Shown here: in pieces, positions 1 to 64,000 of the stretch
Layout: each line of letters starts with the position of its first letter
How positions within the stretch are numbered: the first letter of the stretch is position 1
Assembly: GCF_964355755.1 (NCBI RefSeq)
Contig: NC_092676.1
Location: forward strand, 3,456,288 to 3,520,287
Reading direction: 5' to 3'
Length of the DNA: 64,000 nucleotides
DNA from: Antedon mediterranea
Lineage: Eukaryota; Echinodermata; Crinoidea; Comatulida; Antedonidae
Notes under the pieces: generated by a model
What the model was told of the DNA's origin: nothing
Databases searched by the model: none
Seen by the model: the letters and a program-made list of their open reading frames with translations, nothing else
Made by a program: the position numbers and the translations under genes

Positions 1-2
1 CA

Positions 3-1454
3 ACATCTTCAAGTCTTTCCATTTCTAATGTTGGCTCTGGTGACGTAGGCAACTACATTTGTGAGATATTCGAATGTGATTCATACAACAGTGTCTCATC
101 TTCTACATTTGCTTCTCTAGTATTAGGAGAATTGATATGTAATCCGGAGAATATTGTTGATATAGGAACAACGCTGATATGCTCCTTCACCTCTTCTGAT
201 AATTCATATATTATTAATTTACTATGGTATAACAACGGAAAACAAATAACTTCGGGACAACAACAAAACAATGATTTAGAATCAACGGCTCTGACTGCCG
301 AAGACGAAGGAGGTGTATTTACTTGTAAAGCCACTATCGGATTTCAAAGTCAAGCGACAGGAACTTGTGAAACTACTCCACTAGTATTTCCAATAGATGC
401 AGAGATTCAACAATCACCACCAGGTCCACTTCAGGTTGGTGATAGCTTTAATCTTACCTGCGTAGGGAAAGGTAATCCTGAAAATTATAATTACGAATGG
501 ACGTGGAATAACAACCCAGTAGAATCTATGACAGATAGTCGATTTGCAATTGGCAATATGGTTATTGTGAATACTGTATCAGGCAGTGACAATGGCAAAA
601 TGGTTTCTTGTACTATTAGTAGTAGTGGTTACAGAAGTATAGCGAGCTATACAATAAACATTTTGGATGAGACGTCGAGTACAACTACAAGTATGTCGAC
701 ACCAGATAGGCCTACACGTACGCAAAAACCAATTACGGCGGTCAGACTCACAATACCTGATGACCCGGATGACATTTCAACAACAGTAATGACTACACGT
801 TTAAAGTCGACACTAGATACACGTACGCAAAAACCAATTACGGTCAGACTCACAACACATAATGTTCCGGATGACATTTCAACAACAGCAATGACTACAC
901 CAGGTACACGTTTGCAAAAACCAATTACACATCAACTCACAACACATAAAGTCTCGGAAGACGTTTCCGCAACAGTAGACCTAATGAATACACGTTTAAA
1001 CACAACACCTGTTACTGTAACGCGTTCTATTACAGAAATCCTAACGGTTGTAATTATCGTAGTTGCAATTTTACTCGTCGTTTCTTTGATAATAATAATA
1101 AGCCTATGTGTTTATTTGCAAAAAAGAAAAAAGAAAAACACAACTCCTTCAAATCGACTGTCAAATAATCTTGAGCACGTTTACTATGACATTACGTCAT
1201 CTAGCGCACACGTGACCTCGACAGCCAGTAACACTAAGTATGATTATGTCATACACCCGTTCACACGAAATACGGAAGAATCCACTCCTGAGTACCTTGA
1301 ATTGGACGATGGTTTCCAAGATGGCGCACCAAAATCAGCAAGTAATACAGCCGCTGATTACGATGATGTTGCATCGGAACAAACAGATACTAATAACAAA
1401 GAGTACAAATACGAAAATGGTATGCTGCGGGATAAAGGTATCAGAGAGACATAA
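3..1454 (+). CDS. IgSF receptor A, 5' partial, tyrosine-rich tail
   Basis: Single-pass membrane receptor of the IgSF family that fills the window. The window opens inside Ig domain 1, so the signal peptide and first half of that domain are outside it; the frame is open from base 3. Seen: the end of domain 1 (GDVGNYIC, the usual D-x-G-x-Y-x-C), domain 2 (LICNPEN, LLWYN, EDEGGVFTC, GTCETTP), domain 3 (QSPPGPLQVGDSF, with cysteines in LTCVG and VSCTI), a stalk of degenerate units of about 35 residues built on RTQKPIT and DDIST, an uncharged transmembrane helix near nt 1030-1110 followed by KRKKK, and a tail with YYDI, YDYV, YLEL, YDDV and YENG. No intron is needed anywhere. A copy of nearly the same sequence is the 3' part of the broken gene at 49316-50459. 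Signalling by tail phosphorylation is inferred. Confidence 0.85.
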   Translation, partial: TSSSLSISNVGSGDVGNYICEIFECDSYNSVSSSTFASLVLGELICNPENIVDIGTTLICSFTSSDNSYIINLLWYNNGKQITSGQQQNNDLESTALTAEDEGGVFTCKATIGFQSQATGTCETTPLVFPIDAEIQQSPPGPLQVGDSFNLTCVGKGNPENYNYEWTWNNNPVESMTDSRFAIGNMVIVNTVSGSDNGKMVSCTISSSGYRSIASYTINILDETSSTTTSMSTPDRPTRTQKPITAVRLTIPDDPDDISTTVMTTRLKSTLDTRTQKPITVRLTTHNVPDDISTTAMTTPGTRLQKPITHQLTTHKVSEDVSATVDLMNTRLNTTPVTVTRSITEILTVVIIVVAILLVVSLIIIISLCVYLQKRKKKNTTPSNRLSNNLEHVYYDITSSSAHVTSTASNTKYDYVIHPFTRNTEESTPEYLELDDGFQDGAPKSASNTAADYDDVASEQTDTNNKEYKYENGMLRDKGIRET

Positions 1455-1676
1455 CAAAATAAAGTACGCAACTATCAATTTTCTACGCATGTATTGGAAC
1501 TACGATTACGTCACATTGGTGCGTACACGGCGTTGTTTGCTGATTAACGAGTCAATCGTGTACGAAAATTGTCTGATTTATATCTAAAGCAAACGTTAGA
1601 AGCATACAGTATGAAACTTAATCAAATAAATCAATCATTGTATAGAAACAACTATCCCCACAGAGGTCTTGTTTAA

Positions 1677-3069
1677 AGTGGAGCTCCACCCAGAAAATTA
1701 CTATATTTCATACATTTCAACTATTATTTAAAAATATCATCCCTTATACTTCATATTTTTTTGAAATTTTTTTCAATGAGTACGATTTTCTTGAAAATCA
1801 CGCCTTTTTGCGTTTTGGGGGGATACCTTGTAATTTCCTATTCTTTTACATGCAAAAGGGGGGTATATTTGAATAATCCTAAAAAATTCATTTCTTCACC
1901 AAAAAAAAAATGTAAAATATGTATTTATGTAATTTTTCCAGATCTTTCTATTTCTGGTATTTTTATCACGTATACATTGCGCAATTTTGCGTAAATAGAC
2001 ACTTTCCCCCGTTCGGGTCCAATTGGGTTTTTTATTTTGCTAGGGAGTACGATCACGTGACATTTTTCACAATCACACTACTGCAGCTGGCGATCTGTTA
2101 TTTTGTCACGATGTTATTTTTGACGGGCGAAAAGTATATTAAAACATTCTGAATGTGACCCTATTATGTTTCACAGTGTAATAATGTGATTATGAGATTA
2201 TTACTAAAATGTCAAATTTAACGAGATTTGAGAAAGATGTGGCTATATATTCAATAAAGCTAGGCCTAGGCCTACTAGAGTGTAGGTATGTACCGATGCT
2301 GCTTAGAGTGGCTTGGCCTCAGGCGCTAGCTAGGCTAGGCTGACAGCAGTGAAGTTTGTTTTGCTGTCACCCGACCTTGGCCTACCCATGGGCCATGATA
2401 GGGTGCCTGAATAGTTTCTTTTCAGTCAGGTCTAAGCTTGCACATCGCTTTACTATTCTTTACTACTCTTTACTACTCTTTTTCTGTATAGGATTTTGTG
2501 TTTCACAATTCTTAATATGCGAGAAAACCCAGGAACGATAAATGGGGCGAAACGACCATGCCTATGAATACATAGGCCTCTAGACAAAAATTCAAGGCTA
2601 GCTAGGCTGAGCAGACGGCTTAGCTAGGCCTAGCCCTACCTAGCTTAAAGTTAAAAGCAATCTGATAAGATTATAATGCTGCTGTTGTACAGTGAAAATC
2701 ATGAGGTTACATGTAAATTATACTGACATTCTTATCGGAAATATTACTTAGGCCTAAACAAATCGTATTAATTGTGTGTATAAAATTTATTCCCCATTTT
2801 TCGACACATAATTTACCAAAGGGAAGAAATTTCCACAATGCGTTCACAGTCGCTAAGTGTAACGCGTTTCGCGACGTATTGTAAACTAATAACCCCTAAG
2901 TTACTGAAAAACTGTAATTTGTTAAAAAACACTATTTTCTGACCGCTTTTTTAGAAATGAGTTTTTGGAAAATATTTCCGTATTTTTCCTGTTTTTTTTT
3001 ATGTAATCACTTTCAATTAAACATACTTAAACATAATATAAGCTGAGAAAGTCTGAGTGTAGCTCCACT
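1677..3069. mobile_element. TTAA-target DNA transposon, non-autonomous
   Basis: The ends are inverted repeats: AGTGGAGCTCCACCCAGA at the left and the complement of AGTGGAGCTACACTCAGA at the right. TTAA lies immediately outside both ends (1673-1676 and 3070-3073). The duplicated block near 50680-50690 has the empty site with one TTAA, which fixes the boundaries. A TTAA duplication fits piggyBac- or Kolobok-type elements. No transposase frame is visible. The interior is AT-rich with a cluster of AGGCCT words near 2260-2340 and 2565-2640. Confidence 0.75.
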
Positions 3070-3073
3070 TTAA

Positions 3074-3892
3074 CATATAACATATCTGCCAAGATAAACA
3101 AGTAAATTGTAATTCTCATTATAATGGACTGTAACATGGATCTAGTTTAAGTTTTAAAAAGGATATGCTTTTAAATAAATTGTTATATAATATTATAACA
3201 TTTATTGTATATAAACCACTACCACCACCATGGTCTAATATAAATCTAAATAAATAATTGTACAGTTATACACATTTAAAATAGAATAAACTGTAGGCAG
3301 TTAGGCGTTATAGCAAAACATTAATTAAGCTTGTATAGACGCAACAAAAGCGAGTTGACCAATGACAAGCGACAGTTCGAATAATACATTGCTTATGATT
3401 GATCAAATCGCTTACGTTGCTTTAAGTCCTTGTGTTGCGTCTCTAGTGGGAACCAAGCATTAGGGGAAAATGTACGCAATAGTAGTACAAAAATTATATA
3501 TTATTTAAGGAAGCAATATAGATGAACAGGTTATGGTTAAATAACATAGTATAAAATGACTCTAAGTAACGAGAGGAAAGCCATGATTCAAAGTTGATAT
3601 TTATTTGATCATCATCAGGAGTCGATGATCAAATAAAAATTGAAACGTTGAACCATGGTTTGCATCTCCTTATTATTTAAGGAAACAATAACACTAGATT
3701 ATTAACGAGCAATACGACAAGAATAACACAGAAATTAGGAAGGCAGGAAGTTTTACGAAACTATTTTAAAATGTATTGGTTTATCAAGTTGTCCGGTATC
3801 GTGTTTTGTTTTCACTTTCATGATGTTTCTAAGTGTACAATGAACGAATAAAATAATGCCAGTCAATTATCTATCAACATATTATTGGTTAA
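3074..3892. repeat. 3' flank of gene A, duplicated at about 50690-51507
   Basis: Non-coding sequence that aligns along its length with the 3' flank of the broken gene J'. It contains an imperfect hairpin (3580-3659) but no convincing gene. The element-free counterpart shows that the two DNA elements to its right are later insertions. Confidence 0.7.
3580..3659. repeat. Long imperfect hairpin conserved in two copies
   Basis: Arms of about 35 nt (GCCATGATTCAA...TTTGATCATC and its imperfect complement ending TTGAACCATGG) flank a loop of about 10 nt. The copy at 51197-51275 keeps the fold although its arms have changed. It may be the relic terminus of a retroelement or a foldback element. Confidence 0.5.
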
Positions 3893-4294
3893 AGGCCCAT
3901 TTACACTAGGACGATAACGATCGGCGATAAATAGATAAGCATGCATTTTTTTTTTACATAAAACAAAAGAATTTAGAAAGGTTTTCGTTCTAGAATTATA
4001 GAATACTCATTTATGCTGTCTTTGATAAAAATAATATTTTAAAAAATCCAATCAAATGACGTCATGATCAATAAAACCAAAAAAAGTCGTTGTATTGTTA
4101 CGATATTATTGCTCTTACTAATCATGACGTTATTTGATTGGACATGTGAAAATATCACTTTCATCAAATTAAGCATAGATGGTTCCTAAATAGTTCTAGA
4201 ATAAAAACTTTTTAGATTTCTTTTGTTTTATGTATGAACAATGCATATTTGTTTATTTATCGTCGATCTTTATCGTCCTAGTGTAAACGGGCCT
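3893..4294. mobile_element. MITE with AGGCCC termini
   Basis: Inverted ends: AGGCCCATTTACACTAGGAC at the left and the complement of AGGCCCGTTTACACTAGGAC at the right; similarity continues for about 50 bp. TAA (or TTAA) flanks both ends. The duplicate locus near 51507 has one TTAA and no element. It is short and has no coding capacity. The TAA duplication and AGGCC termini suggest a Harbinger-type MITE. Confidence 0.75.
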
Positions 4295-4297
4295 TAA

Positions 4298-4891
4298 AGC
4301 TCAGGTACAGGCATGAATTTTAAATATAATATCTGGTTAATTGTACATAAATCAAATATTTGTAACAGAAATCAAGACGAAAAAACATGAATTTCCCTTA
4401 ATAGTCAAATACAAAATTTGGCAAAATTCTGCCATAAAAACCAGGAAGACTTTTTTTCAGTAGTTAGGTAGTATAACCTAATGTAATAACAAGTCTGATG
4501 ACTCCCTAGAAAGTGAAACAAGATGGTGGATATACGGTGGATAATTTTTGCTATAGCATGAAAATAAAAATCTGAAGTTGAATAAAAATACCAGAAATGT
4601 AAAATTCAAGTTATATTACCTATATTTAGTCATCTGATAACATTTTTTACCACACCGTTTATTTTTCATAGCTTTTTAAAATGCCTCTCTATTTACAAAA
4701 TTTGTGTTCAAAATAATAGAGATTTTACTGTGTAATTTGAACTATCCCTCCACTGATAAGAAAGTGCTTATTTTCAATAAGCTCGTGTAACACAAATAAA
4801 ATCCCAAAAAATTATGAAACATAGGGGAAACTATAGATCGATAATTATTGGAATGTATGATCAATAGAAATTGTTTGCCCGCACCTGGCCT
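4298..4891. mobile_element. Second MITE-like element at the same target
   Basis: Begins AGCTCAGGTACAGGCA directly after the TTAA that closes the preceding MITE, and ends TGCCCGCACCTGGCCT before another TTAA at 4892-4895. The ends are imperfect inverted repeats. The duplicate locus goes straight from TTAA to GGAAACG, so both elements are absent there. No coding capacity is seen. Confidence 0.6.
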
Positions 4892-4959
4892 TTAAGGAAA
4901 GGAATTATAATATATGTACCCTAAATGATATAAGGAATACAAACTTACATTGGCTAAAA

Positions 4960-5130
4960 AGTTGTATGGTACACCCTAAACATTGGACTATGGTATTTTA
5001 CAAAATTATGCTTGATTACATTTAAGTATTATACACTTGTTAAAAACCACCGATATCGGTTATCGTTGCAAAAAGACAAATAACAAAGTCATCGTGTGAA
5101 TGGGCACCAGAAGTTTATGCAAACGATGTA
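4960..5130 (+). pseudogene. Relic of an IgSF receptor 5' end
   Basis: DNA similar to the start of the receptor genes: a signal-peptide-like stretch (CATTGGACTATGG..TTTTACAAA), then CGGTTATCGTTGC and TCATCGTGTGAATGGGCACC, corresponding to the VLVAEGQ and SCEWTP region of domain 1. The frame is destroyed and no ATG gene remains. The same relic exists near 51585-51702 and 53601-53650, where a hAT-like element splits it. Confidence 0.65.
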
Positions 5131-5853
5131 CTGAATTATGGTATAGATGGAGTGGTAAACAATTTATAAATTCAGAAACAAATTAAGTAAACATAAATCT
5201 ATGTATATGTTTCCATCTAATTGTAGCCTTAGATTAATCTAGTTAAACTAAGTGTTCAATGCTTACAAAACAAAGGAGGGGCCAATGCGGGGTTGGGGGT
5301 TACACATTTACTGTCATTACACCTAGAAGACAGACATTTAATCAGAAATTGTATGTTTTCATAAAAAGAACTATATCTTTCTACATATATTTAAATCAAT
5401 AGTATGTTGAAATTACTGTATTTGACAATGTGTAATTCTTATTCTTCTTGTCAGCAGTTATCAGGTATTCCTGTCGTGTGTGGCAGCAGATAGCAACTTA
5501 CATAAAAAGAAACAGGAATGATCCAACGTTTTAGTTCGAAGTTACTCTATAGTATAGTATGCATTATTACTAGTTTTACCTAAATAGAATGGAATATGTT
5601 AAAATAACTTTATACAGGTTACGTAGTTGATGCTAATATCACTTTAGTAGGAGTACGCTACAATACAGTACACAGTAATCAGAACGACTGTTACAGAGTA
5701 TTACTTGTACCAACTTGTACAGCAATTATATAGTATAACAGGAATACAGTATCGTTAAATTGGTATACAAATCTGGACATTTTTTTTCCGTATTATCTTG
5801 AATTTGATAAATAAGTAAATCAATCCCGGAACTTAACCGTCGTAGTATTTATA
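5131..5853. other. 5' flank of gene B
   Basis: AT-rich sequence without a supportable gene. It aligns with 53650-54485 upstream of K, including the segment ending CCCGGAACTTAACCGTCG just before the start codon. A degenerate version of the TATAGGGGGCGGTATAC block described in the findings lies near 5546. Confidence 0.6.
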
Positions 5854-7701
5854 ATGGCTCATCATCAATATTGTACATTGCTGCTGTACAAGTGCCTGGT
5901 TATATTGTATAGTATATTTCACTGCTGTTGTGCACAATCCTATACTTTTACAGAACATCCACAATCGGTTCTTGTTGCAGAAGGACAAACAGCAAAGATA
6001 TCGTGTGAATGGACACCTAAATTGAATGAAACCCATCATGTTGCATGGAGATACTATCATTTTAGTACAAGAACGGGTCAAATAATTGAACGTTCAACGT
6101 CAAAATACATTTTCAGAAAAGGTACAACATTTTCAAATCTTTCCATTTTGAATGTTGATCCTAATGATGTAGGACACTACCGGTGTCGTATCTCCAAAGG
6201 TGATTTTGTATACAGTTTTTCTGAATTTACTTATGTAGTGCTAGGAGAGTTAACGTGTAGTCCAGAATATGATTATGGTGACATAGGAACAACGATGACA
6301 TGTACTTATACTTCATCTGATCCTGTATATATTATTGATTTACTATGGTATAAAGAGGGAAATGAAATTACTTCAGCAGCACAACGAAGTAATATCAAAG
6401 AATCAAAGACTTTGACTAGTGAAGACGATGGAGCTGTATTTACTTGTAAAGCTATCCTCGGTTATCAAGTGATAGGAACTTGTGAAACTACTCCTCTAAT
6501 ATTGACTATAGATGCAGAGATTGAACAATCACCACCAGGTCCACTTCAGGCTGGGGATAGGTTTACCCTTACCTGTTCAGGGAAAGGTAATCCTGATTAT
6601 TATGAATGGACGTGGAATGGCAAACTTATAGGATCGTCGACAGATAAAAGTCGATTTGCAATAGGTAATGTGCTTACTGCGACGAGAGTATCAAGCAGTG
6701 CCAATGGAAAAATAGTTACTTGTACTATTAGTCGTAGTGGTCGTACCAGCAGTACAGCGAGGTTTACATTAAACGTGCTAGAGAACATTTCCAGTAGGCC
6801 TACTACTACACATTTTCAAACAACACCAACGCAACAGGTCGTTACAGACAAACTACTACCAACTACACGCTTACACACTACACGTTTACAGTCGACACGT
6901 ACGCAACAAGTCGTTACAGACAAACAACTGCCAACTACAAGCTTACGCACTACACGTTTACAGTCGACACGTACGCAAAAAGTCGTTACAGACAAACTAC
7001 TACCAACTACACGCTTATACACTACACGTTTACAGTCGACACGAACGCACCAAGTCGTTACAGACAAACTACTGCCAACTACACGCTTACCCACTACACG
7101 GTTACAATCGACACGTACGCAACAAGTCGTTACAAACAAACTACTACCAACTACACGCATACACACTACACGTTTACACACTACACGTTTGCAGTCGACA
7201 CGTACGCAACCATTCATTAAAGACCAACTCTCAACTAATATCTCATCGGTTGACGAGCCCCCAACACTAATGGTTGTTATTAGTGTACTTGCAATTCTGC
7301 TCGTAGTTTCTGTAATAACAACGATATACATGTATTTGCAAAAAAAAAACGTATCTAGAGGCAACATAATTCCTTTAAATAGACCACCGAATAATATTGA
7401 ACACAATTACGATTACATTGTGTCTTCAGACACACAGATCAACACGACAGGCAAAGACACACACACGTATGATTATGCCATATATCCGTGTACACGAATC
7501 ACAGAGAATATCAGTGCTGAATACATTGAAGTAGAAGACAGTTTCCACGAGAGCCCACAAAAACCAGAACAAAATATGACCACAGTCGAGAAAGATGATG
7601 TGTTCTTACAACCAACGGGTATTTGCAGCAAAGAGGCCACGTACGAAAATGTTGAATTGCGTATCAAAGGCATAGCAACTTCTGACAATATGATAATTTA
7701 A
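5854..7701 (+). CDS. IgSF receptor B with 24-residue repeat stalk
   Basis: Complete single-exon type I receptor of 615 residues. Signal peptide 1-27 (ends CCCA). Domain 1 has C51 and C111 with DVGHYRC. Domain 2 has C150 and C198 plus the family's extra cysteines C135 and C210. Domain 3 has C241 and C290. The stalk at 326-450 is an almost perfect array of five 24-29 residue units (VVTDKLLPTTR, TTRLQSTR), rich in Thr and Arg. Transmembrane helix about 470-494, without charged residues. Tail tyrosines: YDYI (519), YDYA (539), YIEV (557), YENV (597); YENV fits the Y-x-N pattern bound by Grb2-type SH2 domains. The start ATG begins the family motif MAHHQ and lies just downstream of a flank shared with K. 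An AATAAA occurs near 7985. Ligand and role are unknown. Confidence 0.9.
   Translation: MAHHQYCTLLLYKCLVILYSIFHCCCAQSYTFTEHPQSVLVAEGQTAKISCEWTPKLNETHHVAWRYYHFSTRTGQIIERSTSKYIFRKGTTFSNLSILNVDPNDVGHYRCRISKGDFVYSFSEFTYVVLGELTCSPEYDYGDIGTTMTCTYTSSDPVYIIDLLWYKEGNEITSAAQRSNIKESKTLTSEDDGAVFTCKAILGYQVIGTCETTPLILTIDAEIEQSPPGPLQAGDRFTLTCSGKGNPDYYEWTWNGKLIGSSTDKSRFAIGNVLTATRVSSSANGKIVTCTISRSGRTSSTARFTLNVLENISSRPTTTHFQTTPTQQVVTDKLLPTTRLHTTRLQSTRTQQVVTDKQLPTTSLRTTRLQSTRTQKVVTDKLLPTTRLYTTRLQSTRTHQVVTDKLLPTTRLPTTRLQSTRTQQVVTNKLLPTTRIHTTRLHTTRLQSTRTQPFIKDQLSTNISSVDEPPTLMVVISVLAILLVVSVITTIYMYLQKKNVSRGNIIPLNRPPNNIEHNYDYIVSSDTQINTTGKDTHTYDYAIYPCTRITENISAEYIEVEDSFHESPQKPEQNMTTVEKDDVFLQPTGICSKEATYENVELRIKGIATSDNMII
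6829..7203 (+). repeat. In-frame 72-bp coding minisatellite
   Basis: Five tandem units, four of 72 bp and a last one of 87 bp, encode residues 326-450 of receptor B. The units differ by a few bases and keep the frame, so changes in copy number would lengthen or shorten the stalk without breaking the gene. Confidence 0.9.
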
Positions 7702-10210
7702 TCGTACTTAAAAGAACGATAATACTAAATCATCTGCGCATCTACATGAAATATAATTTACTTGTTAAGAAAAAGGCGCAAATAAACAAAACGCATAAGC
7801 CTGCCATTAATATCAAAGAATGACATTAAAGAAAAGAAATACAGCAGAAACTACAAATTCTGAAAACTTCGAAAATATCGACGTTCATGGAAGTGGAATG
7901 GCAGAAATATGAATGTGAGCGTGATCGTCAAAAATGGTCTATGATGGTTCTCTATAAAACAGTAATTTTGTGAATATGCATTTAATAAATAAATATTATC
8001 CGGTTTTACACACGTTGGAAATTAAGCTATCTTTTTCTTTGTTAATTTTTTTTAATATAAGATAGCAAACAACTCTAACTTAACAATTAAAAGTGAAACC
8101 ATTAATTTGTTTAATACTTTTTTACTATGTTATTATTTAAAAAAAACAATAACACTAAATTATAAGCGAGCAACACAACAAGAAAAACAAAGAAACCATT
8201 TGTTTTGTTATTGTTTTACTCTAGATTTTACTTGCCTTCGGTTCAATGCTCAGTTAATTGCTAAATTCGCTCGGAATACGGAGCCGTTCAATTCTTAATA
8301 GAACTGTCTCTTATTTAACAAAAACGGCGCCTAGGTAGAGTTAGGCGTACATTTTGTTTTACGGTAAATGTAAATATAGTAGGCCTACCTTATTCCATAA
8401 TGAATAACAAAAATAGATTTCCTTGAATACATAATTTTTTTTAGATCATGTATGTGATTGTTATTATAGGAGAGGAAAGAAATTTAATAAAGTAATGTCT
8501 AATATAGCTAATAGACTTTAAGCAAGAACTAAATTATTCAGTTATTTACACGTTAAACGTGTGTAATTTTGTGAATATACATTTAATAAATAAATATTAT
8601 CAGGTAGTACACACATTGGAAAGAAAGATATCTTATTATTTGCTAATTTTTATTAAAAGATAGAAAACAACTTTAATTTGATAAAGTTAATGAAGAAAAA
8701 CATTAAAAGTTAAACCATTAATTTCTTTATTATTGCTTTAACTCTAGATTTAACTTGCATTTCGGTTCAATGTACAATTTACATTCGCACGGAGACGGCG
8801 CCGTTCAATTCTTTATAGAATGTATCTATTATTTAACAAAATGGCGCCTTCAACTCCGTGAAACGGAACAAGTTAGGCGTACATTTTATTTTACAGTAAT
8901 GTAAATATAGTAGGCCTACCTTATTCCATAATGAATAACAAAAATAAATTTCATTGAATATATAATTATTTTTTTAGATTATGTAATCGATTGTCATCGT
9001 AAAAGAGCAAACAAATTTAACTTTTAATAAAAGTATGTATTATTAAATAAAAATGAGATCAACGGTAACGACAATAAGGAAAGAAAGTTGTAAATACAGA
9101 TAATTATGATTTTGCGAACGAATTTATAAATGTGAAAGGCTATTAGTGAAACTGATGAAACTCAATATGGAAACAAAGAAAATGCGAAGTTCTTGATACT
9201 TTCTACATTTAGAAAATTGCTCAAAATAACTTTCCCCTAATGGACCTTGTTTAAAAGGTATCTAGAGTAGAGGAACAAATAATACATTAATTCGTTTTCT
9301 TAATTATTGATCAATAACTCACTAATATGTAAAATATATATAAGAACTCGTGGACAGCATTAACTAAATGAAAAAAGACTAAAAATTAAAAAAAAACACG
9401 AATTTATAAAACATAAATAATAACCTAATGAACAGAAGAAAAAAAACAAATACAAGTAACTAAACATTATGGACTAAAAAATAAATGAAAAGACATCGTT
9501 AATAATTGAAATTTAAAAAAAACCGAAATATTTCTAAAGAGAAAAATCATGATATAGGTAAGAAAGTTAGAATTGCTTTTTCAAATAATTTAGTTATAGT
9601 GTGCTAAGTGAAGAACAATTAATTTCAATTCAATTAGTGGTTATTATTATATTAAATATAACTACGACCGCCAGAAAAAGCAAAGAAGGGTTGGGAGCCC
9701 TCTATTTCAATTTTACAAAGCTTATTTAAAAACTTTCCTAAATAAAATAATAGGCTTCTCCTTATCTATTCATACAGAACCAGAAATACAAATGTGAAAT
9801 CGTATAAACGAAGATGCGACAATAACAAAAATCGTTTTCAACATTATATACATTACAACACAGGGATACTTCAGTTTTAGTCAAAATCGTCACTCTAATA
9901 AGATATGTTTAGTGCGGATGCGCAGTTATTTTTGTATATATCATGTGACCAGGTTTGATGTATGAATACAGTGACTAGATACAGTATAGGAATCAGATCG
10001 AGTGAGTGCTTAAACTGAGTACGATTTCATAACGCGAATATCGACTAACAATAAGGTTTACATTATATATTGTTTAATCATCAGAATTTACCTACATTTA
10101 TTTGTGTACGTTTTTGTTTCATCATAAATCTCTATTTTGGAAATTGATTTAAACTGAACTAAAGTAATATTGGAAGATGAACTAGAAACTACCAAGTCGC
10201 AGTGTTTATA
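7702..10210. other. Intergenic region between B and C
   Basis: AT-rich and without a supportable gene. It carries a tandem duplication in its first part. Near 9960-10030 it carries a segment (ATCAGATCGAGTGAGTG) shared with the 5' flank of D, so C and D probably share upstream control sequence. Confidence 0.6.
7969..9050. repeat. Tandem duplication, unit about 595 bp
   Basis: The segment starting AATTTTGTGAATATGCATTT recurs about 595 bp later. Both copies include a block with TTCGGTTCAATG, the AACAAAA(A/T)(C/G)GGCGCC block, and AGTAGGCCTACCTTATTCC. The two copies are diverged and non-coding. Confidence 0.75.
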
Positions 10211-11671
10211 ATGGCTCATCATCATTGCTTGTTGTGCCTGATTGTATTGTATAGTATATTCTACGACTGTTTTGCACAAATATATCGATTCACAAAACAT
10301 CCACAACCGGTTCTTGTTGCTGAAGGAAACACAGCAAGGTTATCATGTGCATGGATACCAGAATTGGATGAACGGCATAACTTTCGATGGGTATTCTTCC
10401 CTCAGGATGGTGGTCAGTTTCAAGTACTTGAGAGATCAAATTCAAAATACAATTTAACAAATAACGCAACTTCTTCACATCTTTCCATTTCTAATTTTGC
10501 TTCTAGTGACATAGGAAAATACAGGTGTGATATCAGACACGACAGAGACACTGTTTCTAAAGAGGCTGTTGTAGTGCTAGGAGAAATAACGTGCAATCCA
10601 GAATATGATAATGGTGAAATAGGAAGAACGATGACATGTTCTTATACTTCTTCTTATTCTTCAAATTTTATTTATTTACAATGGTATAAATCAGACGAAC
10701 AAGTACAATCAGACACCCAAGACAAACACGTTATAGAATCAATAGTTTTGACTGCTGAAGACGATGGAGCTGTGTTTACTTGTAAAGCTATCCTTGGTTA
10801 TCAAGTGATAGGAACTTGTGAAACTACTCCGCTAATACTGACTATAGATGCAGAGATTGAACAATCACCGCCAGGTACACTTCAGGTTGGGGATAACTTT
10901 ACCCTTACCTGCTCAGGGAAAGGTAATTCTGATTATTATGAATATGAATGGACCTGGAAAAACCAAGACTCGTCGCCAACAGAAACACGATATTATGCAA
11001 TAGGTAACTTTCTTTTTGTGACAAAATCTAGCAGCAACGCTATTATTACGTGTACTATTAGGCGTAGTGATCGCGTCAGCAGTGAAGTGTCCTATACGAT
11101 TGACATGTCAGAGAATTCAGAAAAACCTACAAGCATCTACCAAACTGATAACAATGATGTATACCCAAATAAATCAACATCGGTAATAGAATTAATATTA
11201 ATTGCGGTTGGTGTACTTGCTATTTTACTCCTCGTTTCGATAATAATAATATGCGTATATTTCCAAAAAAGAAACGGATCTAGGAACAACACAACCCTTG
11301 CAAATCAACCATCAATTAATATTGGGCCTGTTTATCATGATATTGCATCACCAGATACACAAGTCACCACGGAAAACAATGAAAACATGACGTATGATTA
11401 TACTATGTCCTGCACACGTGCTACTGCAGAATCCAATGACGTTGTCAACGAAAACCTTTGCATTAATTGTCATAATATGGCAACACCAAACGCAGGTATT
11501 AACACCAAACAAACAACACAAAACGAAACATTTAAATTAACTTCGCGTTTGAACAGAGCTGGTGTCAGTGAGGATAACTACGAGGGGTTCACATTGACCA
11601 CCATTGAAACGCCTACTGATGTAAACGTGTATGAAAATAAATCGGCTGGCCTACGTACAAAAGCAGTGTAA
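10211..11671 (+). CDS. IgSF receptor C, short-stalk form
   Basis: Complete single-exon receptor of 486 residues, the shortest intact member. Signal peptide 1-22 (MAHHHCLLCL...CFA). Domain 1 has C46 and C106 (DIGKYRC). Domain 2 has C143 and C191 plus extra C128 and C203. Domain 3 has C234 and C281. The Thr-rich repeat stalk is missing: only about 25 residues separate domain 3 from the transmembrane helix (about 325-350). Tail tyrosines: YHDI (375), YDYT (395), YEGF (457), YENK (474); the end (VYENK...RTKAV) matches the C-terminal block of D, E, G and K. Upstream GTG-initiated reading is in frame but the ATG starts the conserved MAHH motif. Loss of the stalk would bring the Ig domains closer to the membrane. 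Confidence 0.88.
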   Translation: MAHHHCLLCLIVLYSIFYDCFAQIYRFTKHPQPVLVAEGNTARLSCAWIPELDERHNFRWVFFPQDGGQFQVLERSNSKYNLTNNATSSHLSISNFASSDIGKYRCDIRHDRDTVSKEAVVVLGEITCNPEYDNGEIGRTMTCSYTSSYSSNFIYLQWYKSDEQVQSDTQDKHVIESIVLTAEDDGAVFTCKAILGYQVIGTCETTPLILTIDAEIEQSPPGTLQVGDNFTLTCSGKGNSDYYEYEWTWKNQDSSPTETRYYAIGNFLFVTKSSSNAIITCTIRRSDRVSSEVSYTIDMSENSEKPTSIYQTDNNDVYPNKSTSVIELILIAVGVLAILLLVSIIIICVYFQKRNGSRNNTTLANQPSINIGPVYHDIASPDTQVTTENNENMTYDYTMSCTRATAESNDVVNENLCINCHNMATPNAGINTKQTTQNETFKLTSRLNRAGVSEDNYEGFTLTTIETPTDVNVYENKSAGLRTKAV

Positions 11672-14538
11672 AGTATGCTATGAATTAAACTGGTAAATTC
11701 CAAACACAAAGTAGGCCTCGACTTTCGCTCGAATGTCTTTTTATTGGCAAATTATAATTGGAACTACTCGATTAACAAAGTCAACGCAAGGGCACTAAAA
11801 TTGCCCCGACAATCACTTTAAATATCAACTACAAAGTAAAGTAAACATTGCCTATACAATCTCCAAAACAGTCAAATTTGAATATGGAATGTTAGGGATA
11901 ATTTCATTGAATTATATATTTAATTTTATCTTGTCGATTAGTCTGTTAAATAATAACAGTTAGATCATGGCACTTAGTCTAGTGCTTCGATGTCAAAAAC
12001 ATGTGTTTCTTGAAGCATCAGAACCAACGATAAAGAGGCTGAAACAGTAAATTACATCTCAAAGATATAACAAGCATGACAACATCTGACGACTAGAACA
12101 TGTACGAAAATGTGACATTGCTACCGAGACTGAGAAAAGATGGAGTAACCGTTATGGACAACCCCGAGGATGACGTCAGCCTGGTGCACGCGAGTACAAT
12201 CGATACAAATGTGTACGAAAATTCACCACTACGCACAAAAGCAGTGAAATCTGCTCAGAAAAAAAACATAACTAAACGTATAGAATTTACAGAACAAGCA
12301 ACGAAAACTGCACCTTATCATAGAAACTTGAATGTTTTGTCCCTAAATAAGAGGTTTATGCCAGGTATGATCTATTAAGGTTTTAATTAGCCTATGTGAA
12401 ATTGTTTACCATTTGCAAACTACTGTCCGAACAGGACGGACCATGATAGTTCCATGGTAAGAGAAATAGAAAAGTAGGCTAAAGGTAAATACTGTAATTT
12501 TGTTTAAGGAAGTAAATAAATAAAACTATTATATTAGAAATAATCAACTCTGAGATGAACAATAACCAGAAAAGGGAAGGGTAGGAAGTATTAACATATG
12601 ATTAGTGAGAATTAAAATCGTACAGAAAAGAGGAAAGAAAAACAGAATAAAGTTCATCGATAACATATCCTTATTTGGCATGAAATAAGCAACAATAAAT
12701 ATCAATATATGCCAGTACACGTGATCGTCCAAAATGGTTTTTCTATGTTTCTATATAAAACTACGATTTTATACGTAATTAGATTTCTATATTAATATGA
12801 TAATTTAAATATTAAAGTTTAAGCAAGAACTTATAATACATTGATCGATATTTACACGTTGCAAATTAGTAATTTTGTGTATATATATTTCATATCATTT
12901 ATTTATATAAATATTTCTATTTTATATTTTTGCTTTACGGCTATAATTGTTTTTACTACAGTAAGTTTAAACTAGTTCAGACTTTTGTTTTCTTACCAGA
13001 ATTATTAAATAAATAATATCAGATATCACAAATGTGTGAAAGAATACGTTTAAAATGGTAACGTACCGTAATGTAAATATATAGTATCTTATTTCATAAT
13101 GGATAACATTAAAAATGTTATTTTATTCTCTCAGCTTGAGTGTAGGCCTACTACTTACAGTACGGTCATGTAAATATAGTATCTTATTTCATATTGGATA
13201 ACAAAAATATATTTCATTGAATATGTAAACACAAATGCATTTTCGAAATATGGCCAAACACAGCAACGAAACGTTTCATTAAGGCATCCTTGTAAACATT
13301 GAACTGTATATAGTTCTTGATACATTTAGAACATTTCTGAAAAAACTGTCCCTAAATGAAACATGTTTAAAAGACATCTACACTAGAGTAACAAACCTTC
13401 ATGTCAGTTGTTGTGGAGTTGGGCTCTTTTGAAATACATTACATTTCTCATGGACGAAAAATAAATGAAAAGAAATATTTTGAATAAGAAAATGCATGAT
13501 GTATGTATGTAATTGTCTGTAAATATTTTTCCGTAACATTTACCAGTACGTTTATTGTTACATTTATCATTACGAATCGACCTTTGACATGTGACGTAAC
13601 CGCATCGTTCAATATTGCTTGTACTGTATATACAAATCTATTTTAATGCATTGTGTATTATAGGCCTAACAAATAACAGTCAAACGAATTCTATCGTAAT
13701 GTTATACGTCATACGCATCTCAACAACGATTATGAAGGAAATTGTTGAAATTGCTGGGTTGCTGTAATTTTATTTTATTAGAAACATTATCATTCTGATG
13801 ATTTTCTGAAATATCAGATTTTAGCAACACGGCAAGTGAAGCGTTTTGACAAATCATGGCCACGTGTCCCGCAGAAAAAAAAAATACAACTAATATTGAA
13901 AAACTCTCTCCATAATTTCAAGTTCAACTTTATCTACGGCGGCCTAGCTCAACACGGATGTTCTTAGCTGCAGCCGTGCTATAGAAAGCACAGCAGTTGT
14001 GTACACAACAAGAGCAGTAAATAAACTTACAATAATAAAAAACAGGAAAGTCCCAAAGTTTAAATACAAGTTACACTCTAGGGGGCAGTATACCATACTA
14101 CCGGTTTTACCTGGCAGTCGATAATCTGGATATCCAATTTTTCTGTATATAGCATGTTACGAGCCTGACGTTCCAATACAGTGATTAAGAATACAGGAAT
14201 CAGATCGAGTGAGTGTTTAAACTAGTACAATTTCTATCGAAACTGGCTATTTCTGTCATAAATCGTAGAATTTTATAATACACAGTGATTGGAATCAGTT
14301 GAATCATAATCGAAAAGGTGCTTAAACTGGATACAATTTCTATTATAACAAATGCGTGGCAACATCAACTAACAATGTAATGTACAGTTTTACATTGTAT
14401 TAAGTATCTTTAAATTTAAGTATTTCTGAACGTTTTTGTTCCGTACCAACAATATCTCTATTGTGATAAGGAAATTAATTTAAACCGATCCCAAAGCAAT
14501 TCTTGGAACTCAACTTCTGCAAGAAACTACAGTTTATA
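11672..14538. other. Intergenic region between C and D
   Basis: AT-rich, with a receptor-tail relic near its start. After the relic it aligns with the 3' flanks of D, G and K (for example AGAAATAATCAACTCTGAG near 12535). A short local duplication (GTAAATATA..GTATCTTATTTCATA) lies at about 13070-13205. The last 500 bp form the 5' flank of D and contain a TCTAGGGGGCAGTATACC block near 14078. Confidence 0.55.
12060..12378 (+). pseudogene. Relic of an IgSF receptor cytoplasmic tail
   Basis: Open frame of 92 codons from 12100 whose product resembles the last 60 residues of D, E, G and K: a YEN motif, PRLRKDGVTV, DNPEDDV, VHAST, NVYENSPLRTKAVK. The sequence before it is out of frame and interrupted (a TAG precedes the ATG at 12100). 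It is most simply the left-over end of a deleted receptor. An alternative 3' exon of C is possible but not supported by clear splice sites. Confidence 0.6.
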
Positions 14539-16452
14539 ATGGCTCGTCAGCAACATTGGACATTGCTGTTGTACAAGTGCCTGGGTATGTTGTATAGTGT
14601 ACTTCACTGCTGTTGTGCACAATCCTATACTTTTACAAAACATCCTCAACCGGTCCTCGTTGCAGAAGGAAAAACAGCAACGCTATCGTGTGAATGGACA
14701 CCAGCATTGAATGAAAACCATGATGTTGAATGGACATACTATCCTGTTGGTAGAACGGGTCAAGTAATTGAAAGTTCAACGTCAAAATACACTTTCACAA
14801 AAGGTACAACATTTTCAAGGCTTTCCATTTTGAATGTTGGTCCTAATGATGTAGGAACATACTTGTGTCATATCTCCGAAGGTGATGGTGTATACAGTTA
14901 CAGTGAAACTACTTATGTAGTGCTAGGAGATTTAACGTGCAATCCAGAATATGATAATGGTGAAATAGGAACAACGATGACATGTTCTTATGCTTCATCT
15001 TATATTGCATATTCTATTGATTTACTATGGTATAAAAACGGGAATGAAATTACTTCAGCAGCACAACAAAATTATATCAAAGAATCAAGAGCTTTGACTA
15101 GTGACGACGATGGAGCTGTATTTACTTGTACAGCGAGACTCGCTACCCATGACAATTTGGAGGTAGGAACTTGTGAAACTACTCCTCTAATATTGAATAT
15201 AGATGCGGAGATTGAACAATCTCCGCCAGGTACACTTCAGGTTGGTGATAGCTTTAATCTTACCTGCTCAGGGAAAGGTAATCCTGATTATTATAATTTT
15301 GCATGGACGTGGAATGGCAAACCTGTAGGATCGTCGACATGTAAAAATATATTTGGAATAGGCCATGTGCTTACTGTTTTGGGTGCAATAAGCAATGTGA
15401 ATGGCATAAACGCTACTTGCACTATTAGTCGTGATAGTCGCAACAGCAGTACAACGACCTATACAATAAATACAGTTTTCGTAAATGTGACCTCTACAAC
15501 GACACATTCACACACGACACCAGGTACACATACGCAAAAGGCAAGTATATATAAACTATCAGAAACTACTAGACTAAAGATTGTCATTGGAGCCGTTTCA
15601 GTAGCGTTTGTGATTTCGACGACAGGAAATATAATTTTTTTATTAAGGAAAAGGCGCCAAAAAACTAAACGAATAAGCCTGCAATTAAAGTCAATGAATG
15701 ACATTGAACAAAAGACTGCAGATTCTGACGTTCATGAAAACTTGGTGACAGTTTTGACTGTTGATAAGTTTGGGATTTCAAAAGAGTCAAACGCAGAAGA
15801 CAATTTAACCACTATGTCATGTGATAAACGTACACTGGCAGCACGTGACCAATTACAAGACAACGTTGATTATGATTGTGTGGCATCAGACGACAATCGA
15901 AGCACTGACATTACAGTAAACAGCAACAATGAATGCCATGATTCGACATTAGTAGACATTCACAACGATGAAATGACATCTGAAACAGGCAGTGAATATG
16001 AGTATGATTATGTGGAGACATCAGGCATAGGGGCCACAGAGAATAACGGCTCTGCAGAATACATTCAGGTTGTCGATGACAACGCTGATGACGATCCTAG
16101 AAGAGATTCACTAAAAACAGAAAATACTAGGCCTACAGCTGGTGAGTACAATGATGCTTCAATGTCACAAACTTATATTTCCATAAATACTAGAACCAAT
16201 GATAAAGAAACTGAGTACGAAAACAGTAAATTACATCGTCCCAAAGATGTCCCGACTTCTGACAACTCAAAGACCAAGTCCGAAAGTGTTAAATTATCAC
16301 AGAGATCAAGAAGATATGGAAAAACCATTTCAGATAATCGCGAAGATGACGTCACCAAGGTGCATTCGAGTACAGTTGAAGTACCTAATACAAACGACGT
16401 GTACGAAAATGCATCGGTACGCACAAAAGCAGCGAAGTGTGCTAAGAAATAG
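14539..16452 (+). CDS. IgSF receptor D
   Basis: Complete single-exon receptor of 637 residues. Signal peptide 1-27. Domain 1 has C51 and C110 (DVGTYLC). Domain 2 has C149 and C197 plus C134 and C212. Domain 3 has C243 and C294 and an unpaired-looking C268 (SSTCKN) where relatives have Asp, Asn or Lys. The stalk is short (about 311-346). Transmembrane helix 347-369, then RKRRQKTKR. The tail of about 265 residues has YDCV (445), YEYDYV (487-492), YIQV (508), YNDA, YISI, YENS (560) and YENA (622), and ends in the basic block RTKAAKCAKK. The chosen ATG begins MARQQHW, equivalent to MAHHQ elsewhere; an in-frame TTG 12 codons upstream is not needed. Its 3' flank is nearly the same as that of K. Confidence 0.88.
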   Translation: MARQQHWTLLLYKCLGMLYSVLHCCCAQSYTFTKHPQPVLVAEGKTATLSCEWTPALNENHDVEWTYYPVGRTGQVIESSTSKYTFTKGTTFSRLSILNVGPNDVGTYLCHISEGDGVYSYSETTYVVLGDLTCNPEYDNGEIGTTMTCSYASSYIAYSIDLLWYKNGNEITSAAQQNYIKESRALTSDDDGAVFTCTARLATHDNLEVGTCETTPLILNIDAEIEQSPPGTLQVGDSFNLTCSGKGNPDYYNFAWTWNGKPVGSSTCKNIFGIGHVLTVLGAISNVNGINATCTISRDSRNSSTTTYTINTVFVNVTSTTTHSHTTPGTHTQKASIYKLSETTRLKIVIGAVSVAFVISTTGNIIFLLRKRRQKTKRISLQLKSMNDIEQKTADSDVHENLVTVLTVDKFGISKESNAEDNLTTMSCDKRTLAARDQLQDNVDYDCVASDDNRSTDITVNSNNECHDSTLVDIHNDEMTSETGSEYEYDYVETSGIGATENNGSAEYIQVVDDNADDDPRRDSLKTENTRPTAGEYNDASMSQTYISINTRTNDKETEYENSKLHRPKDVPTSDNSKTKSESVKLSQRSRRYGKTISDNREDDVTKVHSSTVEVPNTNDVYENASVRTKAAKCAKK

Positions 16453-17307
16453 AAGAAGAAAAACATAACAACCGTACAGAATATTCATACAAAAACAAAC
16501 AATGAAAAGTGCACTAACGCATATTATCATAGAGACTTGTTTATGAATGTTTAATCTATTAAGGCTTTTATTATGTGAAATTGTTATCTGTTATTATTGT
16601 CCCCAACACGTACAGGGGTGTGACTTATTCTTTTACGTATTCTAAGACTAGTATGGGCCATGATAGTTCCATGGTAAGAGAAATAGAAAAGTAGGCTAAA
16701 TATATAAGTTAATATCTTGAAATATTTAATTTTGTTTAAGGAAGTAAATAAAAAAATATTATATTAGAAATAATCAACTCTGAGAGATGAACATTAACCA
16801 GAAAAAAGAGTTTTATATTAATGTCGTTTACTGTTTTTATATCTAATTGTCTATACATTTTATACATTTTTACATTATATGCATATAATTTTTTTTATCC
16901 TTTTTAATGTAAAATTTTACGGTTTCAGCCTTTTGGCTATTTGTGTAATTGATCGTATGTTTTTGGACAAATAAATGAATTAATATAATTATGCGATATG
17001 TGTAATGTTTCTTTAAGACGCATTCGTAAAAACTGTATTCAGAAAAAACATCAAATAAAATAAAAAAAGGCTGTTTATAAGTTTCTACGTTTTAATGATA
17101 AAGGGGTTAATTGGCCAACAAGAGGTGAACATTAGCTTGTTGACTCTATTTATGATCAAAGTAGAACATCATCAATCAACAAACTGAATCTATTAAACAT
17201 CATTAGCATGTTATTTTAGTTAAAAAAAGTTCAACAATAAAAGAATATATATATACTAGTGACACGTGTTCTATAGAACACGAGCCCAGTCAGCCAATTT
17301 GTGTAAA
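16453..17307. repeat. 3' flank of D and start of the shared spacer
   Basis: Aligns closely with 56493-57346 after K. From about 16809 it also aligns with the spacers at 23527 and 32313. It holds no supportable gene. An AATAAA lies near 16746. Confidence 0.7.
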
Positions 17308-17621
17308 GGGCGTGTGGCGCAGTGTGTTGGACGTTGGACTACCGATCGTCAGACCTAGGTTCGAATCCAACTCTCGCCGCATTGCTTGTATCCGTAGGCA
17401 AGATACTTTACTTACGTTGCCTCTCTCCACCCAGGTGTATAAATGGGTACCCAGTTAGATCTAGACACAACTTTGCGCTGGTTACCGGCTGCATTATGGG
17501 AGTATGTTTCCATACGTGTTTGATCCCAAAAAATACTGGGGTAATAATGCTTGTAAAGCGCCTTTGAACATGATTACTCATGAAAAGGGCGCTATATAAA
17601 TGTGGTATTATTATTATTATT
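17308..17621 (+). mobile_element. tRNA-derived SINE
   Basis: The head resembles a tRNA gene with RNA polymerase III boxes: GTGGCGCAGTGTGTTGG (A box region) and GGTTCGAATCC (B box). A non-tRNA body ends in AAAAGGGCGCTATATAAATG and an (ATT)n tail. The equivalent spacer after K reads straight through (TTTGTGTAAACAAAAA near 57346), so insertion followed the duplication or the two copies differ by a later event. Confidence 0.88.
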
Positions 17622-17929
17622 AAACAAAAAATAATATATAATATATTTAATGAAAAACATTAAATCTCTTGTTGTCATTGATTGACCTCCCACCCAAATC
17701 GTTCCTGATGGGACAAGAACGTTTGCTCTTTACATACAAAATGTTATTTCACAGTTTCAGTCTTATAGGGGGCGGTATACGATACTAAAAAAATGTTGAA
17801 TGCTTCCTCATGATAAACTGTGTAGTGTAGTTGACAAAAGTACATTTTTTCTACAATATATATTAATAAAATATTGCACAAGCATTATTTTATAACATTT
17901 GTATAAACATCAACCATCGAGAAATATAA

Positions 17930-18110
17930 AACAGACAGCGGAAATACATATAACTGCGTGACGTCAGCAATGAAAACGATGACCACTAAAACAGACAGTA
18001 CAAATGAGTATGATTATGTGGAAACATAGGTGCAGCTACGGTGAAGAACGATTGTCACATGAGGAAGCCAGTAAAAACGGAAAGATAGGCGTACTGTATG
18101 TAAAAAGTCA
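17930..18110 (+). pseudogene. Receptor-tail relic in spacer
   Basis: Similar to the E/G tail: ACAGACAGTACAAATGAG followed by codons for YDYVET and then a TAG where the live genes continue. A further match to GAGGAAGCCA follows. The same relic, with the same stop, lies in the other three spacers (near 24880, 33000 and 57670), so it was broken before the spacer was amplified. Confidence 0.65.
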
Positions 18111-18949
18111 AATGTTGATGCACATTTTGCAGAATGTGTACTAAACATTTAAACTTAAATATTCAAATATAATTGATTATAAAAACAACCTTCAACATGA
18201 AAGGAAAACATTAAAGTGAAACAATTAATTTATTTTACTTTAGATTTGACTTGCCTTTCGGTGCAATGCTCAGTGTATAGCTTCGTTCACACGGAAGACG
18301 GCGACGTTCAACCTTTTACAGGATTTTTATTATTCAACAGAACAGCGACGTTTTCAAATTACTTCAACTGAATATTCCATAATACAGTATCACATGTGAA
18401 TCACATGTATCTCCTAGTATATCATAGACCATAACATAACCATTAACCTATAACCTTATACATAATACAGACACCACTGTGGTGCTGTTTAATTCGGAAT
18501 GTTCCTATGATACACCATGTCGTATGTAGAGATACTGCACTGAGAATCGGGTAGTTAATTAGTTTGCTGATTTGGGTAATCAGCCAATCACGAGGCTTAA
18601 TCATATTCTGGTTCATTGTTTGGTAAATTTCTAAGCTATGAATTAAAGTTAGAATTGAAGGGATGTCTTCGGCTTTCGGGAATGTACAAATTTTAGTTTT
18701 TGGTCCTAAACATAGTGCCACAACATTCTATTAAATATAGTACTCATAGCATAGAACTAAAATAAACGTTTATTTTATACACTCACTTTGTACTTTATCA
18801 AATGAATTGTTTCACAAACAAAATACCCTTCCCCCCCCCCCCACCTAAAAAAGAGTACAACAACCAAAGTATCACGAAATGTAAGAATAGTAAATATCTT
18901 TATTTAACATTTGATACGACAGGAAAGATAAAGTTATGCAGAGTGTTTT

Positions 18950-19190
18950 AACCAATCAAAGTCACGAACTACTCGGCATTTACAATTAAATTCTCACTAA
19001 CCACGCCCCCGACTGATAAACGTATATCACGCCCTCTGGAAGAAAAATGACAATGTATTAGGAAAGTATTTTTAAAGTATTACATCATTAATGTTGAATA
19101 TTCAGTGGCGCTATTTCCTGATATTTTATTTCTGCAGTAATCAAGTTTATCACTGGTGCTGAAGTAGATCATTTCAACTTATATAACAAC
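18950..19190 (+). promoter_or_regulatory. Candidate promoter of receptor E
   Basis: CCAATCA at 18950-18956, a GC-type box CCACGCCCCC at 19001-19010 and TTATATAA at 19179-19186, about 390 bp before the start codon. The whole region is repeated upstream of G, I and L'. The motif order is suggestive; no transcription start is known. Confidence 0.35.
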
Positions 19191-19575
19191 AAAAAAAAGT
19201 TGTAATAAATAAAGTGCCAAAGTGTAATGTTTAACTACGAATACAGGATCTAACCATATAGGAAGTTGTTTAATACTGGACATAATGTTTGATTGAAGTG
19301 TTTATAAATTGAGTACCATTTACAGCATACGTGAACATCAAGCAAACATGATTTAATTTCTAAAACATTATTACTGGTGTCTTTGAATCGTCGGAAAAAG
19401 GAATATAATTTATAGGAATATTTGCGTAAATCTCAATTTGGTAAGGAAGTTCCAATATTCGGACGTCAATCGAGGCGCCTGCGTAAGTACACTACTATTC
19501 ATATTATAACAACGCATGGGAACATCAATCGAACATTATGTCTTATGATATCTAATATTGACTACAATGTTTAAA

Positions 19576-21627
19576 ATGTCTCATCTTCAACATTGTACAT
19601 TGCTGTTTTTCAAGTGCTTGATTGTATTGTATAGTATATTTCACTGTTGTTGTGCACAATCCTATACTTTTACAAAACAATCAAAATCTGTTCTTGTTGG
19701 ACAAGGAAACACAGCAACGTTATCGTGTGAATGGACACCAGCATTGAATGAAAACCATGTCGTTTTCTGGTCAGCATACCCTCATGTTGGTGGGTCGCAA
19801 GCTATCGATAGGTCAACTTTAAAGTACAATTTAACAACTATAGAAACATCTTCACATCTTTCCATTTTTAATGTTGGTTACAACGATGTAGGAAACTACA
19901 GGTGTGATATCTCGGAAGGTGGTGCTTCATTCAGTTTTTCTCAACGTACTTCTGTAGTTCTAGGAGAAATAGTGTGCGATCCAAGGAATAGCAATGGTGA
20001 GATTGGAACAACGCTGACATGTTCTTATTTTACTTCTTATTATTCACGTGATATTGATTTACTATGGTATAAAAACAGGAAACAAATTACATCAAAAGTA
20101 AAACAAAATAATGTTATAAAATCAAGAGCTTTGACTGTTGAAGACGATGGAGCTGTATTTACTTGTAAAGCCACCACTGGAATCCAAAATCAAGTGATAG
20201 GAACTTGTGAAATTACGCCGCTTGTATTGACTATAGATACAGAGATTGTACAATCACCGCCAGGTACACTTCAGGTTGGTGATAGCTTTACCCTTACCTG
20301 CTCAGGGAAAGGTAATACCGATTATTATGAATATGAATGGATGTGGAATGGCAACCCTGTAGGATCGTCACCAAATGGAAGGCAATTTGCAATAGATAAT
20401 GTGCTTACTGTGAAGAGTGTATCAAGCAAAGACAATGACAAAATAGTCACTTGTACTATTAGTCGTGATGGTCGTAACAGTAGTATAGCAACCTATACAG
20501 TGAACGTTATAGAACAAATGACTACACGTTTGCTATCGACATCTGGTACGCGTACGCGAAACTCAATTACGCGTCAACTATCAACTGACGTCCCTGATGA
20601 TGAGTCCCCAACAGTAATGACTACACATTTACAGTCGACACTAGGTATACATACACACAAGTCAATTACATACATACTATCAGAAACTAATATCCAGGAT
20701 AATGATTCTACAATAATATTCATTGTCATCATTGGCGTAGTTGCGATATCTCTTGTGATTTTGATAACAGCAATTGTAAATTACATTTTACATAAAAGGC
20801 GCAAGAAACAGGATGAGAACAAAACAAAAGCTGAAAGTGTAACATTGAAAGAACCAATGTATGGCAACACTGATCAAGATATTATTAAAACGCGCGTAAA
20901 TGGCCGTCTGCGCGAAACGTTGATAACAGATTTTGCTGTATATGAAGAACCTGCAATGTCAGACACACATGGAAACTTGGATATTGTTTACGAAGACCCT
21001 GACGTGCCTCCATACGACCAATTAACAGAAAAGGATAAGTATGATTATGTTGCATCAGAAGAAATAACAGTTGAAAGAGAAAGCAAAAACGAGTATGACT
21101 ATGCGGCAATAACAGACACCCACAGTGCCGAGATGATAGATAATTCAGAAATAAAAAATAACTATGATTATGTGGTATCGGCAGACATCCACAGCACAGA
21201 AAATGAATATGAAGGTGTAAAATCAGCAGACGATCAAAGTGATGAAACAGACAGTGAAAATGAATATGTGGAAACATCAGGAATAGGCGTTACAGAAAAA
21301 GAAGGCTCTGCAGAATACATTGAGTACGAAAACAGTAAATTACATCGTCTTAAAGGTATCTCGACTTCTGACAACACAAAGACCAAATCCGAAAGTGTTA
21401 AATTATTACAGAGATCAAGAAGAGGTGGAATAACCATTTTAGATAACCGCGAGGATGACTTCAGTAAGGTGAATGCGAGTACAGTTGAAGTAAACGACGT
21501 GTACGAAAATGCACCAATACGAACAAAAGCAGTGAAGTGTGCTAAGAAAAAAAAGAAGCAAAACAGAACCAAACGTAGGCATACAGACAAAACTATTAAA
21601 ACTGCATCAATACATTCTACATCATAA
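19576..21627 (+). CDS. IgSF receptor E, YxxP/YDYV/YxN tail
   Basis: Complete single-exon receptor of 683 residues from the family-type start MSHLQH; an ATG three codons earlier (MFK) is equally possible. Signal peptide 1-27. Domain 1 C51 and C110. Domain 2 C149 and C197 plus C134 and C211. Domain 3 C242 and C293. Stalk of two RTRNSIT/THKSIT units. Transmembrane helix about 378-404, then HKRRKKQ. The tail of about 280 residues is dense in candidate SH2-docking sites: YGN (429), YEEP (456), YEDP (472), YDQL (480), YDYV (489), YDYA (507), YDYV (530), YEGV (545), YIEY (581), YENS (584), YENA (643). Compared with G it lacks about 50 residues between AEYIE and YENS, and its C terminus runs on past the usual CAKK in a basic stretch (KKKKKQNRTKRR). 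Role in immune signalling is inferred. Confidence 0.9.
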   Translation: MSHLQHCTLLFFKCLIVLYSIFHCCCAQSYTFTKQSKSVLVGQGNTATLSCEWTPALNENHVVFWSAYPHVGGSQAIDRSTLKYNLTTIETSSHLSIFNVGYNDVGNYRCDISEGGASFSFSQRTSVVLGEIVCDPRNSNGEIGTTLTCSYFTSYYSRDIDLLWYKNRKQITSKVKQNNVIKSRALTVEDDGAVFTCKATTGIQNQVIGTCEITPLVLTIDTEIVQSPPGTLQVGDSFTLTCSGKGNTDYYEYEWMWNGNPVGSSPNGRQFAIDNVLTVKSVSSKDNDKIVTCTISRDGRNSSIATYTVNVIEQMTTRLLSTSGTRTRNSITRQLSTDVPDDESPTVMTTHLQSTLGIHTHKSITYILSETNIQDNDSTIIFIVIIGVVAISLVILITAIVNYILHKRRKKQDENKTKAESVTLKEPMYGNTDQDIIKTRVNGRLRETLITDFAVYEEPAMSDTHGNLDIVYEDPDVPPYDQLTEKDKYDYVASEEITVERESKNEYDYAAITDTHSAEMIDNSEIKNNYDYVVSADIHSTENEYEGVKSADDQSDETDSENEYVETSGIGVTEKEGSAEYIEYENSKLHRLKGISTSDNTKTKSESVKLLQRSRRGGITILDNREDDFSKVNASTVEVNDVYENAPIRTKAVKCAKKKKKQNRTKRRHTDKTIKTASIHSTS

Positions 21628-21901
21628 GAGACATGCACTGTTTCCTATAATAAGTTTAATCGATATTTTAGTATAGCATTTACTTTAAAAATGAGAGAGA
21701 AGTTTATTAAACGTTTTGATCTTTTATGGATCATAATACACATCGGAATTACAATAAGGAAATTAACTTACAGCAATGTTTGGAAGTCAGTCAAAGTGCC
21801 CGAGTCAGTACTATAGTATTCTATTAGGCATATAACAACGCGTGGGAACATCACAACATTATAATTGTTTATAATTAGCTACATTGAATAAAAATCTTAC
21901 A

Positions 21902-22716
21902 ATGGCTCATCATCAACATTGTACATTGCTGTTGTACAAGTGCTTGATTATATTCTATAGTATATCTTATTGTTGTTCTGCACAATCCTATACTTTTACA
22001 GAACATCCACAATCGGTTCTTGTTGCTGAAGGACAGGCAGCTACGTTGTCGTGTGAATGGACACCAGCACTGGATGACACTTTTGGTCCTGGTCAGCATT
22101 TTATGGAAGAGTGTCAAAAAGAATTGATAGTTCCACTTTGAACTACAATGTAACAACTAAAGCAAAATCATATCTTTCAATTTTCAATGTTGATTCTGAT
22201 GATTTAGGAAGATACATGTGTGATATATCGGAAGGTGGTGATTCAAAAAGTCTTTCTTGCGTATTTGAAATTTTGCTCCTCGTTTCTGTAATAACAATAA
22301 TAAGCCTATGTGTGTATTTGCAAAAAAAAAAGAAAAAAAAGAAGAAAAACACAATTCCTTCAGATCGACTCTCGAATAATCGACAGTCAAATAATGTTGG
22401 ACATTTTTACGATTATATTACATCATCTGGCATACACGTGACCACGACAGCCAGTGACAAAGTTCAGTATGATTATGCTATTTTCCCAAGCACATAAATC
22501 ACCGAGAAAAAGGGGGTGAATAGCACGGAAAACGAATACGAGGTTGGTGTATTATCTTCACGCACTGATGGTTTCCTAAAAGTCTGCACAAGTGATAAAG
22601 AGGTTGAGTACGAGCACGATGAAACAATAGGCCTAGGCCTACATCTCAAAGATATGACAGACACTAACACTTTTGAAAATACATTAGATATTAGGAACAA
22701 AAGAATTAAACTATGA
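21902..22716 (+). pseudogene. IgSF receptor F', broken one-Ig form
   Basis: Starts with a normal signal peptide and domain 1 (MAHHQH, LSCEWTPALD). A frameshift at about 22078-22090 follows; the relative frame then continues WSAFYGRV, LSIFNV, DDLGRYMC to the end of domain 1. Domains 2 and 3 and the stalk are missing: domain 1 runs directly into the transmembrane helix (ILLLVSVITIISLCVYL) and a poly-Lys stretch. In the tail a TAA at 22495-22497 stands where B has an Arg codon (TRITE), after which the frame stays open to 22716. Frameshift, internal deletion and stop together make a functional product unlikely. The deletion junction carries TTGCGTATTTG-like similarity on both sides. Confidence 0.85.
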
Positions 22717-23699
22717 ACGCGCCTGAATGCAGCTGGTGGCACTGATGTAAACCTGTACGAAAATAAATCTGTATGTACAAAAGCATTGACGTCAGCTACG
22801 ACATCTTTTATACAAAAGAGATAAAAACACAGTGATTGCATCAACTGAACACCTTTACTCGAACGTTATATGTAGCAGTAATAGCAAATATACACAGTAA
22901 TCGCAAATATTATCGAAAGCTCCTAGGCCTATTATATAAAAAATCCTGGCATTGAGCGAAATAGAAATAAGAAATAAATAATAATAAAAGAGAAATATAT
23001 CCAGTTGATAATAGCATAATACTGATAATTATATTTTCATTGTCTCACTATAGCCCGTATTGGGCCCGTATTAGCCTAAATGTTTCTGACACTCATGCAA
23101 GTATTTGCATTTTTGTAGTGCTTGAAACAACAGTTAACGACAATTATTATCGTCTTATGATTATTATACTGTAGTAGTAATTTGGTGTACAACACTTAAT
23201 TCAATATTACGTTTATTGTAATTAGAAAAAATAATAAGAATGTGGATTGTATGAGAAACATAATTGTATTTGTCGTTTAAGGAAGTAAATTAAAATGATT
23301 TTATAAAGAAAACGTTTGGGATAAAACTGAAGAACAAGAAAGAGTTTTACCAACGATTAACAAGAATTTGAGACTTCTTGAAACAAGGAAAATAATGTAA
23401 AAGTTTATTCTATAATTTATATCTGTGTGTTCACAGGAAATGATATTTTGAGGTACAGTTCCCAGCCCTAATGCGACTCCTTAATGCTCAGCTTTAATAT
23501 TTTTATTTTTTTTATGTCCTTAACTCAGTTTTATATTAATGTCGTTTACTGTTTTTATATTTAATTGTCTATACATTTTCACATATATGCATATGTTTTC
23601 TTATAAATTTTAACCTGTTGAAATGTTACGGTTTCAGCCTTTTGGCTATTTGTATCAATTATCGTCTATTTTTGGACAAAAAAATATACCTGAAATATT
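22717..23699. repeat. Downstream block of F', duplicated after H'
   Basis: Aligns with about 31600-32490 (GAACGTTATATGTAG, CTGGCATTGAGCG, CTATAGCCCGTATTGGGCCC). It includes further tail-like scraps near 22730-22800 (CTGTACGAAAATAAATCTG). No gene is supported. Confidence 0.65.
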
Positions 23700-24195
23700 A
23701 TTATTTTACCTTGATTTACCTTGACCTTTAGACTATAAACCTGTTAAGGTTTGTGAGTCCCTCTTTGAACATCTTGGTTATATGGCTCAAACTTTAGGTT
23801 GTGGGTTTTCCAGTGTGTTTCAAGATGGGTTTTAAAATTATTTATAGAGGATGCATTTACTATATGATATGGCAAACTATTCCAATCATTTACTGCAGAT
23901 ATTGAAAAGAATTTCTGTCTGTGTTTCGATTTACTATGAACTTTTTTAATTTTAAAATTGTGGCCTCTAGTTACAGTAGATGGTGCTAATTCAAAAAAGA
24001 CACCCGGATTAACATTATCATACTTTTGTATCATTCTAAAAATTTGTAAGCAGCAAGACCTCTTTCTTCGAAATGCTAATGATGGCAGTTTCATAAATTT
24101 CATTCGGTCACTATATGGTTGAGTTTTAATTTCCACAGCAAGTTTTGTGGCTCTTTGCTGAACTTTTTCTAAGAGAATAGAATCACCAAGCATAA
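23700..24195 (-). mobile_element. LINE 3' fragment (non-LTR retrotransposon)
   Basis: Minus-strand frame (24253-23744) encodes the C-terminal region after a reverse transcriptase of the CR1/Jockey type: LEKVQQRATK, TRGHNFKIKK, FFSISAVNDWNSLP, NNFKTHLETHW. The polymerase itself is absent, so the copy is strongly 5' truncated. The 3' side carries GGTAAATCAA-like repeats. The other spacers lack it, which bounds the insertion. Confidence 0.8.
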
Positions 24196-24814
24196 TTATT
24201 ATGCGATATGTGTAATGTTTCTTTATGAACACTGTAATAAGAAAAAACATCAAATAAAATAAAAAAGGCTATTTCTAAGTTGCTACGTTTTAAGGATAAA
24301 AAGGGTAAATTTGCCAACAAGAGGTGAACATTAGCTTGTTGACTCTATTTCTGAAAGTAGAACATTATCCATCAACAAACTGAATCTCAATGTTTTTAAA
24401 CATCATGAGCATGTTATTTTAGTTCAAAAAAGTTCAACAATAAAAGAATATATATAAACTAGTGGCACCATGTTCTGAACCCAATCAGGCAAGTTTGTGT
24501 AAACATAATTATGGTCAGCTAAATAAATAATATATATTATTATACTTAAAAAAAACGTTCCATCTCTTGTTGTCATTGATTGTCTTCCACCCAAATCGTT
24601 CCCGGGACAAGAACGTTGGCTCTTTACATACAAAATAGAATTGTATTCCACAGTTTCAGTCTTATAGGGGGCGGTATACAATACTAGAAACATGTTAAAT
24701 GCTTCCTCATAATAAACTGTGTAGTGTAGTTGACAAAAGTACATTTTTCTACAATATATATTAATATAACATTGTATGAGCATTATTTTATAACATTTGT
24801 ATAAACATCAATCC

Positions 24815-24816
<2 letters not shown>

Positions 24817-24855
<39 letters not shown>

Positions 24856-24870
24856 GGGAGATAGAGAGAG
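24817..24870. repeat. (GA)n and G-run microsatellite
   Basis: About 28 bases of GA repeat, a run of about 14 G and a second short GA tract. The same position holds a shorter GA tract at 32964-32978 and only CGAGAAATA in the spacers before E and L'. Confidence 0.9.
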
Positions 24871-25908
24871 AATGAAAACGATGACCACTAAAACAGACAG
24901 TAAAAATGAGTATGATTATGTAGAAACATAGGTGCAGCTACGGTGAAGAACAATTGTCACATGAGGAAGCCAGTAAAAACGGAAAGATAGTCGTACTGTA
25001 TGTAAAAATTCAAATGTTGATGCACATTTTGCAGAATGTGTACTAAACATTGAAACTTACATATTCAAATATAATTGATTATAAAAACAACCTTCAACAT
25101 GAAGGGAAAACATTAAAAGTGAAACCCTTAATTTATTTTACTTTAGATTTGACTTGCCTTTCGGTTCAATGCTCAGTATATATATATTCGTTCACACGGA
25201 AGACAGAGCCGTTCAACCCCCTTTAACAAAGTTTCCAATATTTAACAGAACAGCGGCGTTTTCAACTTCGTGTGAATATAACTTAAAAATTGGGATCTAA
25301 AATTACAAATATTTACTTCAATTGAATATTCCGTAATACAGCATCACATTTGAATCACATGTATCTCCTACTACATCATAGACCATAACCCAGCCACCTT
25401 ATACATAATACAGACACCACTGTGGTGGTACACATGAGATGCTGTTTAATTCGGAATGTTCCTATTATACATCATGTCGTATGTAGAAATACTGCACTGA
25501 GAATCAAGTAGTTAATTAGTCTGCTGATTTGGGTAATCAGCCAATCACGAGGCTTAATCATATTCTGGTTCATTTTTTGGTAAATTTCTAAGCTATGAAT
25601 TAAAGTTAGAATTGAAGGGATGTCTTCGGCTTTCGGGAATGTACCAATTTTAGTTTTTGGTCCTAAACATAGTGCCACAACATTCTATTTAAATATAGTA
25701 CTGATAGCATAGAACTAAAATAAACGTTTATTTTATACACTCACTTTGTACTTTATCAAATGAATTGTTTCACAAACAAAAAACCCTCCCCCCCCCCCCA
25801 CCTAAAAAAGAGTACAACAACCAAAGTATCACGAAATGTAAGAATAGTAAATATCTTTATTTAACATTTGATACGACAGGAAAGATAAAGTTATGCAGAG
25901 TGTTTTAA

Positions 25909-26143
25909 CCAATCAAAGTCACGAACTACTCGGCATTTACAATTAAATTCTCACTAACCACGCCCCCGACTGATAAACGTATATCACGCCCTCTGGAAGA
26001 AAAATGACAATGTATTAGGAAAGTATTTTTAAAGTATTACATCATTAATGTTGAATATTCAGTGGCGCTATTTCCTGATATTTTATTTCTGCAGTAATCA
26101 AGTTTATCACTGGTGCTGAAGTAGATCATTTCAACTTATATAA
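25909..26143 (+). promoter_or_regulatory. Candidate promoter of receptor G
   Basis: Same ordered motifs as upstream of E: CCAATCA at 25909, CCACGCCCCC nearby and TTATATAA at 26136, about 380 bp before the start codon. Confidence 0.35.
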
Positions 26144-26525
26144 CAACAAAATAAAGTTGTAATAAATAAAGTGCCAACGTGTAATGTTTAACTACGAATA
26201 CAGGATCTAACCATATAGGAAGTTGTTTAATACTGGACATAATGTTTGATTGAAGTGTTTATAAATTGAGTACCATTTACAGCATACGTGAACATCAAGC
26301 AAACATGATTTAATTTCTAAAACATTATTACCGGTGTCTTTAAATCGTCGGAAAAAGGAATATAATTTATAGGAATATTTGCGTAAATCTCAATTTGGTA
26401 AGGAAGTTCCAATATTCGGACGTCAATCGAGGCGCCTGCGTAAGTACACTACTATTCCTATTATAACAACGCATGGGAACATCAATCGAACATTATGTCT
26501 TATGATATTGACTACAATGTTTAAA

Positions 26526-28730
26526 ATGTCTCATCTTCAACATTGTACATTGCTGTTTTTCAAGTGCTTGATTGTATTGTATAGTATATTTCACTGTTGT
26601 TGTGCACAATCCTATACTTTTACAAAACAACCAAAATCTGTTCTTGTTGGACAAGGAAACACAGCATCGTTATCGTGTGAATGGACACCAGCATTGAATG
26701 AAAACCATGTCGTTTACTGGGCAGCATACCCTCATGTTGGTGAGTCGCAAGCAATCGATAGGTCAACTTTCAAGTACAATTTAACAACTATAGCAACATC
26801 TTCACATCTTTCCATTTTTAATGTTGGTTACAATGATGTAGGAAACTACAGGTGTGATATCTTGAATGGTGGTGATTCATACAATCTTTCACGAGAGGCT
26901 TCTGTAGTGCTAGGAGAAATAACGTGCAATCCAGAGAATGACAATGGTGAGATTGGAACAACGCTGACATGTTCTTATTTTACTTCTTATTATTCACGTG
27001 ATATTGATTTACTATGGTATGGAAACAGGAAACATATTACATCAGGAGTACAACAAAATTATGTTATAAAATCAAGAGCTTTGACTGTCCAAGACGATGG
27101 AGCTGTATTTACTTGTAAAGCCACCACTGGAATCCAAAATCAAGTGATAGGAACTTGTGAAATTACGCCGCTTGTATTGACTATAGATACAGAGATTGTA
27201 CAATCACCGCCAGGTACACTTCAGGTTGGTGATAGCTTTACCCTTACCTGCTTAGGGAAAGGTAATCCTGATTATTATGAATATGAATGGATGTGGAATG
27301 ACAAACCTGTAGGATCGTTACCAAATGAAAGGCGATTTGCAATAGGAAGTGTGCTTACTGTGAAGGAGGTAACAAGCAGAGACAATGGCAAAATAGTTAC
27401 TTGTACTATTAGTCGTGATGGTCGTAACAACAGTGTAGCAATCTATGCAATAAACGTTATAGAGGGAATGACAACACGTTTGCAGTCGACACCTGGTACG
27501 CGTACGCGCAACTCAATTACGCGTAAACTATCAACCAACGTCCCTGCTGACGACTCCCCAACAGTAATGACTACACGTTTACAGTCGACACTAGGTACAC
27601 GTACGCACAAGTCAATTACGGTGGGACTATCAACAACCAATGTCGCGCATGACGTTTCACCAGTAATGACTACACGTTTACTGTCGACACTAGGTATACA
27701 TACACACAAGTCAATTACATACCTACTATCAGAAACTAATATCCAGGATAATGATTCTACAATAATAATCATTGTCATTATATGCGTAGTTGCGATAGCT
27801 CTTGTGATTTTGATAACAGCAATTGTAAATTACATTTTACATAAAAGGCGCAAGAAACAGGATGAGAACAAAACAAAAGCTGAAAGTGTAACATTGAAAG
27901 AACCAATGTATGGTAACACTGATCAAGAAAGTATTAAAACGCGCGTAAATGGCCCTCTGCGCGAAACGTTGATAACAGATTTTGCTGTATATGAAGAACC
28001 TGCAATGTCAGACACACATGGAAACTTGGATATTGTTTACGAAGATCCTGACGTGCCTCCATACGACCAATTAACAGAAAAGGATAAGTATGATTATGTT
28101 GCATCAGAAGAAATAACAGTTGAAAGAGAAAGCAAAAACGAGTATGACTACGCGGCAATAACAGACACCCACAGTGCCGAGATGACAGATGATTCAGAAA
28201 TAAAAAATAACTATGATTATGTGGTATCGGCAGACATCCACAGCACAGAAAATAAATATGAAGACGTTCAAAACGATGAAACAGACAGTGAAAATGAGTA
28301 TGATTATGTGGAAACATTAGGAATAGGCGCCACAGAAAAAGAAGGCTCTGCAGAATACATTGAACTTGTTGATGACAACGCCGATGTCGACTGTCACATC
28401 AAGAGGAAGCCACAAACAACGAATATGCCCGCTCCATCCAAGTACAATGTTGCTTCAATGTCACAAACGTATATTTCAGTAATTATTAGAGCAAATGATA
28501 ATGAGGCTGAGTACGAAAACAGTAAATTATATCGTCCCAAAGGTATCTCGACTTCTGACAACTCAAAGACAAAGTCCGAAAGTGTTAAATTATCACAGAG
28601 ATCAAGAAGAGATGGAATAAACATTTCAGATAATCACGAAGATGACGTAACCAAGGTGCATGCGAGTACAAACGACGTATACGAAAATGCATCTGTACGC
28701 ACAAAGGCAGTGAAGTGTGCTAAGAAATAA
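26526..28730 (+). CDS. IgSF receptor G, longest member
   Basis: Complete single-exon receptor of 734 residues from MSHLQH (ATG at 26517, three codons earlier, is an alternative). Signal peptide 1-27. Domain 1 C51 and C110. Domain 2 C149 and C197 plus C134 and C211. Domain 3 C242 and C293. Three stalk units against two in E. Transmembrane helix about 412-438. Tail tyrosines: YGN (462), YEEP (489), YEDP (505), YDQL (513), YDYV (522), YDYA (540), YDYV (563), YDYV (592), YIEL (611), YENS (663), YENA (719). YDQL and the next YDYV are five residues apart, close to but not matching the classical ITAM spacing. The 5' flank is nearly identical to that of E, so the two genes probably share regulation. 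It is the best reference copy for the E-type tail. Confidence 0.92.
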   Translation: MSHLQHCTLLFFKCLIVLYSIFHCCCAQSYTFTKQPKSVLVGQGNTASLSCEWTPALNENHVVYWAAYPHVGESQAIDRSTFKYNLTTIATSSHLSIFNVGYNDVGNYRCDILNGGDSYNLSREASVVLGEITCNPENDNGEIGTTLTCSYFTSYYSRDIDLLWYGNRKHITSGVQQNYVIKSRALTVQDDGAVFTCKATTGIQNQVIGTCEITPLVLTIDTEIVQSPPGTLQVGDSFTLTCLGKGNPDYYEYEWMWNDKPVGSLPNERRFAIGSVLTVKEVTSRDNGKIVTCTISRDGRNNSVAIYAINVIEGMTTRLQSTPGTRTRNSITRKLSTNVPADDSPTVMTTRLQSTLGTRTHKSITVGLSTTNVAHDVSPVMTTRLLSTLGIHTHKSITYLLSETNIQDNDSTIIIIVIICVVAIALVILITAIVNYILHKRRKKQDENKTKAESVTLKEPMYGNTDQESIKTRVNGPLRETLITDFAVYEEPAMSDTHGNLDIVYEDPDVPPYDQLTEKDKYDYVASEEITVERESKNEYDYAAITDTHSAEMTDDSEIKNNYDYVVSADIHSTENKYEDVQNDETDSENEYDYVETLGIGATEKEGSAEYIELVDDNADVDCHIKRKPQTTNMPAPSKYNVASMSQTYISVIIRANDNEAEYENSKLYRPKGISTSDNSKTKSESVKLSQRSRRDGINISDNHEDDVTKVHASTNDVYENASVRTKAVKCAKK

Positions 28731-30109
28731 AAGAAAAAAAACCAGAACCAACCGTACAGAATATTCATACAAAAACCAACAATGAAAAGTGCACCAACGC
28801 ATATTATCATAGAGACTTGTTTATGAATGTTTAATATATTAAGGCTCTTATTATGTGAAATTGTTATATGTTACTACTGTCCCCAACACGTACAGGGGTG
28901 TGACTTATTTTTAAAGTATTGTAAAACTAGTATGTGAAGAGAAATAGAAAAGAGGTTAAATATATACGTTGATATCTTGAATTATTATCATTGCACGAGT
29001 TAAAAAATATTGTAATTTTGTTTAAGGAAGTAAATAAACAAATATTATATTAGAAATAATCAACTCTGAGATGAACATAAACCAGAAAAGGGAATGGTAG
29101 GAACTATTAACAGATGATTAGCAAGAATTCACATCGTACAGAAAAGAGGAAAGAAAACACAATAAAGTTCATCAATAACACATCCTTATTTGGCATGAAA
29201 TAAGCAACAACAATAAAATATCAATATATTTGATCGTCCAAAATGGATTTTCTATGTTTCTATATAAAACTACGATTTTATACGTAATTAGATTTCTACA
29301 TAAATATAATTTAAATATTAAACTTTAAGCAAGAACTTATATATTGATCGATATTTACACGTTGCAAATTAGTCATTTTGTAAATATGTATTTAATATAT
29401 TTCGTATTATTAATATAAATATTTCTATTTTATAGTTTTGCTTTAAGGCTATCATTTTTTACTGTATATTTATAACTGCAAAACGTAAGAGAACCTCGCA
29501 TAAATCACTTGAATTGAGAGGTATAGAGAAATTGAACAGTACTTTGTTTTTAAAAATAGTTAATAGACTTTTATTTCGCATCTCTCTTTTTTTGTTTGTT
29601 TAAATGAAATCTGTTTTGACATGTTTGTATACTAATAGGCATGTGGTTTGTAACTGCTACAGGTTACTTTATTATTACTTGTATTAGTTTTTAATGTAAC
29701 CGAGTAAATTATGTAAATTATTGTTTTATGAAATAAAATACAGGAAATAAATTAAATTTGAAAAATATTACTACAATAATTTTTGACTAGTTCAGACTTA
29801 TGTTTTATTTTTTTACAGCGAACAAATAAATAAATAAATAGTATCAGATATCACAAATGTGTGAAGAACTACATTAAAAATATTATTTTATTCTCTCAGC
29901 TTGAGTGTAGACCTACTATTTACATTACATATATTTATTTGAATATGTAATTAATTGTTTCTGTAATTGATTATTATAAGAGAGCAGACAAATTAAACTT
30001 AATTTAAAGTAAATTTTTTCCAAATGTTATTGTACTTGCTTGTTGATTAAGGAACAAATGAATGGAAAGGCACCAGTTGATATCAACGTTAAGGAGAATA
30101 AGAAAGTTG
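28731..30109. other. 3' flank of G
   Basis: AT-rich, aligning first with the 3' flanks of D and K and with the region after C, then becoming unique. AATAAA occurs at about 29034. No gene is supported. Confidence 0.55.
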
Positions 30110-30735
30110 TAACAAAAAAAATGAATAGGATTGTTTAAAATCAGCAGACAATCAAAACGATAAATTGACCACTGAAACAGACAGTGAAAATGAGTATGAT
30201 TATGTGGAAACATCAAACATAGGAGCCAAAGTAAAAGAAGGCTCTGCAGAATATATTTAAGGTTGTTGATGACAAGTGCCTGATTATATTCTATAGTATA
30301 TTTCACTGTTGTAGTGCACAATCCTATACTTTTACAGAACATCAAGTCGACACCAGTCGACATCAAGTATTATACGTACGTACAAATCCATTACACGTCA
30401 AATGTCAACAATGTTCGAGATGACGTTTCAATGCAGGTTTACACACAGCATCCATTACTATCACGCATCATTCCATTACAGACAACAAGTCATTTGAAGT
30501 CATTGTCATTTGCGTATTTGCAATTTTACTCCTAGTTTCTGTAATAACAATTATAAGCATATGTGTGTATTTGCAAAAAACAAAAAAGAAAAACACAATT
30601 CCTTCAGATCGACTCTCGAATAATCGACAGTTAAATAATGTTGGGCACGTTTACGATTATATTACATCATCTGGCATACACGTAACCACGACAGCCAATG
30701 ACGAAGTTCAGTATGATTATGCTATTTACCCAGAC
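30110..30735 (+). pseudogene. IgSF receptor scraps H'
   Basis: Two joined relics. First, a tail fragment (about 30120-30260) like E/G with YDYVETS and EGSAEYI. Then, from about 30271, a piece of signal peptide (CCTGATTATATTCTATAG, TGCACAATCCTATAC) runs without any Ig domain into stalk-like DNA (CAGTCGACATCAAG) and a transmembrane/tail piece like F' (SVITIISICVYLQ, then YDYITSS and YDYAIYP). All frames are broken and all Ig domains are lost. The tail is cut by a DNA transposon at 30736. Confidence 0.75.
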
Positions 30736-31368
30736 GCAATTTTTTTTTTCGTACATAAGTTGGGGACCCCCTCATGAAACGTCACAAAATAAACATGAAT
30801 TATTCATCAGTTAAATTTTCTTGCTCCGTGTGCACCCAAGCGTATAGCAACAAGAACAACAACTGCGGTGACGATTCTAGGCCTAGGCGATTCTCCACTG
30901 TGTTTGCGGCGTGCGATTTCATAAAAGAATAGCGGCGTTTTGTGTGGATTGTCGAAATAATCTGTCTTTAGTTTTTGAGTTTTTTTTTAATAGACTTTAT
31001 TACTAAAGAATTACGTGTTAAAAATATAGTTTCTATTAATACCATTAGGCCTAATTATTAGTCTCTAAAGCTCGTGTCTATTCTAGTAGTCTGTGTGGTG
31101 GGTGTGCGTGTTAGGTACTCCGAGTAATAAGTCAGCAAAATTAAACAATTACATTACACACAATTTATTCTCGTGTTCATATACGCGCATTTGAGTACAT
31201 GCATATTGTTTGATAATAAAATAACAGAATTAAAAAATTACAGTACACAAAATTATACACATTCTTTATTCTCGTGTGTCTAAACTTTCTTTGGGCTATG
31301 ACCAATACTACTTAGTTGAATGTGTCTTGCCTAGCTGTCGATTAGTCTCGACACATTTTGCATAGTGG

Positions 31369-31405
<37 letters not shown>

Positions 31406-31584
31406 GAGTGCGCCAAGGCAATCACGTGACTAGGCATAAGTAGAATCGTATCGCAGTTGTAATAATCACTTGTTGCTATACGCTTGGGTGCACACGGAAC
31501 AACAAATTTAACTGATGAATTATTCAAGTATATTTTGTGACGTTTCATGAGGGGTCCCCAACTTATGTACGAAAAAAAAATCGC
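30736..31584. mobile_element. Long-TIR DNA transposon, Mutator-like
   Basis: Inverted terminal repeats of about 115 bp: the left begins GCAATTTTTTTTTTCGTACA and the right is the complement of GCGATTTTTTTTTCGTACA, both followed by AAGTTGGGGACCCC and later CGTGTGCACCCAAGCGTATA. Flanking TACCCAGAC (30727-30735) and TACCCGGAC (31585-31593) form a 9-bp target duplication with one mismatch, as in Mutator-like elements. It inserted into the tail of relic H'. The interior holds a (TG)n tract at about 31368-31402 and no transposase. Confidence 0.75.
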
Positions 31585-31593
31585 TACCCGGAC

Positions 31594-34500
31594 ACACATC
31601 GACTGAACGTTATATGTAGTAGTAATAGCAAATATACGGTATAATTATAATCGCAATATTATCGAAAACTCTTATACTAATCCTAGGCCTATATTATATG
31701 AAAAATCCTGGCATTGAGCGAAATAGAAATAAGAAATAAATAATAATAAAAAAGAAATATATCCAGTTGATAATAGCATGATACTGATAATTATATTTTT
31801 TAATGTTTCACTATAGCCCGTATTGGGCCCGTATTAGCCTCAATTTTTCTGACAATCATGCAAGTATTAGCATTTTTTTGTAGTGCTTGAAACAACAGTT
31901 AACGACAATTATTATCGTCTTATGATTATTATAAATGTAGTAGTTGTATTTTTGGTGTACAACAATTAATTCAAAATTACGTTTATTATGATTAGAAAAA
32001 ATAACAAGAATGTGGATTGTATGAGATTTATCAAATATCATTGTGTTTGTTGTTTAAGGAAGTAAATCAAAATTATTTTATAAAGAAAACGTTTGGAATG
32101 AAAATGAAGAAGAAGAAAGAGTTTTACCAACGATTAACAAGAATGTGAGACTTCTTGAAACAAGGAGAATAATGTAAAAGTTTTAAAGTTTATTCTTATA
32201 AATTAAATTTATATATATGTGTTCACAGGAAATCATATTTTGAGGCAAAGTTCCCAGCCATAATGAGACTCCTTGAGCTTTAATATTTTTATATTTTTCG
32301 ATGTCCTTAACTCAGTTTTATATTAATGTCGTTTACTGTTTTTATATTTAATTGTCTATAGATTTTATACATTTTTATATATATGCAAATATTTTCAAAT
32401 AAATTTTAATCTTTTTAATGTATTACGGTTTCAGCCTTTTGGCTATTTGTATCATGGATCGTCTGTTTTTAGACAAATAAATGAATTATTATTATTATTA
32501 TTAGTGTTAGTGTTATTAATATTATTATGCGATATGTGTAATGTTTCTTTATGACGCATTCGTGAACACTGTAATCAGAAAAAACATCAAATAAAATAAA
32601 AAAAGGGCTGTTTCTAAGTTGCTACGTTTTAATGATAAAAGGGTTAATTGGCCAACAAGAGGTGAACATTAGCTTGGTGACTTTATTTCTTAGTAAAGTA
32701 GAACATTATCAATCAACAAACTGAACTGTTGCCATTGATTGACTTCCCACCCAAATTGTTCCCGGGACAAGAACGTTTGCTCTTTACATACAAAATAGAA
32801 TGGTATTCTACAGTTATAGGGGCGGTATACAATACTAGAAAAATGTTGAATGCTTCCTCATGATAAACTGTGTAGTGTAGTTGACAAAAGTACATTTTTC
32901 TACAATATTAATAAAATATTGTATGAGCATTATTTTATAACATTTGTATAAACATCAACTCGGGAGAGAGAGAGAGAGATAAAACAGACAGCGGAAATAA
33001 ATATGACTGCGTGACGTCAGCAATGGAAACGATGACCACTAAAACAGACACTACGAATGAGTATGATTATGTAGAAACATAGGTGCAGCCACGGTGAAGA
33101 ACGATTGTCACATGAGGAAGCCAGTAAAAACGGAAAGATAGGCGTACTGTATGTAAAAACTCAAATGTTGATGCACATTTTGAAGAATGTGTACTAAACG
33201 TTGAAACTTCATATTCAAATATAATTTATTATAAAAACAACCTCAAAAATGATGGGAAAACATTAAAAGTGAAACAATTAATTTATTTTACTTTAGATTT
33301 TACTTGCCTTTCGGTTCAATGCTCAGTATATAGCTTCGTTCACACGGAAGACGGCTTCATTCAACCCTTTACAGGATTTCCATTATTTAACAGAACAGCG
33401 CCGTTTTCAACTTCGTGTGAATATAACTTAAAAAATCATCTAAAATTACAAATCTTTACTTCAATTGAATATTCCGTAATACAGCATCACATTTGAATCA
33501 CATGTATCTCCTAGTATATCATAGACCATAACCTAACCATTAACCTATAACCTTATTCATAATACAGACACCACTGTGGCGGTACACATGAGATGCTGTT
33601 TAATTCGGAATGAGTCCTATGATACACCATGTCGTATGTAGAGATACTGCACTGAGAATCAGGTAGTTAATTAGTCTGCTGATTTGGGTCAGCCAATCAC
33701 GAGGCTTAGTCATATTCTGGTTAATTTTTTGGAAATGTCTAAGCTATGAATTAAAGTTAAAATTGAAGGGGTGTCTTCGGCTTTCGGGAATGTACCAATT
33801 TTAGTTTTCGGTCCTAAACATAGTGTCACAACATTCTATTTAAATATAGTACTCATAGCATATAACTAAAATAAACGTTTATTTTATAAACTCACTTTGT
33901 ACTTTATCAAATGAATTGTTTCACAAACAAAAATGTTGAAACTGAAACTTACTGGTAATAATTTAAGAAAACATCACCGAATTGTTGTAGTCACGAACAC
34001 GTCAGGTGTGTCAAAGTTTTAAAAGGATGTTTTTATTTGTTACTAAATAATCTTTGCGAAAGAGATACATGCTGCTTTTCATTAGAGGTCTCTAACTAAT
34101 GCATATTAGAAAATACTGTTTGTATTTTAGAATCTATAAGATTACAACACAATTATTTCAAAAGGAGCAACAACAAAGATGGAAAAAACAAAGTTTTGCT
34201 TATCAGTACGATTTTAACAAATTACTGTCACTGTTCCAAATGTTACGTCATGTCATGTATTTATTTTACATATTTCTTTATAAACTTAGGTGGCTTCCTT
34301 TATACGATGTCATGAGACATTTATATCGATTTAAATTGAAGAAACCGACGAAAACCAATTTAGAAAGTCAGCATAGAAATCAGGAAAACAAATGGAAAAA
34401 AAGTTAGTTAAAATGGATAAAACTTAAAAAAAAAACAACTAATCGGTCAATTGTTGAGTACAAAAAACTGTAAAAGAATACAATATAAGTTACAGTAAAA

Positions 34501-35299
34501 ATTTCCATTGAGGCCTATTTTATCACATTTTCTTATCAGTGCAGAATAGCGTAAACCAACCAAGTTTCTCCCCCCCCCTCCCCCACCAAAAAAAAAAGAA
34601 GAGTATTAGGCCTACAACCAAAGTATCACGAAATGTAAGAATAGTAAAGCAACATATAAAAATACATCTTAATTTAACGGTTAACACCACATTTTTCTAC
34701 GACAGGCAAGATAAAGTTATGTTGAGTGTTTTAACCAATCACAGTCACGAATTACTCAGCATTTACAACTTAAACTCTCACTCACCATAACGGCTTAGTA
34801 TATCACGCCCTCTGGAGGAAAAAACTGACAACGTATTAGGAAAGTATTTTAAAGTATTACATCATTAATGTTGAATATTCAGTGGCGCTATTTCCTGGTA
34901 TTTTATTTCTGCAGTAATCAAGTGTATCTGGTGCTGAAGTAGACCATTCCAACTTATATAACAAAAAAATAAAGACACAAGTGCCAACGTTCAATGATTG
35001 CTACGAATACAGGATCTAACCGTATATGAAGTTATTTAATATTGGATATAATGTTGGATTGAAGTGTTTATAAACTGAGTACCATTTGCAGCATACGTGT
35101 GTAAAAGCAAACATTATTTAATGTCTAAAATATAATTACTGGTGTCTTTGAATCGTCGGAATAAAGAATATAATTTATATGAATGTTTGCGTAAATCTCA
35201 ATTTGATAAGGAAGTTCCAATATTCGGACGTCAATCGAGGCGCCTTAGTCAGTACTGTACTATTCCTATTATAACAACGCGTGGGAACATCGATTAAAA
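31594..35299. repeat. F'-type downstream block and shared spacer, copy 3 (upstream of I)
   Basis: The first part matches the region after F'; from about 32313 it matches the other spacers. The tail relic lies at about 32985-33130 with a GA tract before it. A stretch at about 33934-34555 has no counterpart in the other three spacers and contains a 102-codon open frame (34099-34407) with no recognisable similarity, which I do not call a gene. Its origin, insertion here or loss elsewhere, is open. Confidence 0.65.
34735..34961 (+). promoter_or_regulatory. Candidate promoter of receptor I
   Basis: CCAATCA at 34735 and TTATATAA at 34954 are conserved relative to E and G; the GC-type box is changed to ACCATAACGG and is probably lost. 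This could make expression of the ITIM-type gene differ. Confidence 0.3.
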
Positions 35300-37294
35300 A
35301 TGGCTCATCATCAACATTGGACATTGCTGTTGTACAAGTGTCTGGTTATATTGTATGGTATTTTTTACAGCTGTTCTGCACAATCCTATGCTTTTACAAA
35401 ACAACCTCAACCTGTTCTTGTTGGACATGGAAATACAGCAACGTTATCGTGTGAATGGACACCAGAATTGAAGGAGGAAGAACATTACACGATATGGTCT
35501 TTCGACGGTGCTGGTGAGCCTCAACGAATTGATAAATTAGATAACAAACATAGTTTAACAACTGAATCGACCGTTTCAAATCTTTTCATTTTCAATATTA
35601 CTTCGTATGATGTCGGATACTACTGGTGTACTATCTTTGACGGTAAAAACTACAAAAATTCTGAAAGTACGTATATCGTTCAAGGAGAAATAACGTGCCT
35701 TCCAGAGAATGGTTATGGTGACATAGGAACAGTGATGTCTTGTTCTTATCCTTCTTCTTATCTTATAAATGATATTGATTTACGATGGTATAAAGACAAA
35801 AAAGCAATTACAACAAAACGACTGCACAATAATATTTTAGAATCAAGAGTTTTAACTGCAGAAGACGATGGAGTTTTATTTACATGCACAGCCATACTTT
35901 CATCAAATGAACATTTTGTGATGGGAACTTGTAAAACTACTCCTCTAATATTGACTATAGCTGCCAAGATTGAACAATCACCACCAGGTCCACTTCATGT
36001 TGGAGATAGCTTTAACCTTACCTGCTCAGGGAAAGGTAATCCTGATTATTATAATTATACATGGACGTGGAATGACAAACCTGTAGAATCGCCAAGTAAA
36101 AGTCGATTTGCAATAGATAATGTGTTTACTGTGAAGGGTGTATCAAGCAATGCCAATGGCAAAATAGTTACTTGTACTATTAGTCGTAGTGGTCATAACA
36201 GTAGTGTAGCAACCTATACAGTGAACATTACAGAGCAAATGACTACACGTTTGCGGTCGACATCTGGTACACGTACGCGCAACTCAATTACACGTCAACT
36301 ATCAACCGACGTCCCTCATGACGAGTCCCCAACAGTAATGACTACACGTTTACAGTCGACACCAGGTACACATACACACAAGCCCATTACGGTCAGACTA
36401 TCAACAACCAATTTCGCGCATGACGTTTCAACAGTAATGACTACACGTTTACAGTCGACACTTGGTACACGTGTGCACAAGTCAATTACATACCTATCAG
36501 AAACTAATATCCAGGATACTGATTCTACAATAGTAGTCATTGTCATCATTGGCGTAGTTGCGATAGCTCTTGTGAGTTTGATAACAGCATTTGTAATTTA
36601 CTTTTTAAAGAAAAGGCACACGAAACAGTACGACAAAAAAAAGACAAAACCCGAAAGTGTACCATTGGAAAAACCAGTGTACGGTAACACTGAACAAAAC
36701 ATTAACAGTTCTGAAATAGATAATGACCTGTGTGAAAATTTGGAAACAATGTACGCAGAACCTGACATGTCAGCAAATGGGTGCCATGTTAAATATGACA
36801 CGCCACAGGATGCAGTAAACATTGATAAAACTTATGATTCTTTAGGTAAGTCAATGAAACCTAATGAAGCAAGTGATTCTAAGCCGAGAAAAACGACAAG
36901 TGCTGAAAGTACAGATGCAATACAAGTAAAACCGATCAAGGCCCACAGTAAAGAAATTATTGAAGATTTGTATTCTAAGCCCAACAAACGGAATGCGAAA
37001 ACGCTGATCGAGGCCCACAGCCAAGAGAATATTGAAGATCTGTATACTAGGCCTAATAAACCGACTGCAAGCAGACCAACCAAGGCCCACAATGTTAAAG
37101 AAAGTCTGGAAGATCTGTATTCTAAGCCCAACAAACCAACGACAAGAACGCCAGAAATTACGCACGAAGATCCTACTAAGAAAAATGTAGAAGGCTTAAC
37201 GTACGCAGAAATAGAGTTTAAAAGCGGTACGTTCCCAGCTCCTGGACCACAGGACTACGGGCTTGATTATGCAACAGTACAGATTAAAAAGTAA
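35300..37294 (+). CDS. IgSF receptor I, tandem ITIM and YxxP tail
   Basis: Complete single-exon receptor of 664 residues. Signal peptide 1-27 (MAHHQHW). Domain 1 C51 and C110 (DVGYYWC). Domain 2 C148 and C196 plus C133 and C211. Domain 3 C242 and C292. Three stalk units (TRNSIT, HKPIT, HKSIT). Transmembrane helix about 410-436, then KKRHTKQ. The tail is unlike the E/G type: YGN (461), YAEP (485), YDTP (499), YDSL (512), YSKP (558), YTRP (582), YSKP (607), then LTYAEI (633-638) and LDYATV (655-660). The last two satisfy the ITIM consensus [I/V/L/S]-x-Y-x-x-[I/V/L] and lie 22 residues apart. ITIMs recruit SHP-type phosphatases and YxxP is the Crk/CrkL SH2 pattern in known systems; use here is inferred. 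The DLYSKPNK units are themselves repeated three times. Confidence 0.92.
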   Translation: MAHHQHWTLLLYKCLVILYGIFYSCSAQSYAFTKQPQPVLVGHGNTATLSCEWTPELKEEEHYTIWSFDGAGEPQRIDKLDNKHSLTTESTVSNLFIFNITSYDVGYYWCTIFDGKNYKNSESTYIVQGEITCLPENGYGDIGTVMSCSYPSSYLINDIDLRWYKDKKAITTKRLHNNILESRVLTAEDDGVLFTCTAILSSNEHFVMGTCKTTPLILTIAAKIEQSPPGPLHVGDSFNLTCSGKGNPDYYNYTWTWNDKPVESPSKSRFAIDNVFTVKGVSSNANGKIVTCTISRSGHNSSVATYTVNITEQMTTRLRSTSGTRTRNSITRQLSTDVPHDESPTVMTTRLQSTPGTHTHKPITVRLSTTNFAHDVSTVMTTRLQSTLGTRVHKSITYLSETNIQDTDSTIVVIVIIGVVAIALVSLITAFVIYFLKKRHTKQYDKKKTKPESVPLEKPVYGNTEQNINSSEIDNDLCENLETMYAEPDMSANGCHVKYDTPQDAVNIDKTYDSLGKSMKPNEASDSKPRKTTSAESTDAIQVKPIKAHSKEIIEDLYSKPNKRNAKTLIEAHSQENIEDLYTRPNKPTASRPTKAHNVKESLEDLYSKPNKPTTRTPEITHEDPTKKNVEGLTYAEIEFKSGTFPAPGPQDYGLDYATVQIKK

Positions 37295-37484
37295 CGTAAT
37301 ATTGTTACGTAACCGTTACGTGTACAGTATTTACCGTTTACGTTGTAACAATTTTTAATACGTTTATCATTAACACATGTTGTAGAAATCAATATTAATC
37401 AATTTTCGGTATGTGGCGTAACCGTTTGGTCAAATCGTTTGTGTAGGCCTACATACACATTGCGTAAAACTAAGATTAACACAG
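37295..37484. repeat. 3' flank of I, duplicated after L'
   Basis: ACGTAACCGTTACG and TTTAATACGTTTATCATTAACAC match the flank beginning at 63573. The alignment is then interrupted by a LINE and, further on, a SINE that the L' copy lacks. Confidence 0.7.
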
Positions 37485-38430
37485 AACGTAATGAATTATA
37501 GGACATACGTCTCCAGCTCTAAATATGATTCTTGCCCAGTTGTACGATTTGCTGACGATACGGCGATGATTGGCTTGATTCAGAAGGACGATTGCACTTC
37601 ATATTTAAATGAGATTAATAATTTTGTAAAATATAGTAATGATAACTTTTTAGAATTGAATGTTGAAAAAACAAAGGAAATGATTATAGATTTTAGAAAG
37701 AAAACGAATAAATGTGATCTAGTTGACATAATGGGTAGACAAATTCAGAGGGTGGAAACATATAAATATCTGGGGGTTGTATTTAACAATAAATTGACGT
37801 GGAGTAACCACTTGGATCTCGTTATGAAGAAAGTAAATACTAGAATATACTGTTTAAGACAACTAAACAAGTTCAGTGTAAATAATAATATTTTGATTAC
37901 ATTCTATCAGTCTATTATTGTTGGGGTTTGGAAATATTGTATTGCAGGGTGGGGTGGAAATGTTACAGAGGGAGATAAGGGTAGAATTGATTGTGTGGTA
38001 AGAAGGGTTGAGAGGATGTCTGGTTTGTGTCAGCAGTCGGTGGATTCAGTTTATTGCGAGAACCTGGACAGGCTTTTTGGGATGGTGTTGAGGGATGAAA
38101 GTCATCCTGTGAATTCCGATTTAGGCAGTCTCAGGAGTGCTCGTAGTGGAAGATTGCGATCCGCGGCTGCTGACACAAACCGATATCTTTTCTCTTTTCT
38201 GCCCACATGTATCAGGAGACATCAGCGACATTCATCCAGATGAGCACCATGAAATAATATGTAATAATATGTTCTTGTTGTGAGTTTTTAATATTGGTAT
38301 TGTTGTATTGTCATGTTATTTTATATATTGTAATTATGATGTATTTGAAGACGAGCAATGTAAATTTTCTCCTTGTGGGAACGAATAAAGATTATACTTG
38401 ATACTTGATACTTGAGCTACCTCCATAAAG
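37485..38430 (+). mobile_element. 5'-truncated LINE with partial reverse transcriptase
   Basis: A 250-codon frame (37491-38243) starts inside the reverse transcriptase palm at FADDTAMIG and runs through YKYLGVVFNN, a classic non-LTR region, to the C terminus. The endonuclease and most of the polymerase are missing, so it is dead on arrival. The 3' end shows AATAAAG and a short (ATACTTG)n tail near 38397-38414, typical of CR1/L2-like elements. The L' flank is continuous at this point, confirming insertion. Confidence 0.85.
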
Positions 38431-38599
38431 GATATAGATTTGAAATAACAAACTACCACAATATCTATGTTAACGCGGACTGCTGTGAGTTGTTTCTGTA
38501 ACGTTGTATACAGTTGTTCATATAATTAATATAAAGTACCATAATATTCTATGATAATTTTCTATGATAAATAAATACATAAATAGGATGCATTACAGC

Positions 38600-38976
38600 C
38601 ACTATAAATATTTTATTTTTTTATTCTATTTTTTATTTTTATTTTATTTTATGTCTTTAGGCAATGTGGCCAAGGATTACCAATAGTGAATTAATCACTG
38701 TCCTATCAGATAGGTGGTAATCCCCCTGATACAGGGGCTATTTTGTGAACCAGTTCACCGGGGTAACCCCCTACTCTTTTCGAATAATGAACTGGGTTCT
38801 TTAAAGTGCACACAGGTTATAACTGTGTAAACTGGACCTACGGTTTATAGTTCTTATCCGAGAAGACTTGTTCCACCACCAGAACTAGGAGCGAGTCGGC
38901 CTCGAACCCTTGCCGATGTTGTTGGCTCTTTAGGTACGGTAAACGACGCCCCTGCCTTAACCGCTCGGCCATATAT
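38600..38976 (-). mobile_element. tRNA-derived SINE, minus strand
   Basis: Read on the minus strand it starts TGGCCGAGCGGTTAAGGCAG (A box, like tRNA-Leu/Ser) with GGTTCGAGGCC (B box) downstream, and ends in an A-rich AAATAAAAT tail at 38605-38650. The flank of L' near 63890-63945 lacks it. The sequence differs from the SINE at 17308, so two SINE families are present. Confidence 0.82.
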
Positions 38977-40436
38977 AATTTAATAAAAGAACACTTGTTG
39001 CTAATTGTAAATATCAGATGTAAAGTCAAATAATTCTTAGATATCATAGCTTTAAATCCGTTTACTTAATAATAAACGTATTGTAGTTGAATTCGGTTGC
39101 TTATCTATTTTGGTATTTAATTTGAAATAATCAGTCTTGTGTTATGTAGGTCTAATTAACCTTGCGCATATAAATAAGTTACTTAATATATTTTCTATTT
39201 TAATGGAACTGATGTAGGCCAATACCGTTGTATTTTAATGAATACTAGCAGAACAAGAACATCAAAAATGGATTTTCATTTTTAGTATCATTATTATAAT
39301 TGATTTATATTGATTAGATAGCCTAATATTATTGATTATGAAATCGAAGATATTGATTTTTGTTGGTTTTTTTTAAGAGCAAACCATAATTGATTTACAT
39401 TGATTAGATAGCTTAATATTATTGATTATGAAATTAAAGTTATTGATTATGTATTTTATTTTGCTGTTATTGGTTTTTTTTTCAAGACCAAACCAAATGT
39501 GAATTATTTTTCGTTCTTGTATGAGGAAGCAAACTGAACAATTGTTTTGGAAATGAGGAGATTGAAACAACACTGACGAGATCAAGGAAGTACAGGAAAC
39601 AATAGGAAGATTTATTATTTATTAAAACAATGTACGAGGTTAGAGATTGGTGATTACATTAATTCCCTTTCTGTCGATGGTACCTACCCGAGTGTTCAAC
39701 AAATCCACACGGACTTCCGGAAAAAAGGGAATTCAACATGACAGTAATTCCTACATGATCAAACCAACAATAAAAATTAAATAATTAAAAAAGTTCAAAA
39801 TTAGTTGGAGATTGATCGTTACTTTCCTGTGGTAATTCGTTCAACTTAAAGCACTATCAAACTAGTGTGATGTTCCCAAATATGGTAGTGATATGCCTAA
39901 ATCTGGTAGTGGCATATCATGTCCATTATGGGCATATCACATTTTGTTGTCACATAAAGTTTGATAGTGTAGACAGAGCTTTTGTGTTTAAAAAAAATGA
40001 CCCACATTTCTTATTTTATTTAATATCCATATACAATTCTAATTTAATTTCAAAGATTTTTTGTGGTTCACCACCACATTTATTCATTAGATGTTTCATT
40101 ACATAATTTCTAAAAATTTTCTACCTTTTTTCATTATTTTCTGTTTTTTCCTCATTGATATCATAATTGTCATCTTTAGTATCAAACCATTAGTAAACAT
40201 TAACATTTATTTAGTATTTTGTTTTCTGAATTACTAAACATTAATACAAAGTATTTACTTCTAAACATTCCTTTTTTTTTGTTAAATCCTCTATTTACAA
40301 TAACCAATTGTATATTAATTAAAATACTTAAATTTTAAAGATAAAAACAAACAAAGTAACGCAAAAGGTCAAAGTATGTTGTTTTTGCTTTAGGTGTTTC
40401 TTAGCTTGTGGTTCATCAATATTTTACCTTGAATAT
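38977..40436. other. Intergenic, AT-rich
   Basis: The first part continues the flank shared with the right end of the window. A duplicated unit of about 95 bp (TTGATTAGATAGC(C/T)TAATATTATTGATTATG) lies at 39300-39490. A MITE-like segment lies near 39850-39981 (ACTATCAAACTAG...GATAGTGTAGACAGAGCT), a relative of the element at 44294. No gene is supported. Confidence 0.55.
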
Positions 40437-40908
40437 TGTAATAAATTACCATTCCCTAACATATAGAGTAACATAGTATTTACATGAACATTCTAGAATA
40501 AGATGTTTTGATTTAAGAAACCATGTATAATTAATAAGAACAATCAAGAACATTCCAGAAGTGCTATTAATAGAAACTGTAATCATGTAATAATGAGAAG
40601 TATAAAGAATGATCTAGAAGGATAGGAGCATCTTGTATATAAAGGGTTGTAAACTATTGTAAGGTTGTTGGATTAGAGGTTGGATTAGAGGTTGGATTAG
40701 AGGTTGGATGTTATATTGTAAAGTTATTGTGAAGCTGTTGTTTAAAGTGCTTACTGGATTGTTAAAAGTTGAAGTTGATTGAAATTAAAGCTTTGTTTTT
40801 GAGTTATTTTACAACTTTGTGGATTTTGTGTGTATACTTTTATGTCACAAGGGAGTTCCTAAAGTATTTTCAACCGCTCGGAAACATACGTGAGAGGAGT
40901 TCGTGACA
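40437..40908 (+). repeat. Left LTR
   Basis: Starts TG and ends CA. Contains three copies of GGTTGGATTAGA near 40670-40710 and TATATAAAGGG near 40635, a plausible TATA box. Confidence 0.93.
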
Positions 40909-41245
40909 TAATTTGGTGGCAGCGGTTATTTCGATCTACTGTTCGACTTAACTGTGTATTTATCTACAGTACTGTTGTGATATTTTGTGGTAGCAGTTTG
41001 ATCTACTGTATTTTGTCATAGATTGGTGGCTGTTTTAGGATCAACTGTACTTTATTGATATTTTGTGAAAGCGGTACTTACGATACTGAGATATTTTACG
41101 GAAGCCGTGGTGCTACGTTTTGTTTAATCGTAAGTACACAAACATTGTTTTAAGAACAGTACATTGTTTATTTGGAACAGTAGACTTGTGAACGTCTCGG
41201 TAACTACGATTAACTAGTAACAAGACCCTCATCCAGATTTAAAAT

Positions 41246-43276
41246 ATGGCTGATAAACAATCAACAACAAGATCCGGTAGAGAATACAGCGGCGGCAATG
41301 AAACTGATTCAGATGTAGAATCAGTTCAATCAGTACAACCTGAACAACAGGCAGAAGAGTCTGGACCAACCAGTGGACATAACCCTACAGGGGCTGACTC
41401 ATTTTCAAAAGATTTTTTGTTGTTGATGCAGCAGCAAATGCAACAGCAGAATATTATGATGCAGCAGATGATGAAACAACAAGAACGTTCACGTCAAGAA
41501 GATAATGAAAGACGTCGGGAAGATATAGAGAAACAAGAACATTTGACAGGCAAAGCAAGAGCAGCCTATGCATCACTACCAGTGACAGAAAGTAACCAGT
41601 ACGACATAGTGAAGAAAGCAATATTACAAAGGTATGACATAACTGAAGAGACATATAGACAAAGGTTTAGGTCAATTAAAAAGAAAAGTGAAGAAAGTTA
41701 TAGAGAAATGTATGTTAGGTTGAAAGACTTATTTACTAAGTGGGCTAGGCCTGCTGATAAAAGCAAAGATGATTTAGCTGAAATTGTTATTTTAGAGCAA
41801 TTAATAGATATTATGCCCACAGGGGTACAAATTTGGGTTAAAGAACATAAACCAGATTCTGGATTAAATGCTGCAGAATTAGCAGATAATTATTTTCAAG
41901 CTAGAAAAGGTATCGATTTTGAGAAAAAGTTTCAAAATAGAAAACACGAAAATAGAAACAACAAGGAGAAAACAGTGAAAGGCACTCCTGAAGTTGACAG
42001 TAAGGGTAATAATAATCCCCCTGATAACTTTCATAAATCACAATCTGACGCTAGACAACCTCTCGTTTGTAGACGGTGCAAAAAAGTAGGCCACATAGAA
42101 CGATTTTGTCGAAGTAAGGATGGCTTTTTGTCGACAAAGACAGATACTGTTTCAAAACCATGTACACCTTACATTTGTAGAGGCCTAGTTGAAGGATGTG
42201 ATTGTGAAATTTTGATAGACTCTGGATGTGATATGACACTTGTTCATTCTGATTTAGTAGCGGCTAAGAAAATTAATCGCGCGGAGGAAGCTAAAATTAC
42301 ATGCAGGTGCGTCCATGACCATGTCCAAGCCTATCCTACTGCATTCGTCAATATTAAGGTTAATAACGAAGACCATAATTTGTTGGTTGGCGTTTGCAGC
42401 GATTTACCAAGAGATGTAATTCTTGGTAGAGACTTTCCTAAATTTGGAGACTTATTAGGGAAGGGGAATAAGAATCATGATAGGCATAGTTTTGTTGCCA
42501 CTAGAGATCATGCTAGAAAAGAAAAACTAAGAGAGGAAAACGAATTAAATTCGGAAAAAGCTTCTGGGGTTATTTCACATCAGTTAGATGATGTGGTTAA
42601 TTTTCAAGAAGAATTTGGACATTTAGATGGCCAACTACTCAGTAACAACCCCCCCAAGGAAAAAGTTCATAAAACCAGAAGTGAGAAACGAAAAGTTAGG
42701 AAAGAGTTTGCAAAAACAAAGGAAGCTCAATCTAGCCAAGATAGTGAATTAGACATTTTAGATATTGGCAGAGATAAAATTAAGGATTATCAGGTTAAGG
42801 ATAGAACTTTAATTTCACTTCGAGAACAGATGTTAGTACAGAAGGATGATGACACTATAAAGATAGTCTGTAAGGATGGAATTTTATTTAGGCAGGTTTT
42901 CACTAAACACCAGACAGAACCAATAGAGCAATTAGTAGTTCCATACCCTTGCCGTAATAGTGTATTGAAAGTCTCACATGATATTCCTTTGGCAGGTCAT
43001 TTAGGTAGGAAAAAGACATTAGATAGGATAAAGCAGAGATTCTTTTGGCCTGGTATTAGAAAGGATGTGACTGAATATTGCAACACTTTTGAGATTTGTC
43101 AGAAAACTTCAAAGTATAGAACTAAATTTAAGGACTTTATGATTCCTATGTCAGTAATTAGTGAACCATTCGGACAAATTTACATGAATGTTGTTTGTTC
43201 ATTATTAGTAATTATTAATAATTATGTTCCATGTTTTTATGGCGTATTTAAGTTTTATAGACTAGGAGTGGGTTAA
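41246..43276 (+). CDS. Gag-protease-truncated integrase polyprotein of the LTR element
   Basis: 676 residues. A Gln-rich stretch (60-80) leads to a SCAN-like Gag capsid region at about 140-220 (VILEQLIDIMP, QIWVKEHKPDSG), a zinc knuckle C-x2-C-x4-H-x4-C at 275-288, and a retropepsin site LIDSGCDMT (DSG at 325-327). The frame then passes directly to an integrase zinc-binding region (GHLGRKKTLDRIKQRFFWPG, then C-x2-C) and stops shortly after PFGQIYMNVV, where the integrase core begins; the position usually held by the first catalytic Asp is Asn. Reverse transcriptase and RNase H are missing without a frameshift. SCAN domains are known to derive from Gmr1-like Ty3/Gypsy Gag, which suggests the family. 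Confidence 0.88.
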   Translation: MADKQSTTRSGREYSGGNETDSDVESVQSVQPEQQAEESGPTSGHNPTGADSFSKDFLLLMQQQMQQQNIMMQQMMKQQERSRQEDNERRREDIEKQEHLTGKARAAYASLPVTESNQYDIVKKAILQRYDITEETYRQRFRSIKKKSEESYREMYVRLKDLFTKWARPADKSKDDLAEIVILEQLIDIMPTGVQIWVKEHKPDSGLNAAELADNYFQARKGIDFEKKFQNRKHENRNNKEKTVKGTPEVDSKGNNNPPDNFHKSQSDARQPLVCRRCKKVGHIERFCRSKDGFLSTKTDTVSKPCTPYICRGLVEGCDCEILIDSGCDMTLVHSDLVAAKKINRAEEAKITCRCVHDHVQAYPTAFVNIKVNNEDHNLLVGVCSDLPRDVILGRDFPKFGDLLGKGNKNHDRHSFVATRDHARKEKLREENELNSEKASGVISHQLDDVVNFQEEFGHLDGQLLSNNPPKEKVHKTRSEKRKVRKEFAKTKEAQSSQDSELDILDIGRDKIKDYQVKDRTLISLREQMLVQKDDDTIKIVCKDGILFRQVFTKHQTEPIEQLVVPYPCRNSVLKVSHDIPLAGHLGRKKTLDRIKQRFFWPGIRKDVTEYCNTFEICQKTSKYRTKFKDFMIPMSVISEPFGQIYMNVVCSLLVIINNYVPCFYGVFKFYRLGVG

Positions 43277-43349
43277 ATTTTGACACGTCCGTGTATACTT
43301 GCCCCTCAAAACTCCAAGAAAGAGTTTTGAGCTCAGAAAGAGGGGGGAG

Positions 43350-43821
43350 TGTAATAAATTACCATTCCCTAACATATAGAGTAACATAGTATTTACATGA
43401 ACATTCTAGAATAAGATGTTTTGATTTAAGAAACCATGTATAATTAATAAGAACAATCAAGAACATTCCAGAAGTGCTATTAATAGAAACTGTAATCATG
43501 TAATAATGAGAAGTATAAAGAATGATCTAGAAGGATAGGAGCATCTTGTATATAAAGGGTTGTAAACTATTGTAAGGTTGTTGGATTAGAGGTTGGATTA
43601 GAGGTTGGATTAGAGGTTGGATGTTATATTGTAAAGTTATTGTGAAGCTGTTGTTTAAAGTGCTTACTGGATTGTTAAAAGTTGAAGTTGATTGAAATTA
43701 AAGCTTTGTTTTTGAGTTATTTTACAACTTTGTGGATTTTGTGTGTATACTTTTATGTCACAAGGGAGTTCCTAAAGTATTTTCAACCGCTCGGAAACAT
43801 ACGTGAGAGAAGTTCGTGACA
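43350..43821 (+). repeat. Right LTR
   Basis: Same length and nearly the same sequence as the left LTR, preceded by a purine-rich tract and followed by the ATAT target duplication. Confidence 0.93.
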
Positions 43822-45259
43822 ATATCTATAAGATTGCACTACGGTATATACCGGTACTGCAATGGTAACAAGTTAAAACCAAACCAACTTCTTTTTCTCG
43901 ATACTGGAGTAAAACTATAATAATTAGGCCTATAACGCCTTCGATTTAAATTCCAAAGAAAAAAACACACACATTAACGCAAACGGTTAAAGTATGTTGT
44001 TTTTGCTTTAGATTTTCCTTCGTGGTTCATCAATTGTACGGTAAAGTACCGGTATTACTGGTAATAAGTTAAAACCAAACCAATTTTTCTTTCTCCATAC
44101 TGATAGTAAACTCTAATTTAAAGACTAAAACTAACTCCTTCGAGGAAGCAACGGCAATAGAAATTAAAGGGCGACAAATTTTACTTAATTCGTTTTTTAT
44201 GACATTAAATGGTCGCACAGACACTTCTGTTCATATCAAAATAAACAAGTTACGAAAACAGTAAGCCCTAATAAGGAAACAAGAGCATATTAAGCCCTGT
44301 CCACACTATCTAACTTTATGTAACAAGTTATTGCCCATAAACGGACATGATGATGTCACATCACAACCATATTTGGGCATACCACTACTATGGGCACATC
44401 ACACGTTTGTTGTCAAACTAGTTTGATAGTGTAGACAGAGCTTAATGCTGGTTTGGACCAAAAATAGATCGGAAATGAAAAATCGGAACATAAAGGCTTG
44501 CTTACATATATACTTTCTTATTTACATACCACCTGTCCTATTGGTATATAAGTACTCTAGGCGTTGTTTTTTGTTCTTCTGATGATGAGAATTGTTTCTC
44601 GAAACATGTCACATTTTAAGGCAGTTTGCCTATTCGTTAAATGCCTCGCTATACTCATATTAACTCGTAAGTTCGGTGGAATCATTCATGATTTATCTAT
44701 TATATAATATGATTGTATGATTACCGTTATTTTGATATTAGTAAATGAATTTAGAAATACCTTTTTACTAAACGAATCGGAATAAAATAAAACTGAGATA
44801 ATAACAGAAGCTGTGCGTGTGAAGTATACAACAACAGTTTCAAGGTAAACCATCCAAGTATTTTCATTTCGATTGGTTTGTTAAAAATGTCTAAATTCCT
44901 AATCCGGAGGTATGAAGTAAATAAACACTGTATGGGGCATCATTGCATTATCACTGGATAACATACCACGCAATATAATAATAACACATATGAAATGATC
45001 TGCTAAAATAACTTTATAATCGGATAAACAATTATTTCTATATGATTGGATATTGTATTGGGCACAAATGAAATCATATCGCGTGAGGCTTTAGTAATAA
45101 TGTCTTTCAAAAGAATGCGTTAAAACATCAACTATTCTTACATTGTAGTCATTACCATAAATGATTGGAATCTACAATAGTCCTAAACAATCTCAATTCT
45201 GGTAAGGAAGTTACTTTAAACCGATCAAAAGCAATATTTGGGAATTGACATTCACAAGA
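43822..45259. other. Intergenic before J', with a MITE
   Basis: AT-rich. A block near 43975-44110 resembles the sequence just left of the LTR element (AACGCAAA(A/C)GGT(C/T)AAAGTATG), a local duplication. Near 44575-44620 GATGATGAGAATTG and TTTCTCGAAACATGTC look like a retroelement terminus. The last 300 bp resemble other receptor flanks (GGTAAGGAAGTTAC, CCGATCAAAAGCAATA). No gene is seen. Confidence 0.5.
44294..44441. mobile_element. 148-bp MITE
   Basis: Inverted ends GCCCTGTCCACACTATC and the complement of GCTCTGTCTACACTATC, each flanked by TTAA (44290-44293 and 44442-44445). No coding capacity. A second partial copy lies near 39850-39981. Confidence 0.75.
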
Positions 45260-45555
45260 ATGGCTCATTCTCAATATTGGACATTGCTGTTTTTCAAGTT
45301 TCTGATTATATTTCATATATTTCACTGCTGTTCTGCACAGTACTATAATTTTACAGAACATCCACAATCGGTTCTCGTTGCAGACGGACAAACTACAACG
45401 CTATCGTGTGAATGGACACCAGCATTGAATAACAACCATCTCGTAACATGGACATACGATCGTGTTAATAATCCTAAACGAATTGAAATTTCAGATACAA
45501 AATACGCATTAATGAACGACGCAACTTCTTCTAGTCTTTCCATTTCTAATGTTGG
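45260..45555 (+). pseudogene. IgSF receptor J', 5' part (disrupted)
   Basis: Normal start (MAHSQYW), signal peptide to about residue 27, and most of Ig domain 1 (LSCEWTPALN, SSLSISNVG). At 45555/45556 receptor sequence stops and retroelement sequence begins; the reading frame ends at a TGA near 45617. The matching 3' part of the gene resumes at about 49316. Comparison with A shows that about 190 bp (end of domain 1 to the LLWYN of domain 2) were lost at the junction. The frame upstream of the ATG (from a TTG at 45245) is not part of the gene. Confidence 0.85.
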
Positions 45556-46403
45556 GTCTTTCACACCCCCGCTGTTGTTCCATTGGAAGAGATGGTCTCC
45601 TTGTAGTCAACCGCACTGAACCACTCTCACTTAAGCATGAATGTATTATTGTCCCTCGCCCCGTATTAAACGGACTGCTGACATCACTTCACGTCCGGCT
45701 AGATCACCCAACTAGTCACCAACTTAAGTTATCCGTTCGCCGCCACTTCTTTGCGCTTGACTTGGACAAAACCATCGAACAGGTGTCAGAATCGTGTCAT
45801 CACTGTGCCTCGATCCGTACTGTACCCACCACTGCAATTGAGCAGTCCACTGATGATCCTCCGTCGAAGCTCGGAGTCACCTTTGCCGCCGATGTCCTAA
45901 AACGCGAGCGTCAACTTATTCTTGTTGTCAGAGAGACGGTGACGTCTTACACCCTTTCGTGTTTAATCAGCGATGAGAAGCACGATACTCTCCGCGATAC
46001 CTTGATTCGCTTATGCATTGGCATGTGCCCCGTGGAGGGCCCCTCAGCAACCATCCGCACAGACCCTGCCCCGGGCTTCATGGCACTCGTCCACGATCCC
46101 GTCTTACTGAAACATATGATTTCGATCGAAATTGGCAGAGTTAAGAACATCAACAAAAACCCGGTTGGAGAGAAAGCTGTACGCGAATTTTCAGAAGAGT
46201 TACTTCGGCAAGAGCCTGGTGGTGGTCCCATCTCACCGACGTTGCTTGCTGTCGCCACATCTCGTCTTAACTCCCGTATCCGAACACGAGGATTGTCGTC
46301 TCGCGAAATGTGGACACAGCGAGATCAGTTCACTCATGACCAAATCCCTATTTCTGACCGCAAGTTGATTATCAGCCAACAGCACCTCAGAGCCTCTAAT
46401 TTA
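45556..46403 (+). pseudogene. Retroelement integrase, N-terminal part
   Basis: Frame open from the junction. Zinc-binding HHCC pattern (HVRLDH..., then CHHC), followed by a DDE core: Asp in FAADVL, Asp in IRTDPAPGF, and Glu in VGEKAVREF exactly 35 residues after the second Asp, the retroviral-type D-D-35-E arrangement. The frame is cut after HLRASNL by the nested LINE. The rest of the protein lies in the same relative frame from 48511. Catalytic residues are present, but the element lacks the rest of Pol. Confidence 0.85.
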
Positions 46404-48510
46404 TTTATTTTTTATTTATTTATTACGGTATATATAAAATTACAAAAACAATAGCACATAGCTAATAACGTTTGTATTACAATAAAAAATATTGAAATGA
46501 AATCTATAAAAACTACAATAATAAATTCGGAATATACAATTACAAAATTTCACAATTATTCACTAAAATTTAAAATATTAAGAATTTTAAAATATATACA
46601 CAATTTTGGAAAATACAATTGCACTTTTATTTAAAAAAAAAACGAAAAATTTACATTATAATATACTAAAGTAAAACCTATCTGCACTGTTCTTTATTTG
46701 ATTATTATTATTATTATTATTATTATTATCTTTTAGTATAGGTGGCAACATTGCACAATTATTCACTAAAATATTCACAACATTAAAAATCTACAAAAAT
46801 ATATTAAATTTCGGAAAATAAAAGTTTACAGTGTATATTAATATTAAACGTTGTCTGCAGTGCTCTTCATTTGATTATTTTAGGCGGTAATATTGCACAA
46901 TCATTTATTATATATTTTTTTAATTTCATTTTTCACAGGAGGAATTTAATTTGTTTATAATATAGGGAATCGTTGAATTTTTATATCGGTTAGTTTTTAT
47001 TTTAGGTAATGTAAATCTATTGGGGTTACGTAATCTAGATATATTAGGTCTTTCAGCAGGCAGCATATTACGATGTCTCTCTGACTTAAGGATACCTTCT
47101 CCAAATTTTAATGTTAATTTTTCTCTACGTTCAGCAAGGCTGGTAATTTTGAGTTGAGTAAGGGCCGTATCATAGCTCTCATAGTCCTGGCCAAGTATAA
47201 TTTTGCATGCTCGCTTTTGCAACCTCTCAATTTCATTGGTCTGTTGTTTTGTAATGCTAGAGTGCCAAACAACACATGCATACTCAGTCAGCGGCCGAAT
47301 ATAAAGTTGATAAATACTTAACATGTCACCAATAGGTGCACTATATCCTCTCAATGCATAAAGAAGAAACATTCTTCTACTTGCTCTAGAGATAATACTT
47401 TTGATTTGGATATCCCAACCTAAATTGTCTTGTAGCTCAAGACCTAATAATTTCATACTATGTACAGTATCAATTTTTTCACCACTTATAGTAAATTGGG
47501 GGTAGTTTATTTGGGATTTCATAAAATTTATATTAATAGCATGGCACTTCGAAGGCTTGGGTAGCATGTCATTTTGTTTACACCAACAACTCAAGGAATC
47601 TAAATGGGATTGAAGTTCTGATGATGTACTATTATTTTTTATATTAATTATTTCTCCCAGTGTTAGATCATCCACAAATTTCCAACGATTATCAGTGGTG
47701 TTACCCGCATCATTCACCATAACAGTAAATATGCTGGGTCCCAGTTTGGTACCCTGGGGGACCCCACACGTTATAGTTCTTAGTCCAGAACAATGTCCCT
47801 TAAATTTCACACACTGGGTGCGATTCATCAGAAAACTGCTAATCGTTGGAATTATCGACGGTCTAACACCAGATTCTATCATCTTTGAAATAGCAACATT
47901 ATGGTTTATCCTATCAAACGCAGTTGTGAAATCAACTGTACATAATGTGGCGTAGGTCCCTGGCACATCAATATTGGATATAACCGTATTCAACATATCT
48001 ACTAAGTAGTGTGTTGTACTAGTTCCTCTCACGTTACCATACTGTTTACAATCCAATACTGGTTCGAAATCCGTTTTTAACCATCCCGCTAGGAATGATT
48101 CAAATACTCTACCCAATATTTTAGTTAGTGAAATAGGTCGTAATTGGCCAACCATTGTCGGTTTTTTAACTTTAGGTACTTGTACAATTGATGCGGTCTT
48201 CCACACAGTTGGAAACACCCCTTCGTTTAGACAGGTATTAAAGATTAAAAACAGGGGTTGTGCTATTTCAAAAGAAAACAGCTTAATGAGTTTCACCGGA
48301 ATATCATCTGGGTGGCCAGATTTATTGGAGTTTAATTTGTTTAAACTCTTCCAAATTTCTCCATGGTATATTTTGGGGGGTGGTTTTGTAGGCAAGTACG
48401 AGGGAAGTGTTTCCAATCTGAGTGGTGGAAGCTGGCAACATACTCTTGAGAAATGTTCATTAATTTGTTCAGCCTGTTCTTCAACAGATTCACCATAATT
48501 ATTTAATTTA
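46397..48510 (-). mobile_element. Nested 5'-truncated LINE with 7-bp target duplication
   Basis: TAATTTA at 46397-46403 is repeated at 48504-48510, bracketing a minus-strand non-LTR retrotransposon. Its 3' side (low coordinates) ends in an AAATAAAT-type tail. Its 5' side is truncated in the linker before the reverse transcriptase, so no endonuclease is present. Removing the element and one TAATTTA leaves the host integrase frame intact, which supports the boundaries. A (ATT)n tract lies near 46700-46730. Confidence 0.85.
46926..48416 (-). CDS. Reverse transcriptase of the nested LINE
   Basis: 496 residues from the first ATG; the frame is open upstream to about 48503, so the natural start is missing. 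Reverse transcriptase motifs in order: LRPISLTKILGRVFE, an Asp-containing TVDFTTAFDRI, GVPQGTKLGPSIF and the catalytic FVDDLT. The thumb and C-terminal region include MKLLGLELQDNLGW and YIRPLTEYACVVWH. This order is typical of the CR1/Jockey group. It is intact within what remains, so the copy is fairly recent, but without an endonuclease domain it cannot act on its own. Confidence 0.88.
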   Translation of the reverse strand: METLPSYLPTKPPPKIYHGEIWKSLNKLNSNKSGHPDDIPVKLIKLFSFEIAQPLFLIFNTCLNEGVFPTVWKTASIVQVPKVKKPTMVGQLRPISLTKILGRVFESFLAGWLKTDFEPVLDCKQYGNVRGTSTTHYLVDMLNTVISNIDVPGTYATLCTVDFTTAFDRINHNVAISKMIESGVRPSIIPTISSFLMNRTQCVKFKGHCSGLRTITCGVPQGTKLGPSIFTVMVNDAGNTTDNRWKFVDDLTLGEIINIKNNSTSSELQSHLDSLSCWCKQNDMLPKPSKCHAININFMKSQINYPQFTISGEKIDTVHSMKLLGLELQDNLGWDIQIKSIISRASRRMFLLYALRGYSAPIGDMLSIYQLYIRPLTEYACVVWHSSITKQQTNEIERLQKRACKIILGQDYESYDTALTQLKITSLAERREKLTLKFGEGILKSERHRNMLPAERPNISRLRNPNRFTLPKIKTNRYKNSTIPYIINKLNSSCEK

Positions 48511-49038
48511 ACATTGTCTGACTTCTTGTTATATCACGCGCACAGCGAAAAGTCTAAGGCACCCGTCGCGAGTGCAGCACCTGACGTTTCTATTACGGTT
48601 GGTGATTTAGTCTACCTGTGGACAGATCGTCGCAAGACCTGTGCACGAGATCGCTATCTCGTTGTTTCTGTAGATGGAAAGTGGTGCAACGTCCGAAAGT
48701 TTACGCACTCACAATTGAGAAGCGCTACTTATCGTGTAAAGAAATCAGAGTGTTTTACTGTACCGACTGACGTTCATCATTCTCCCACACCAACCTCACA
48801 ACGCCACTGCGACACCTCTGATGAAGAACCTGATTTCACAGTTGATCCGTCTCCATTTCCTCCACCCGAGGTACCGTCAACTCTTTCTGCCTCTCCTGAT
48901 GAGGTGAACGACAAGTCATCATCCATACAGACCCCGGAAGAATCACCAATGGAAGTTCCAGCACAGTTGTCTCATCGCACATCCACACGTTCACGCAGAT
49001 TTCCTAGACATCTCGCTGACTACGTTCTTGATTTATAA
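48511..49038 (+). pseudogene. Retroelement Pol, C-terminal part
   Basis: Continues the integrase frame after the nested LINE. Contains GDLVYLW, RDRYLVVSVDGKWCNVRKF and SATYRVKKSE, a small beta-rich domain seen at the C terminus of many LTR-element integrases, then a Pro/Ser-rich end closing with RHLADYVLDL and TAA. Ty3/Gypsy or BEL/Pao origin is not decided. Confidence 0.75.
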
Positions 49039-49315
49039 TGTTTCATTCGTATTATATAGTTAAGTTTCGACCATTCAATTTAGATTTTGAGTGCTTTTGC
49101 TTGCTTTGTTTTGTTTTTGACTTTTGTGTTTTATGAGAAGAGAAAAAAAAAATGATTACGCCAGTCTAGCGCCCCCTATCTAGATATATATATCATGGCC
49201 GCTGGTTGTTATGTTATTGTTGTGATATTTGGTTTTGACGAATAAAGATCTTATTCTACTTGAGTCTTACGTGTCCGGTCGTCTTTATTGTGGTGTGCCT
49301 TTTGCCTTACTGGCG

Positions 49316-50459
49316 ATGGTATAACGACGGAAAACAAATAACTTCGGGACAACAACAAAACAATGATTTAGAATCAACGGCTCTGACTGCCGAAGACGAG
49401 GGAGGTCTATTTACTTGTAAAGCCACTATCGGATTCCAAAGTCAAGCGACAGGAACTTGTGAAACTACTCCGCTAGTATTTCCTATAGATGCAGAGATTG
49501 AACAATCACCGCCAGGTCCACTTCAGGTTGGCGATAGCTTTAATCTTACCTGCTCAGGAAAAGGTAATCCTGAAAATTATAATTACGAATGGACTTGGAA
49601 TAACAACCCAGTAGAATCTATGACAGATAGTCGATTTGCAATTGGCAATGTGGTTATTGTGAATACTGTATCAGGCAGTGACAATGGCAAAATGGTTTCC
49701 TGTACTATTAGTAGTAGTGGCTACAGCAGTATAGCGAGCTATACAATAAACATTTTGGATCAGATGTCGAGTACAACTACAAGTATGTCGATACCAGATA
49801 AGCCTACACGTACACAAAAACCAATTACGGTCAGACTATCAACACATGATGTCCCGGATGATATTTCAACAACAGTAATGACTACACGTTTAGAGTCGAC
49901 ACTAGATACACGACGTACGCCAACATCAATTACACATCAACTATCAACACATAATGTCTCGGAAGACGTTTCCACAACAATAGACCTAGCGAATACACGT
50001 CTACACACAACACCTGTTACTGTACCGCGTTCTATTACAGAAATCCTAACGGTTGTAATTATCGTAGTTGCAATTTTACTCGTCGTTTCTTTGATAATAA
50101 TAATAAGCCTATGTGTTTATTTGCAAAAAAGAAAAAAGAAAAACACAACTCCTTCAAATCGACTGTCAAATAATCTCGAGCACGTTTACGATTACATTAC
50201 GTCATCTAGCGCACACGTGACCACGACAGCCAGTAACACTAAGTATGATTATGTCATACACCTGTTCACACGCAATACGGAAGAATCAACTCCTGAGTAC
50301 CTTGAATTGGACGATGGTTTCCAAGATGGCGCACCAAAACCAGAAAGTAATACAGCCGCTGATTACGATGATGTTGCATCGGAACAAACAGATACTAAAA
50401 ACCAAGAGTACAAATTCGAAAATGGTATGCTGCGTGTTAAAGGTATCAGAGAGACATAA
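49316..50459 (+). pseudogene. IgSF receptor J', 3' part
   Basis: Receptor sequence resumes inside domain 2 (WYNDGKQITSG) and runs on without a stop: domain 2 Cys in GLFTC and GTCETTP, domain 3 (QSPPGPLQVGDSF, LTCSG, VSCTI), a stalk similar to A but shorter, a transmembrane helix identical in type to A, and a tail with YDYI, YDYV, YLEL, YDDV and FENG. It has no signal peptide or domain 1 and depends on the separated 5' part. Compared with A the tail shows a YENG to FENG change. Close similarity to A shows the two were duplicated together with their flanks. Confidence 0.85.
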
Positions 50460-51584
50460 AAAAATAAGGTACGCAACTATCAATTTTTTACGCATGTATT
50501 GGAACTACGATTACGTCACATTGGTGCGTACACGGCGTTGTTTGCTGATGAACGAGTCAATCGTGTACGAAAATTGTCTGATTTATATCTAAAGCAAACG
50601 TTAGACGCGTACAGTATGAAACTTAATCAAATAAATCAATCATTGTATAGAAACCACTATCCCAACAGAGGTCTTGTTTAACATATAGCAAGATACATCT
50701 GCGAAGAAAAACAAGTAAATTGTAATTCTCATAACACGAAGGACAAAATGGACCGCACCATGGATCTAGTTTAAGTTTTAAAAAGGATATGCTTTCAAAT
50801 AAATTTTTATATAATATTATAACAGTTATTTTATATAAACCACTACCACCCCCATGGTCTAATATAAATCTAAATAAATAAGTGTACAGTTATATGCATT
50901 TAAAAAAAAAGAGTAAACTGTAGCCCGTTATAGCAAAACATTTTAAGCTTGTATAGACGCAACAAAAGCGAATTGACCAATGACAAGCGACAGTTCGAAT
51001 AATACATTGCTTATGATTGGTCAAATCATTTACGTTGCGTTACGTCCTTGTGTTGCGTCTCTAGAGAGAACCAAGCATTAGGGGGAAAATGTACGCAATA
51101 TTAGTACAAAATTATATATTAGGAAGGAAGGAATATAGATGCACAGATTATGTTTAAATAACATAGTATAAAATGACCCCAAGTAACGAGAGGAAAGCCA
51201 TGAATAAACGTTATACTTATTTGATCATCATCAGGAATCGATGATTAAATAAAGATTGAAACGTTGAATCATGGCTTGCCTCTCTTTATTACTTAAGAAA
51301 AGAACAACACTAGATTATTAACGAGCAATATGACAAGAATAACACAGGAATTAGGAAGGCAGGAAGTTTTACGAAACTATTGTAAAAATGTATTGGTTTA
51401 TCAAGTTGTCCGGTATCGTGTTTTGTTTTCACTTTCATTATGTTTCTAAGTGTACAATGAACGAATAAAATAATTCCAGTCAATTATCTATCAACATATT
51501 ATTGGTTAAGGAAACGAATTATAATATAAGTACCCTCCTAAATGATATTATGTACGAATATACAAACTTTCATTGTCTACAAAG
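50460..51584. repeat. 3' flank of J', duplicate of the flank of A
   Basis: Matches 1455-3892 without the TTAA element and 4895-4960 without the two MITEs. It includes the second copy of the long hairpin at 51197-51275. It provides the empty sites used to bound three insertions. No gene is present. Confidence 0.75.
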
Positions 51585-51702
51585 CTTAATAGTTCACCCT
51601 CAACATTGGACTATGTTGTTTTACAAATGCTTGATTATATTTAATTATTATACACTTGTTAAAAACCACCGAAATGAGTTATCGTTGCGAAAAGAAAAAC
51701 AC
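51585..51702 (+). pseudogene. Relic receptor 5' end, left half
   Basis: CTCAACATTGGACTATG, TACAAATGCTTGATTATAT and TTATCGTTGCGAAAAG correspond to signal peptide and domain 1 of the receptors, matching the relic at 4960. The right half (TCATCGTGTGAATGAACACC) is at 53605-53650 beyond a hAT-like element. Confidence 0.65.
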
Positions 51703-51710
51703 CTACGTCA

Positions 51711-53600
51711 CAGGGGTGGCGCCATGATCTTCCCGACGCGGGGGCTACATTCCCCGACGAGGGGGCTATGCGAGCATCACAAGGCTGGGGGCCAGGGGGC
51801 CGCCAAGGGCCCCCGGTGGGGGTCCAGGAGGCGAAGCCCCCGGAAGTAACGCGTTCTAGCGTCATTTGAGGTCATTTTAATCAGATTTAGGGTAGCCATT
51901 TTTTCCATTTTTTATAATGCATAAATAAAATACTGCGTGCAAAAAAACGATGCGCGATGACTGTTTCAATCCATATTTTTCAATTTAAAAAATAAAAGTT
52001 CAAAGAAAATTTAGAAAAATAGAGTTGGAGGTCCTGGAAATTGGACTTATTATACTTCAAAACATGAAACAAAATATATAAGTCCCTATCATGGTTGTGA
52101 CTGAGCTAAGAAATGTTTGAAAAATAGAGATGTTAGGTCCCGGAAAATGCACTTCTTGTACTTCGAAATATGACCAGCTTTATTGTTGGGGCTGAGCAAA
52201 GAAAATGTTTAAAACTAGAGCTGCAGGTCTAAAATTGCATTTTATATTTTGGAAACATCAGGCCCAGAGGCTTAAAAACGCAAGCGTAGACCTTTTTCAG
52301 TCGGGGAAATAAGTTTATTCCTCCCAAGTGTATGCCTGCGTACCATCTGGACTTCCGAGTGGTGAGAAATTCATGACATACAGGAGGACATTGAAAATTT
52401 AATAACTTAGCTATAATAAGATGTTGGCTAAGCGAAAATGGCATGTTTTTTTGTTTAGTAATGGATGAAATATTTATTTTAGGTGCCCCACGGTACAGAA
52501 GGTTACTTGTAAATTAAAAAATTTTGTGAACATACGAACAATTAACATAATTCGTTTTTGCTGTAGTGTAGCGTACGTCGACACAGTACACGACGTAACC
52601 ATCGGTAAACTTCGCCTGGAAAATAACTACAGTACACATTTTGGTCCCTGGATGGAACATGATATCACGACCCAACGTTGAACGATTCGTACAAAGGGAT
52701 ACCGCCAGACAAGTGCGTACCTATAGCTATTGTTTAGTAGTAAGTTAGATCGCTGGCAATAATGAATGCATATAAAGTGCATAATATCACTCTGACGTAC
52801 TCTCACGGTCAATGAAACGTCGAGGTTTTCTAGGCGCTGAAGCTACGAAGTGAACGCGAACGAATTATATTCCCCGACAAAAAGTACCCGAACCGTCGGT
52901 AAACTTCGCCTGGAAAATAACTACATTACACATTTTGGTCCCTGGATGGAACTTGATATCACGCGTCTCGACCCAACGTTGAACGATTCGTACAAAGGGA
53001 TACCGCCAGACAAGTGCGTACCTAGCTAATGTTTAGTAGTAAGTTAGATCGCTGGCAATAATGAATGCATATACTGTAATTGCATAATAGCACTCTGACA
53101 TACTCTCACGGTCAATGAAACGTCGCGGTTTTCTAGGCGCTGAAGCTACCAAGTGAACGCGAACGTTTTTTACTGTATATTATATTCCCCGACAAAAATT
53201 ACCCGTGTTCCCTTCGGTAATCGTCGTTAAACTTCGCCTGGAAAATAACTACATTACACATTTTGGTCCCTGGATGGAACATGATATCACGCGTCTCGAC
53301 CCAACGGTGAACGATTCGTACAAAGGGATACCGCCAAACAAGTGCGTACTAGCTATTGTTTAGTAGTTAGATCTCTGGCAATAATGAATGCATAAAAGTG
53401 CATAATAGCCCTCTGACGTACTCTCACGGTCAATGGAACGTCGTGGTTTTCTAGGCGCTGAAGCTATATGAAGTGAACGCGAACGTTGTTTACTGTATGT
53501 TATATTCCCCGACAAAAAGTACCCGTGTTCCCCGACGGGGGAGCTAGGCTCCCCGACGAGGGGGCTAGAGCCCCCGTAGCTCCCGCTGGCGCCACCACTG
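51711..53600. mobile_element. hAT-like DNA transposon, non-autonomous
   Basis: Ends CAGGGGTGGCGCC and, inverted, CAGTGGTGGCGCC. The 8-bp target CTACGTCA is repeated exactly at 51703-51710 and 53601-53608, as expected for hAT elements. The sub-terminal parts are GC-rich (CCCCGACGAGGGGGCTA words); the middle is AT-rich. No transposase frame is present. It is inserted in a relic receptor gene, and the other copy of that relic (near 5090) is uninterrupted. Confidence 0.88.
52598..53522. repeat. Three tandem units inside the hAT-like element
   Basis: Units of about 290-330 bp begin near 52598, 52888 and 53224 with CGGTAAACTTCGCCTGG or a close variant and contain GGTCCCTGGATGGAAC, GATACCGCCA(G/A)ACAAG and CACGGTCAATG. 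They differ by small insertions and substitutions. Confidence 0.85.
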
Positions 53601-53608
53601 CTACGTCA

Positions 53609-54485
53609 TCGTGTGAATGAACACCCGAATTATATGCAAACGATGTAATATCTGAAATAGACGCAAACTCCGCCTGGTATAGAGGGTGAGGGGGGAAATT
53701 TAGATATCCAGAAACAAACTAAACATAAATCTATGTATATGTTTCCATCTAATTGTAGCCTTACGTTAATCTAGTCAAACTAAGTGTCCAATGCTTACAA
53801 AACAAAGGAGGGGCCAATGGGGTTTGGGGCGTTACACATTTACTGTCATTACACCTAGAGGTCTACTTCTGCAGCCAAATCTTGTTCTTTAGTTTAGAAA
53901 ATCAATTCGTAAACCACGCTCTCTAAGAGAAGACAGACATTTAATCAGTAATTGTATCTTTTCATTAAAAAACAATATCTTTCTACATATATTTAAATCA
54001 ATAGTATGTTTAAATTACTGTATTTGACAATGCAGTGTTAATGTTCAGAATTGTGTAATTCTTATTCTTGTCAGCATTTATCAGGTATTTCTGCCGTGTG
54101 TGGCAGCAGACGGCAACTTACATAAAAAGAAAAAAAGAAACAGGAATGATCCAACGTTTTAGTTCTAAGTTACTCTATAGGGGGCGGTATGCATTATTAC
54201 TAGTTTTGCCTACAGAATGGAATACGTTAAAATAACTTGATACAGGTTACGTAGTTGATGCTAATATCACTTTAGCAGGAGTACGCTACAATACAGTACC
54301 CAATAATCAGAACGACTGAGTGTTACAGAGTATTACTTGTACCAACGTGTACAGCAATTATTTATACAATATTAAGGAATACAGTATCTTTCAATTTGGT
54401 ATACAATTCTGGACATTTATTATTCGTATAATCTTGAATTTGATAAGTAAGTAAATCGATCCCGGAACTTAACCGTCGAAGTGTA
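53609..54485. repeat. 5' flank of K, duplicate of the flank of B
   Basis: Starts with the right half of the relic receptor and then aligns with 5131-5853. It has two additional short segments (near 53850-53930 and 54030-54060) absent from the B copy. It contains TATAGGGGGCGGTATGC at 54176-54192, about 300 bp before the start codon. Confidence 0.7.
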
Positions 54486-56492
54486 ATGGCTCATCATCAA
54501 TATTGTACATTGCTGTTGTACAAGTACCTGATTATATTGTATAGTGTATTTCACTGCTGTTGTGCACAATCTTATACTTTTACAAAACATCCACAACCGG
54601 TTCTCGTTGCTGAAGGACAAACAGCAACGATAGCGTGTGAATGGACACCTGAATTGAATGAAAACCATGATATTTCATGGAGATACCATCCTGTTCTTAG
54701 AAGGGGTCAATTAATTACAAAATCAACATCAAAATACACTTTCACAAAAGGTGCAACATTTTCAAGGCTTTCCATTTTAAATGTTGATTTTTATGATGTA
54801 GGAACATGCTTGTGTCGTATCTCCGAAGGTGATGGTGTATACAGTTCTTCTAAAACTACTTATGTAGCGCTAGTATTAGCGTGTAGTCCAGAATATGATA
54901 ATGGTGAAATAGAAACAACGATAACATGTTCTTATACTTCATCTTATCTTCTATATTCTATTGATTTACTATGGTATAAAGACGGAAATGTAATTACTTC
55001 AGCAACAACACAAAATAGTCTTTCAAAATCAAGGATTTTGACTGCTGAAGACGATGGAGCTGTGTTTACTTGTAAAGCTTTCATCTCAAATCATGTAATA
55101 GGAACTTGTGAAACTATTCCGCTAATATTGAACATAGATACAGAGATTGAACAATCACCACCAGGTCCACTTCAGGTTGGTGATAGCTTTAACCTTACCT
55201 GCTCAGGGAAAGGTAATCCTGATTATTATAAGTATGTATGGACGTGGAATGACAAACCTGTAGGATCGTCCCCAGATAAAAATAGATATGCAATAGCTAG
55301 TGTGCTTACTGCGAAGGATGTACGAAGTACCAGTGACAAAAAAGTTACTTGTACCATTAGTCGTGATGGTCGTAATAGCAGTACAGCGAGACATACAATA
55401 AATGTTGCAGAAAATACGCAAAGTACAACTGCATGTTCACGCACACCACACGGTAGGTCTACTGTTACAGACCCACTATCAGCAAACAATGTCACAGACA
55501 ATGAGCCACAAACATTGATTATTGTCATTGGCGTAGTTGCAACAGTTATTGTGATTTTGATAACAGCAATTGTAATTTACATTTTACATAAAAGGCGTAA
55601 GAAACATGACAAAAAGACAAAACCTGAAAATGTACCATTGAAAGAACCAATGCATGGCAACACTGATCAAGAAATTATTATTAAAACGCGCGTAGATGGC
55701 CCTCTGCGCGAAACGTTGGTGACCGATGTGGCTATATATGATGAACCTACAATGTCAGACACACATGGAAACTGGGAGATTGTTTACGAAGACCCTGACG
55801 TACCACCACACGACCAATTAACAGAAAAAGATAAGTATGATTATGTTGCATCAGAAGAAATGACAGTTGAAAGAGAGAGCAAAACCGAGTATGACTATGC
55901 GGCAACAACAGACACCCACAGTGCCGAGAAGACAACTGAACGACACAACTATGATTATGTGGTATCAGCAGACATCCACAGAACAGAAAATGAATATGAC
56001 GATGTAACATCAGCAGACGATCAAAACGATGAAACAGACAGGGAAAATGAGTATGATTATGTGGAAACACCAGGCATAGGCTCCACAGAAAAAGAAGGCT
56101 TTGCAGAATACATTGAACTTGTTGATGACAACGCCGATGTCGAATGTCATCAGAGGAAGCCACTAACAACTAATATGCCTGCTGCATCCAAGTACAATGA
56201 TGTTTCAATGTCACAAACTTATATTTCCATAAATATTAGAGCAAATGATAATGAGGCTGAGTACGAAAATAGTAAAGTGCATCGTCCCAAAGGTGTCTCG
56301 ACTTCTGATAACTTAAAGACCGAAAGTGTTAAATTATCACAGAGATCAAGAAGAGATGGAAAAACCATTTCAGATAATCGCGAAGATGACGTCACCAATG
56401 TGCATGCGAGTAAATTTGAAGTACGTGATACAAACGACGTGTACGAAAATGCATCGGTACGCAGAAAAGCAGCGAAGTGTGCTAAGAAATAG
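54486..56492 (+). CDS. IgSF receptor K, E/G-type tail
   Basis: Complete single-exon receptor of 668 residues. Signal peptide 1-27 (MAHHQYC). Domain 1 C51 and C110, but the conserved Tyr of D-x-G-x-Y-x-C is Cys (DVGTCLC, C108), giving an odd cysteine. Domain 2 C148 and C196 plus C133 and C208. Domain 3 C239 and C289. Short stalk (about 310-342). Transmembrane helix about 343-366. Tail nearly that of G: YDEP (418), YEDP (434), YDYV (451), YDYA (469), YDYV (489), YDDV (504), YDYV (523), YIEL (542), YENS (593), YENA (653). YDQL of E/G is HDQL here and YGN is HGN, so two candidate docking sites are lost. The 5' flank is B-like, domain 1 is D-like and the tail is G-like, so the gene looks mosaic. 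Confidence 0.9.
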   Translation: MAHHQYCTLLLYKYLIILYSVFHCCCAQSYTFTKHPQPVLVAEGQTATIACEWTPELNENHDISWRYHPVLRRGQLITKSTSKYTFTKGATFSRLSILNVDFYDVGTCLCRISEGDGVYSSSKTTYVALVLACSPEYDNGEIETTITCSYTSSYLLYSIDLLWYKDGNVITSATTQNSLSKSRILTAEDDGAVFTCKAFISNHVIGTCETIPLILNIDTEIEQSPPGPLQVGDSFNLTCSGKGNPDYYKYVWTWNDKPVGSSPDKNRYAIASVLTAKDVRSTSDKKVTCTISRDGRNSSTARHTINVAENTQSTTACSRTPHGRSTVTDPLSANNVTDNEPQTLIIVIGVVATVIVILITAIVIYILHKRRKKHDKKTKPENVPLKEPMHGNTDQEIIIKTRVDGPLRETLVTDVAIYDEPTMSDTHGNWEIVYEDPDVPPHDQLTEKDKYDYVASEEMTVERESKTEYDYAATTDTHSAEKTTERHNYDYVVSADIHRTENEYDDVTSADDQNDETDRENEYDYVETPGIGSTEKEGFAEYIELVDDNADVECHQRKPLTTNMPAASKYNDVSMSQTYISINIRANDNEAEYENSKVHRPKGVSTSDNLKTESVKLSQRSRRDGKTISDNREDDVTNVHASKFEVRDTNDVYENASVRRKAAKCAKK

Positions 56493-59206
56493 AAGAAGAA
56501 AAACATAACCAACCGTACAGAATAGTAATACAAAAACAAACAATGAAAAGTCCACTAACGCATATTATCAAAGAGACTTGTTTATGAATGTTTAATCTAT
56601 TAAGGCTTTTATTATGTGAAATTGTTATCTGTTATTATTGTCCCCAACACGTACAGGGGTGTGACTTATTCTTTTACGTATTCTAAGACTAGTATGAGCC
56701 ATGATAGTTCCATGGTAAAAGAAATAGAAAAGTAGGCTAAATATTATAAGTTAATATCTTGAAATATTTAATTTTGTTTAAGGAAGTAAATAAAAAAATA
56801 TTATATTAGAAATAATCAACTCTGAGAGATGAACATTAACCAGAAAAGAGAGTTTTATATTAATGTCGTTTACTGTTTTTATATCTAATTGTCTATACAT
56901 TTTATACATTTTTACATTATATGCATATATTTTCTTTGTTATCCTTTTTAATGTAAAATTTTACGGTTTTGGCTATTTGTATAATTGATCGTATGTTTTT
57001 GGACAAATAAATGAATTAATATAATTATGCGATATGTGTAATGTTTCTTTAAGACGCATTTGTGAAAACTGTATTCAGAAAAAACATCAAATAAAATAAA
57101 AAAAGGCTGTTTATAAGTTTCTACGTTTTAATGATAAAGGGGTTAATTGGCCAACAAGAGGTGAACATTAGCTTGTTGACTCTATTTATGATCAAAGTAG
57201 AACATCATCAATCAACAAACTGAATCTATTAAACATCATTAACATGTTATTTTAGTTTAAAAAAAGTTCAACAATAAAAGAATATATATATACTAGTGAC
57301 ACGTGTTCTATAGAACACGAGCCCAGTCAGCCAATTTGTGTAAACAAAAAATAATATATAATATATTTAATAAAAAACATTAAATCTCTTGTTGTCATTG
57401 ATTGACCTCCCACCCAAATCGTTCCTGATGGGACAAGAACGTTTGCTCTTTACATACAAAATTTTATTTCACAGTTTCAGTCTTATAGGGGGCGGTATAC
57501 AATACTAGAAAAATGTTGAATGCTTCCTCATGATGAACTGTGTAGTGTAGTTGACAAAAGTACATTTTTCTACAATATATATTAATAAAATATTGCACGA
57601 GCATTATTTTATAACATTTGTATAAACATCAACCATCGAGAAATATAAAACAGACAGCGGAAATACATATAACTGCGTGACGTCAGCAATGAAAACGATG
57701 ACCACTAAAACAGACAGTACAAATGAGTATGATTATGTTGAAACATAGGTGCAGCCACGGTGAAGAACGATTGTCACATGAGGAAGCCAGTAAAAACGGA
57801 AAGATAGGCGTACTGTATGTAAAAAGTCAAATGTTGATGCACATTTTGCAGAATGTGTACTAAACATTGAAACTTAAATATTCAAATATAATTGATTATA
57901 AAAACAATCTTCAACATGAAAGGAAAACATTAAAGTGAAACAATTAATTTATTTTACTTTAGATTTGACTTGCCTTTCGGTGCAATGCTCAGTGTATAGG
58001 TTCGTTCACACGGAAGACGGCGACGTTCAACCTTTTACAGGATTTATATTATTCAACAGAACAGCGACGTTTTCAAATTACTTCAACTGAATATTCCATA
58101 ATACAGTATCACATGTGAATCACATGTATCTCCTAGTATATCATAGACCATAACCTAACCATTAACCTATAACCTTATACATAATACAGACACCACTGTG
58201 GTGCTGTTTAATTCGGAATGTTCCTATGATACACCATGTCGTATGTAGAGATACTGCACTGAGAATCGGGTAGTTAATTAGTTTGCTGATTTGGGTAATC
58301 AGCCAATCACGAGGCTTAATCATATTCTGGTTCATTTTTTGGTAAATTTCTAAGCTATGAATTAAAGTTAGAATTGAAGAGATGTCTTCGGCTTTCGGGA
58401 ATGTACAAATTTTAGTTTTTGGTCCTAAACATAGTGCCACAACATTCTATTAAATATAGTACTCATAGCATAGAACTAAAATAAACGTTTATTTTATACA
58501 CTCACTTTGTACTTTATCAAATGAATTGTTTCACAAACAAAAAACCCTCCCCCCCCCTCCCCACCTAAAAAAGAGTACAACAACCAAAGTATCACGAAAT
58601 GTAAGAATAGTAAATATCTTTATTTAACATTTGATACGACAGGAAAAATAAAGTTATGCAGAGTGTTTTAACCAATCAAAGTCACGAACTACTCGGCATT
58701 TACAATTAAATTCTCACTAACCACGCCCCCGACTGATAAACGTTTATCACGCCCTCTGGAAGAAAAATGACAATGTATTAGGAAAGTATTTTTAAAGTAT
58801 TACATCATTAATGTTGAATATTCAGTGGCGCTATTTCCTGATATTTTATTTCTGCAGTAATCAAGTTTATCACTGGTGCTGAAGTAGATCATTCCAACTT
58901 ATATAACAACAAAATAAAGTTGTAATAAATAAAGTCCCAACGTGTAATGTTTAACTACGAATACAGGATCTAACCATATAGGAAGTTGTTTAATACTGGA
59001 CATAATGTTTCATTGAAGTGTTTATAAATTGAGTACCATTTACAGCATACGTGAACATCAAGCAAACATGATTTAATTTCTAAAACATTATTACTGGTGT
59101 CTTTGAATCGTCGGAAAAAGGAATATAATTTATAGGAATATTTGCGTAAATCTCAATTTGGTAAGGAAGTTCCAATATTCGGACGTCAATCGAGGCGCCT
59201 GCGTAA
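56493..59206. repeat. 3' flank of K and shared spacer, copy 4
   Basis: Nearly the same as 16453-19490 but without the SINE. It contains the receptor-tail relic with its TAG at about 57660-57800 and a C-run near 58549-58562. It ends at GCGCCTGCGTAA, where a Harbinger-like element separates it from the start of L'. Confidence 0.75.
58672..58906 (+). promoter_or_regulatory. Candidate promoter of L', displaced
   Basis: CCAATCA, CCACGCCCCC and TTATATAA (58899) in the same order as upstream of E and G, but now about 2.9 kb from the start codon because of the inserted element. Confidence 0.3.
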
Positions 59207-59918
59207 AGGCCTGTGCACACCAAACGCGAAGCCGCGAAGCGTCATGCGTCACGCGTCATTCGACGGATCGCTTTGAAAGTTGAATTGTCATGCGTCTATT
59301 AGTTTTTCTTGTCGGTTCCCACTAAACGCGTCACGATCTGCTGATTCGTCGCGATTGCTAGGCCTAGGAGATAGTGGGTTGGCCAATACAATGCTACATT
59401 TAAAATAATCAGAGAAGATGACTCTGAAGTATTTCCTACGTAAGTTTAACCAGAGAAGAGTTAAATTAAAATGTAATTTAACTCTTCCCTGGTTACACCA
59501 ATCACAGTGTTTGGTTTTGGTGGGAAAATGTTATCCTTTTCCAAAGCTTGAAATGTGCATGATTGTATGTATATATCACAAGGACAGAAGAAGATGTATC
59601 CAATATCAATACAGTTACAAGAATTAAATTTATTTATTGCATGTTGATTACACGTACATGTGATCTGCTGACTGTATTTATTAGAGGTGTTACAAATATC
59701 TTTCAACAGAGGTTATTATAACCATATAAAACATTTCATATAAACACGAACTGGGAATCTTCATGGGTTTGTCACTTTCAAATATAAACTATAGGCCTAT
59801 ATATTAATGTAAAGTTTTCACATTCATTTTCTAATTATTATTAAATATTATATTATTCATGACAAAACATACAGTTTTTTTCTCATTTGATTAAATGTAA
59901 TAAATATCCCAAACTCAT

Positions 59919-60105
59919 AATTACACTGTATATTATCTTATGACTTTTTTTTCACATAAATACACTTATGTAAATAGTGAATCATTGTTTTTAAAGGTAT
60001 CATTAAATAATTAATCATTACACTGTATATTATCTTATGACTTTTTCACATAAATACACTTATTGAAATAGTGAATCATTGTTTTTAAAGGTATAATTAA
60101 ATATC
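59919..60105. repeat. Tandem repeat of about 95 bp, two copies
   Basis: TTACACTGTATATTATCTTA to AGGTAT(C/A)ATTAAAT occurs twice in a row with few differences, inside the Harbinger-like element. Confidence 0.85.
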
Positions 60106-60714
60106 AACCAGATTTTCTTTTTTACTACTCCTGAATACTTTCGCAAAATAATATCAAAATAATAAATTTAAAATGTATCATCCCAAAAAAAATGAAAATT
60201 GAAGAAATATTATTATTGTTAAAAGTGAATAACTAACCCTAAAGTGTTATACTGTATTACACACAACGAAAATGTTTTAAATTATATTTTCAGGAAGACA
60301 ATATATCTTGTCCAAAAAATGTCACTAAACTTAAAAATGTATTGTCCCATAGAATCATGAAAAATGAAGATGATTAAAATCAAATTTGAATAGGCCATTT
60401 TGTAGTTTTAACAAAGTTAATCACTTACATAGAAAAAAAAACCCAAAAAACTTATGTTTTCACTTATAAAATGAAAAAAATTCCATTAGCTGGCTGCCAA
60501 TTTGACTATTTTTTTAGTATTGGAGTATAACAAAACATACATATTATATTTCCATGTGTTCTCTATTGCTAAAAAAAGACATTCAGTTCAGCTTTCCTTC
60601 TATAACCACTTAATAAATACTAGTTACAGTCCAACTTCTCCTTAATCTCTTCCATTTTCTATAAAAAAAAAAATGAAACAAGTATTAATAAATTGCTATA
60701 GTAAGGCATATTGC

Positions 60715-61480
60715 TCAAATCATTTTTTCTGGCCTATGTATGTCACCAACTGACATACCCATTTGAAAAAAGTCTATACAAACCTGTATCAGCCTCATAA
60801 TTGCCAGTCCACGTTTTTGAGGAGCAATTGCTCTTAATTCCATGGCAATAATATACTGGCCGCTTAAACTACTAGCTTGGTCATTGGTGGAGTTTGTAAC
60901 GCTGGTAATAGCCTGAAGGATCCCATTTATCAATGTTCATCTAATTGACATAAAAGAAACAAAAACAACAGTATTTATGTATTAATATTACTACTACTAG
61001 GCCTATCCTAGCCTTACAACACTAAATCAACTAAATATTAGGCCTATAAATATTAATTAATAATAATAAGTAGGCTAGGCCTAGCTCATAGTAGACTAGT
61101 AGGGATTAGTAAGTATTATGTAGGCCTATAAGTACTACTTGACATGGCCTAGCCTACTAGGGTATATGTAGCCTAGGCTAGGTAGGCCTAGCTAGGCCCT
61201 AGTATTGCCTAAACCTAGGTAGGCCTAGGCCTAGGCTAGAAATAGGCTTGCCAACTCACTTTACAAATTGATCTCTGACGCGTTTTAGGCCTAGTTTTTC
61301 TGGCATTCTTCTACACAGATGTTTGTCTGAAATTATTGTCTTCATGCATTAATCCTTATGTTTCTGTCTGTGTATGACTTACTTCCCTTATCGTAAAGAC
61401 AAGAAGGGTAAGTATTTCCATAAAGACCTCGCTCGTCAGCCACCATTTTTTTGCCGTCGGTGGCGTCGATGAAAGATATT
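60715..61480 (-). pseudogene. Degenerate MADF/BESS-type gene of the Harbinger-like element
   Basis: Minus-strand pieces. The first (start near 61445) reads MVADERGLY then CLYDKGSKSYTDRN, the pattern of the N-terminal part of MADF DNA-binding domains, and stops at a TGA. Sequence near 61250-61335 in another frame reads GLKRVRDQFVK, fitting the end of the same domain. A second open piece (60933-60715) has LSGQYIIAMELRAIAPQKRG, similar to a BESS-type C-terminal motif. Harbinger elements usually carry such a DNA-binding partner gene besides the transposase. Frameshift and stop, or introns not resolved here, break it. Confidence 0.5.
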
Positions 61481-61817
61481 CCTGACTTCTGATTGGTTGA
61501 CGAACGCAAACCGCGCTCGCGACGCCTCAAAAAGTTGACCAAGGTTCAACTTTTGAAAATTCGCGTGCGAAGCCTTCGCTGCTGTCGTTTTCAACGCGTT
61601 GAAGTTGAAATTCGACTATCGTACACTGTTCGCTTGTATGTTCACACTGGAAGTGTCCGTCGCCTGCCGCGTGCGTCACTTTTTAACGCGAAATTCGCGG
61701 CTTCGCGTTTGGTGTGCACCGGCCTTAAGTACACTACTATTCATATTATAACAACGCATGGGAACATCAATCGAACATTATGTCTTATGATATCTAATAT
61801 TGACTACAATGTTTAAA

Positions 61818-63572
61818 ATGTCTCATCTTCAACATTGTACATTGCTGTTTTTCAAGTGCTTGATTGTATTGTATAGTATATTTCACTGTTGTTGTGCACA
61901 ATCCTATACTTTTACAAAACAACCCAAATCTGTTCTTGTTGGACAAGGAAACACAGCATCGTTATCGTGTGAATGGACACCAGCATTGAATGAAAACCAT
62001 GTCGTTTTCTGGTCAGCATACCCTCATGTTGGTGGGTTGCAAGCAATCGATAGGTCAACTTAAAAGTACAATTTAACAACTATAGCAACATCTTCATATC
62101 TTTCCATTTTTAATGTTGGTTACAATGATGTAGGAAGATACAGGTGTGATATCTCGGAAGGTGCTGCTTCATTTAGTCTGTCTGAATTTGCTTCTGTGGT
62201 GATAGGAGAAATAGTGTGCGATCCAAAGAATAGCAATGGTGAGATTGGAACAACGATGACATGTTCCTATTTTACTTCTTATTATTCACGTGATATTGAT
62301 TTACTATGGTATAAAAACAGGAAACAAATTACATCAAAAGTACCACAAAACAATGCTATAAAATCAAGAGCTTTGACTGTTGAAGACGATAGAGATGTAT
62401 TTACTTGTAAAGCCACAATTAGATCTCAAAATCAAGTGATAGGAACTTGTGAAACTACTCCGCTAGTATTGACAATAGATGCAGAGATTGAACAATCACC
62501 GCCAGGTGCACTTCATGATGGAGATAGCTTTACCCTTACCAGCTTAGGGAAAGGTAATCCTGATTATTATGAATATGAATGGACGTGGAATGGCAAACCT
62601 GTAGGATCATCGCCAAATGGAAGTCGATTTGCAATAGATAATGTGCTAACTGTGAAGAGTGTATCAAGCAATGCCAACGGCAAAATAGTTACTTGTACTA
62701 TTAGTCGTAGTAGTCATAACAGTAGTTTAGCAACCTATACACTGAACATTATAGAGCAAATGACTACACGTTTGCAGTCGACATCTGGTACGCGTACGCG
62801 CAACTCAATTACACGTCAGCTATCAACCGACGTCCCTCATGACGAGTCCCCAACAGTAGTGACTACACGTTTACAGTCGACACCAGGTACACCAATTACA
62901 GTCAGACTATCAGAAACTAATATCCAGGGTATTGATTCTACAATAGTAATCATTTTCATCATTGGCGGAGTTGCGATAGTTCTTGTGAGTTTGATAACAG
63001 CATTTACAATTTACTTTTTAAAGAAAAGGCACAATAAACAGTACGACAAAGAAGAGACAAAACCCGAAAATGTACCATTGAAAGAACCAGTCTACGGTAA
63101 CACTGAACAAAACATTAACAGTTCTGAATTAGATAATGACCTGTGTGAAAATGTGGAAACAATGTACGCAGAACCTGACCTGTCAACAAATGGGTGCCAT
63201 ATTAAATATGACACGCCACAGAATGCAGTAAACATTGATAAAACTGATGATTCTTTAGGTAAGCCAATGAAACCTAATGAAATGAGTGATGCTAAGCCTA
63301 GAAAAAGGACAAGTGCCGAAAATACGGATATAATACAAGTAAGACCAACCGGACCAACCAAGTCCCACACTGTTAAAGAAAGTCTTGAAGATCTGTATTC
63401 TAGGCCCAACAAACCAACGACAAGAACGCCAGAAATTACGCACGAAGATCTTACTAAGAAAAACGTAGAAGGCTTAACGTACGCAGAAATAGAGTTTACA
63501 AGCGGTACGTTCCCAGCCCCTGAACCACAAGACTACGGGCTTGATTACGCAACTGTACATATTAAGAAGTAA
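61818..63572 (+). pseudogene. IgSF receptor L', ITIM tail, one nonsense codon
   Basis: Reads as one frame of 585 codons apart from a single TAA at 62061-62063, where E has a Leu codon (TTA) at residue 82 of domain 1. An in-frame ATG at 61809 is an alternative start. The signal peptide and domains 1-2 are E-like (CTLLFFKCLIVLYS, GEIVCDP, FTSYYSRDIDLLWY). The domain 3 cysteine equivalent to C242 is Ser (LTSLGKG). The shortened stalk, transmembrane helix and tail are I-like: YGN, YAEP, YDTP, YSRP, then LTYAEI and LDYATV, both ITIM-type. No other frame damage is seen over 1.5 kb, so the break is young, polymorphic or a sequencing error; the lost cysteine argues for real decay. Confidence 0.85.
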
Positions 63573-64000
63573 CGTAATACTGTTACGTAACCGTTACGTA
63601 TTTACCGTTTACATTGTAACAATTTTTAATACGTTTATCATTAACACATATTGTAGAACTCAATATTAATCAATTTTCGATATGTGACGTAACTGTTTGG
63701 TCAAATCGTTTTGTGACAGTTTTATGCAATGTGTATGTAGGTCTAAGATTAAAACAGATTTAAAATAACAGACTATCATATTATCTATCTAGTTGTTTCT
63801 GTAACTTGTATACAGTTTTTCATATTGATATAAAGTACCATCATATTCTATGATAATTTTCTATGATAAATGAATACATAAATGCAGGTTGCATATATAC
63901 TATTATATACTATATATACTATATATATACACGTTATTTTAAATGAAAGAACACTTCTTGCTAATTGTAAATAGATATCATAGCTTTAAATCCGTTTACT
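63573..64000. repeat. 3' flank of L', duplicate of the flank of I
   Basis: Aligns with 37295-37484, then 38431-38600, then 38977 onward, skipping the LINE and SINE present there. A (TATA)n tract lies near 63895-63930. No gene is present before the window ends. Confidence 0.7.

What the first reader, a model, noticed from the sequence alone, without database searches (positions are those of the whole stretch)
1..64000. Tandem array of intronless three-Ig-domain receptors with long tyrosine-rich tails
Seen: seven intact and several broken genes, all on one strand, each encoding signal peptide, three Ig domains, stalk, one membrane helix and a tail of up to about 300 residues in one exon. Known: animal IgSF receptor genes normally have separate exons for Ig domains, membrane segment and tail. 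Inference: an ancestral receptor was retroposed or lost its introns and then expanded by local duplication. The combination of intronless structure, local amplification and many candidate SH2-docking motifs is not a family I can name, and it may be an undescribed recognition-receptor system.
Basis: partly seen in the sequence, partly recalled or inferred. Interest (0 to 1): 0.92.

Follow-up and report, generated by a model that had tools for sequence, protein, structure and literature searches.

The report
Large cluster of intronless immune-type receptors
An unidentified animal carries a roughly 380-kilobase cluster of at least 40 intact one-exon cell-surface receptor genes that share three fast-evolving immunoglobulin domains but carry interchangeable signalling tails, which looks like a germline-encoded recognition system that my searches could not match to a named family.

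Summary
Seven intact single-exon genes (486-734 codons, plus strand) encode a signal peptide, three Ig domains, stalk, one membrane helix and a tail; an eighth crosses the left edge. The window lies in a 354-Mb assembly where 81 of 82 matching stretches fall in one same-strand array, C7:3.268-3.654 Mb. I recovered 40 full receptor ORFs, a lower bound, and five two-Ig ORFs without membrane segment, probably secreted.

Site models find positive selection in Ig1-Ig3, strongest in Ig1 (40 genes, p=3e-29; 24 null simulations, half with a recombination-like tree switch, peak at 2dlnL 6.4 against 131). The class A tails of four window genes show none. Tails form three classes (A 10, B 10, C 18) and need 12 changes on the best ectodomain tree. 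One pair shares 97% of its Ig1-Ig2 DNA but has different tails.

Best reading: germline-diversified "paired" recognition receptors (immune or allorecognition) signalling through phosphotyrosine, working like Hydractinia Alr, Botryllus FcoR or KIR/LILR; relatedness is not shown. Retroposition, expression, ligand and species are unresolved.

The parts
1..1454 (+). Receptor copy psA, class C-like tail; open frame running off the left edge of the window (probably intact)
   Evidence: one search gives place C7:3456026 with an open frame of 608 aa and no stop
5854..7701 (+). G1: intact single-exon receptor, 615 aa, class C tail, long Thr-rich stalk with a 72-bp minisatellite
10211..11671 (+). G2: intact single-exon receptor, 486 aa, class C tail by my length rule
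14539..16452 (+). G3: intact single-exon receptor, 637 aa, class A tail
19576..21627 (+). G4: intact single-exon receptor, 683 aa, class A tail
26526..28730 (+). G5: intact single-exon receptor, 734 aa, class A tail, 20 tail tyrosines
35300..37294 (+). G6: intact single-exon receptor, 664 aa, class B tail (two ITIM-pattern matches, five YxxP)
54486..56492 (+). G7: intact single-exon receptor, 668 aa, class A tail
54570..54875 (+). Ig1 of G7 (V/I-set like), the most diversified domain of the family
54876..55139 (+). Ig2 of G7, four conserved cysteines (each in 40 of 40 receptors)
55140..55433 (+). Ig3 of G7
55590..56489 (+). Cytoplasmic tail of G7 (class A), 300 aa, 16 tyrosines
45260..45556 (+). 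5' part of a class C receptor copy (psC) cut by transposable elements
49314..50459 (+). 3' part of the same copy; the end of Ig1 and start of Ig2 are missing
61818..63572 (+). psH: pseudogene (one stop, Ig3 Cys to Ser); G4-like Ig1-Ig2 joined to a G6-like class B tail
21902..22773 (+). Fragment: signal peptide and Ig1, then membrane segment and class C-like tail, with a frameshift and stops
30102..30760 (+). Fragments of a class A tail, a signal peptide and a class C-like membrane/tail segment
11984..12321 (+). Fragment of a class A tail end downstream of G2
4966..5115 (+). Decayed 5' fragment upstream of G1 (weak match)

Best explanation
A single-locus, germline-diversified family of type I membrane receptors, most likely used for recognition of non-self (pathogen) or of self/other (allorecognition). 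SHOWN by sequence: one-exon coding genes in one same-strand array; positive selection in the Ig domains, strongest in Ig1; tail classes recombined with ectodomains many times, so near-identical binding domains sit on different tails; five two-Ig ORFs without a membrane segment. INFERRED: Ig1-Ig2 bind a rapidly changing ligand; clustering leads to phosphorylation of tail tyrosines by Src-family kinases; class B tails (two or more ITIM-pattern sites and 4-7 YxxP sites) would recruit SHP/Crk-type SH2 proteins, and class A/C tails (Yxx[ILV], YxN) Grb2-type and other SH2 proteins, so that one ligand class can give different outputs, as in paired receptors; the two-Ig ORFs would act as soluble decoys or opsonins; the one-exon format lets unequal crossing-over and gene conversion exchange whole modules without breaking splicing.
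For: 40 full receptor ORFs, plus strand, over C7:3276033-3654408. Conserved cores: Ig1 Trp 40 of 40 and each Ig1 Cys 39 of 40; four Ig2 Cys, and two Cys plus Trp of Ig3, each 40 of 40. Site models on the 7 window genes: Ig1 p=8e-6, Ig2 8e-5, Ig3 1e-3; class A tail of four genes p=1; 0 of 40 null simulations reach the Ig1 value. On 40 genes: Ig1 p=3e-29, Ig2 2e-8, Ig3 2e-6; 24 null simulations for Ig1, half with a tree switch mimicking recombination, peak at 2dlnL 6.4 against 131. Selected Ig1 sites (62, 64, 66, 73, 107, 113, 124 in G4 numbering) flank the C-strand Trp and the F-G region (my strand assignment). Tail class needs 12 changes on the best 38-gene Ig1-Ig2 tree, minimum possible 2; well-supported branches alone force at least 7 for class B. 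Pair C7:3384882 (C) and 3652651 (B): Ig1 99%, Ig1-Ig2 97.0% identical; 15 of 37 pairs at 88% or more differ in tail class. Class B Tyr columns are invariant in 8 of 10 against 73 of 185 others (p 0.014). Non-coding flanks differ by 1.4-7.7% (0% in one 75-bp stretch), while G5-G6 differ by 29% in Ig1 and 27% in Ig2, with abrupt switches at module borders.
Against: No expression, ligand or cell-type data. No TATA or polyA-signal excess next to the ORFs (1 of 45 and 23 of 45; backgrounds 0.17 and 0.58). Class A tyrosines are not more conserved than other tail residues (p 0.12; 66/98 against 978/1404 in four window genes). No strict ITAM in 7 of 7 window tails. Whole-domain omega is not above 1: Ig1 0.98 in 7 genes and 0.87 in 40. 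Pairwise dN/dS of loop positions over all 21 pairs has intervals that include 1 (Ig1 1.42 [0.92-2.15], Ig2 1.50 [0.96-2.57]). Short conversion tracts mean that part of the diversity is shuffled rather than newly selected. Tail class is still more clustered on the tree than chance (12 changes against a shuffled mean of 16.9). Some copies are 98-99% identical and might partly be assembly duplicates. The codon models are my own code, with branch lengths fixed up to a scale. Adhesion or gamete-recognition receptors would show similar signatures.
Confidence: 0.62

Rival explanations
1. The genes are cell-adhesion or gamete-recognition receptors, diversified by sexual conflict or partner specificity rather than by immunity; tails regulate adhesion.
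For: Top fold matches are largely adhesion proteins (nectin-like 4, neurofascin, NCAM, sidekick), and the best sequence matches in solved structures include titin, VEGFR, Dscam and CADM4. Positive selection is also typical of gamete proteins (recalled).
Against: Copy number (at least 40), tail swapping and probable secreted forms fit immune-type families better (judgement); the fold list also holds CD22 and LAG3, and generic Ig folds match adhesion proteins anyway.
Confidence: 0.22
2. Mostly decaying retrocopies or an inactive tandem array without a cellular role.
For: Several frameshifted and TE-split copies; single-exon form; no promoter signal found next to the ORFs.
Against: About 5% of random changes would be nonsense, yet 40 long frames stay open; structural Cys/Trp kept in 39-40 of 40; omega below 1 in Ig3 and class A tail (p 0.007 and 1e-4); copying is by DNA with flanks.
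Confidence: 0.06
3. A lineage-specific branch of an already described invertebrate family (Alr-like, FcoR-like or another Ig family) that my searches could not reach.
For: Same general design as Alr and FcoR (passages); the protein searches need shared 5-residue words, and one search scored only the 7,999 candidates sharing most words.
Against: No hit at E 1e-3 or 1e-5 in a database that does hold proteins named for Anneissia, Strongylocentrotus and Branchiostoma (shown); no sushi domain as FcoR has.
Confidence: 0.25

Closest known systems
Hydractinia Alr family (allorecognition complex)
   Same: Clustered multigene family of single-pass Ig-domain membrane proteins with V-set and I-set domains, many pseudogene-like models, ITIM/ITAM-type motifs reported on candidates (passages of PMC12065747, PMC11999971, PMC11067881)
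   Different: Here the coding region is one exon and tails fall in three exchanged classes; no sequence relation shown; the exon structure of Alr is not stated in the passages I saw
Botryllus fester co-receptors (FcoR)
   Same: Type I Ig receptors of 520-610 aa, V-type plus two C2-type Ig domains, long tail with ITIM, hemITAM or core YxxI/L/V motifs, one locus (passages of PMC12065747)
   Different: FcoR has a sushi domain, not found here; exchange of motifs in FcoR is described by alternative splicing, here by recombination between genes
Vertebrate paired receptors (KIR, LILR, SIRP, CEACAM; recalled)
   Same: Similar ectodomains on different signalling tails, rapid evolution, local clusters
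   Different: Multi-exon genes; activating forms use charged membrane residues and ITAM adaptors (recalled); no charged residue in the membrane segment in 7 of 7 window genes
Sea urchin 185/333 (SpTrf) genes
   Same: Closely linked immune genes whose diversification is put down to gene conversion, recombination and mispairing; some copies intronless; flanks moderately conserved, called possible cassettes (passages of PMC1988830)
   Different: Not three-Ig membrane receptors with long signalling tails (recalled for 185/333)

Membership tests
Immunoglobulin superfamily receptor | Ig domains with conserved Cys pair and Trp | tested here: met
   Pfam Ig models above cut-off in 10 of 10 window proteins; Cys/Trp positions examined are kept in 39-40 of 40; Ig2-Ig3 modelled fairly well, Ig1 poorly (mean pLDDT 65)
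Hydractinia Alr | Clustered Ig-domain single-pass membrane proteins | tested here: met
Hydractinia Alr | Sequence homology to Alr1/Alr2 | not testable with these tools
   No Alr-like protein surfaced; no direct comparison made
Hydractinia Alr | Control of colony fusion by shared alleles | not testable with these tools
   needs genetics
Botryllus FcoR | Sushi domain besides the Ig domains | tested here: not met
   No sushi model among matches of 10 window proteins at E 0.01
Botryllus FcoR | ITIM, hemITAM or core YxxI/L/V motifs in the tail | tested here: met
   Yxx[ILV] in 39 of 40 tails (membrane-edge tyrosines counted too), two or more ITIM-pattern matches in 10 of 10 class B tails
ITAM receptor | Yxx[LI] x6-12 Yxx[LI] | tested here: not met
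   0 of 7 window tails; not tested on the other 33
Paired receptors | Near-identical ectodomains on different tail types | tested here: met
   97.0% Ig1-Ig2 identity, tails C and B; 12 class changes on the best tree
Paired receptors | Opposite (activating and inhibitory) signalling | not testable with these tools
   needs cell assays
VCBP / FREP | Chitin-binding or fibrinogen domain (recalled) | tested here: not met
   no such Pfam match in 10 of 10 window proteins at E 0.01
Retrogene family | PolyA remnant, target-site duplication, or an intron-bearing parent | tested here: inconclusive
   Flanks are duplicated with the genes, which would hide any scar of the founder; scars were not searched systematically; no parent seen among 82 matches to one probe

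The most novel reading that the evidence does not exclude
A so far undescribed germline recognition locus in which 40 or more one-exon receptors and soluble two-Ig forms act as exchangeable cassettes: recombination keeps producing new pairings of a binding head with one of three signalling tails, so the animal gets paired receptors and decoys by gene-level module swapping instead of alternative splicing or somatic rearrangement.
Probability: 0.4. Interest if true: 0.85.

Novelty: new variant of a known kind. Interest (0 to 1): 0.72.

Why it matters
Ig receptor clusters with tyrosine-motif tails are known from cnidarians and tunicates (passages) and vertebrates (recalled), and are usually multi-exon genes (recalled). 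A cluster of at least 40 one-exon receptors with repeated head-tail swapping, strong positive selection on the heads and probable soluble forms is a compact natural experiment in how recognition and signalling are recombined. Because each coding region is one exon, copies can be cloned straight from genomic DNA and typed across individuals, so questions about germline repertoire size, ligand identity and the origin of paired receptors become directly testable.

Tried and rejected
Species: not identified. Hints only: TAGGCCTA occurs 31 times against 0.64 expected from base composition (that this palindrome marks some deuterostomes is recalled and weak); the LINE reverse transcriptase search listed, among 120 of 271 hits shown, proteins named for Branchiostoma belcheri, Anneissia japonica, Strongylocentrotus purpuratus and the crab Scylla, while its closest hits are unnamed; a SCAN-containing Gypsy element fits the Gmr type, which PMC4131045 (passages) ties to deuterostomes, but PMC8220671 (passages) reports Gmr1 in an annelid. 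Rejected as proof.

5'-UTR intron: many copies share a CGCAGTGTTTATA-like stretch just before the ATG, which could be read as an acceptor, but it lacks a pyrimidine tract and is not shared by all; left open. A bacterial-type promoter scan says nothing about an animal gene.

Structure: the full-length model is useless (mean pLDDT 35); the ectodomain model is usable for Ig2-Ig3 only. In it the four Ig2 cysteines fall on strands that I read as A, B, F and G, which suggests a second disulphide; inferred, distances not measured.

Sawyer-type conversion test: a few tracts at global P from 0.0015 to 0.04, depending on the copies included, confounded by conserved segments, so used only as a caveat. 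Loop-versus-framework dN/dS used loop borders set after I had seen the selected sites, so it is descriptive. The null simulations used assumed M1a-like parameters, no gaps and few optimiser steps, so they are a rough control. Class B was defined by having at least four YxxP, so its YxxP counts are not independent evidence; its ITIM-pattern matches are.

Literature searches showed me no description of intronless Ig receptor arrays; only open-licence papers are held. I saw listings, the abstract and outline of one paper and passages of seven, no whole paper. One of them (PMC6409975, passages) reports an intronless C1q-type multigene family in crinoids, so intronless immune-type families are not unheard of.

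Rfam (gathering threshold) and tRNA scans were empty.
Full report
WHAT IS THERE. The window holds seven complete plus-strand open reading frames of 486-734 codons, G1 to G7. Each has three Ig domains (Pfam Ig_2, Ig_3, I-set, V-set; Pfam itself counts three stretches only in G1 and G3, the rest rests on the alignment and the conserved Cys/Trp), a Thr-rich stalk of variable length, one membrane helix without charged residues, and a tail of 121-301 residues. Hydropathy flags the leader in 6 of 7 (not G3) and the membrane helix in 7 of 7. Broken copies and fragments at 45260-50459, 61818-63572, 21902-22773, 30102-30760, 11984-12321 and 4966-5115 all lie on the plus strand too. What else I could identify in the window is transposable elements.

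THE WHOLE LOCUS. The window is contig C7:3456288-3520287 of a 354.4-Mb, 18-contig assembly. Searched with G7, that genome gave 82 matching stretches, several of them pieces of one gene; 66 of 292 first-look candidates were scored, so this is a lower bound. Of these, 81 lie on C7 between 3,268,113 and 3,654,000, all plus strand; the other is a minus-strand copy with two stops at C7:8,908,444. I fetched 200 kb on the left and 20 gene stretches (46 kb) on the right; several right-hand matches were not fetched. Counting Met-start, closed frames of at least 380 aa with a membrane segment gave 40 receptors, 392-735 aa, median spacing 7.1 kb between those counted. Two of the 40 have tails under 50 aa and are probably truncated. 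The copy cut by the window edge would be the 41st.

SECRETED FORMS. Five left-hand ORFs (C7:3278066, 3280545, 3309569, 3312456, 3319465; 216-220 aa) stop right after Ig2 with a shared ending (IHQCRN in four, THKCRY in one). The ending looks to me like an old frameshift at the Ig2/Ig3 border. The frames remain open and keep the Ig1 and Ig2 cysteines (5 of 5), with mean omega 0.66 and positively selected sites (p 9e-9). They are probably working soluble proteins; expression is unknown.

INTRONLESS AND HOW COPIED. The whole coding region is one exon in every copy counted as full. Copying is by DNA: kilobases of flank are duplicated with the genes, in one case 98.6% identical over 1.87 kb, and a multi-gene block 224-6776 is paralogous, in pieces, to 49316-55405. 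Whether the founder was a retrocopy cannot be read from this. No TATA or polyA-signal excess was seen next to the ORFs, so untranslated exons further away are possible.

SELECTION. Codon models that I wrote were fitted domain by domain. In the seven window genes mean omega is 0.98 (Ig1), 0.70 (Ig2), 0.65 (Ig3) and 0.54 (class A tail of G3, G4, G5 and G7). Models with positively selected sites win in Ig1 (p 8e-6), Ig2 (8e-5) and Ig3 (1e-3), and not in that tail (p 1). None of 40 null simulations reached the Ig1 statistic. With 40 genes mean omega is 0.87, 0.57 and 0.57, and the site tests give p 3e-29 (Ig1), 2e-8 (Ig2) and 2e-6 (Ig3). Twelve rough null simulations on one tree and twelve with a tree switch peak at 2dlnL 3.1 and 6.4 against 131 observed for Ig1, so neither chance nor that degree of recombination explains it. 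The seven Ig1 sites above 0.95 sit around the C-strand Trp, in C' and in the F-G region by my reading, the usual binding face of a V-type domain (recalled). Against: simple pairwise dN/dS of loop positions over all 21 pairs is 1.42 (Ig1) and 1.50 (Ig2) with intervals that include 1.

MODULES. Tails form three classes by my rule (at least four YxxP = B; otherwise 200 aa or longer = A, 50 aa or longer = C): A 10 genes, B 10, C 18, two too short. All 10 class B tails have at least two ITIM-pattern matches and 4-7 YxxP. On the best tree of 38 Ig1-Ig2 sequences tail class needs 12 changes where 2 would do; the tree has 10 weak forks, but well-supported branches alone force at least 5, 7 and 7 changes for A, B and C. 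Tail class is still more clustered than in shuffles (mean 16.9, as low in 0 of 200). Some heads are almost the same while tails differ: C7:3384882 (C) and 3652651 (B) are 99% identical in Ig1 and 97.0% over Ig1-Ig2. Sliding comparisons show abrupt switches at module borders, for example G5 and G6: flank 88-91%, then 58-70% over most of Ig1-Ig2, 83-89% from Ig3 to the membrane, 39-57% in the tail; psH joins a G4-like Ig1-Ig2 to a G6-like tail.

SIGNALLING. Tyrosine columns are more conserved than other columns in class B (8 of 10 invariant against 73 of 185; p 0.014) and C (p 0.034), not in A (p 0.12). In shuffles of the seven window tails 8 of 28 tests reach 0.05 uncorrected, the strongest being YxxP in G6 (P 0.001) and Yxx[ILV] in G7 and G5 (P 0.002, 0.006). 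No strict ITAM occurs in the seven window tails. The SH2 partners named (SHP, Crk, Grb2 types) are inference from motif consensus that I recall.

COMPARISON. Two protein searches found no relative (at 1e-3, at 1e-5) in a database that does contain proteins named for echinoderms and amphioxus, with the stated sensitivity limits. Structure and profile comparisons give generic Ig proteins: nectin-like 4, sidekick, CD22 and LAG3 among others by fold; titin, VEGFR, Dscam and CADM4 among others by profile. By design it works like the Hydractinia Alr family and the Botryllus fester co-receptors (passages), and by its tail swapping like vertebrate paired receptors (recalled). The sushi domain of FcoR is missing. 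The literature searches named in Tried and rejected showed no description of an intronless Ig receptor array.

VERDICT. Real, large and under selection; most likely a germline-diversified paired-receptor system. Its novelty is the one-exon cassette format with frequent head-tail swapping. Function, ligand, expression and species remain to be shown.

Noticed in passing
40437-43821: Young LTR retrotransposon: 472-bp repeats 99.8% identical, TG...CA ends, 5-bp target duplication AATAT; ORF 41246-43276 matches SCAN, aspartic protease and integrase zinc-binding models but no reverse transcriptase; looks Gmr1-like and shortened.
   Followed up: partly
45557-49313: Nested transposable elements splitting a receptor copy, including a minus-strand reverse transcriptase ORF at 46926-48416.
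   Followed up: partly
17621-19486 and 57341-59206: Intergenic blocks 98.6% identical over 1.87 kb between otherwise more diverged array units: recent duplication or conversion.
   Followed up: no
1-64000: The palindrome TAGGCCTA occurs 31 times, about 49 times the expectation from base composition.
   Followed up: no
6829-7178: 72-bp minisatellite (4.9 copies) inside the stalk of G1, giving stalk length variation between copies.
   Followed up: no
52595-53486: Tandem repeat of 328 bp, 2.9 copies, in a stretch of GC 0.41; nature unknown.
   Followed up: no
L003, L006, L007 (C7:3278066-3319465): Five two-Ig ORFs with a shared C-terminus that look like secreted relatives of the receptors.
   Followed up: partly
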